A stretch of DNA of 48,097 nt from Spirogloea muscicola. Lineage: Eukaryota > Streptophyta > Zygnematophyceae > Spirogloeales > Spirogloeaceae. Numbering within the stretch: the stretch's first letter is position 1; each line of letters begins with the position of its first letter. The notes below the pieces were generated by a model, which did no database searches, had not been told where the DNA came from, and saw only the letters and a program-made list of their open reading frames with translations. The position numbers and the translations under genes are program-made. Location: NCBI GenBank assembly GCA_009602725.1, contig WELB01000083.1:139238-187334 (forward strand), in the 5' to 3' direction. This document shows, piece after piece, positions 1 to 48,097 of the stretch.

Positions 1-440
1 GCCCGCCGCTTCCATGGGGAGCCGGTGGACTCCCATGCAGCAGGGTCGCTAGCGCAGGTGTACCGCATGCGCTTGGCCGTCTCGCTGCAGAGGTCTATGG
101 CCCGCGCGCTGCACCTGCGTGCAGGCAGAGCCCTCGCTGCTGCCTCTGGCTCTGGCCGGGGGACCCGCTTCCAGGAATTCAGTCTCTCTGACCTGAGGCT
201 GCTTAGCAGGGGTTACTGAGTGCTTCGTACCTGCTTCGTTTCTTTTCTGTGCTTGTTGTTCTTCGTACTTCCCCTGGCCCCTTCTCGTCCTTTGTTCATT
301 CTTTTCTGGGCTGGCTTTTTCCAGCCCCTATCCTCAATGGGCGAGCCCTTCTCTCTCTTTTTTTGGGCTGGCTTTGCCAGCCCCTCTTCTCTATGGGCGC
401 GCACTTCTCTTTCCGGCAGCTAGTCTGTCGGATGTGAGGC
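1..440 (+). mobile_element. 3' end of a LINE-like element: C-terminal coding fragment plus hairpin tail
   Basis: Frame 1 is open from the window edge to a stop at 217-219. It ends in the peptide SDLRLLSRGY, which recurs with small changes at about 1347, 17310, 25241, 27708 (minus) and 44156. The stop is followed by a non-coding tail with two hairpins: one near 308-327 (7-bp stem, GGGCTGG/CCAGCCC) and one near 367-385 (8-bp stem). Each is followed 10-15 bases later by a box like ATGGGCGAGC. The repeated pairing of the same last codons with the same tail marks this as the 3' terminus of a retroelement family. The endonuclease fragment at 855-1347 carries the same C-terminal signature, which suggests a restriction-like-endonuclease LINE. 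The copy is truncated at the window edge. Confidence 0.6.
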
Positions 441-800
441 TCCCCACTCGTAAGTATGAGTGGTCCATCCCCCGTTCTGCCATGGCCCCGCAGTCGCTGC
501 TTAGCTCGTAGTTTGGCCCCTTCGAACCTTGTCACTTCTTTTCGGGCTGGCTTCTCACAGCCCTTGCCTTCATTGGGAGAGCCCATTCCTCTATCCTCAA
601 TGGGCGAGCCCTGCCTTGTTTTTCTTGGCGCTTCCCCTGTCAATTCTTTACGGGCTGGCTTCTCACAGCCCTTGCCCCCATTGGGAGAGCCACTTCTTCC
701 CCTGTCCCACTTCTCGTACTTTGTTCATTCTATTTTGAGAGCAAGCGCGGCCAGATTAACTGGTGGCCGGGAGAGGTTTGGGCTGGCTTTGCCAGCCCCT
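441..800 (+). repeat. Dispersed hairpin tail modules of the LINE-like family
   Basis: Contains a second module type: a lead-in (pyrimidine-rich, then CCCCTTCGAACCTTGTCA), the imperfect hairpin GGGCTGGCTTCTCACAGCCC and the box ATTGGGAGAGCC. It is present at about 520-580 and about 645-690. A third hairpin at about 780-798 is cut off abruptly after CTCTTCTCTATG, where unrelated endonuclease-coding sequence begins. The same module recurs near 1487-1545 and several times at 43840-44620. No intact gene lies here; the open frames are a by-product of the repeat. Confidence 0.6.
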
Positions 801-1560
801 CTTCTCTATGCTGTGCGGTCGTGGAAGTGAACAACATCATGCCGATCACCACGGATGCCCAGGGACGTCATCATCGCCGCACACTTGACATTGTGGGCGT
901 ATAACCTGGTGAAGGACCACGGGCTTTGGTCGATATTGTGGTTACGGAGGCCTATAAAGGTCCAGCATCGACACACATCGCTGGCCACGCAGTGGGCAGT
1001 GCTGAACAAAGAAAGTTGCAGCACTACTCCGATTACCCCCGATGTGATCAGCTCTTGCCAGCGACATCTTTGGCTGCTTAGGTCCTCGTTTCCTTACTCT
1101 CCTTCAAAACATAGCCAATCTAGGCTACACACGACACGCAGATGTGTTCCCGGCTGAGATGGGCTTGCCAGCTGCTTATCTGTCGTTGTTGCGACGACGA
1201 GTTTCGGCCTGTTTGCAGCGTGCTCAGGCTAATGCTTTGCACCAGAAAGCTGGGCGAGCTCTAGTTGGTGGCAGAAGGGCTTCGTATCTGCCATCTAGTA
1301 TGCAGGCATCGGTTAGCGACCTTCATGTTTTGACCCGTGCTTACTGAGCGGGTCAATCTACTGTAGGTTATGTAGGTCTTAAGATGTGCTTGCCTTTGTA
1401 CTTGGCCATTTGGCCTTCGTTTGTTTCAAATACACGATATTCTTCTCAATGGGCGCGCACTTCCCCTTTCTTTTTGCCCCTTCGAACCTTTGTCAATTCT
1501 TTTTCGGGCTGGCTTTTCACAGCCCTTGCCCCCATTGGGAGTGCCACTTCTACTCTACTG
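801..1560 (+). pseudogene. Degraded restriction-like endonuclease and C-terminus of a LINE-like element, with tail
   Basis: Read in successive frames, about 850-1150 shows the hallmark pieces of the restriction-like endonuclease of R2/NeSL-type non-LTR elements: an R..LDIV stretch, then DIVVTEAYKG, then an AE..K....Y segment, then FGCLGPRFLTLL. These are interrupted by stops (near 908 and 1078) and at least one frame change. A C-terminal segment follows from about 1144 and ends in VSDLHVLTRAY with a stop at 1345-1347, the same terminal motif as the other copies. The tail continues to about 1560 and contains one hairpin module (about 1506-1545). The element cannot be active. Family assignment rests on motif pattern, not alignment. 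Confidence 0.55.
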
Positions 1561-1744
1561 GAAGAGTCTCTCCTTCACAGCCAGACTTTAAGTGTCAGCA
1601 GCTGCAGAGGTGGCAAATCGAGTACCTATTAAGTGATGGATTTAGTGATGGAGGGCCTGAGTGGTCAAGTACAATGGCAGTCACACTGACATACATACAC
1701 GCTATACATGCTACACATCAAATGCTACTGCTGGTGGGGGGGCC

Positions 1745-4700
1745 ATGGCGCTCGCGCTCGGCGCCGCGCTCGCCCTCCTCCTCGCCGCGACCGCCTCGGA
1801 GGCCGCGCCCGCCCAGTGCCCGGCCGCAGCCGCCGCCGGCGAGGGCTTCACCGAGGAGCTGCTCCTGCGGCCGCTGCCGGGCGCCGTGCTCGCGCGCTTC
1901 CACTTCGCCAGCTGGCACGCCGGGACGTCGCGCCGCCACCACCTCCACGCTTTCCCCAAGGCCCTGGACCAGCTGGTGATACAGAACGCGCAGAGCCCAT
2001 TGGCATTATCAGAGCCCATTACTGCCATACCTTGACTGCTGGTGATCCGAAAAGCCCGGAGCCCATTATTGCCATACCTGTAGTAACTTAACTTACTGGC
2101 CAAACAAGGACTTGTGAAGCTCAAGACAATCTCTGTTGGTGCTACGATGGACCAGGAAAGGGTTTCGGAATCGTCGCAACCATGCCAAAGCCATCAAACA
2201 AGACACAAAGTCTCACGTATCATTCTGATGGCATTATCAGCAAGATTCTGGGGAGTCTGGTGTAGTAGTGTTGTCGGAGTATCTGCACAATGCGGTGTTG
2301 GCCAGCAGAGGACACTCAAGCTCAGCGGCATGCTCCGCAACTGTCAGCGCTGATTGCTAAAGTTGGTGCACTCACCACCACTGCCTAAAACCCAAACCCC
2401 AGACCCTAGACCCTTCTTGATCAAACCCTAAACCAAACCTCAAACACTAGAATTACCTCCACTGCCGTTTTGGCATGGGCGTTGCGGCAGCGACCAACAG
2501 TACAGTCCTTCACCTTGCTGGCGCCTGACTGCCATTTTCAGGTACGCGCAAACGGCGTGCTGGAGCTGGAGCTCAGCCTCACGCGAGGCCGCTGGCACGC
2601 GGATGCGTGGGGGCCGCCCGCTGGCGCCGCCGCCACTGCAAAGCCGCAGGGCGCTGAGCTCTGGGCTTGGCTGAGCGCGCCCCCAGATGAGGCCAGCCCC
2701 TGAACCCCAGTCCTGACTGAATCAGTCCTGGATACCAGCTTACAGCTCATTATTGGTTATATTCCAATCTACAAACCCTTACTCTAGATTTGCTTACCTG
2801 AATAAAAGCCATTGTTAATGCAGGTGGATGCAACTTGGCGCAACCTCACGCACGCGCTCTCAGGCCTCCTCTGCGCCTCCCTCAACCTCCTCGGGGACCC
2901 TGCTGCTGCGGCGGCACCGGCACTCTCCTTCCGGCCCGACGGCGGCGGCGGCAGCTGGCAGCAGGGGAGCCCCGTGCGATATGGGACGCTGCCCCGGGAG
3001 CCCGTGTGCACCGAGAACCTCACGCCCTGGCTTAAGCTTCTCCCCTGCCGGTGCTGCCCTACACCTTACACCCAAAGGCCTGAACGACATGTCTTGAGGA
3101 TTAAGAGTCTATGTCACTGTGACAAAGTGACCAATTGATGGAGTGGCAGAGCCTCAAGCCAGACCTGCAGATTTCAGTGCGCCGAAATGTTCACCACCAA
3201 CACATACTTCCAGAGCTGGCAGCCCCAGACGATGCTGCACATGCCCGAGCTTGCGGCCAATGCCCAACTGAATCAGCATGACCCACAGAATCAGGGAATG
3301 AGAGGAGACTTTGAAAAACGACGTAAACAGTTCACCTCGTAGATCAAATGCTCATTGACATAAATGGCCACATTATCTAGCTCCTACTGCGCCCCTGAAT
3401 GCTGGCTTCCATTGCGCTGGCCCTTCTGCAGCAACTTCACAAGCATTGCTGGCAGCCCCGCCGCTCCGTGCGCTCAGTCCATCTGATGTCTGGGCGCTGA
3501 CGTTCCGCAGAGTCACAGTCTTAACCCCCCTATTCCTTAACCGCGCATCTTGAATCTCATTGTTGATGCTGACGGGCTTCTCCTTTTGCATTGACAGTGA
3601 CAAGGTCGGGCTGGCCACGTTGCTGAACCGTACGGCGCTCTACTCTGTCAGTATATGCCCTCACCCAATTGCCACTCGAAAGCCTTCTAGATGTAGTATC
3701 TAAGGCTTTCCTTGGCCTCCGCTCTAAGTTATTCACTTTTGCAGCCTGTGAAGTCCAGCAATTAGTGTTTATTATTTCAAGAGTACGGAGCCCAGATTCT
3801 GGCCAGTAGTCGTTCTTGCTGCTGATAGATAGCATTGACTGTTGACATTGAAAGTCTCGCGGTCGCCACTTGGCAGTCTGTTGCTCGGCAGATGTCTGGT
3901 GGCCGCATGTGGCAATGGGCTGAGATACCCAATGTGGACTCGTTCTACTATTCTTGGCTGGCGTGTCGTTGATACGTGTCCTTGTCTCATCTACACAGGC
4001 CGCTTATCACAGCCTGCGCATCCACATCAGAGCTGAGCACCCAGCAGGGGGTGGCGGCGGCGGCGGCGCTGCTGGCCGGGACGAGCCCCGTGGGGTGTTC
4101 GTGCAGCAGACACTGACGCTGGTCCTGAGGGCGTCGCGGCAGGACCATCTACAAGACCAAAGCGCCAGCCGACCAGAGGATTGGTCTCTCGCTTCATTGT
4201 TTGGTTCGTCGGTCACCTCCGCTTGCCCGCTGGCATTGAGCAGCGCCGTGTATCTGGAGCTCGAGCAAAACTTGCTGGCAAAGGCCGTGTCCTCGCAGCA
4301 TCCACATGAAGGCGAGACAGAGGCGCTCAAAGAGGAGGAGGAAGGAGTCTGCGGCAAAGAGCTGGCAAGTGAGGGCCCATGTTTAAAAGCGGAGCTTGTG
4401 GAGAATGAGGCGTTTGTGCTTCGCACACCACCCGACCGCTGGCTGGAGGAGCGACCCGCGTCCCACGGCCGTGAGCGTCACCATGCTGGCGGGTTGCTGG
4501 CCGAGTATCGACTTGAGAAGTCAGCGGCTGCACGTCTCCTGAATGTGGGCATTGCATGGAAGCGCCGCCCTTTGGCGTGGGCGGCGCCGCCCCTCGCGCC
4601 GTTTCGTGTGCACAGCTACGTCACAGGCTATGGGAATGAGCGAGGCGGCCTCGCAGTCGAGCTGTGGGCCGATCCCGAGTGGAGAGCAGGCGTGGAGCGG

Positions 4701-6020
4701 CGGCGCCTCCAGCCAGAAGCGCCGCCACTCGGCAGTGACGACGACGATGGCGGCTTTGCGGATGTCCTTGGTTTTGAGGAGCAGGGGTGGCGGAAGGTCG
4801 ACGAGGCGGAGCTCCTCGTGGTCGACGACCGGCCGACTGATGCCACGGCGGTCGACGGGGGCATAGCCGTGGTGCTCTTTCTGGTGGTGCCGTGGTACCT
4901 GCGCCTGTACTTCCATTCCCTTGTCATCCTGGTGGACAATGTAAACGTGGCCCTCAAGGACCTGGCGGAGGACCTGCACATCTCCCCTGCTGAGGACCGG
5001 CAGGCGCCTGCCGTCCTTGAGGCACGGCTGCGGTTGCCCTCTCTCACGTCCACGGTGCAACTCCACATCGATTTCGACAAGGTGAGGTCATGGGAAGAGC
5101 AGATCGTCAGACCAGATTGTCAGACCCTCGACATATCACAAACACAAGAAATGTATGCAGTCACAACGCTCATGACGGTCTAAGTAACTCGATGATGAGC
5201 AGCATCTAATGTATGTTGAGCTCTACATTGACAAGTAATGTCTGTGCTTGTAGGCGTTTCTCTGGATCGATGAGCACCCCCCCGATGCAAGCCGTGGCTT
5301 TGACCTGCCAGCCGCAGTTGTGACATTTCCAGACATTCCCAGCAGCACTGGGTATGAGTGGGATGTGGAGAATGCCTCGGCGCTCGAATACAGGTCACTC
5401 CTGCAGACCTTGCTGGTATGTACCCTTGTCTTCAATGATGCGAGACCGAGGAATATTTATGTTTAAATTGTGCTGTAACGTCTAAAAGTTCTCATGCTGT
5501 AGCGTCACGGCTGTTTTAGTCCCTTAACTGGCTTTGGGTGCCTTGCTCAACGTTGACGAAGTTCTTGGCTTGCTTGTACACCTGCATGGGTTGTGGCCTG
5601 CAGCGGGCACCACCACTGAGGCTCTATGGCGATACTCTCCTAGTGCCAATGCCTATTCCCGACTTCAGTATGCCGTATAACGTTATTACGCTCACCTGCA
5701 CTGTGATTGCGATGTTCTTCGGCTCCCTCTTCAACACCTTGCGGCATCGACCCGGCGAGGATGAGCAACCTGATGGAGGTGAGCAATGTGGACTCACACC
5801 TGTTGCTCAGTGGCAACTGTTCCTGGCGAAGATGCTTGCTCCTCACATTTGAGAGCATGCTCGGTGCTACATGTGTGGTGACTTCTAATGTCCAGAGCGT
5901 TTGTCATGAGAACATGCAGCTGTGCCCCAAACGGACAGCTTGAAGACTGTCTTGTACAAGAAAGTGCAAGATTGGCGGGCTCGCTTCTGGAGACAAGGAG
6001 ATCCCAACACAAAGATGTAG
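1745..6020 (+). CDS. PIGT: GPI transamidase component PIG-T (Gpi16 family)
   Basis: Predicted 725-residue subunit of the ER-membrane GPI transamidase, which swaps C-terminal propeptides for GPI anchors. Exons: 1745-1975, 2542-2691, 2824-3050, 3598-3646, 3999-5081, 5254-5415, 5604-5778, 5920-6020; all phases agree. Residues 1-20 form a signal peptide, so the ATG at 1745 is preferred. Conserved landmarks in order: FPKALDQL (exon 1), GAELWAWL (2), CTENLTPWLKLLPCR (3), DKVGLATLLNR (4), AYHSLRIHI and VPWYLRLYFHSL (5), PDFSMPYNVITLTC leading into the transmembrane segment at about 660-680 (7). Exon 8 supplies a short basic tail with its stop. Intron 2 must start with GC (2692) for the alignment to hold. 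Exon 5 carries an acidic insertion (DDDD near 4737). Intron 1 holds telomere-like repeats. Confidence 0.9.
2385..2449 (+). repeat. Telomere-like (CCCTAAA)n degenerate tract in PIGT intron 1
   Basis: The stretch is a run of C-rich heptamer-like units (AAACCCAAACCCC, ACCCTAGACCC) and includes one perfect AAACCCTAAACC at 2423-2434. This is the plant/green-algal telomere repeat in its C-rich orientation on the sense strand of PIGT. Comparable tracts occur in intron 1 of the gene at 44954 and in an intron of the gene at 46872, again with the C-rich strand as the sense strand. Confidence 0.7.
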
Positions 6021-7431
6021 TTGCTTATGCGCGCAAGAATGTAGTTGCTAATGTGCACAGCAATACAAGTCCCGCCAAGTCAAGTGGCCGCACCTACTTA
6101 CTATCAGCGCTTCAGCAACATCGTACAAACGGACACTCGCGAGGATCTCTCGAGGAAGAATTTGAGGTACATGTCGACCAACGACGTTGAGCATGAGTGC
6201 CTAGGTATGGCGTGAGAGCCAAGATGTCTACGTGTCAGCTCAGGCAATATGTTGACTCTCCTTCTGTACAAGCTTCGTGAGCATTTTTGCATGTCTTTGA
6301 GATCTTGTCATGTCAAGTGCAAGCCAGAAGCAGCTCTTGTGGCTTCCTGCCTTCTATCAAATAACGTGAGTTTGTGCATGTGCAAGCTGTTGTGTATAGA
6401 CGCAGTGATTGTCTCACTGCAGCTGTAGTGTATTGACGCAGTGATCATCTCACTGCAGCTGTATCTTCTCATCTTGTTAGGTGGAGGGTTGCGAAGGCCT
6501 CAAGCATGAGGAAGTCGTTTACTTCACCAGTTGAAGTCTCCATCCCTCCCTTCGTGCTGGCGCTGGTCGTCGGACTCGCAACGGAATAAGCCGTCTTTCT
6601 CAGGTGGCCACTCTCACTCGTTCAATTACTCTTCGCCTCGTCTTCCGCCTGTGTCTATCAGTTACTGATGAGTTTAGTGAGCAGGTCACTGCAGCCATGC
6701 CAGCATCGACCCACCCCAGCACGAACCCAGTGCTTGGATTCTGCTTGCCACTGCGTCCAGCTTCGGAGCCAGCACCTAGAGTGCGTGGGCAGAGTCAAAC
6801 TAGAGCAACCTCTGTTGGCTATGCCGGAGTCCGAGCAATCGAAGTCAAGTGTAAGCAATACTCCTGTCCTGCTATTCTCTGTGCTGGACTCTGATGGGCT
6901 ACGTGATTGTAATACACAGCCCAGAGAATCTGGCACAAGGGTCGTCCCCTGTCCTCGCAGATTCTTACGATCCGACGTGGGTCGGCTGACGGTCCAACTC
7001 AACAACTTCTGAAGTCAGCGCATATCGCCCACGTGGACGGTGCACTGACCTCGATAACGGCCAACGCCGAGGCGTTTGCTTGACGGCGGCTGTCGCCGCC
7101 AGCCGTCCAGAAGGAACTTCACGCCCAATCATTCCCGTCAGCTGGGCACTCGAGGGCCAGCGCCTCGTGCGCAGCGCCACGTGTCACCCGGCGACTTCTA
7201 CATGCCAATCGCGACGCGCCAAGTTGTCGCCTGGAGGAGTCGCTGGCCAATCCGCAGGGCCGACGCTTGCACGGGCGACGTGGGGAAGGATTTCTTCGAG
7301 CTCCGAGGATGCCGACGGAAATCCTCGAGGCCCCTGGGAGTGGTCCCGGGGGGGGTGCAATCAGGGAGGAGGGGGGCGGGGCAGAGGCCCGGTAAGGCGA
7401 CCGTCTATGAGCGGGGAGGGAGGGCGGGCGG
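6021..7431. other. Intergenic region between PIGT and aconitase
   Basis: This holds the 3' flank of PIGT and the 5' flank of the aconitase gene. No conserved protein could be read in any frame. A 36-bp unit is present twice in tandem at 6393-6428 and 6429-6464, each unit containing the short inverted pair CAGTGA/TCACTG. From about 7040 onward the sequence becomes strongly GC-rich, with G runs near 7348 and 7432, as expected of the promoter and leader of the next gene. No TATA-like element was convincing. Confidence 0.5.
6393..6464. repeat. Two tandem 36-bp units
   Basis: Units 6393-6428 and 6429-6464 differ at only a few positions. Each includes CAGTGA and TCACTG, able to pair. It lies about 370 bp downstream of the PIGT stop. 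Confidence 0.75.
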
Positions 7432-7550
7432 GTGGGGGGGAGCTGCCGCCGTCGCGGAGACCCCCGGCCTTCCATAGCCATCCATCCGCGCCACCAGCCC
7501 CGGCGCCGCCGCCCAAGCACAGCTCCCCGGCGGCCGCCCAGCGGCGGCTG

Positions 7551-7551
7551 N
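7551..7551. other. Ambiguous base (N) in GC-rich leader of aconitase
   Basis: Single N inside a very GC-rich stretch. It may stand for a collapsed gap, so the reading frame upstream of 7750 is unreliable. Confidence 0.6.
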
Positions 7552-7749
7552 TTGCGGTCCGCGCTGCTCGGGAGCCCCCTGCGCGCCCTCGCCGCCGGTG
7601 GCAGCGCCGCCGTCGACGGCCGGCGGCCGGGGACTTCTCTGCCGCCGCACAGCCGCAGCGTTTCGCAGCTCAGGGCGTCTGCAGCTGCCGCCCCCGTCTC
7701 GCTGCGGACGCGCCCCCGCCCGGAGCTCGGCGGCCGCCGCGCCTCCACC

Positions 7750-10700
7750 ATGGGTGAGGAGCTCGGAGCTCGGAACTCGTTCTGTACACGTCTCGGCATA
7801 CGCTGCCTTTCCAGCATCATTCAGCCTGGCAGCGGCAGGGGTTGTGGTGGCTGTCGGCACAGCCATTGTCGCCGGCGTACTCCTTTAGCGGCGGGGCTTC
7901 CTCATCGCTAGCGACGGGGAAGCCGATCGGTGCCACGCCGTGAATGCTGAGGATGTCCTCCCTCGTCCTTGCGCAGCACACACGAACCCGTTTCAGAACA
8001 TCCTGACTGAGCTCCCGAAGCCCGGCGGTGGCTTGTATGGGAAGTACTACAGCTTGCCGAAGCTCGAGGACTCTCGGATTGGTATGGCAACCTTCCCACA
8101 TGACGCCAGGATGTGCATTAGCAGGCACGACACCGGTCGTCACTGTTGTGTCAGGACTACGACAACAAACCCTCAGCTTTTGAGTTGGGAGCCTACGCAG
8201 TCGAGAATCCAAATCTAGAATGTACAACAGTGGCAGGGCAATGCACTGGCGCTGGCAAGTTGCTCGGGAAGCTGTCTTTGGGTTGGGACACAGCAATCAT
8301 AATGGTCCTCATCATCTCCCCCAGTCTAACCTCACGTGGGGTGAGCGTTCCCGAGGGCTAGCCAGAACACCTACTACTTCTTAGGTGGGGTGACTCATGT
8401 GTTGAATTAAGTGTGTGAGACTTTGTCATGCAGATAAATTGCCCTACTCGATCAGAATTCTGCTGGAGGCTGCCATCAGGAATTGCGATAATTTCCAGGT
8501 TATGCCACAGGATGTTGAGAAGATCCTGGACTGGGAGAAGACAGCTCCGCAGCAAGTGGAGATCCCGTTCAAGCCTGCGCGTGTCATACTGCAGGTAGAC
8601 ACTTGCGAGGTCTTGATTGACATTGTACATGTCACTAACCTAGTTCAGAGCTTCTTAAGAAGTTGAGAGCAGGAGACAAACTTGTAATCAAGGTCCCCGT
8701 TTATCTGGCACTAGCTATGTCTATGGTGTGCAGCTACCTACAGCTTCGCTGTGAGACTGACAAGCCCTGTACGGGGACACAGGATTTTACAGGTGTTCCT
8801 GCTGTCGTTGATCTTGCTGCTATGCGCGACGCAATGAAGCGTCTTGGAGGCGACCCAAACAAGATTAATCCGTTGGTGATTGACACTGCCCATTACTTGT
8901 CAGAGAATCTATAGTGCACGCTGCAATTGTGATCACTAGGTTTGAATGCCATAGAATTTTCCGTAACAAGAATTGCTAAGTACTCCTAAACCCTGGGTTA
9001 ATACCTGAATACGTATCTTAATCTGCACCAAATAACAACAACAATGCATGGTCAGGTTTCACTGCGCAGATTGATCTTGTCGCTGTACTCATGATGGCGA
9101 GAAGTGAATTGCAAGAATGTGTATGCCAGGGATAAAGCATCGACCGAACATATGCAACTTCTACTAACGTGCTGTGCAAGCTTGCTTGACACTGTCGATT
9201 GCAGATTCCTGTGGATCTTGTCATTGATCACTCTGTCCAAGTTGATGTTACGCGCACAGCAAATGCTGTCCAGAAAAATATGGAGTTTGAGTTTGAACGC
9301 AACAAGGAGCGCTTTGCTTTCTTAAAGTGGGGCGCAAAGGCATTCACCAACATGCTCGTTGTCCCCCCCGGCTCTGGGATTGTGCATCAGGTACTTCATT
9401 GCATGCCAAGGCTTGTTTGTTGCTATTTTGAGCTCGTGCATTTATGCTTAGAGGGCGTGGTAAGCAATTGAGCATGGCTGAGGTATTGGCAGGCAGGCTT
9501 ATGCCACACAGGTGCTTGTTGCAGGTTAATCTTGAGTACCTGGCCCGGGTTGTGTTCGACACAGACGGAATCCTGTACCCTGACAGTTTAGTCGGAACGG
9601 ACTCACACACAACCATGATTGATGGGCTCGGTGTGGCTGGATGGGGTGTTGGTGGCATTGAGGCTGAAGCAGCCATGCTTGGCCAGGTAACTTCAGCATC
9701 ACTTCGTACTTGCTTCATACTTACAAGGAGCAAGAAATTGACACTCTGCAACGAAATCAATCATGGCAGAGCAAGTGCTATAATGAGGGTCTTCTAGCTT
9801 CAGCTGAAAACTTGACCTAAGTTGTATTCCTGAGTGCAGCCAATGAGCATGGTCCTACCAGGAGTTGTTGGCTTTCATCTTACTGGAAGCTTGAAGACTG
9901 GTGTTACTGCCACAGACCTGGTGCTCACAGTCACTCAGATGCTCAGAAAGCATGGGGTTGTTGGCAAGTTTGTTGAGTTCCATGGTATGTAACACTGCAA
10001 CCAGCTAAACGATTCTGTTACAGTTGAGCGGAGTAGAGAGCATGCAACCATGTGGGCTGCTGCTTAGACTGGGGTGGTTATGAGGTTAGTCAGCTGGCTT
10101 ACTTGGCAGTCTGTACGCCCTCGTTCAATGAAGAGGCATGTTGTTGTGTCGCAGGTGACGGCATGCAGCACCTCTCGCTTGCCGACCGGGCTACCATTGC
10201 CAACATGTCGCCAGAGTATGGTGCTACCATGGGCTTCTTCCCAGTTGACAAGGTCACGCTTGGATACCTCCGCACAACAGGACGCAGTGAGGAGAGGGTA
10301 AGTGCAGCAGGTTATGCTCTCATGTTTGTCTTTGACAGTTTGCCATACTGAGGACGAAGTCTGATTACCTTTATGTCTCCTAGCAGGTGAAGCAAATTGA
10401 AGCTTACTTGAGGGCCAACAATCTCTTCATTGACTATGATGAGGTACACAGTTGGAAAGTTGCCTCCTCAGGCTCACACACCACAGACGTACTGTTAAGA
10501 AGCAGATTTGCATGGGAGTAGTTGAACATATTTAGCAAGTCGCAGCCCAAATAGCTGATCTCAGGCCAACAAGGACAGGAAAGGTGTGGAAGCTTAAGCA
10601 GGAAAATGAAGAATGACTATGTGTCATCAACGTGGCATTGGCGCAGCCTCAAACAGACAAGTCATATACCTCTACCTTGGCACTGGATCTCTCCACTGTG

Positions 10701-13700
10701 ACACCATGTGTCTCTGGTCCTAAGAGGTGAGGAAATGGCGCCTTTCTGGGAGAGTCAAGAAAGTGGCGATGGCCACATGTCTTAATCGTAGCCCCAGAAT
10801 GAGCAGCCCTCATCACAGCAACTTATGGTGATGAAGGAGATACTAGCAGGACATAACGATTATGCTTCTTAGAAGCCGGAGTTGTTGGTCACATCGCCAC
10901 TGCAAGTGACTTTTGCACGTGTTGCCTGAATGGGATGCGCCCTCTAGTTACCTTGGAGGGCAGTGTAGTACCTGACCAGTAACTGTACTGCAGCTTGCAG
11001 ATTTGTGTGGCAGTAGTGAATGTCTTTTGTCACATTGCAGTTTAATATTAGACTTCACTTGTCTTTCTTTATGTATGAGAGGCACTGTTACCTAAATTGA
11101 CTCAGTGCCTTGTATATTTCGCAGGCCTCATGACAGGGTTCCCATTTCAGAGATGAAGAGCGATTGGCATGCTTGCCTAGACAACAAAGTGGGCTTCAAG
11201 GTGCGTAACTATGTTACCTGGAATTGCCAACTTGTGTTGCGTATTGCTTTGGAACAGGGCTCCGCATAGGCACTGCAGGGCTTCACCCCTGCCACTCAAG
11301 AGCAACTGCTTTGGGACAGGGCTCCGCATAGGCACCGCAGGGCTTCACCCCTGCCACTCAAGAGCAACTGTAACGGCTGGGACTGTAATGGTTGCAACAG
11401 TCTCGATGATTGCACGCACTTGATCACTGCCTTCCTTCCAGGGTTTTGCCATCCCTAAGGAAGAACAAGGCAAGGTCTCCAAGTTCACATTTGATGGTCA
11501 AGAGGAGGAGCTCAAGCACGGCAGTGTGGTCATTGCTGCTATCACAAGCTGCACCAATACGTCCAATCCATCTGTCATGTTGGGAGCAGGCCTTGTTGCC
11601 AAGAAGGCCACTGAGCTTGGGCTACAGGTGAGCGGCTCTGCACCATGTGTCCTGTCTGTAGCTTTTGTGGCAGGAGAGAGGGCCTAGTACTACCAATAGA
11701 TTTTGGAATCTCTGATGTGGTTGAGATTGCAGCAACCTTGAAGTGAGGGGTAGACGTAGACGTCACCATGGGAGGCTCTCACCTCCTCTCTGGGTACATG
11801 CAGGTGAAGCCCTTTGTGAAGACCAGCCTTGCGCCAGGATCTGGTGTTGTCACTAAATATCTGGAGAAGAGGTGAGCCTTGCAGGGTGCCTCAGAGTTGA
11901 CAAATTGAACAAATCAAACTTCGTTTGCGTATAGCCACACGAGGAGGCAATCTGCCTAAGCACTTTCCAGAGTTCAGTTGGTCAAGCAGTGCTACCTTAC
12001 AAGTTTCTGCCAAACCGAGCTTCATACAAAATGTAGCATCATACTTTGAGCTTGTAAGCGTAACAGCTAACCTTGAATTCTTTCGGAGGCCGCCAACATT
12101 GTCCATCGCCTGGCTATTGTGGCATTGGCAGTGGGCTGCAGCCTTACCTTGACAAACAGGGCTTCAGCCATGTCGGATATGGTTGCACTACTTGCATTGG
12201 CAACTCTGGAGAGATCAATGAAGCAGTCGCGTCGGCCATTACAGATGGTGGTGAGTCTTATTCTAGGCGAGAAAGATTGGGAGCACTAAGAGAAGTCTTT
12301 GCATTGGCTGCAGTAAGCATTGGCTGCAGTAAGCAAGAGCTTGGCTCCATCAATGACATTCTCCTCTTGTGGGGACTGGTGCTCCCTCAGATATTGTGGC
12401 TGCGGCTGTCCTATCCGGCAATAGGAACTTTGAAGGCCGTGTACATCCTCTGACACGAGCCAACTACCTTGCCTCTCCTCCTCTGGTCGTAGCATACGCA
12501 CTTGCTGGCACGGTGAGTATGCATGCCAACTCCTGCCCTTGGAGTGACCGAGAAAGGAGATGAAGGTTGAGACAAGGCTTTACCTCGATCATGTATCGAC
12601 ACTCTACAATTTTCTAGACCATTATGCCAATATCAAGGTTTTGAGCACTGACACTGTGTGTCTGTCCACAACTGAGCGCAGGTAGACATTGATTTTGAGT
12701 CGGAGCCTATCGGCCAGGGTAAGGACGGGCCAGTCTTTCTGCGTGACATCTGGCCGACCACCCAGGAGGTTGCCGAGGTGGGCACGAGCTCGACAAGCTA
12801 GGCGTCATGTTGAATTGGCTTTGAAATCGAAGAATGTAACGAAATCACATCTGTTGTTGACTTTGTATTATGAACTTTTGACAGTGGATTCTCAGCACGC
12901 TGCCCTGTGCGTTGTGATCAGACTGTAGAGAAGTCGGTCCTGCCCGAATTCTTCACAGAGACGTACAAGGCTATCACCGAGGGCAACACGATGTGGAACA
13001 GTCTGCCAGTTGCTGAAGGAGCCTTGTACCAGTGGGACCCCAACTCCACCTACGTGCACGATCCCCCTTTCTTCAAGACAATGTCGAAAGACGCCCCTGG
13101 CGGCCATGGGGTCAAGGATGCCTACTGCCTTTTGAACTTTGGAGACTCCATCACCACCGATCACATCTCTCCTGCTGGTTAACTCTCCTGTTTCTGACAG
13201 TTCTTCGGATTTGCTTGATGCTATCAGATGCTAGGAGAAGTCTCTCAAGATCATGTGACAAGCAGATATGTAGGTGTTTAAAAGGTTTGTCCCTGTAACT
13301 CCAACGTGCCCGTCTGATGTTGTCTTCTGACTCTCACAGGTAATATTCAGAAGGACAGTGCTGCTGCCAAGTTTTTGAACTCGCACGGTGTTGAGCGCAA
13401 GGACTTCAACTCATACGGGTCACGACGTGGGAATGACGAGATTATGGCTCGGGGGACTTTCGCGAACATTCGGATTGTCAACAAGTTCCTCGGTGGAGAA
13501 GTTGGACCACGAACAATCCATGTGCCCTCGAAGCAGAAGATGTTTGTCTTTGATGCAGCCTCTGTAAGCAGTTCGCTTCTCATCACCCACAGACACTTTG
13601 AACTCTGTGAGGTGGAGATGCTGAATAGGCGAAGCTTCTCAGCCACTGCTGGCACACTTTGATCTTCTTGTCAGATGCCGAACGGCCGAAAGCTGTTGAC

Positions 13701-14884
13701 GCCGATGAATGTATCAGAGCATGTCTGCTTCCAAAGAGTGTCGCTGCCGCTGTATCAGTATCAAGCAGAAGAGTGTGAAGAAGCTGCCTGATACTTTTGT
13801 GCCTTTCTTCAGAAATATATGGAGGAGGGTGTCCCTACAATCATCCTGGCAGGTGCTGAGTACGGCAGTGGCAGCTCCCGTGATTGGGCTGCGAAGGGAC
13901 CATACCTGCAGGTGACCTCATTGCCAGCTCGAGTGGTGTATCCAGTCTTGAAAGTAACTGTATAAGATGGGGTTGTGCTGGGCACTTCTGTCACAGTCGC
14001 AGTTGCTCACAGTTGCTCTACATCCTTGAAAGGTCCTGGAGGACTTCACAGTCACAGTCAATGACAGGGTGTCACTTGTTCTTGCATAGCTGTGTAGCAA
14101 TGTGCTATGTAACTCCTGAGAAGCGCATCTGAAAGCAACGAAAAGTGATGCGCTGAGAGCAGGGGGTGAAGGCCGTCATTGCCAAGAGCTTTGAGCGAAT
14201 CCATCGCAGCAATCTGGTGGGCATGGGCATCATTCCCCTTTGCTTCAAGCTGGGGCAGGATGCCGAGTCGCTGGATCTGACTGGGTATGAGAAGTACACC
14301 ATAGATCTCCCCCCGGTGTCTGAGATCAAGCCCGGCATGGACGTGAGCGTGAAGACCGACAATGGAAAGGAATTCCCTGCCACTCTCCGATTTGACACGC
14401 AGGTATTCCCCCCCCCGTTTCTCTGCACTTGATGATTGAGGCCCCCGCTCACCTTGTGTGGCAGTTCCTCAGTTTTCACAAGAGATTGTGTCTCGAAATT
14501 GTCAAAGTGTCATTGTTCACTGCTGGCCTTCACATGAAGATTGGTTTGGGATTGGGTATTCGCTATACATGCAGTTGTTGAGTCTTGGCTTGGATGTAGG
14601 CAACATACGTTGGCAGGAATGTCCTAGTGTCATTCCGCTTCAGGCGGCCCTTTAGAAGGGGTCCGAGTTGCCTATGCTCCTCTCGTGCGCTCTTCGTGAC
14701 CTCTTCCGGTTTGACACTTAGATGCATAGCATCCTTGTGTGCTGTCATGCTAAAATGTCGTTGTCTCCTTGTCTTGAAGAGCTTATTGACTTTACATTCG
14801 TCCTTCTAGGTGGAGCTCACTTATTTCCAACATGGCGGGATCCTGCACTACGTGCTCCGCCAACTTCTTGAAGGCAGCAAGTAG
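7750..14884 (+). CDS. ACO: Aconitate hydratase (aconitase)
   Basis: Interconverts citrate and isocitrate through cis-aconitate using a [4Fe-4S] cluster. Twenty-one exons in phase give 898 residues, collinear with plant aconitase: 7750-7753, 7977-8081, 8434-8594, 8783-8875, 9205-9390, 9525-9686, 9840-9984, 10155-10297, 10387-10443, 10647-10726, 11125-11200, 11442-11627, 11804-11871, 12132-12250, 12391-12512, 12682-12777, 12922-13177, 13340-13563, 13813-13911, 14163-14402, 14810-14884. Cluster cysteines are 441 (ITSCTNTSN), 507 and 510 ([12 protein letters not shown]), the spacing of the IRP1/plant cytosolic class. Also seen: [36 protein letters not shown] and [16 protein letters not shown]. 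The ATG in ACCATGG gives MAHTNPF, like the cytosolic plant start. The GC-rich frame upstream is open from 7432 but has no ATG, and an N lies at 7551, so a transit peptide cannot be judged. Confidence 0.95.
11246..11370. repeat. Tandem duplication of 62 bp in aconitase intron 11
   Basis: Two nearly identical 62-bp units (starting 11246 and 11308), both containing GGGCTCCGCATAGGCAC and TTCACCCCTGCCACTC. Differences are few, so the duplication looks recent. Confidence 0.8.
12303..12334. repeat. Perfect 16-bp tandem duplication in aconitase intron 14
   Basis: The unit ATTGGCTGCAGTAAGC occurs twice in direct succession (12303-12318 and 12319-12334). Confidence 0.85.
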
Positions 14885-14966
14885 TCCAGCAAAAGAAAGC
14901 TGACACTTATTGTCAACCTCGTGAAGGCAGCAAGTAGTCCATGCAAAAGAATCCTGACACATATTT
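14868..14966 (+). repeat. Direct repeat spanning the aconitase stop codon
   Basis: The segment covering the last codons and stop (GAAGGCAGCAAGTAGTCC at about 14870) recurs about 53 bp downstream (about 14923), followed in both by AAAAGAA and CTGACAC. The second copy lies in the 3' flank and is not translated. Confidence 0.8.
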
Positions 14967-15813
14967 CCACAGAACTACTCGAGGATATGACAAAGGTTAA
15001 GTAACAGTTAGAATGAGGTGGACGCGCTTTCAGAGTTGTGTGGGTTGGTAGTGGCTCGCTCGGGTAGCTCTTGAAATGGAGTTGCCTGGCAGCAGCGCCC
15101 TCTCTTGCGCGCTGTTATTTAGGCCTGTTGAGGCGGATTTGCGCCAACTTTGCTGAAGCAGCTTCTTCTGCAGTGGCAACCCCCCCACTGCAGAGAATAT
15201 TTGTGAAGCTAAGTGGGTGGGGCAAGTGCCAACATGCTGTAATCCTGGAGGAGCACTCTCATGTTACTTGTCCGTAAATATTTGTTTGAAGCTTGTGGAA
15301 GCGTGGGCCCCTCCGATTTGCCTAATCCTCAGCATTCCTTGTCAACCAGCAAGTTGCTGCTGCAATTTTCCTGAGATGTGCACTCATAGCGGATCACTGA
15401 GGGTGATTAGGATTGTCAGATGCTAATTAACAGGGGGACTGAGGGTGCTCAGGGTTGTCAAATGCTAATCAACAGGGGGCTGCTCGCAGTCTGTCAATTT
15501 CTATATGTCCTGGTATGTCGTGCCTGTTGAGCTTTAGACTACCAGGTGTGAGACGATGAAGGTGTCCAGCTTAGATTCTGGACTTAAGATGCCAGGGTTT
15601 TGGACACCAGAGAGACTATCTCGATCGCCTGCTGCCAGTGAAGATGGTAGTCCCCATCCCCTCAAATGCAACGTATTAGGCACCAGCCCTGGCCACTTCA
15701 CACCATCATCTGGTCCCTGCATGCCGCCGGGCCATGCAAAGTTCCACGTCTTGAGCCAAATCTTCAGAAGTGCCTGCATTCTTAGGATGGACTTCTTCAA
15801 GCGTGCTGCTGCC
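14885..15813. other. Intergenic region between convergent aconitase and ferredoxin-like genes
   Basis: No gene recognised. It must contain the 3' UTRs and polyadenylation signals of two convergent genes. It includes the stop-region repeat (to 14966) and a 42-bp tandem pair at 15396-15479. An open frame on the plus strand from 15556 runs antisense through the ferredoxin-like gene and has no family resemblance. Confidence 0.5.
15396..15479. repeat. Two tandem 42-bp units
   Basis: Units 15396-15437 and 15438-15479 both begin ACTGAGGGTG and end AACAGGGGG, with a handful of substitutions between them. Confidence 0.8.
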
Positions 15814-16923
15814 TTACCTGCGCCTGTAGGTGGTGGCAGGGTGGAAGGGGGGGGTGCGGACTTTGGGGGGATAGCGGAAGGCACTCACCAAGCTTCATCG
15901 CTGTCCAGCACCAGGCAGGAGAGTGCCGCTCTCCCACTGCAGCACCAGTGTATCCGGATGGGGAAGAAGATGAGAGGGAGTGATGAAGTAATCAAAGAGG
16001 GAGGACTGAGGATAGGATGCAAGTTGGAGAACGATGAAACATTTGCTTCTTGCAATGGAGGCAGGCAATCAAGGTATGTGTGGCCAAGAAGGGAAATGTC
16101 AGCAGTGACCGCGGCGGTGCAGTGAGCCACTCACGCAGGCACGGGGACCATGCAGGAGCGCACGACTTCACCACCATCGACTTCCACAGTGCACACGTCG
16201 CACTGGCCCGTGAGGCAGAAGCGGTTGTCAATCTTGAGCGCGCCGGCGTCTACTGCCGCCTTGAGCAGGCTCGACCCCTCCTGCAGGAAGGCGGCGCTCG
16301 GCCCGCAGGCGGCTTATCAGCTCAGAGGCCGCCACTGCCTGCCGTCAGCTGGCTGGCAGCGGTGAAGGGCAGAGGGCAAGCCAACCGGCGCAATGCAGGT
16401 ATCGCCGTGGGGCTCCCACGTGATGTCCACCAGCGGTCCCGCGGTGACGTTGTCATTGAGGAATGCACCCTCTGGAAGCCTGCGCCGCCGCCGCCGCCAT
16501 GGCAAACACGGCATGGACCTCAGCATTGGGGTTCTGCAGCAGCTGCCGCCTCCATGGCTACGACTCGAGGATAGAAGGGCCTGAGCTTCCACTAGGTTTT
16601 CTGGGTGCTCACCCGCGCTCCTTGCCAGTGGCGGCGGCGAGGAAGTACTCCTCGCGCAGCTCCGCGCCCGACTTCTTGCGCGGTGGCGCCTCCGCAGCCG
16701 AGGCCCGCGCCCCAATGCGGCGGCCAGCGCCGCTGCCAGCTGAGGGTTGACGCAGTCGCAGCTGCGGGGCGCGCCGGCGCCGCCTGGGATCGCCCAGCAC
16801 TGCGGCGGCTATGGCTCGGCCACTGGCGGTGGCGGCAACGACGACGGCGCAGCGGCTGCCAGACGGCCCAAGAGGCAGCGCCCCGCAGGACGGCGCCACC
16901 GCCGTCGCCGCGGCCGCCGCCAT
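15814..16923 (-). CDS. Plastid-type 2Fe-2S ferredoxin-like protein
   Basis: Predicted 202-residue electron-transfer protein. Exons on the minus strand: 16923-16613, 16479-16386, 16280-16135, 15936-15889, 15823-15814; phases agree. The N-terminal ~70 residues are Ala/Arg/Ser-rich, like a plastid transit peptide. The ferredoxin fold starts near LVDITWEPHGDT and APEGSSLLKAAVDAGA. Cluster ligands follow the plant-type pattern C-x4-C-x2-C-x12-C: Cys157, 162 and 165 in FCLTGQCDVC, and Cys178 in VVRSC. The start is the ATG at 16923; the reading frame continues upstream without another ATG. The final exon is only 10 nt (ending WRR) and is the weakest part of the model. It resembles the 2Fe-2S ferredoxin-like superfamily proteins of plants rather than photosynthetic ferredoxin I; its partner is unknown. 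Confidence 0.75.
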
Positions 16924-17264
16924 GCTCCGGCCGAGCCGGCCTGCGGCGAACTCGTGGGCGCCCACAAAGCCCGCGCCCTGCAGCAGCTCTCCGGAGGCTG
17001 CGCGCTTTGCCCACGCTGGGCTGCGCTGCCGCTGCCCGTCTCCACCGCCTGGCGCGCAACGTGGGCTTGCTTCTCGGGGCTGGCCTGGGGGTTGGGGCTG
17101 TGACTGTGGCTGGCCGTGTCATGGGGGGGGGGGGGGAGGGAAGGAAGTGAGCTCGTCCGACGACTCATCCAGTAGAGGGCGACGGCTTTGATTGGCCAGC
17201 CCAGAGATAAACGGCATGGAACAGACTTCGAAGGGGTCAGAAGGCATTGCCTGTGAAGGGACAG
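16924..17264. other. GC-rich 5' flank of the ferredoxin-like gene
   Basis: Probable promoter/leader of the minus-strand ferredoxin-like gene. It contains a run of 12 or more G at about 17126-17138. Long overlapping open frames here are a consequence of GC richness. No other gene seen. Confidence 0.4.
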
Positions 17265-17440
17265 GAGCCTAGCTTCTCTGACCTGAGGATGCTTCGTAGG
17301 GGTTACTGAGTAATACGTAGCTGCTTCGTTTCTTGTTGTGCTTGTTTTCCTTAGCGCTTGCCCTGGCCCCCTTCTCGTACTTTGTTCATTCTTCTTTGGG
17401 CTGGCTTTTCCAGCCCCGATACTCAATGGGCGAGCCTTTC
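17265..17440 (+). mobile_element. LINE-like 3' tail fragment
   Basis: Begins with the family's terminal coding signature (TCTCTGACCTGAGGATGCTT...GGGGTTACTGAG, 17276-17311) and continues with the shared leader of the tail, then the hairpin GGGCTGGCTTTTCCAGCCC (about 17398-17417) and the ATGGGCGAGCC box. Only about 175 bp of the element is present, with coding potential limited to the last few codons. Confidence 0.6.
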
Positions 17441-18305
17441 CCTGTTTGAGGCCAGCCCAAAGAGGTAAGCTCTCCCAGAGGGGGCCGGAAATCGCTGATA
17501 AACACAAGCAAGCAAGTACCATGTAGGATAGTCACTTTGTAAGATCACTGAGTAAGAAGTGAGATACTTAGCAGCCGCAAGTCAGGAAGACCGACCAACA
17601 GAAAGCAGTCCCTTGACGAAAGCCAGAGGCTGCAGCTAGAGCATGGCCAGCACGCAGATGCAAGGCGCGGGCCACGGACCGATGGAGGGATATGGACAGG
17701 CGCATGCAAAAGACCTGCGCTGACGAGCCAGCGGCATTGAAGTCGGCCTCTGGCCCTGCCAGCGGGACAGCTTGGCGCGCAAGCCAGGTCTAGCTACTGA
17801 GGTCAGATACTCCGTGCACATCGATGGCTAGTAAAAATGTCTCGTCCTTTTCCGGGTGGTCTGCATACTTGGCCTACTTGGCCTCTGGTCACTATAATTG
17901 AAGAGGTCTTGATTGGCACAGCACTTAGACCTGTTAAATCCACGGCAAAAGTGAGACCACAGTTGGTGTCTCTTTGAAGAACACGATCCGAGGCTCTGGG
18001 CGTTGCTGCCTGTCTGTCTTGCTAAGCGTGCATTGACCACCATGGGAAGTACGTCTTCATATCTATCCTGATTAAGCTCAAGCTCTGAAATAATAGCCAA
18101 AGCCGACACAGAGCACAGCGTCCAACGACAAATAGCTGCCAGCTTCAGGGCCCATCAACGCCAGCCAAACACGTATCCTCGGTATTATCCTGATCGCTGA
18201 GGTAGTGATCATGACATAGACCTGGCGGAAAAAGCCCGGCATACATCTGCAACCACTGCTAGAAGATCATGCGGTCAAATACTTGGCAAGTACCATCTTA
18301 TCAAG
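17441..18305. other. Unassigned intergenic sequence
   Basis: No recognisable gene. Short open frames on both strands show no family resemblance. The segment 17445-17520 (GGCCAG...GGGGCCGGAAATCG) resembles the ends of the repeat seen at 39520-39560. The right part is the 3' flank of the photolyase/hydrolase gene. Confidence 0.4.
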
Positions 18306-21300
18306 TCAAAGCTGGCTACTGTCCCCCAGCAATGCCTTGAGGGGGTCGGTGGCTGCCACAGCGACCTCCTCCTCGAGAATTTCGAGGACGTCTACAGGGG
18401 CCAGGGCAGCAGCATCGTCCAAGGCACGCCTCTCTGCAGCCTCCTCCTCAGCTGTGGAGATGGTGGAGTATGAAGCTCTTGCAAACTTGTCAATGTGCTG
18501 GCACACCAGGTCTGGTACCTCGTCGTGTGGACAATGACCTGCAACCTCGAGCAACACAATCAGCTCAACTTTCAGATGATGATACTTCGGAGGAGTACAT
18601 CACCTCCACTGACAAGCCAAAGAAGCTCCCACTGTTCACAAATTTCCTCAGGCTTAAGTGAGCTTCAAGACCCTGAAGCATATTTTGACCCTGATATATT
18701 TTTCTTCTTACACCCATTCAAGTGACAAATCTTCGAATCCTAGACCCTACTGACCACTAGGCCCAACACCCTCAATGACATTTCAACACCCTTCCCTCTC
18801 CTTGCAATGTAGGCAACTACACAATATTGACACCCATTGAACTCTGTGGAACCTGCAGTTCATCTGCAAACTTCCTGTGAATTTGTCACCCTTCCCAAGG
18901 CACTCCCACCCCAATGCTGACTTACAAAGTATATCACATTCTCAGTAGACTAGGGCGCCCTGACAGACGACAAAACGGGAGCTTGGTTGACGCCGCAGCT
19001 TGGAGGTCTCCAGCTTCCAGCTGCATGAAAGACGTGCTGCGGCAGACCGGCCATGAAGCGGTATGAGCCACGCCTCGGTGAGGAGGCATGGCTCATACGA
19101 TTCCTTTGGAGCCCGGCGCTGCGCCGCCGACCGCAATGGTGACCCAGACCTACCACCTGGCTTGAACCCATGCTTCGGCTTGTAGCGCTTCGCAGATGAA
19201 GAACCCAACTTGTCCCCGTCTTCCTCACGTAGGAAGCACTCGCGCGTCAGGTACATCGAGAATGATTGCCATTCAATTAAATTTCTCCAAGGTTGTCACC
19301 GGCTGGAAGGTGGTCTTGTCAACTTACGACATCACAGCCACGTGCTGAGGCAGACCGGCCTTAAACCACTGCACTTGATCCTTGGCATCCATGGATCTGC
19401 ACATCACCGACAATATGTGGAAGTGCTGGACGTAGTTCTCGAAGTCATCACCTAGCATGCGAATCACATCAATCTTGTTGCGGGCCTTCAGCTCCGCATG
19501 CACTTCACCCGGTCGTTGACCTCAATGTACGGTGAAGTGCATGCGGGGCTGAAGGAGCTGAAGGCCTGCAACAAGCTTGATGTGATCCGCATGCGATGAT
19601 GTGATCCGCATGCGAGGCATTGACTTCGAGGACTACATCCGGCGCTTCCATATGTTGTTGGTGAAGTGCGGATCCATGGATGCCAAGGATCAAGTGCAAC
19701 GGACTAAGGCCGGTCTGCCGCAGCACGTGGCTGTGATGTCGCAATTTGACAAGACCACCTTCCAGCCAGTGACAAACTTGGAGTAATTCAGCAATCATTT
19801 TCGATGTACTTGCCGCGCAAGCGCTTCCAAGCGTGAGAAAGATGGGGACAAGTCGGGGCCTTCATCCGCGAAGCACTACAAGCCCAAGCATGGATTCAAG
19901 CCAGGTGGTAGGTCTGGGCCACCATCACGGTCGGCGGCGCAGCGCCAAGCTCCAAAGAAATTGTATGAGCCATGCCTCCTCACTGAGGCGTGGCTCATAC
20001 AATTCCTTTGGGGCCCGGCGCTGCATGCCGCTCTGCCAAGTTGTCCCAGTAACTAGCTGGCCCCTCAAGGTGATGCTTTACAGTCCTCCGTCGGGTCATA
20101 GCATGACAATAATGTGACAGTGACAGGACAATGTTCGGACCTTTACATGACGATCATGGAAGGCAAGGAGACAAGCAAGTAACAGTGAGGACACCTCACC
20201 TGCATCTAAAAACTCAAGGGCAACACCTGGGCAGCATGCTTTCAGGGCGTTCGCACGGGCGACAGCATCATTGAGGGGGTCAAATTTTCCCTGTAAAATT
20301 GGATAGCCAATATGCATAGTCAACAGGGTAAAAGCGTCCCCTTGTGAAGCAACTTCGTTGTGGCCCGCAGCAGGGCATATTCGACACGGAGACGAACTCA
20401 GAACACATGTCTCCTCACAAGGACACGAGATGGCTGCTTGACTGCCTCACTGGAGCTCCACATACATCAAGAAGTGCTCACTTGTAGACTTAAAACACAG
20501 CTCTGGTGCTTTGAAGAATTCTCATGGACCTTCAGCGAGGCAGTCAAGCAGTCAAAGCATGACTTTATGAGTATATCAGAGCAGCCTTATTGGTGGGTCA
20601 AGGCGATGCATGAGGGCTCACGAAGAAACTCACACCTGGAGGACTAGAACTGGTCCTCCATATTGGTCAATGAGCTGATTCAAAGGCCTGGGCTTTGGTA
20701 GGTAGAAGGCGCTTTCAACAACCTCTAGAGCGCCTGGGTCGTGAGACTGATCTGTAAGTCAAGGTTGAGTTTGTACTTACAGCTCGTACAAATTGAACAA
20801 TGATGCGTACAGGAGGTATTAAGGAGCTGTAAATTGCAGAGCATAGGTGGCAATTCATGCAAATGCACAGTGCAAAATTCTGGGTAGGATACAGCCCGTA
20901 TGATTTCTTGCACAAGCCACTGGTCTGCCCTTGACGTATCCTGTGGAAACAAGAAGAGAAGTTTTATGATGGAAACGACATGCAACTTATCAATATCCAT
21001 ACATCAATCAGTCACATAGTAACAGTAAGCTGCAATACTGCCCTGACATAGGCCAAGCTACCTGACCCATTTGCAAGGACAATGAGGTCGTGCTCCAGAG
21101 TGGACCTTGGGATAGCAGCGCTTCAGAATGCGACTGACGTTGGATTGTAGATAAAAGAAAAGGATTCGAGACAGGAACCAGGCAACAATGTAGGGAGCTC
21201 CACGTGATGGCGCCTGACTTTCCTGCAGCACGATACAAGTTTGCAGACTGCTTATGTATTCTTTCGTAATGAACTTCAGCAGTAAATAGGAGACAACAAA

Positions 21301-24300
21301 TTGAGAGCAACACACTCAGGGGCAACAATCCTAGGCAACAAGAGAAGAGCCTGCATTGTCAGTGGTCTACCAAGGATGGAGGTGAGGAGTCAGCCAAGTA
21401 GCGCGGGTCCAGCTTGCCAGCGCTGTTGAGCAGCACCAGGGATGTAACAAGCTGTGGATTGTCACCTGCTACCATGGCTGCTGTGTAGCCTGCCAGACAT
21501 GCAAAATACGCCCTGATGTAAAGATCTTCCAGCTCTCAGTGGCTGATATGCTGGAGTTGGTGACTGCTATGTTTGGGTTAGAAAGTCTCTGTTCTGGAAA
21601 GCCCAAGTCATCTGCATTGTTCCGTGCATGAGTTCATCAAAGCAATGGCAGCAGCGATATAACACTGAGCTCTCTTACAACAACGAGAAGCTTAGTGCTA
21701 GCATGTCACAGGGTCCGATTGCTCAGACCGGTACATCAAGAGCAGAGAGACTGATACCCTTGACCATGATGCCCTCTCCAGGAAACCTTAGGTTTCTATG
21801 TATACAATATTGGCAGCTACTGCAGCCTCTCATGAGCAACATCCTACCTCCTATGGAGTTGCCAGCCACAAGTGCAGGTTCCTTGATCACGAGCTCAATG
21901 AAGTCTCGCACAAAGTCGCTCCACACATACTGCGTATACTGCACATATGGTTTCTCAGATCGCCCAAAGCCGGGCATGGTCACAGCCCAGACACGGTTGC
22001 CCCGGCCCGCAAGTTCAGCGATGTTGCTCCTGTAATGCCCGAGGAATGCCCCAAAGCCATGCAACAGGAGTATCACTGGTCCCTCCGAGCCTGCGCACGT
22101 GTACTGACCAAGGAAGCATCTTGGTCAAAGTTCAGAACTATGAGTAAGTTGCGGCTTGGAAACTACTCTCCTTGTGAAGGTGCTCGTGATGATTTATGTA
22201 AATCTGCAACATCGATCGCATAAAGTAGAGTCCTGCATAACGGCTAAGTCCTTGAGGCAGACCTCAACCAGTGCACCCCGCCACCGCCAGTATCTCACAG
22301 CACTGCCAGGCCCTTGGCTGCCACTCAACCCTTGGCCACCCAAGCTCCTCTTAGCCAGCATGTGGTGCCACTGCAGCAAGCACCAATCAGGTTCCATTCT
22401 CATTTTCCATATTACCACGAGTGCCACAAGTCCTTATGTCCAGGTTGCTCACAGTCCTGCCCAGTACAGTTGGTCAAATGGACTCCAGTGCAGGTCTACT
22501 TCTTGGACTTGCGAGCTCTGGGGTTGATAAGTTCTAAGGCAATTTCTTTGCGCACTAGTGAGGCTGAAGACGGCCAGCAACGCATGGCTTGTGGGCACCT
22601 CACTGGCCTCCACCGTCCTGGCAGCTGCCAGAGCTGGCGTGGCGGCGAGAGGGCCTGGTGCAACTCTCCGCAGACTAGCCTGCGCCTCGAAGTGCACCCT
22701 GCGTCGGGATAAGGGGCCCCAGGCAAGTGCGGGGTTGAAAGTGGACGGGAACGCCGACATGTGGTGCCGCCGTCCCTTCCTGCTACTGCACATAGTACTC
22801 AGACTAAGCATGTTAAGTGCCCACAAATCTTCCGAGCAAGTAGCCCTCCAGGCTTGTGGGCTATCACATGGCACAATGACAGAGCTCCATGGATTATGCA
22901 ATCTTAGTGTACTGTGTACTCCAATGACCTTGCATGCATGACCACTACTCATGTAAATAACTCTAAAGCGGAAGCCAGAAACTCGTGCAGGGGTACCTTT
23001 CCTGCTCGCTACTAAGATACGAGCGTAGCCTGTGCAGAGAAACGTCAGCAGCATCAGCATCAGCCCCGCTGATGGCCCCATTGCCGCAGGCCTCTCGTGC
23101 GCTCTTTACTGCTTCAGCAGGACCCCGCCCCAAACTTTGTTGCGCTAGAGTGCCTGCTAGACGCCTCAGCTCCTCCAGAGAGGGCAACTGGCCTGTTGAC
23201 AGCCAATGCTGGCTGTAAGTCCTGGCCCTCATATCACCCTGGCAATCTAACACGTCATGAAAGCTGTCGTAGAGGTCATACCCTGGTGTTGAGCAACACT
23301 CAAACAATTTGCAATGTAGAAAGCAGGTCAGAGGACTCCGAAGGTGTCAAAAGAATTTCACCAGTTCATAATCACTTTATTCCATTGCAATAATTCTTCT
23401 GCTATGTACAACTCTCATGTGCTTCAATCTGAAGTCATTGTGCGCAACAATGCAGACCTGAGGCAAGTTCAGCTGGGAGGCCAGGTAGGCTGGCTGGTGG
23501 GTCCAGCGGCTGGCTTGCTTTCTGCCGCCTTCGCTCGTGATCCTTGAAGTTCTCGGGCTGGACTGAGCCCTCCTGCAAGAAGCCAGCAGACATCAGGAGA
23601 GGACATAAGGTAGCAAGGAGGCAACAGCGATTACTCAAACATATACTATGAATTTGCAAATTTACACAAGCTCACAATGTGTATGCTTGACGCAATATGG
23701 AGCTAATGTGCCGTTTCTTGAAATTCTTGAGTAACTCCATCAGCAAGTATGCTGGATCCGTGAGGAATTGAACACTGGTCTCTAGATAGCAGCTGGCGAA
23801 TGCACCGCGAGCCAGAGGGCGCACCTGCTCAGGGAAGAGCGGCGCCAACCACGTGTGCAGCGCGACGTCGTCGTGGCCCGCCAAGCGGGCCATGGCCGAT
23901 CGGACGCCGTCCAGCGCCGCCAGCCACGCATGCTCCACCTCCGCCTCCGTCATCACGTCCGTGGCTCCCAGCTGCGCCCTCGCCTCGCCCGCCGGCATAT
24001 CGTCAAGCATTGGCAGGATAGCCTAGGCACGACAGATTTGCTCGAAGAATCTGCTGGCACAGCAGATATGACCAGTGCCGGCTGCCTGCGCGGCGGACCT
24101 CGACGACGAGCGCCGGGAGGACGTCGGCGGCGCGCCCGCGCCGCACGAGCAGGTCGGAGCCGCGCGCCCGCAGGGACCGCCGGAGGTCAACCAGGGCGTC
24201 GTGCAGCGGCACCAGGAGCTCATGAGAGAGATCTGCGGAGGTGAACGCGGCGGAACCTGGCTGACGGTCTGCGGACCGCGGATGGCGGCGGCGGCCGCGG

Positions 24301-24601
24301 CTCTGCCGGCAGAGGCGGCGGTCGTCGCACCGGCGACGACGGCGGGGTCGAGGACGAAGACGGGCGCTAGGGCGGCGGCGGAGGCGGCGGCGGCGGCCAG
24401 GCCGGGGTGGTCGTCGACGCGCAGGTCGTGCTTGAACCATACCACGGCGCGCCGCGCCGCCGAAGGCGNGCCGCCGCCGCCGGCATCGCCGCCGGCATCG
24501 CCGCCGCCGCCGCCGCCGCCACGGCCGGCAGCTCGAGCTCGAGCTCGGATTCGAGCTCCCGGGCTTGCGGCTGTCCACGTGGCGGCCTGTCGCTGCTCCA
24601 C
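18306..24601 (-). CDS. Photolyase-like domain fused to alpha/beta hydrolase
   Basis: Chimeric protein of about 728 residues, matching the architecture of the plant photolyase/hydrolase fusion. Exons: 24601-24277, 24232-24099, 23971-23825, 23572-23458, 23192-22997, 22785-22599, 22370-22263, 22103-21848, 21489-21371, 21222-21106, 20940-20893, 20746-20636, 20290-20200, 18538-18306; all phases agree. The N-terminal photolyase alpha/beta domain starts at AVVWFKHDLRVDDHPGL. Only the beginning of the FAD-binding region follows (TFNPALAWGPLSRRRVHFEA). The hydrolase part has LLLHGFGAF (oxyanion), GNSIGG (Ser nucleophile), LQGKFDPLND (Asp) and AGHCPHDE (His), so its triad looks complete. About 55 acidic residues follow. 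The 5' end is uncertain: no in-frame ATG is seen before the conserved start, an N lies at 24469, and intron 1 would be only 44 nt. Substrates are unknown. Confidence 0.85.
19061..20003. mobile_element. Foldback (inverted duplicate) of a retrotransposon gag fragment inside an intron
   Basis: Two arms of roughly 450-470 bp, 19061-19511 and 19530-20003, are imperfect inverted copies separated by a loop of about 19 bp. The right arm on the plus strand can be read as a gag-like piece (IDFEDYIRRFHMLLVKCG, then GLPQHVAVMSQFDKTTFQPV, then KHYKPKHGFKPGGRSG). The left arm encodes the same on the minus strand. Each arm ends with its own small palindrome (TATGAGCCA...TGGCTCATA at about 19062-19098 and 19967-20003). 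The whole structure lies in the 1661-bp last intron of the photolyase/hydrolase gene. Both copies contain stops and frameshifts. Confidence 0.75.
24469..24469. other. Ambiguous base (N) in first exon of the photolyase/hydrolase gene
   Basis: Single N within a GCC-rich stretch just upstream of the conserved photolyase start. The initiator codon may be lost in a collapsed gap here. Confidence 0.6.
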
Positions 24602-24914
24602 GCTCGTTACTCGTCCGCGCGGCTGGTCAGCGCTTTGGTGTCGAAGTCAGCTCAGCGTCAGGGTCCGTCAGGGTCAGGCGAGCTGCCAATGGTGCTGACT
24701 TTTGAGCATGGTCAGAAGTGCTGATTCCTCAGGAGACCGGATCTCACGAGTGCCCTGCAGTTCAGGGCCGTCACTGCCGCCACGCACGGACGTTGCCGAG
24801 CAGCACTGTAAACTGACGGCCAGCCATTGTGATGCGCCTGGGCGCTCGGTCCGCTGCACTGCACCCACTAAACCCGCGAAAGCACTGGTCTGCCTGCTTC
24901 TGGCCTCTGTCCGC
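24602..24914. other. 5' flank of the photolyase/hydrolase gene
   Basis: No gene recognised. The left part should hold the promoter and leader of the minus-strand gene. In-frame stop codons lie upstream of 24601 on the minus strand (TGA at about 24650), so the coding region cannot simply extend further. The right part grades into retroelement sequence. Confidence 0.4.
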
Positions 24915-25400
24915 ACTCGGTTGTACGCTGATCACCCTCCAGGCGAAGACTTTGCGGCCCTGGCCATTCACGGGGCCTTCGGCAGTGGCTGGTTGGATCT
25001 CCTCCGGCAGCTTGCCCGGCAAGCCATCGAGCGGCGGCCGGGTCTGCCAGGCTTCAATGCTGCCGGCTCTCTCGCCCAGGTATTTTGCATGAGGCTGGCG
25101 GTCTCGCTCCAGTGCTCTCAGGCTCACGCGGTCCACACGCGTGCCGGCTGCGCTATGGCTGCTGCCTCAGGGTCTCGCCAGAGTGCCGCTTTTCCTGCTT
25201 CGAGTTATTCTGATTTGCTGTTGCTCACTCGTGGATACTGAGCATCCATCTGCATCTTTTAATGTCCTGGTGTGTAGTTTTTTCTTTCCGGCACCGTTTT
25301 GTGGCCTTTGTGGCCTTCAGATATTGTCCATTCTTTCTGGGCTGGCTTTGCTAGCCCCTCTGTTTCTATGGGCGAGCAATTTCTTTCTTTCTTGTTGATG
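24915..25400 (+). mobile_element. 3' end of a LINE-like element (C-terminal domain and tail)
   Basis: The open frame here ends at 25239-25241 with YSDLLLLTRGY. Upstream residues parallel the copy at the left edge of the window (AAGSLAQV and RLAVSLQ in both). The segment before this corresponds to the post-endonuclease region seen at 1080-1140 (FGSGWLDLLRQLARQ versus FGCLGPRFLTLLQN). After the stop comes the tail with the hairpin GGGCTGGCTTTGCTAGCCC (about 25337-25356) and the ATGGGCGAGC box. The copy is 5'-truncated, the usual outcome of target-primed reverse transcription. Confidence 0.6.
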
Positions 25401-25427
25401 AGGCTGGCCACGGATGCCGCATACGCA

Positions 25428-27350
25428 CTCATGGGAAGAGGAGGTTGGGGTGCAGGCTCCGGGTGCGACGTGTGCCCGGGAATGTGCCAAGGCGAAAAGT
25501 ATGGGGCTGAGGGAATCTCCCTGGCGTGTGCCAGTTGTGGACCATAAGGTCGTCCAAGACTCCACTACACGCCACAGCAGCCGCCCTGGCCGGCCATAGG
25601 CCATGAGGTAAGAGGGGATAAAGGCGGGGAAGTGATCACGCAGCTCCTCCATGATGGCCCTGCGCTCCACAGTGTTAAAGGCACTGGCTATGTCCAATCC
25701 AAAAATCATGTGTGACGGGTTGACATCAAGAGCCGCTCGGATCCCGTGGACGAGGGCCTGTGCTCTGCAGGACATGCCACCTTCAAACTGGTGGGGTGAA
25801 AAATGGCTGGACAGCTGGGACTTCAGCTCGCCGCACAAAGCCTTGGTCACCAGCCGCATGATGACTTCCGTGATGGCGATGGGCCTCACACCCCCTGACG
25901 GCTTGGCCAGGGCCCGCAGGTGGCTGGAGTTGAGAGCGTCGGCAATGCGAGGGGGAATGGTGGCTCTGGTGATGTGCCGGCAGGTGGAGAGGAGCAGGGA
26001 GAAGCTTCTCTCGTCTCCATTTTGGAAGAGGTTCCATAGGTGCTGGAAGAGCCATCCAGAAGGGCCTCCAGACACCATCCGGGGGGCTTTGGTGAGGGCC
26101 GTGCGGAGCGCCTCTGTTGAGAGTTCAAGAGGAGTGGGGAGCTCGCCAACCCAGGGCTCAAGAGGGTGCTGAGGCGGAGGATGCAGCTGGCGCAAGGTGG
26201 CCTCTGTGGCATCATTGTTTGCTGCCAAGGGGTCGGGGCAGAGGGCCTGAGCGGCTCGAGAGAGCTCTCCTGCTCTGCCAAAGCGTCTTGCACGCCCTAG
26301 GTTGCCAATCATGGACTGTCGAGAGGGCTGGTTGCGAGTGCCTCCACATGCACGCCATTCTGAGAGCACGACCCGAGCGGCTGCTGCACGCTGCTGGGCC
26401 AGCTCCTCCCACTTGCCGCTTGCAAAGCGAGCCAATCTGTCTTGAAGGCATTTGCGACCACCAACGTCAAAGGAGGGAAGAGGGCCAAGCACGAGCTTGG
26501 GAAAGAGCAGGTACAACGCCCAGGCTGCCTCGCGTCCAGAGGGTCAGCTTCCACGCGTGAGAGGATGGGCGTCAGCACCTTGCAGCACCCACGTCGTGCC
26601 CATTTAGGAATGTGGCGAAGGTTGTGAAGGCCGTCGAGGATGAGGAGGGGGAGGAGGTCCGCTGTGGCTGCCCAATGCCAGCTCTCGGAAGAGGGGGATG
26701 GTGGGGGACGGGCTGTGCCCGGCAGGTGCGACGTTGCTGCCAGCTCTTCTTGAACGGTTCCGGCAATGTCGGGCATGAGCTGCCAACCCTCTTCTGTTGT
26801 TGAAACCGCGCTGGCAGCCCTGACAGGGGACCCGCGTGCCTGGGGCCTCTCCGAGGCCAGTGTGAGCTGGGCGCTGTTGAGGAGAGCGGCCCTGCCGACG
26901 ACGATGGCATCCGGGGCGGCTTCCAGCTTGATGACATCTTTCCACAACACGCTAAGGCAGCGGCGGAGGTAGAGGTAACAGAGGAGGTAGAGGGAGCAAC
27001 AGTGGCGGCTCCGGAGCTGGCACTTGGGGATGAACTGGAGAGTGCAAGGGTGGAGCTGGGGGGGTAGAGGGTCGGAGCAGAGCCAACAGACTCCGAGGCC
27101 GCCAGGTGGGGGAGTCACTAGATCGTGGTGGGCTAACGACAATGCCAACTCGCGGGTCCATGTTTGGGGTCTCGGAGTCTGCATCCGAGGTGGCCGAGCT
27201 GGGTTGCGCAAGCAGCCGGGCTGGCTCGACAGGCGCAGACACTCCTATGCCAAGGAACGCGGGCTCCGGTGTCGAAGTCGATGTTGTGGTCCACGGGCGT
27301 GGGCACAGTCTGAGGGCTGCGACCTTCGCTCGCGGCGGCCTCTGCACTCG
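25428..27350 (-). pseudogene. Reverse transcriptase with N-terminal zinc finger, non-LTR type, broken
   Basis: In order on the minus strand: a proline-rich segment (27347-26952); a CCHH-type finger, C-x2-C-x12-H-x2-H, in CQGCQRGFNNRRGLAAHARH (about 26830-26770); a linker with IPKWARRGC and LTPILSRVEA; and a reverse-transcriptase domain in one frame (26516-25430). RT landmarks are KPSGGVRPIAI, the motif-A region FGLDIASAFNTVER and the motif-B region TGTRQGDSLSPILFALA. The next essential motif (the catalytic Asp pair, usually Y/F-x-DD) is missing because the frame runs into unrelated sequence at about 25430. At least two frame changes separate finger, linker and RT. The finger-RT order matches R2/NeSL-like elements, so it may belong to the same family as the tails, but that link is inferred. 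Confidence 0.75.
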
Positions 27351-27970
27351 CTAGAGCTGGGAGAAGAAGAAGTGCTCGCCCATAGAGAAGAGGGGCTGGC
27401 AAAGCCAGCCCAAAAAAGAATGAACAAATGGCCAAAGCCAAAGATTTGGGAGCCGGAAAAAGGACTACACCACAAAACACTTCAAATCACGTAGACGATG
27501 CAGAGGGAAGCTCAGTACCCACGAGCGAGCAACATCAGGTCTGAGTAGCTCGCTTCAGGGAAAGAGAAGTGCGCGCCCTTAGAGAAGAGGGACTGGCAAA
27601 GCCAGCCCTACAAAGAATGGACAATGTCCAAAGCCAAAGAAAGAGGAGCCGGAAAAAGGACTACACTACGGTACACTGCAAAACACGTTGACGATGCAGA
27701 GGGAAGCTCAGTACCCACGAGTGAGCAACATCAGGTCTGAGTAGCTCGCTGCAGAGGCACTCCGCCGAGACCCAGAGGCGGCGAGGGGAGAGGGGGAGGA
27801 GCTGGAGCCGGAGAAAGGAGCTGGAGGGGCCGCTGGACGATGGCGGAGAGGTGGCCCCTGACGCAGTGGCGGCCCTTGACGCGGCAGTCGTGCTGCGGAC
27901 ACGCGTCCCGTCTCCAGCTCACCCCAATGGAAATCCATCAACGGGCTCGTTAACCCCCCCCCCGGCAATT
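27351..27970 (-). mobile_element. LINE-like 3' ends on the minus strand, tail unit duplicated in tandem
   Basis: Read on the minus strand, an open frame ends at 27708-27710 with YSDLMLLTRGY, followed by the family tail and hairpin. The same coding end plus tail then appears again about 185 bp further on (coding end near 27520-27555, hairpin near 27395-27412). The two units share the terminal codons, the pyrimidine-rich leader and the box TATGGGCGAGC (the first reads AAGGGCGCGC). They are therefore head-to-tail copies of a roughly 185-bp unit spanning the last codons and tail. Left of them starts the broken reverse transcriptase on the same strand. Confidence 0.65.
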
Positions 27971-28092
27971 AGTCAGGCATTTAGCTGTCGGTCATTGCGA
28001 GGACGACGCTGATGGCTTGGCACTCAGAGACTTCCATTACCGCGGCCGAGCATCACCGCCCGCCAAGGCCAGCCAGCCAGCCCGCGGCGGCG

Positions 28093-31000
28093 ATGGCCAT
28101 GGCGGCAGCACTGGCGCCCGCGCCGCCTGCTCGCCCGCTGCCCCGCGGCCTCCTCGCCGCCCGCGGCCCGCTGGGCGCCTTGGCCGCGCCGCCGAGGCTA
28201 GCCATCGAACATCGCTCACAGAAGGTGCGGAACGAGCTGCACAAACGTCGCGACTGTGCTCGCGACGGCGGCCATCCCGGTGCTGCCATTTGCGCTGCAT
28301 GATGACGATGCTTGATACCGTACTTCCACTCATAGCCTCATGGATAGGTAGCTGTGCACGTCTGAAGCGCCACGACAGCGGCCTTGTCTGGGGCACACTT
28401 GCAACGGCCGGTCTTTTAATGGCAGCCTTGGTGTGCTCTAAGAGCCGGCCCGCACAGTAGTGTGTACAGCTCGAGACCGCTGACTGTACTTTCGGTGTTG
28501 CACGCTGGTGGCGCAGCAGATGCTTAGCTATTACCATCAAGATTGTGTCACAAGTCAGTCCGAGTCAATATGTGCGAAATGTTATTGTCGAGTAAGATGG
28601 TCAAGTAGCTGACTAGCTTTGCATGACGAGAAATAATGAAAGGGCCAAATAAGTCGTCAGCAGCCTAGTGCTAGCACTACTGGAGGTCGTTCCACTACAC
28701 TGGTATCCAGCCACTACCAAGGGCTACACTGACTCCCGGAAAATAGTATGAACGTACATAGTAAAATAATAATTTCTTCACAACGACCAAGGTCATGCAG
28801 AGCACTAATACATTGCGGTCTCCCTATGGCAGCGCGCGGCGTCGACGGTCATTGTGTGCCGAGCGGCAAAGGATGGAGCAGGCAAGGAGGACAAGGATAA
28901 GGAGTTGACTGGTCTCTTTCGATTCGTCACGGACAACCCATCTAGCAAGGGAGGCGTTTATCTCGATCAGACAGCTGCAGAGAGTGGCAATGTTGGCCAG
29001 ATGGTTGAGGTACTACAGTCAGAGTAGGAGCAGGATGTAGTAGTGATGCTTGCTGAGTGGCCTTTATGTCAAGGCTGGTCAGTCAATTGTTCAATCAATT
29101 CACATCTTACAGCAGATAGCAGAGTGATCCTCCGTGGTGCCTTACTGTTCCATAATTTGAAAATTATCAAATTGCCAAGCTTTGTGAAGGAGAAAGCTTA
29201 TCCTTAGATTAAATGCCTGTACGATGTTTCAGCGGATCAAGGACAAGGGTCGGGAGAAGGGCAGGACCGTGCAGGCTGGAAAGTTCTCTTGGTTTGTGAG
29301 GGAGTATGGTATGTGAGCAACTCCATGCTCAACACCAACCGTATATGAAGTGTATTTATGGATGGTGCTCAAGTACTGATCTTATGTCTGTTGACTGCGA
29401 AAAGCGTACATGTATCACTTGCTGCAAGTTGGAGTTGAGAGTCTTGAGAGGAGAATGTTGTGCAGAACTGATCTTATCATATTAACAGGCTATCTTTGAG
29501 GCTCGTGTATCAGGTGGGGCAATGGCGAAGCAGCCTGTCCTCTTCCTACACGGTTCACCCACCCAGGGTTACAGTTATCGTGCCGTCATGGAACAAGTAT
29601 GGGCCGCATATGTGTATTTATTATTGCTATCCCCTTCGCTCTATGTGCTTGTGACAATATTGCAAAACACAACACCCACATCAGATTCGCATCAGTGATG
29701 GTGACTAGGTGCTCGCAGCTACAGGCCAACTTAAGAATCTGATGTCTGGAACAGTGATGTTGAGCGCGCCTGCAGACTGGTTGTTGATAGCCTGTCAGTT
29801 GTAATCACTTGTCAGCTGGCAAAGAAGGGGTACAAGTGTTATGCTCCTGATTGGATCGGCTTTGGCTTCAGTGAGAAGCCGCAGCCCGGCTATGACTTCT
29901 CCTATACTGGTATCCAGTCAACCATCGCTTGAAACAGTGTCATTTCTTCTGAGGCGCATGTAGTAGACGTATAAAGCAGTTCCGTGTTGTGTGCGATTGA
30001 GAAGCTGGCATCAACGGCAGAACGACTGTAGCTAACTTAGCTGGGTCTGTCCTGTGTGGCTAAATCAGAACAGGGTTATCACGAGGAATTGGACAAGCTG
30101 ATTGGGCAACTGGGTATTAAGGACCCAGTCAATCTTGTTGTACAGGTCTGTTGTCTTTCTTGGACCAGGACTTGATGCTAGAGTTGTGATGATGTGAACA
30201 ATGATGTGACCAGATTGGTATGGCTTTCCTGCAAGGTTTGGTCCAGCACCCTATGAAAGTGAAGGAGAATACAAGTCGGTGCATCTCCCTCCTGAAGGCC
30301 CTTCGTCATGCCTCTCTTCTGTGAGCACAAGCAGATAGTACATTTTCTCACCAACTTGTGTGTTAGCAATGCAGGGTTTCATCCTTGGATCATACGGCTT
30401 GACCTGGGCCCTTAAGAATCAAGATCGAGTTGCAAAGCTTGGCATATTGAACACTCCCCTGACTCCATCTGCGTCTTTGCCTCCTGTCTTCTCGCAACTC
30501 CGGTGACTGGCTGAGAAAAACAGATGTATAATATATATTCCTGAACAAAATCATTGATGCTTGACTCCATGAGCACCAAAGTGGTTGCCAGATAGCCAGA
30601 ATGCAGAGTGGTCTGCAGTGGTACCACTATCAGCTGGTCTGAAACTCAAGTGGATTAAGTTATTACTTGCTTGCACGATTGCTTGGCAGGCTCCCATTTG
30701 TTGGCGAGTTCACCTCCCAAAACGCAATCTTGCCGGAGCGCTTCATTGAGAAAGGCAGCCCGTAATACTCACGTTTGACCTGCCCTTCTTTTAAGATGTT
30801 TTCTACCATCCCAGTCCAGCTTCACATAAGGAGCTGTCACCGTGCATATACTTTGCTTGCAATCATGCTTGCTGTATTCCCTCTATGTTGGCGAGCTTTG
30901 AATCTGAGGCTCGTCAGACACAGGTAGAAGTCAAATCAGTAGACTGCTTTCCACGTCTCCAAGGTTTCAAGGGTTGACTCGTAAACATTACCCTTGGGTG

Positions 31001-32030
31001 CAGCTACGTCTTGGAGAATGACGACGCTGATGTGTACAGGCTGCCATATCTGGACTCTAGTGACGCCGGCTTCTGTGAGCTTCCTGCCACCAAGCTTGCC
31101 CATTTGTGCTCATGGTTGCACACCTTGGTCATCTGCTGAAGTGTCACGTCTTACACTTCACACTTTTTACTCACTGTCCATATTTTCATTCTTGACTTTG
31201 TAGTGCAAGTCGTACGGTTGTACTGCTTATCTTCTTCACAGATGGTGCACTTTCTTATATTGCCATAATTCGCACACATGCAGCTCTTCTGGAGAGTGCC
31301 CGTAAAGCCCCAGTAAAGGATATGCAAAGTCGTATTCAGAAAGGTTTTGCAGCTGGCAGGTGCAAGTCTCGTCCTAGCCTACTGCCAGACATATGTGATC
31401 TCCGTACGTCGGAACTTACTAGAGTAGCATGCGGGTCATGTTACACATGAGACCAGGATCATTGAGAAGCCAAGAAAGTATCATCATGAGGGGACACGCT
31501 CTTTGACAAACCTGGTGTCTGGTGCTATTTCAGTTGGGACAAGCCAACAGTGGTTGCTTGGGGTGAGAAGGACAGGTATCTTCCCAAGTCCGAGGCCCTG
31601 GCTTTTGCGGAGAAAAACCCAAGTGTTGTCAAAGCCAGCATCTTGGAAGGTGCTGGTCACCTACCTCAAGAAGACTGGTGAGATACTTCAATGTGATAAA
31701 TGTACATCAGGTGTAGTTGGTTCATCCTGATATTAGAAGTGAGGCAACTAATTACATTGCTGCAGGCATTGTAGGTGGTGTCCCACCAGGGCTCTGCTGT
31801 CATCATGCTGTCATCTATTAGACAGCCTGAGAGGTTGCTAGCATTGCTGCAGTAGTCTTGGGGTTTGTGATTGTCATTGTCGGCCAACTGAGATGTGTTC
31901 CGCTGTTCAGCGCTTCTTGGAAAGGCTGCATGCTCTCACACACTTTACTGTGGGCGCCCTGCGCAGGCCTGAGAAGGTGGTGGAGCAGCTAGTGAGTCTC
32001 TTTGGGCAAGGCAGGCGGGGCTGGTGGTGA
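28093..32030 (+). CDS. Plastid-type alpha/beta-hydrolase-fold protein, nucleophile serine missing
   Basis: Predicted 401 residues. Exons: 28093-28224, 28833-29009, 29233-29295, 29489-29596, 29816-29909, 30069-30145, 30375-30502, 30690-30761, 31004-31074, 31284-31359, 31534-31677, 31967-32030; phases agree. The first ~44 residues (Ala/Pro/Arg-rich) look like a plastid transit peptide. Core motifs: VLFLHGSPTQGYSYR, APDWIGFGFSEKPQPGY, NTPLTPSASLP, VVAWGEKDRYLP (Asp346) and EGAGHLPQED (His375). The nucleophile elbow reads VVQGFILG, placing Ile220 where serine is expected. To my recollection the plant relatives (At4g12830-like) also lack it, so hydrolase activity is doubtful. The end of exon 3 was chosen at 29295 because the alternative strong donor (29308/29309) breaks the frame. 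Confidence 0.85.
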
Positions 32031-33263
32031 ACAGGGCATATAGAAGTAACTCCCCACTCCTACTTCACAAAAGTTCACAAACATCTCACAGAATTTCCAG
32101 GTCCAAATTGCAACTAATTTTGTTAGCAGAGCTTTTGATTTCACGCTGCGGAAGCAAGACCAACCTTCATTCCCAAGCTGCCTCGGCTTCTCGCGCAGTC
32201 TCCGGCCGACAAACTGGGGTTCAGCCCATGACAGTATGCTTAATGTAATTTTAACACATGAAGTCCTTACGGCTGAGCATCCGGCATGGTAAAAGAGCTC
32301 ATCACCCAGCCAGTGCACATCAGGAGCATGGCTGGTGCATTGGCTCAAGCAACTTGATTGACCTTTAACATAATCTATCTCTTGTCAGTCTTAGCCCGGC
32401 TGCAAAGAGCAATAGCCTGTGAATGTGAATGTGAATGTGGTTTTGAAGGTGCAAGTCGTGCACATTGCCATGGGCCCAATCTAATTTTATGGAGCATGTC
32501 TCGTCGCCTTAACCCACTTGAACGCGGTTGCACTCCCTATGCTGTCAATACTCAGTGCATGATTCCAGTCGCCAGATTGGACAAGCAGAAGGGTGTAGGA
32601 CTTGCCACATACTTCTCCTGCAGCAACTACTTTAGAAAGGGCGTTGAAGTGGACGTGATGGTGTGAATAAACTCAAATGTGGAACTTCAAACTGCTGTGC
32701 AATTGTGGTATGCTGCTACATTCACGCACTCTACACTGTTGCAGTGCCAGAAGTGGGCTGAGTAATGGGAAAACGAGTCCAGTATGTTCAACAAGCTAGT
32801 TGCATGTCATTTGCAGCTTTCGGTTGTTTCCAATGGTATCTTCTATCTGAGATCATGTGTCAGTTGTATGCCCTATCACTGTGGCGAGTGCAGGTTAGCT
32901 GGCGCCACTGAAAGGGCTGCCAGGGAGCTGCACAGAGGCGAGCAGCCACTGTGCCTGGCTGCAATTGCCCCTGCAACTACAACAGTATTCTGAGTGACAT
33001 GGCAGGAGGATTGCTGCCGTGGACACAGCTGGAGGAGTGCACCTCACAGCCGTGGTCCTACGTTATGGAGGAGGACTTGTGCAGGACTTGCCAGGGCAGA
33101 GGACCTGCAGGCAGCAGGTCTCTCCTGAGCAAAACGAACGCTGCGCTGCAGCATGCCTCTGCATTTCGCCCCAGGCCCTGGTCAACACGTCAGCAGAGCT
33201 GGGAAGCAGATACACCAGAACCCTCTGGGGCGGCCGCTCAGTCCTTTATATCTGCACAGTCCT
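32031..33263. other. Intergenic region between convergent genes
   Basis: Lies between the stops of the plus-strand hydrolase-fold gene and the minus-strand channel gene. No protein family recognised. A short hexamer run (TGTGAA/TGAATG) sits at about 32418-32440. The 102-codon open frame starting at 32358 has no resemblance I can name and is probably spurious. Confidence 0.4.
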
Positions 33264-36200
33264 TTATAAATATCCGCTCTTTGGGACGCCGCTCTTGGAG
33301 GATGCCTTCTTCTTTGGAAGGTAGCCGCTCTTGGGCGGCACATAGGGCTGCTGCGGCTGTGCCGCATGCGAGCCCCGGAAGAGGAGGCCGCTGCGGCCCA
33401 GCAGGCCGCTGGAGGACGCGTGCTGCGGGCCAGCGCTGGCCTGCTGGCCATAGATCCCCGATGGCGGGACAACAGCATCACCAGGCAGGCGCGACAGGCC
33501 CTGGTCGTAGAAATCATCGGCTTCGTCGCCCTCCTCCTCCTCGGCCAGGAAGATGGGCTCCCGCGGCTTCTCCAGCTTTGGCAGCGGCGGCAGCTCCTCC
33601 TCTTCTTCCATTGCTTTCCTCCGCTGCTAATCCAGACAACCATTGCTCAGCAGCAGCTTGGCACAAAACCTTTTGCTTATATTCTGACTTGAACCGAATC
33701 CAGGAACAATGAGCTCATGCATGCCAAACGACCACATACAAGCACAAGCGCGACACTAGAGATGGACGATACCTTGGCTTATTTAGGCGTGCTTGTGGCG
33801 ATGCACGCAAGTGCCAAATACTGCCTTCGAAAAGTCAAGAAGGGCAAAGTCAAGGAACTGTACCTGTACATTTCGCAGTGCGTTGTTCATGAACTTCTTG
33901 GCCAGCATAGCTGTAATTAGCGTGTTCGTACGGGGGCCATTTGACGATCCAGTCGCAGCGGCCTCCTTCTGCATTTTCAAACACACAGCATGACATGATC
34001 GTTGACACTGCAGCTCTCAGAAGAGGCACAAGAACAGAGTTGTCTCAGAGTTCGGCACATACTGCCTGTGGCCAGCGGCGCAGACTGGTGTGTAAGAGTA
34101 GCTCAAGTGGAGAAAGAGGTGAGAGACGAACATCTAGAAGCTCCTGCTCCAACTGGCGCCGAGCCTTAATCTGCTGCTTCCGCTTGTGCCTCCTCCATTT
34201 TACCTGGATGAAGGATGCCGCCCATGTCCTCCACTGAAGAGAGCCGACACTGAAAGATTAGTGCATGGGACGCTTGATCAACATGACAGCATGCAGTCTG
34301 CAACAGACCACGCTGTCAGGTCATGCAACAGATTCACATCAAGGAAAGAGAGAAAATAAGATCCGATGATGTCACAAAGTGCCTGAATTCAAGCAGTCAT
34401 GAAGACAACGACAGACAATTGCAGCTGTGTAGAAGCTCCAAGATTGTCGAGAGCTGTGGTGGTTACTTGATGCGAGTAGTAGCGGAAGGTGTGCTGGAGC
34501 CGTCGAGAGTGCAGGCGCCGGAACTGGCAAGCCACGTATCGGAGATCCTCGGCGTCAAGCGAAAATGCTTCGCACTCCAACGTCACTGTCACTGTTCTCG
34601 TGGAGGAGGGGAAATTCTTTGACGGCCTTGGGTCCAGCGCCCACGTGAGGAGCTCCTCACCGCAGAAGTCCCCTGGTCCGAGGGTCCCAGTATTGAAGAA
34701 ACCTGGTCAAGAATTGCAGTGCCCCTCGTTAGCTATGCTTCTGCTGATCAGAGCACTGAACAATTGGAGCCGAAGAGTCCGAGCCATTATCTGATACAAT
34801 GGGCTACACTTTTGAGCGGCAGCCAGAATTAGCTTATATTTCTCCATCTATGACAATCTCACACTGTCATGTCACAGCTGCACAAATCTGCATGTATGTT
34901 GCCAAGGCTGATCAAGGGATTGCATACCAGTGCGGCCTCCATTTGTTGTTATAGACTCCAATCGCCCCCTGATCACAAAGAACATGCAAGCAACTGGGTC
35001 TCCTTCCCGCAGGATGATGGTGCTCTCGGTGTACAGGGCCGGCTTGAGGCGCTCACAAATGGCGTCCAGGACTCTGTCGTCCATGTGGCTGAAAAGAGGC
35101 ACCTGCATGGATGCAGCCATGGCTTAGTGGTAGAAGTTGGCCTCTTTGACGGGACAATCCTTGGTTTGACTTCTCAAAGGCAAGTTACTATATGAAATAG
35201 AAGTTGAGCTACTGCGATAGCGAGTAATGCATATAGAGATGAATTGGTAAAAGAAAGATAAAACTCCCAGAATGGGAACATAGCATGTCCAGCAACAGCC
35301 TTGTCACCTGACGAACAAGGTCGAGGCACAAGTGGCGCTTGATGTCCCGCCGGAGATCCATGGGAAGGCTAGCAAGCAGCGGCTCCTCATCCACGCCCCG
35401 GGTTGCGATCCACTTGTACTGGTCGAAACGTCTGATCCGCTCTCTGAGGTCCATCGGCAGCTGGCGATGCTGCATCCATTGCTCAGTGTCCCTCCTCTTC
35501 ACCCTCATCTCCTCCAGTCTCAGCGTCAGAGATTGCAGGTACGTCTGCGGCAGTGAGTGGAAGCAAGAGCTTGCTGCAGGTCAGCTTCGTGGGCCCAGAA
35601 GCTCACTTTGCATCTCAAGAGCTTATGACAGCATGGGCTTTGCTGTGCAAGCTTGCATCGAGCTGCTTGCTTCAGCTACTGCTGACTGCAACGTGGGTGA
35701 GTGCAAGTTGATCTGTCACCTGCATCTGGCCCACCAAAAGTGCAAAGAGAAGCAAGCCAGCTATAGTGATCACTATGCACACAATGTTCTCCCACACATT
35801 GGTGCTCGGCTGCAAGCCTTGTCCCAGGGAGCTGCACAGAAGGCAGAAATACTTCATCACTTGACCAGCTGTTGATAAGGCACCAGATGGCATATATGTG
35901 ACATGACACTCTCTACTTAGCTTCTCGTGAGTTATCATACTCATAAGCACTTGCAGCCTCAAGTACTCCACTGGATTTCATTGCCATAGCCTAATGTGTG
36001 GAGGATCCAAACCTTACACACCAGAACATTCAGGAGATCCAAGAGCAGTAGAGCAGAGCAATATGCTGGCCAGAAAGTTATACCCCGTCGATGTAATTAG
36101 ATTCAGAGTAATTTAGGAGACATCACATACCTGAGCTCCTGCAGACCCCACCATAGGGAGTAGAAGTACCGCTGGAAGAAATCTCTATCAGTGACGGCAT

Positions 36201-38506
36201 TCGCTACTCCAGTGAGGTAAATACCATAATAACTTATCAATGAAAAATCAGCACTAATTGGGCATGCTGAGTTGGGCATGGACTGGTTCAGCAGTGATCC
36301 CATTAACCACTCAGCTCGCCGCTGCCCATCTCTGCAGAGCGTAACCATCATGGGAAAATTTTAGCATTCACATGGTAGAACATCTCTTGCTATCGACTTG
36401 TCACGGCATACGTAATCATACGTACATACTAGGTGGTCAATGGCAGTTCCATATTCGCATGACAGATGGTAAAAGATGCGTGGAATGATAAAAGCTGCAA
36501 GCGACATGGTACGTGGACCAGACTAACAACAAGTAACACTGCAAACCCGCACCTTCCTATGCTTCTGCATTCAAGGTATGTTGTCTTGCATGTCTCTTCC
36601 CTATCGCACTGATGGTGCCAACACTGCACAAAGAACAGTGGCTCTCTGTTTGCCTTCAGGCGTGCAGGAAAAGTCAATGCACCTTCCATTGTTAGACACC
36701 CAGAAACTCATGTCTTTGAGATTGAGATAAATTGGTCTACTGTGGTGAATCCATTGACAATTGTCGTACAAATAGGCATAAGGTATGAGATTACTCTGTC
36801 CAGGCGATCAACAGACAGGATGTACCATCCAGAACCAGCAACCTGCAGGAATGGCAACACTCAACGGTTCACCATCTCTGCTGGCCTTGCAGAGCACGAG
36901 GACGTGACAAAGTAGCAACTGAAGACTGCACAGCACTCTTTGCCTGACATGAAACACAAACAATGGCAGCTGGCACGCAGCGGCAAAGAGTCTACAACTT
37001 ACGTGGCTTGCAAGCAGATAGAGAGAGAGATTGAAGGCTGCCCCTGCCCACGCTGTCTCCATGAGCACACCGGAATTCTTCCGCATGTTGCTCATGAGAG
37101 GGAAGATGCGGAAGAGGCGGGGGATGTACTGGATGGCGATCGTAAACTCGAGCGCAACGATAATGTGTTGGGTCTGATTGCCGCCAAAAGCAGGCATGAT
37201 TGCCCATATGAATAGCTACAGTACAGCAGATGACCGCTGTCAGACTTCCTGGCTACTGCCTGAAACAGATCCTACAGGCAAAGCTGCAATAGATGCTTAT
37301 AGAGGTTCTTGGCTCCTCTACGAGCAGGCCCGCATGCTCATCTGACTTGAAGACGTATGCTCTTCAAGCTTGCTATGCTTTCTTCAAGACAAATCAATTT
37401 GAAGCTCAGGGAAACCCTTAGCACCAGGCAATCAGCTAGAGGTTGTGCATGGTGTGGGATGCGTTGAGCACATTACCTGTGGTAATGGGAGGAGAGCAAC
37501 AATGTCAAGCCAAAAGTCCTTCCTCAAGTACCGGAGTGCTATCTGGTGGGGATCCACCACCAGCTCGCCCCTTCCGAGCACCCGCTTCGAAGGGGCAACA
37601 TACGCGACCCGAAACTGCAACAACGAGTAGCTTTAGTCAGAGTGTCTCTCCTTGTGGCTGCAATTGCTGTCTGCTTTGACTTGGTTATAGCCCAGCTTTC
37701 CAACAGCTGTTACATTGTAGCAGCAAAGCATAGCTGCTACCATGTACCTGGAGGACAACGTGTAATAGGTAGATGGTATCCGCAATCGTCCTCAAAACAG
37801 TCACCACGACAGCCAGGTCGTGCTGGATCTCCACGCAAACGTTTTGGGCGTCCATAACGGGAAGGAAAAAGAAGAGGGGGTCGACGAACACTGCGCGTCA
37901 CGCCATTGCGTGTTATGCAGCTGGCGAAGCCATGATGTGCTAATGCTATGGTTCCTTAAGAGAGGCCAATGCAGCTAACATTGGCGACCTATATCTGCAA
38001 TTGGCAGTTAATGGACACGAGACGACCATCCGCATTGACGACCGTCATGATTCAGCAGAATGTGAAGCCATTTCCAGCATTATGAGATTTATTAATCAGC
38101 TGTGCTCTACACTCATTCGTGGCTGTCAAAGCGCCGACTAATCAGCAGTAATGAGCAGACCGCGGCCCTGTGACTGCCATTCAAGGTAGTGGAGGTCTCA
38201 GCAAATAACTAACAGACGGCGGTAACGGAGGGACTTAGCGAGAAAGGTCAACGGAGGGGGGACTTAGCGGAAAAGTTAACAGAGGGTGGGGAGCGCACCG
38301 GAGGCGAGGCAGGAGCAGACGAAGAGCTGGTCCCAGCGCAGGACGGCGGCGCTGCGGGGGTCCAGGATGGTCCACTTGCGCGCCGCCGGCTCGAGGTCCT
38401 CTGCGAAGACGCGCGACTTGGACGCCAGCAGCGCCGCGCGCCGCGCGCGCAGCGTCTGCCAGGGCCGCGACAGCGTCTGGAGCCGCCGGAACTTGTTTTG
38501 CGCCAT
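33264..38506 (-). CDS. Plant-type cyclic-nucleotide-gated ion channel (CNGC)
   Basis: Cation channel of 803 residues. Fourteen exons in phase: 38506-38299, 37890-37748, 37614-37477, 37215-37003, 36842-36795, 36623-36553, 36331-36131, 35831-35720, 35544-35308, 35102-34928, 34702-34467, 34233-34063, 33968-33870, 33623-33264. Landmarks: S1 FVDPLFFFLPV; FRVAYVAPSKRVLGRGELV; IQYIPRLFRIFPL and ETAWAGAAFNL; Cys-rich loop CWHHQC...C; pore FYSLWWGLQELSSLGQGL with no GYG; S6 LLLFALLVGQMQ; C-linker RVKRRDTEQWM and LRRDIKRHLCLDL; nucleotide-binding domain with REGDPVACMFFVIRG and PGDFCGEELLTWALDP; calmodulin/IQ region QFRRLHSRRLQHTFR, TWAASFIQVKWRRHKR. The acidic tail ends with two KSGYL motifs. The pore triplet reads GQG where many plant CNGCs have GQN (from memory). 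Start ATG at 38506 lies 48 bp from an N at 38554, so the N-terminus is not certain. Confidence 0.9.
38222..38292. repeat. Imperfect ~26-bp tandem repeat at the start of CNGC intron 1
   Basis: Two and a half units of a G-rich motif (GT.AACGGAGGG...GACTTAGCG.AAA) at 38222-38246, 38247-38274 and 38275-38292, within intron 1 just inside the 5' splice site of exon 1 (minus strand). Confidence 0.6.
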
Positions 38507-38586
38507 CGCGCGCCCCGAGGCTCGGCGGCCGTGGACCGGCTAGGCGCGCCACGNCGGGAGCCTCTCGGCGGCACTTCCGCCGCCGC

Positions 38587-38618
<32 letters not shown>

Positions 38619-39219
38619 CGGGGGCACGCGGCCACCCGCTAACAGATTCACTTACCGCAAGCTGCGGCTAAGTAGACGACCTCCAGCCCACGAGTCCGGT
38701 CCGTCTCTCGGCGGCTTCGCGCGCGCGTCAACCCTCGGTAACCGGGGGTTAACCGGCGGTTAAGTCGCGGTGGCCCCTAACCGCGGCTAGGCGGCCGGAG
38801 AGCCGTCGCAGGCGAACGGCGCGGAGACAGGAGCTCCCATTGGCGCGACGGCGGCTCCCCCCAGCCGGGGCCGTCAGAGCACCTCTAGGCCACAGGCTGT
38901 CAGTGTTAACCAGCGTCACTTATGCTAAAGTGTATTTCCGGCGCACCCTCTTCTTTCCCTGCTGGGTCAACGCCAGGTGGGGCCCGCCCCATCATTATCA
39001 CGGCGAGATGACGGTGAAGCCGGTCTTTGGATAATTCACCGATTCTATCTCGTAAGTCTGGTAGGTCAGCCCTTGTCCCCACGTTCCGATCCCGAGCAGC
39101 GCCGCTCGTGCGGGGCCGCCCAGCCGCTTGACGGGAGCCGTCGGGGCCGCGCGTGCCGGGGTCGGGCGTTGACTCTGTGGCTGGCCAGCCACATCGGGCC
39201 TTGTCAGGGTGTGCCTTAA
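38507..39219. promoter_or_regulatory. GC-rich 5' flank of the CNGC gene with TAACCG repeats
   Basis: Probable promoter/leader of the minus-strand channel gene. It contains a (GCC)n-type microsatellite at about 38578-38616, an N at 38554, and a cluster of TAACCG/CGGTTA motifs at 38739-38785 (GTAACCG, TTAACCGG, GGTTAAG, CTAACCGCGG). AACCG/AACGG-type sites are typical MYB-family targets in plants, so a regulatory role is possible but unproven. No gene recognised up to the repeat at 39220. Confidence 0.4.
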
Positions 39220-39530
39220 TCGTGGGACAGATCTTTTCGGGCTGGCTTTCTACAGCCATAGCCCCCTTTTGGGAGTGCCACTTTCAATCTATCTCATTTC
39301 CTTATTTTGTAGCCATCGCCCCCCCATTGGGAGGCAGTCTTTCTTCGATCGGGCATGCTCTTTGGGGCAGTGATTGTGAGTAATACGTAGCTGCTTTGGT
39401 TCTTGTTGTGCTTGTTTTTCTTAGCGCTTCCCCTGGCCCCCCTCTCGTACTTTGTTCCTTCTTTTTTGGGCTGGCTTTTCAGCCCCTATCCTCAATGGGC
39501 GAGCCCTTTCTTCTTGGTTGTGAGAGGCCA
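39220..39530 (+). mobile_element. Pair of LINE-like tail fragments
   Basis: A first hairpin module (CGGGCTGGCTTTCTACAGCC at about 39239) with a TTGGGAGTGCC box is followed by a second tail copy: the leader from about 39377 (GAGTAATACGTAGCTGCTTTG), hairpin about 39467-39484 and box ATGGGCGAGCCC at about 39495. The second is near-identical to the copies at 17305-17440 and 44340-44475. Confidence 0.6.
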
Positions 39531-40434
39531 GCCCGAACCGAGTCTACGAGGTCTAAGGGGTAAGCCCCCACACGTGTGTGCAAACGGGTCAGCAAAAGAA
39601 GCGGCACCGGCTACTGCAGGTGGTTACTCAGCAATCCCCAGTCAACAGCCGCCCACCGTTGTACCTAGCAGCAGCAGCTCGAAATTGAAGAGGAAGGCCT
39701 TCAAGAGGTAGCAATTGCTGTGAACGGTCAGCCCCAAGTAATGGATGAGGCATGGTGGACAAGTTCCAAAGGCGCCAGAAAATGTAACAACACAAATATG
39801 TAAATGACTACTATAGATGGGTGCTCAATGAACCTACTCAACAGCCAGAAGTCAGAGCAGCTAGCAGCTGATAAAGAGTCACCACGCTGCAAACCAAATG
39901 AAGACAGCCTAATGCAGGCCTGCCCGTAAATGCATGGCGAATACCTGACATTGCTGGAGCCTCCCTAGCATTCTTCAGGATAGGTCAGGCTCCTAGAAGC
40001 GGCTAAAAGGCTGCTCGAGCCAATCAATCAGAGAACCCAGCACATGACCTTATAGCGTATTTCGCACGCAACTCAGGTCTTCAAGTCACAGCCTCAGCAA
40101 TCTATTGTGGACGGGTCCTTTGTGGGTGCATCACCGATTGCTCATCAGTAGCTGCAGGTGCTTTAATCATGTACTCAGGTGTACATCTGAGTAGCTAAAT
40201 TATTGCTAAATTACATTGTTGAATTGCATATCTCTATGCTGCTGCGAGGATGTTATGAAGGCGTTGAGGGAGCTGGAAAGGTAGCAGGTGTGCTGAAGCT
40301 CAAGGTGCCTTGCTTTAGCCGCTTGCTTGTAAGCCCTGCAGTGATATGCAACACAGAGTAATGAGCCACGCCAGCGAGGACAATGGTCATACACGGCTGC
40401 GAAGGCTTGTGGTGCTAGACACTCTGGGAACTCA
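39531..40434. other. Unassigned sequence downstream of ORC6
   Basis: No gene recognised. A short open frame ending near 39711 (Ser-run then KLKRKAFKR) has no context to support it. The right part is the 3' flank of the ORC6 gene on the minus strand. Confidence 0.4.
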
Positions 40435-43236
40435 CTACAAAGAGGCCAGGAACTGAGCAGATTGATGGAGGCCGGAGCCGTGTGGTTTGGTGATTGTGGT
40501 CAAACCTGACGTTGTAGTCGAGGCGCTTTTACTCACGACAGCAGACTTCCAATCTTGATACTGTCTCCGTGTTGACAGACTTCGTGATTGCACACCTGGG
40601 ACCTGCACATAGTTGGTTGGAAATCAAATTATCCATGCAGTGCTAATTTGCATCCTGCAGCACTTGTGTCCTAGTGGACGCTGGCTTTCATGGCACTTCT
40701 ATCTGCTATTGCTCTCCACTGCTTGTCTCACTTGTAGAGAAAGCACAAGGTCCTTAAGAAACACTGCAGGGCTTGAATAGGAGATGCGTATGCGTACTTC
40801 CAGCTCCTCATCACTGTCAATGGAGCCATCGCTGCTCCATTCATCATCACCCGATAATTGGCTCTCCTCTTTGCGGTCCCTCTTGCCAGTCACATCTAGG
40901 AGTGCTGCACCATGCATTCACCAGTCTCATGAGCTTGATAAATTCTTGCATTTATGCAGTATAGAGCAAGTGTTGTAAGGCGTTGACTTGCAGACCATCT
41001 TGCTTCATGCTTCAGTTGAGAGCAGACTTGACCTTGGAAATGGTAAGATGTGCAAGCTAGAGTTGTCAGACTGTCGTTGGTCAAATTGACGGATATACAA
41101 AGTGTTGCCTTGACGAGACAGGCCAGCAATTGCTAGCTCCATATTCAATGAACTGCCCTTTCTCTTACATCTGTTGTGCTTCACGTCTTCAGCTGCTCGT
41201 CTTTCTTGATTGATGCCCAGTCTGTCATAGCACAAGTCAAGCATGGAGGTGCACACCTGGGAATAGAAGATCGGAATTATCAGAACAAGCCTGTTCAACT
41301 ATTCGATGAGGTGACTTCTCCATTGCCGGCAAACGTGTCAATCTCAACAGCTGCATCCCTGAGAACCTCCTCCACCACCTTGCTTGAGTGCAGGCTTGCC
41401 TGAATTACATCGGAAGTGCATCAACAGGTAATCTGCTTTGAGCAGACGCCAAGCAGCTCACACTAGCAAATTCTTGTTCTGCGATGCCAGCCACTTCGAG
41501 AAGCTTCAGCCTATCCACCTTGAGCTGCACCATTGCAACCAATGCAGTTTTATTGGTTTAGTATGTCAGTGACATATCCAGGCAATCCTACCTGGTCGAG
41601 TATATTGTATCGTACAAGTAGCACACCCCAAGTGAGTGCTTGCTTTGGAGGAGTATGAATCTGCAGACTGTCGAGTGCGCGTGTCGAGTGGTTTAAAGCC
41701 TCTGCAGCAGGTATAGTGCAGCTTTCAGATTCTAGCAAGGCTTAGCACCAAAATCATTCTGCATATGTGGTGAACTTGAGTGAATCTTACCTTGTGCTTC
41801 TTGGCTGTCAAGTAGAAGGTGGCTACAGCAAAAATCGGTCTACCGAAGTCCGCTGATGCTCTTCTTGATGCAGGTAGTGCAGCCAGGAACCTCTGTTTAT
41901 AGCTGAACTCAAAACATCAATATGAAATGAACAGGTGCAGGAGCACAATTGGTAATTCGGCTAGTCATCCTGCTCTGATAGACCTGCAACATCAATTGCA
42001 GATCTATGACCTGAAAGACAGGTCATTGTCTCCAAGTGCATGATGTTGGTAAGGCGAGTCAAGACTATTGAATGGCATGTTATAGGGTGATTGGTCATGT
42101 ACATTGCTAATGTGTCCGTGACTGCATTGACAAGGCGAACACATCCAAATTGAATGGCCAACGGCTTGATCTGGACCCCAAGCCTGAGAGAAGCAGTGAA
42201 CATGAGGTCACCTTAACGTTGCACATTACATAACGATGGGCAGAAACACACGACAATATGCAAGAGCTTGGGCTGATGGGTTTCACTTCAGTACAATGTG
42301 ACGTCCATTAGACCTAAAGGCTGCAGCTTGCAGAGTTTGCCTCCTGAAAGGAGGAGTATGGTCTAGCAATAAGTATTGCTAGACCATACTCAATGCAGAG
42401 AACTACGAATCTAGAAGAGAGAACACAATGCACCTTCAAATGCGAGAACCCAGCTGCAGAGGAGAGACATCTACAGGGTCAAAGGAAATCTTGACATGCC
42501 TGATTCCAAGTGCATTCTGCATGGCATTGAGTGATCTCAAGTAGGCCTTCTCAGACAGGCCGCTATATTTGATGCCCTTCTGCCTGGTCATTGAAATGTT
42601 GAGCCTGTATGAAGAGGACGCAGATTTCAGTGCAAGCGAGAACGAATGTAGATTGTCAAGACAGTCTATCTTGGCCAAGCAGTCCATTGCAGATTCAGCA
42701 AGTGGCGAGTGAAGAGCGCAGTGATACATGATAGTCACAACGCTCACTGAGCTACCACATGTGATTGAGAGCTTCACCGGAAGTGAAGACTTTAGCAAAC
42801 AATTTAGCTAGGCAATTTGGTTTGAGTCTTACAGGGAGCATGCAAGCTCCAAGCACAGTATTGTCTTGGCAATCTCCCCCTGGTTTCACAATTACGATCA
42901 GAGACATAAGCAGGCGTGATTATCGTTCTCCAGATATGAGGTATATAACGTCAATGCGACCATGAGATGACAATGCCAGATAGTGCTGCGATTGCGTCAA
43001 CTCTGCCAAGGAGGGTGAGACACTGCACCCGGTGCAGCTGCACTTCTAACGACAGCTTTTGAAAGGAATTGACACTGCTCCTAAGCTTCCTGAACTTAGT
43101 CAGTGCAGGCTCTCACCACCCCAAAGGACGCCGCCTCAAACTTGAGCTTGCAGAGTCGCAGCAGCTCCTCGGCCTTAGCCCGCACGGCCTTCGGGTTCTC
43201 CAAGTCCATTCGCTTGACGAGCTGCCGGACGTCCAT
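40435..43236 (-). CDS. ORC6: Origin recognition complex subunit 6
   Basis: Nuclear subunit of the origin recognition complex that licenses replication; 296 residues, close to the plant length. Exons: 43236-43117, 42879-42833, 42604-42500, 42183-42103, 41902-41791, 41524-41462, 41256-41169, 40904-40798, 40602-40435; phases agree. Landmarks: MDVRQLVKRMDL at the start, GEIAKTILCLELA, YSGLSEKAYLRSLNAMQNAL, LAIQFGCVRLV, YKQRFLAALPASRRAS, ATFYLTAKKHKLKVDRLKL and SMLDLCYDRLGI (the second cyclin-like fold). Exon 8 is an acidic Ser/Asp-rich linker. Exon 9 carries the C-terminal helix with YQDWKSAVVS. Intron 3 begins with GC instead of GT, required by frame and by alignment. A strong GT donor in exon 9 (GTC|GTGAGT) leaves open a further 3' exon. 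Confidence 0.9.
42354..42391. repeat. Perfect palindrome, 17-bp arms, 4-bp loop, in ORC6 intron 3
   Basis: Arm 42354-42370 (GAGTATGGTCTAGCAAT) is exactly complementary to 42375-42391 around the loop AAGT. A second small inverted pair, CCTCCT/AGGAGG, sits immediately to the left (about 42340-42355). It could form a stable hairpin in the pre-mRNA or be a transposon relic. Confidence 0.9.
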
Positions 43237-43387
43237 GGCCCCTGCTTCCCCTGACGGCCTCCAAGATCCTAACCCTTTGCTCCCTACTTGTAGGAAAGCG
43301 CAACTCCCCGACGGCAATGAGCCGCACTGATCCACACTGAGCCGCACTGCCGAGCGCCTGCCTCGCGAGCCGAGGCCGCCGCGAGCT

Positions 43388-43388
<1 letters not shown>

Positions 43389-43424
<36 letters not shown>
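43389..43424. repeat. (GCC)n microsatellite in the ORC6 leader
   Basis: About 12 uninterrupted GCC units, 150 bp upstream of the ORC6 ATG. Read in frame it would encode polyglycine, but it precedes the family's conserved start and is taken as 5' UTR. Confidence 0.8.
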
Positions 43425-43839
43425 TTTTCCGGCTCGCCAAATGTGCCCGGCCAGATGGTCGGGCCCTGAGCGCCGGCTCCGGTACAATCTGTCACTTCTT
43501 CCACTCGAGCTACCGACATCCGTCGCTTTCTCTCTAGGCCACCTCGAACAGGGGAGCAGGAGTGGTCACGTACAGGTCCGAAAATCGGCGGAGCAAAGTG
43601 GATAATCTAACATGTAGCGGAGACTTGTCGGCAAGCCGGGGAGACGATCGCGCGGGCGGGATTTCGAAAGTTTGAAGCCCCCCAGGCGGGGCGCGCGCGG
43701 GGCGTGGTGCAGACGGGACGTGGACGGCACGGGGGCGGCGCGCCGTCGGGCCCGACGAGGCGGTCCCTCCAGCCGGGGGCGAGTCCAGTCCATCCTCCCC
43801 CGTTCTGCCATAGCCTCTTCAGGCCCCGCAGTCGCTGCT
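43425..43839. other. 5' flank of ORC6, then unassigned GC-rich sequence
   Basis: Holds the presumed ORC6 promoter. From about 43620 the sequence is GC-rich with no recognisable gene. The end (TCCCCCGTTCTGCCAT, about 43797) is the start of the repeat module also found at about 466. Confidence 0.4.
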
Positions 43840-44760
43840 TAGCTCCTAGGTTGGCCCCTTCGAACCTTGTCAATTCTTTTCGGGCTGGCTTCTCACAGCC
43901 CTTGCCCCCATTGGGAGAGCCACTTCTCTTCAGGCCCCGCAGTCGCTGCTGAGCTCGTAGTTTGGCCCCTTCGAACCTTGTCAATTCTTTTCGGGCTGGC
44001 TTCTCACAGCCCTTGCCCCCATTGGGAGAGCCACTTCTTCTCGAGTCCAGCCCAGTCGGCTTGCCCCAGCGCTCGTCGCCTTCCTTACCTTATCAATTCT
44101 TTTCGGGCTGGCTTCTCAGTCTCTCTGACCTGAGGCTGCTTAGCAGGGGTTACTGAGTGCTTCGTAGCTGCTTCGTTTCTTCTCACAGCCCTTGCCCCCA
44201 TTGGGAGAGCCACTTCTTCCTTCAGACCCAGTTCGTTCGTCTTGAGCTGGCCTCTACTGAGTGGTCCATCCTACACCCGTTCACAGCCCTTGCCCCCATT
44301 GGGAGAGCCGCTTCTTACCTGAAGTTGCTTAGCAGGGCTTACTGAGTAATACATAGCAGCTTGATTTCTTGTTGTGCTTGTTTTTCTTAGCGCTTCCCCT
44401 GGCCCCCTTCTCGTACTTTGTTCCTTCTGTTTTGGGCTGGCTTTTCCAGCCCCTATCCTCAATGGGCGAGCCCTTTCTTACACAGTCTCCAGTTCTGCCA
44501 TCGCCTCTTCAGGCCCCGAAGTCGCTGCTTAGCTCGTAGTGTGGCCCCTTCGAACCTTGTCAATTCTTTTCGAGCTGGCTTCTCACAGCCCTTGCCCCCA
44601 TTGGGAGAGCCACTTCTTCTTTCTTACGGCTGCTAGTCTTCCTAAGGCAAGGTCCGGCCTCCGGCGGCGCCGAGGCAACATTTCTCAGGCTCAGGCCAGG
44701 TTGGATTGCAATTGTCCGTACCTTTGGGCTGGCCTCTTACAGCCACCAGTCATTTGGAAG
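43840..44760 (+). repeat. Cluster of LINE-like tail modules
   Basis: At least seven hairpin modules in one orientation: about 43880-43922, 43994-44032, 44103-44116 (cut short), 44185-44213, 44285-44312, 44434-44472 and 44572-44612, with a diverged one near 44728. Two types alternate: the CTTCTCA-loop type with ATTGGGAGAGCC, and the CTTTT-loop type with ATGGGCGAGCC. At 44115 the truncated module joins directly to the family's terminal coding sequence (SLSDLRLLSRGY, stop at 44154-44156). The 40 or so bases around that stop match those at 180-220. Confidence 0.65.
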
Positions 44761-44953
44761 CGCTGTTTGACTATGTAAGCTCAGCAACAACGAACGTGGA
44801 TCTCACAAAGGCAGTACTGGCCCACAGAGGGTAGGGGTCAAGGGCCGTGAAAATACCCGAAAAGCACTGACAAGGTCCGAAGGTCCGGGCCATAACGCGC
44901 TTTCCCGGCACGAGGGCTTAGCTCAGCAGTGCTGAGCTTGCTGGCCAACCGTG

Positions 44954-46463
44954 ATGGGTAGCGGCCACATGCTCGCCAAGAAACTGGGGGACGTGGAGGT
45001 GCGTCAGGTGGTTGGGCCCGGCGCCGCCGGCGACCGCGTCAAGCTGTCCACCTTCTGGCAGGACCAAGTGAAACCCTAACCCTAAACCCACAACCCACAA
45101 CTGGCATGGCCTCTGCGCACTGCAACCAATTGCATGCGCGGCCTCGGCCCTGAGCTCTGAGCTCCGGCCATGGCTGCTGCCAGCAGCCGGTGCTCCTCCA
45201 CCTCCTGCGGCGCTTCGGCTGCACGCTCTGCCGCGGTGGTGCTGCCGACCTCTCCCGTGCCATCCCCCTGCTCCGTGCAAGCGGCGTGCGCGTTGTCGGC
45301 ATCGGTGAGCTGCGCCGCAGCCTCTGTCTGCGCGGTACCTTGGTTGCACCATTGTGGCAGAATGACTATCTTTCTGTCCACCCAGACATAATGAAGTCAG
45401 TCCTCGAAGTAAGGCAAGCCATGTCATGATAAGTCCTACAAAGTGAACACACATTTTTGGACTGACAATTTGCCACTGCGTCCCTATGCTGATGGTGTTC
45501 TTAAGCTACTACTTTAGTGTACAAGGTTTCTTACTTTAATATGTTGTTCGGTGCTTAACGGTGCCAACTTACTTTCAAACTTTGTTCTGTGTTTCTGGTA
45601 CCACAAGTACTAGCGTTGACAGCATGCACGAGGGCTGGGTGGTGTGCATTTCAGGCCTCGAGGAGCTCGGCGTAGGTGAATTTGTGGCGAACGGATTCTG
45701 GAGCGGCGAGCTGTACATCGACGATGGCAAGGAAGCTTTCCATGCGCTCGAGCTGAAAAAGTATGGCGTGCTGAAGGGTTTGTACACGGTGCTCTTTGAC
45801 CGGCGGACGCACGAGCGCGCGCGCGAGACGAGCTCCACGCCCGGCGATCTCAAGGGCGACGGCATGTAAGCTTGAGGGCAATTGCAGCTCTCTCCTCCCT
45901 CGCTGTTGCGTTTGCTCGCTCCCTACACTGACTCCTAATGCCAGGCTTCGGGCCGAGACCTCTGCAACAATAGCCCGTGCTTTCTGACGCCCAATGCACC
46001 TCACTCTCCACTGTCACTGCTGTGCTCCTTATCGAAGAATAGGTCCTTGTACAAGAGGCTTGTAAGTCAACCTTGAGTGCTAAGTACGAAGTAAATTCTC
46101 TATATCTTACTTGGGCCCTATGGGAGCACCGTCCTTTGAGGGTAAGAGGTCAGAACCTCAAGTAGTCACGAGAGCGGCCATGCACAGGACGTTCAATATT
46201 GGTGCCATTCTCCCCAATCTTTCCTTATGAAGTCCACGTCTTTACTTACCTTCTTCAATTGTGCTCGCAGGCAATTGGGGGCAACCTTTGCCATTGACCA
46301 GGGCGGCGCACAGGTATTGGACTACCGCCAGACATGCTTCGCCGATCACGTCACGCCAGAGCAGGTCCTCGCAGCATTTGGCATCGATGCTGCCCTCCTT
46401 CCGCCCAAGCCCCCCAAGCCCAAGGTCAAGGCCGCCTCCATTGCTAGCACAACCCACCCATGA
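44954..46463 (+). CDS. Peroxiredoxin-like protein of the prostamide/PGF synthase (PRXL2, AhpC/TSA-2) family
   Basis: Thioredoxin-fold oxidoreductase of 211 residues. Exons: 44954-45067, 45187-45304, 45655-45865, 46271-46463; phases agree. The active-site pair is Cys50-x-x-Cys53 in RRFGCTLCRGGA, preceded by the beta-strand PVLLHLL. Other family landmarks are ASGVRVVGIG, FWSGELYIDDGKEAFHALELKKYG and the strand FAIDQGGAQVLDYRQ, followed by DHVTPEQVLAAFGI. The C-terminus is Pro/Lys-rich. An in-frame stop upstream (TGA near 44930) supports the ATG at 44954, so no transit peptide is visible. Animal members reduce prostaglandin/prostamide H2; in an alga the substrate is unknown. Intron 1 begins almost at once with telomere-like repeats. 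Confidence 0.88.
45071..45099 (+). repeat. Telomere-like repeats just inside intron 1
   Basis: AAACCCTAACCCTAAACCC starts 3 bases inside intron 1 of the PRXL2-family gene, immediately after the donor GTG. The C-rich strand is the sense strand. Confidence 0.85.
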
Positions 46464-46871
46464 CATACTGGTTTGGCCCTTCAGCACAATGCTGGCATCA
46501 GCAACATAGCAACAAGGGCTGCGGCAACCTCAACCTTTTGATGCTAGAATTTGATGTCTAAGTAGATAATTTGGACCTGCCTGGAGGTGGCAGGCTACCA
46601 CGCACCCAACCCCGTCTGCATGACCATGTACAGCAGCTTGCTTGATTACCAGCAACCTTGAATTAAGTAATGGCTTGTTGCCGGCGCGTACAGCCCATCA
46701 GCCATGCCGTGTGACAGGCTTCAGCTGTGCATATGCAGCAATGCAAAGCCTGGAGTTGATGAGATGATGTCCCTAAGCCTTTCGGCGCGTGGCTCGCTTA
46801 CAGTGGCCGCTGTGCCATCTGGTCGTCCATGACAACAGCGAGGAGCAGCACGTCGTGCGTAGCTACACAGC
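46464..46871. other. Intergenic region between convergent genes
   Basis: Shared 3' flank of the PRXL2-family gene (+) and the DUF1499 gene (-). No further gene or structured element recognised. Confidence 0.4.
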
Positions 46872-47930
46872 TCAGTCCCCCTGGGCAGCAGCCAGCTCCT
46901 CTGAGCTGTAGTCGACGCCGCCAAGTGGCGGTTCAGGGCCGAAGGTGTCCCAGGGCGACTCTATGAAGAAGAGCCGCCTCGTGCGATTCCGCAGCACCGG
47001 AACCTGCAAGCGGAGTTGCAACATGGGATGCTGTTAGTGTAACGCTTAGAGCGGCAGCGCCGGCCAGAGTGCAGCTGAACGAGGGTAATCAGCTCCCCGA
47101 TGGCCATGCTGCAGCGGCATCCTCGGCAGGAGTTGTGGTGTGTGTATTGATGGATGGCCTGGGAGGCCAAGTACTAAGGCAAGCACAATGGCAGATGTAC
47201 ATGATCTGCTGCTAAGCTGACCCGCTCAGTTAACCACGAGTCAGCACGTAGAGGCCGCTAACTGATGCCCGAATAACAGATGGCAATCGTTAAGCCCTTG
47301 TGCCACCAGCTAAAGCTCGACTGAAGATCGACATGAGGGGGCGGCACCGCACCTGCTCCCAGCCGAGCGCGGCGCGCAGCTCCTCGAGCCGCCGGGCGTT
47401 GCGGCCGCCGTCCGAGCGGCCGGGCCCGCGCGACGACGCCCGGAGGTTGACGGTCGCGTCGGCGCTCGGGTCGCTGAAGAGGAACTCGACGTCGTCCACG
47501 GCCGCGCCGCCGCCGCTGTCGCCAAACGTGGCGTACACATACCTGCATGCTAGTCGCAGCACACAAGGGGGTTAGGGTTCCAGGTAGTAGGGTTTAGGGT
47601 TCAGATTTTAGGGTTTGAATTATACAATATAGGTTTAGGCTTTGGATTTGAGGTTCAGGGTTTAGGTTTTGAGGTTTTTAGGGGCCGCGGCGGCAGTGGC
47701 AGGAGGCTGAGTTGCGCCTCACGATAACCGGCGGCAGCCGTAGAGAGACGTCCCACGAGGTCACAGCTCAGGGCGTGGGGGAGCTCGTGGTGGCCGGAGG
47801 TTTGGTGGGCGCCCACCTGTCGCCCTCCTCCCGGACGGCGCCGCCGGCGGCCCGCAGCGCCGCCGCCAGCGCCGCCCGCGCTTCCGGGAGCTCGCCGGGG
47901 AACTCCCACGGCGCCGCGAAAAAGGCCGGC
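46872..47930 (-). CDS. DUF1499 family protein, 3' part only
   Basis: The last three exons of a minus-strand gene whose 5' exons lie beyond the window: 47930-47817 (enters in phase 2), 47542-47353 and 47003-46872. Joined, they read AFFAAPWEFPGELPEA, then RAAGGAVREEGD, then RYVYATFGDSGGG, DDVEFLF, ASSRGPGRSDGGRNARRLEEL and PVLRNRTRRLFFIE, ending after a short acidic tail. The order YVYA-x-F, VDDVEF, then the SR..RSD..RN block is the signature of DUF1499, found in bacteria and in plastids of plants and algae; its function is unknown. The middle intron carries telomere-like repeats, and the intron upstream of 47930 contains the long T run of the sense strand. Confidence 0.75.
47567..47683 (-). 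repeat. Telomere-like repeats in a DUF1499 intron
   Basis: About 115 bp of degenerate TTTAGGG/GGGTTTAG units on the plus strand, i.e. CCCTAAA on the sense (minus) strand of the gene. It includes GGGTTAGGGTT, TAGGGTTTAGGGTT and TTTTAGGGTTTG. Confidence 0.85.
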
Positions 47931-47975
47931 CTGCGGCGGCGGCGGCGGACGAGACGCCGTGAGCGGCGGCGGAGG

Positions 47976-48097
<122 letters not shown>

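What the first reader, a model, noticed from the sequence alone, without database searches (positions are those of the whole stretch)
1..44760. A dispersed retroelement module keeps the same last codons, stop and hairpin tail
The peptide end SDL-x-LL-(T/S)-R-(G/A)-Y plus stop is followed by a hairpin (GGGCTGG...CCAGCCC) and a box (W)TGGGMGAGC at 1-440, 1310-1545, 17276-17430, 25200-25375, 27395-27745 (minus) and 44110-44470. Most other copies consist of tail modules alone. Short copies starting inside the last codons suggest that the element's transcript is copied from a fixed 3' structure and usually truncates just upstream, or that non-autonomous units carry only this part. The hairpin plus box would then be the recognition signal for the element's reverse transcriptase. 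Two module subtypes (loop CTTTT versus CTTCTCA) may be two families sharing one recognition logic.
Basis: partly seen in the sequence, partly recalled or inferred. Interest (0 to 1): 0.7.

Follow-up and report, generated by a model that had tools for sequence, protein, structure and literature searches.

The report
Shared hairpin tails of truncated retrotransposons
The repeated hairpin-plus-box pieces are the fixed 3' ends of several related jumping genes (LINE retrotransposons) that mostly copy only their last stretch, so the short repeats are explained by a mechanism already known from other LINEs.

Summary
In detail: the hairpin pattern occurs 11,071 times in the window's 153-Mb assembly (eukaryotic, inferred) and 0 times read backwards. 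The modules are 3' tails of related LINE retrotransposons. Six ORFs of 1082-1433 aa hold both the tail peptide and reverse transcriptase. Five tail families (A-E) end in SDLxLL-type codons, stop, hairpin and, in A-C, the box and a fixed 3' terminus within about 19 nt of the box start, without poly(A). Copies are 5'-truncated at widely spread points (median 99 nt upstream of the hairpin, n=144), and 22 of 137 have flank repeats of 9 bp or more against 2.4 in shuffles: target-primed reverse transcription with heavy 5' truncation. A SINE is not supported. RT recognition of the hairpin is plausible but unproven: stem changes are mostly wobbles, compensatory changes do not exceed control. In A and B the box pairs with upstream sequence; in C, D, E this is not above shuffles. 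Family X and the one Y copy seen lack this hairpin. Known mechanism, new members.

The parts
1..219 (+). C-terminal codons of a B-family LINE ORF, ending ...SLSDLRLLSRGY and stop (cut by the window edge)
308..355 (+). B-family 3' tail: hairpin 308-327, box 337-346, end in a CTTCTCT tract
365..412 (+). A-family tail fragment: hairpin 365-383, box 393-402
417..590 (+). C-family tail with degenerate last codons (read by eye); hairpin 544-563, box 573-582
640..700 (+). C-family tail: hairpin 652-671, box 681-690
780..810 (+). 5' half of an A-family tail (hairpin 780-798 plus CTCTTCTCTATG), interrupted by the X2 insertion
811..1436 (+). X2-family LINE copy, 5'-truncated, ORF end SDLHVLTRAY with stop 1345-1347, own tail ending in TACACGA; TTCTC(T/A)ATG on both sides (one mismatch)
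1437..1465 (+). 3' half of the interrupted A tail (box 1449-1458)
1470..1552 (+). C-family tail: hairpin 1506-1525, box 1535-1544
17270..17445 (+). B-family 3' end: last codons and stop, hairpin 17398-17416, box 17426-17435
24873..25392 (+). A1-family 3' end (left edge approximate): C-terminal codons to stop 25239-25241, hairpin 25339-25357, box 25368-25377
25470..26516 (-). RT fragment of family X (RVT_1 1.6e-11; 91% to eleven equally scoring copies elsewhere)
27562..27744 (-). A-family 3' end (SDLMLLTRGY and stop), hairpin 27590-27608
27366..27546 (-). A-family 3' end (SDLMLLARGY and stop), hairpin 27393-27411, box 27374-27383
39377..39515 (+). B-family tail starting near the stop codon; hairpin 39468-39485, box 39495-39504
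43789..44041 (+). two C-family tails in tandem (hairpins 43882-43901 and 43993-44012) enclosed by one 9-bp repeat CGAGTCCAG (43780-43788 and 44042-44050)
44315..44480 (+). B-family 3' end: last codons, stop, hairpin 44434-44452, box 44462-44471
44490..44618 (+). C-family tail: hairpin 44572-44591, box 44601-44610

Best explanation
The modules are the 3' ends of several related non-LTR retrotransposon (LINE) families with one long ORF (RT, then a C-terminal region that ends in SDLxLLTRGY or a variant). Shown: six ORFs hold RT and this C-terminus; the 3' terminus is fixed; copies are 5'-truncated at scattered points; a part of the copies has target-site duplications; some copies are nearly identical. 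Inferred: the element protein nicks a pyrimidine-rich target, primes on its RNA 3' end (CUUUCUUC), copies the RNA from that fixed end and mostly stops within a few hundred nucleotides. The conserved hairpin, in A and B enlarged by pairing of the box with upstream sequence, is the likely tail bound by the RT, as in stringent-type LINEs and R2. Because tails contain CTTCTC tracts they also serve as landing sites, which helps to explain nested and clustered modules.
For: Six ORFs of 1082-1433 aa hold both matches on one strand and in order (C251, C63, C111, C176, C19, C115). Conservation falls to background by about 19 nt after the box start in A (n=44), B (n=30) and C (n=26); young A copies are identical into the CTTCTT tract and then differ. 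Stop-to-hairpin spacing is mostly 97-105 nt in A; mostly 90-92, 79 or 101 in B subfamilies; 54-56 in four E copies. 5' breaks are spread. Longest flank repeat is >=9 bp in 22 of 137 copies against 2.4 per shuffle. Counts at <=2 mismatches: box 9818, 22-41 nt upstream of the hairpin 4170, last codons 4702, about 145-165 nt upstream 3146. No LINE-type APE match on these ORFs. Fold z: A2 -3.2, A1 -2.4, B -3.3 and -4.4. Clustering: 22 of 69 gaps under 1 kb against 4.1 expected.
Against: RT recognition of the hairpin is not tested. RNAalifold finds no inner pair changed on both sides; with inner and outer helix together 3 pairs have such a change against 2.7 in shuffles, and the covariation score is 0.104 against 0.115. 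The fold is not better than shuffles in C, D, E (z -0.5, -0.4, +0.7). Family X, and the one Y copy seen, end without this hairpin. RT was linked by position only to A, E, X and Y; for B, C and D only the ORF end was seen. Endonuclease type rests on motif reading. 115 of 137 copies show no flank repeat of 9 bp or more. The B 20-mer counts are not strictly monotonic (4170 then 4702).
Confidence: 0.85

Rival explanations
1. The short modules are a SINE or other non-autonomous unit with its own 5' end, mobilised by a LINE that shares the 3' tail.
For: Many copies are under 200 nt, and sharing of 3' tails between LINEs and SINEs is well known (PMC3747384, passages seen).
Against: No common 5' break: break density falls from the hairpin to 500 nt upstream without a peak. 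Copies long enough to tell continue into LINE C-terminal codons. ARAGORN finds no tRNA in 60 loci or the window.
Confidence: 0.05
2. Tandem and clustered modules come from template jumping of the RT between RNA 3' ends within one integration rather than from repeated insertion into tails.
For: Two C tails at 43789-44041 are enclosed by one 9-bp repeat; by eye, one tail joins B-like and C-like parts (window 613-671).
Against: Three X2 copies split an A tail at the same spacer site, with both tail halves present and different 5' ends, which is nested insertion (window 780/1436, L063, L064). In tail-to-tail junctions the pyrimidine tract hides any inner duplication, so this stays open.
Confidence: 0.25
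3. The hairpin is kept as a DNA feature or as an RNA 3'-end processing or termination signal, not as an RT-binding signal.
For: It lies at the extreme 3' end, followed by a pyrimidine tract and no poly(A).
Against: Sense-strand wobble pairs (34 of 775 cells at stem pairs 2-6) outnumber A.C cells (7), which favours structured sense RNA over DNA; but many are inherited family differences and the hairpins were picked by a pattern. RNA processing is not excluded.
Confidence: 0.25

Closest known systems
Stringent-type LINEs whose protein binds a 3' stem-loop (zebrafish ZfL2-1 and ZfL2-2; PMC4176376, abstract and outline seen; eel UnaL2 recalled)
   Same: Conserved stem-loop near the 3' end; stem kept while loops differ between families, as expected if stem and loop are read separately
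   Different: Those are L2-clade LINEs with an EN domain before RT; here no APE-type match was found. Compensatory changes are not above control, and several families in one genome share the stem sequence itself
R2 and other RLE-type non-LTR retrotransposons (PMC10499050 and PMC4640811, passages seen)
   Same: RT followed by a Cys/His knuckle and a D..D..K-like stretch (my reading of P0004); in R2, TPRT needs the 3'UTR, and 3' bases of the RNA can pair with the nicked target
   Different: R2 targets 28S rDNA; these copies are dispersed with at most a pyrimidine preference. The RLE assignment is not confirmed by any profile match
Entamoeba R4-type LINE and SINE-like pairs (Table 1 of PMC3747384, passage seen)
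   Same: Protist LINEs that share their 3' end with short elements
   Different: The short elements here are truncated LINE ends, not a separate unit

Membership tests
non-LTR retrotransposon (LINE) | ORF with reverse transcriptase | tested here: met
   RVT_1 1.6e-11 in the window fragment; six ORFs hold RT and tail peptide
non-LTR retrotransposon (LINE) | variable 5' truncation with fixed 3' end | tested here: met
non-LTR retrotransposon (LINE) | target-site duplications of variable length | tested here: met
   22 of 137 with >=9 bp against 2.4 per shuffle
APE-type LINE | apurinic-like endonuclease domain in the ORF | tested here: not met
   PF14529: 0 matches in the genome; PF03372: 10 matches, none at the positions of these ORFs; a very divergent domain could be missed
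RLE-type LINE (R2, R4, NeSL, HERO, CRE, Utopia) | restriction-like endonuclease C-terminal to RT | tested here: inconclusive
   CxC..H..C knuckle and ADL..ADVV..KERKY stretch in P0004 by eye; no Pfam or PDB match there
R2 clade | 28S rDNA target | tested here: not met
   pattern matches dispersed over C1; flanks of 29 fetched copies differ; no Rfam match in the window
SINE | fixed 5' end with RNA polymerase III head | tested here: not met
   spread 5' breaks, no tRNA
stringent-type 3' tail | conserved 3' stem-loop without poly(A) | tested here: met
   for families A-C, hairpin also in D and E; not in X and the one Y copy
stringent-type 3' tail | compensatory base changes in the stem | tested here: not met
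stringent-type 3' tail | cognate protein binds and needs the stem-loop | not testable with these tools
   needs biochemistry

The most novel reading that the evidence does not exclude
One 3' RNA tail, in A and B a two-tier fold in which the box closes an outer helix around the hairpin, serves as common currency for several LINE families in one genome (each RT can copy the others' RNAs). The same tails are also preferred landing sites for these families and for the hairpin-less X2 family, so tails seed their own arrays.
Probability: 0.15. Interest if true: 0.6.

Novelty: new member of a known kind. Interest (0 to 1): 0.38.

Why it matters
It gives a large natural data set (11,071 pattern matches and several families in 153 Mb) on what a LINE protein needs at the RNA 3' end, how early its reverse transcription stops, and how tails attract further insertions. 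The families without this hairpin (X, and Y by one copy) make a natural comparison. It also warns annotators that these short repeats are LINE ends, not SINEs.

Tried and rejected
Rejected: SINE reading; the box as an invariant linear motif (in A and B it pairs with upstream sequence; in D and E it is changed); an outer helix conserved in all families (own-family duplexes are no better than cross-family ones, and z is near 0 in C, D, E); template jumping as the cause of the X2-tail junctions (both halves of the split tail were found in three cases). A first idea that the C family ends in SLLSS (note) was dropped: its aligned end is SDLRLLTRNY. Led nowhere: Rfam on the window (0 matches); PDB sequence searches (for P0004 nothing related; for P0002 weak RT matches at E 0.02-0.065, among them an R2 protein). 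Paper searches listed no description of these elements, but the organism was not identified and only open-licence papers are held, so this is no proof of absence. Structure prediction was not tried, because its rule does not list proteins from genome-search loci.

Limits and rows dropped: RT loci L031-L060, L061 (the window itself) and L074 (overlap) were left out of the module counts. 27 query-selected modules, and those with under 600 nt upstream, were left out of the break histogram. A break is where the hairpin-anchored match to any other held module ends, so it can be too short for rare families or too long in tandem arrays. The C1 listing was cut at 1.18 Mb because later rows show only + places. 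The 30 hairpin loci are the first ones listed, all on contig C1; the loci are the best scoring; neither is a random sample. Alignment A1 holds 52 of the 77 sequences listed. In one search six of 69 tails were set aside as misassigned.
Full report
What was checked. The window lies at G000:C83:139238-187334 in an unnamed assembly of 153.1 Mb in 471 contigs. It is taken as eukaryotic from that size and from a Gpi16/PIG-T gene (Pfam) that by eye is split by introns. In the window the hairpin core GGGCTGGCTT occurs 14 times on + and twice on -, and the box TGGGMGAGC 14 and 3 times. Genome-wide GGGCTGGCTTN{2,6}CAGCCC has 5608 + 5463 matches and the same pattern read backwards has none. One of the six listed places (1310-1545) is a composite of three elements.

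What it is. The peptide end is the C-terminus of LINE ORFs. A search with the window's ORF end at 24702-25238 (P0001) scored 150 of 16,852 first-look candidates and gave 151 matches. A search with the window's RT fragment (P0002, minus strand, RVT_1 1.6e-11) scored 104 of 1488 candidates and gave 111 matches. On six ORFs (C251, C63, C111, C176, C19, C115; 1082-1433 aa) both occur in order and on the same strand. In L080 the last 618 residues are open from just before the RT YADD motif to ...SYSDLLLLTRGY. After the RT I read by eye a CxC..H..C knuckle and an ADL..ADVV..KERKY stretch that recalls the restriction-like endonuclease of R2-type elements; no profile or PDB match confirms it. No LINE-type APE was found: PF14529 has 0 matches in the genome and PF03372 has 10, none on these ORFs.

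Families. A local tblastn with five C-terminal ends found 126 ends in the 82 held sequences. Of 118 with at least 200 nt downstream, 97 have a hairpin-like match (up to 2 mismatches) within 260 nt and 64 have hairpin plus box; some of the 97 are neighbours or chance matches. Families keep a spacing from stop to hairpin: A (LLLTRGY, loop CTTTG) mostly 97-105 nt; B (LRLLSRGY) mostly 90-92, or 79 (loop TTGTT) or 101 (loop CTTGT); C (LRLLTRNY, CTTCTCA/CTTTTCG) 100 in three copies but 82-122 over all; E (FLLLTRGY) 54-56 in four; D (HLLTRGY, CCTCTCCC, different box) 64 in the one typed copy. Between eight family representatives the last 66 nt are 65-91% identical against 57-60% for shuffles, while the 3'UTR before it is within 0.06 of the shuffled level in 22 of 28 pairs (0.10-0.14 above in six). 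RT was linked by position to A, E, X and Y; for B, C and D only ORF ends were seen. Two families do not fit. X (LYVLTRGY) ends in TACACG(C/A)A with a different, GGCC hairpin. Y (LFVLTRGY; one copy, L093) has the box but no GGGCTGG hairpin.

Fixed 3' end and truncated 5' end. After the box start, conservation holds for 13-18 positions (tract CTTTCTTC) and reaches background by about 19 in A, B and C (n = 44, 30, 26). Near-identical A copies (L080, L081, L084, L085, L087; 99.8-99.9% over about 1.4 kb) part within that tract. The 5' break relative to the hairpin, for 144 modules with at least 600 nt of upstream sequence and not chosen through their C-terminus, has median 99 nt; its density falls from about 0.9 per nt next to the hairpin to 0.04 at 400-500 nt, with small ups and downs and no peak at the last codons. 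Breaks also fall inside the hairpin and spacer: 32 of 157 boxes lack the 5' arm, some of them through nested insertion. Genome-wide counts of 20-mers of the B tail (<=2 mismatches) are 9818 at the box (reversed control 0), 4170 at 22-41 nt upstream of the hairpin (control 35), 4702 at the last codons (0) and 3146 about 145-165 nt upstream (0). The box pattern also takes in other families, and the fall is not strictly monotonic.

Target duplications. The longest exact repeat between the flank at the 5' break and the flank after the box is at least 9 bp in 22 of 137 copies, against a mean of 2.4 when flanks are shuffled between copies; at least 8 bp in 30 against 6.3. Examples: CTACATAAAGCGG in L088; TCTGGACGT around a minimal copy in L072 (minus strand) that starts at or within the GGG of the hairpin. 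All 22 start with C or T, 17 with CT or TC, which fits pairing of the RNA 3' end with the nicked target; but the search window includes the pyrimidine tail, so this is only suggestive.

Structure. Inner stem pairs 2-6 are standard in 149-155 of 155 boxed modules (these were picked by a hairpin pattern, so conservation there is partly built in). In an alignment of 52 tails from five families (A1) RNAalifold keeps five inner pairs, none changed on both sides; the main changes are wobbles (C-G to U-G in 11, G-C to G-U in 6). A count with eight inner and seven outer pairs gives 81.6% paired cells (81.4 in shuffles), 3 pairs with a change on both sides (2.7 in shuffles) and covariation 0.104 (0.115 in shuffles); sliding the partners lowers pairing to 24-50%. 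In A and B the box pairs with UUGUYCAUU upstream of the hairpin, with fold z-scores of -3.2, -2.4, -3.3 and -4.4 and mean duplex z about -2.2 (n = 28 and 14). In C, D and E this is not above shuffles.

Clustering and nesting. On 1.12 Mb of contig C1, 22 of 69 gaps between hairpins are under 1 kb against 4.1 expected, 10 of them on the same strand. Among 21 X-type tails, three X2 copies (window 811-1436, L063, L064) sit in the same spot of an A tail, between hairpin and box, with CTTCTC or TTCTC on both sides and with different 5' ends, so they are separate insertions. Of 663 exact X2 ends genome-wide 13 run straight into this A-tail site; if each of the 11,071 hairpins offered one such 11-nt window I would expect fewer than one (my arithmetic). 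Tails thus act as landing sites. A pair of C tails within one CGAGTCCAG repeat (43780-44050) leaves template jumping open for some arrays.

Mechanism. Shown: RT ORF with this C-terminus, fixed 3' end, scattered 5' truncation, duplications in part of the copies, near-identical copies, nesting. Inferred: TPRT by the element's own enzyme and recognition of the hairpin tail. The latter follows from stringent-type LINEs (PMC4176376, abstract and outline seen) and from R2, where TPRT needs the 3'UTR and a core 40-nt region of it is resolved on the protein (PMC10499050, passages seen), not from a test here.

Verdict. New members of a known kind: several sister LINE families with a shared 3' tail and extreme 5' truncation. 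Ordinary in mechanism, useful in size and in its exceptions.

Noticed in passing
window 25470-26516, minus: RT-coding remnant of LINE family X, opposite in strand to the adjoining A1 tail; 91% identical over the matched region to eleven equally scoring copies elsewhere.
   Followed up: partly
window 1742-5183, plus: Gpi16/PIG-T gene (Pfam 6.9e-21 on 3954-5180); by eye it has several exons and one intron may start with GC instead of GT.
   Followed up: no
window 2385-2445; L070: Short runs of CCCTAAA-like repeats inside the sequence, recalled as the plant- or alga-type telomere repeat.
   Followed up: no
window 44104-44190: A piece of B-family ORF end without hairpin or box sits inside the loop of a C-family hairpin, with TTCTCA on both sides; its 3' end is internal to the element (GCTTCGTTTC), perhaps internal priming.
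   Followed up: partly
A-family tails, for example L062 and L070: A palindrome GGACATTGTCC overlaps the upstream partner of the box and could compete with the outer helix (a possible RNA switch).
   Followed up: no
L031-L060: Other RT families with long ORFs; only 1 of 30 best RT loci (L056) has the hairpin pattern within the fetched stretch.
   Followed up: no
window 735-778, minus: A partial D-family tail (CCAGTTAATCTGGCCGCGC) in opposite orientation among the plus-strand tails.
   Followed up: no
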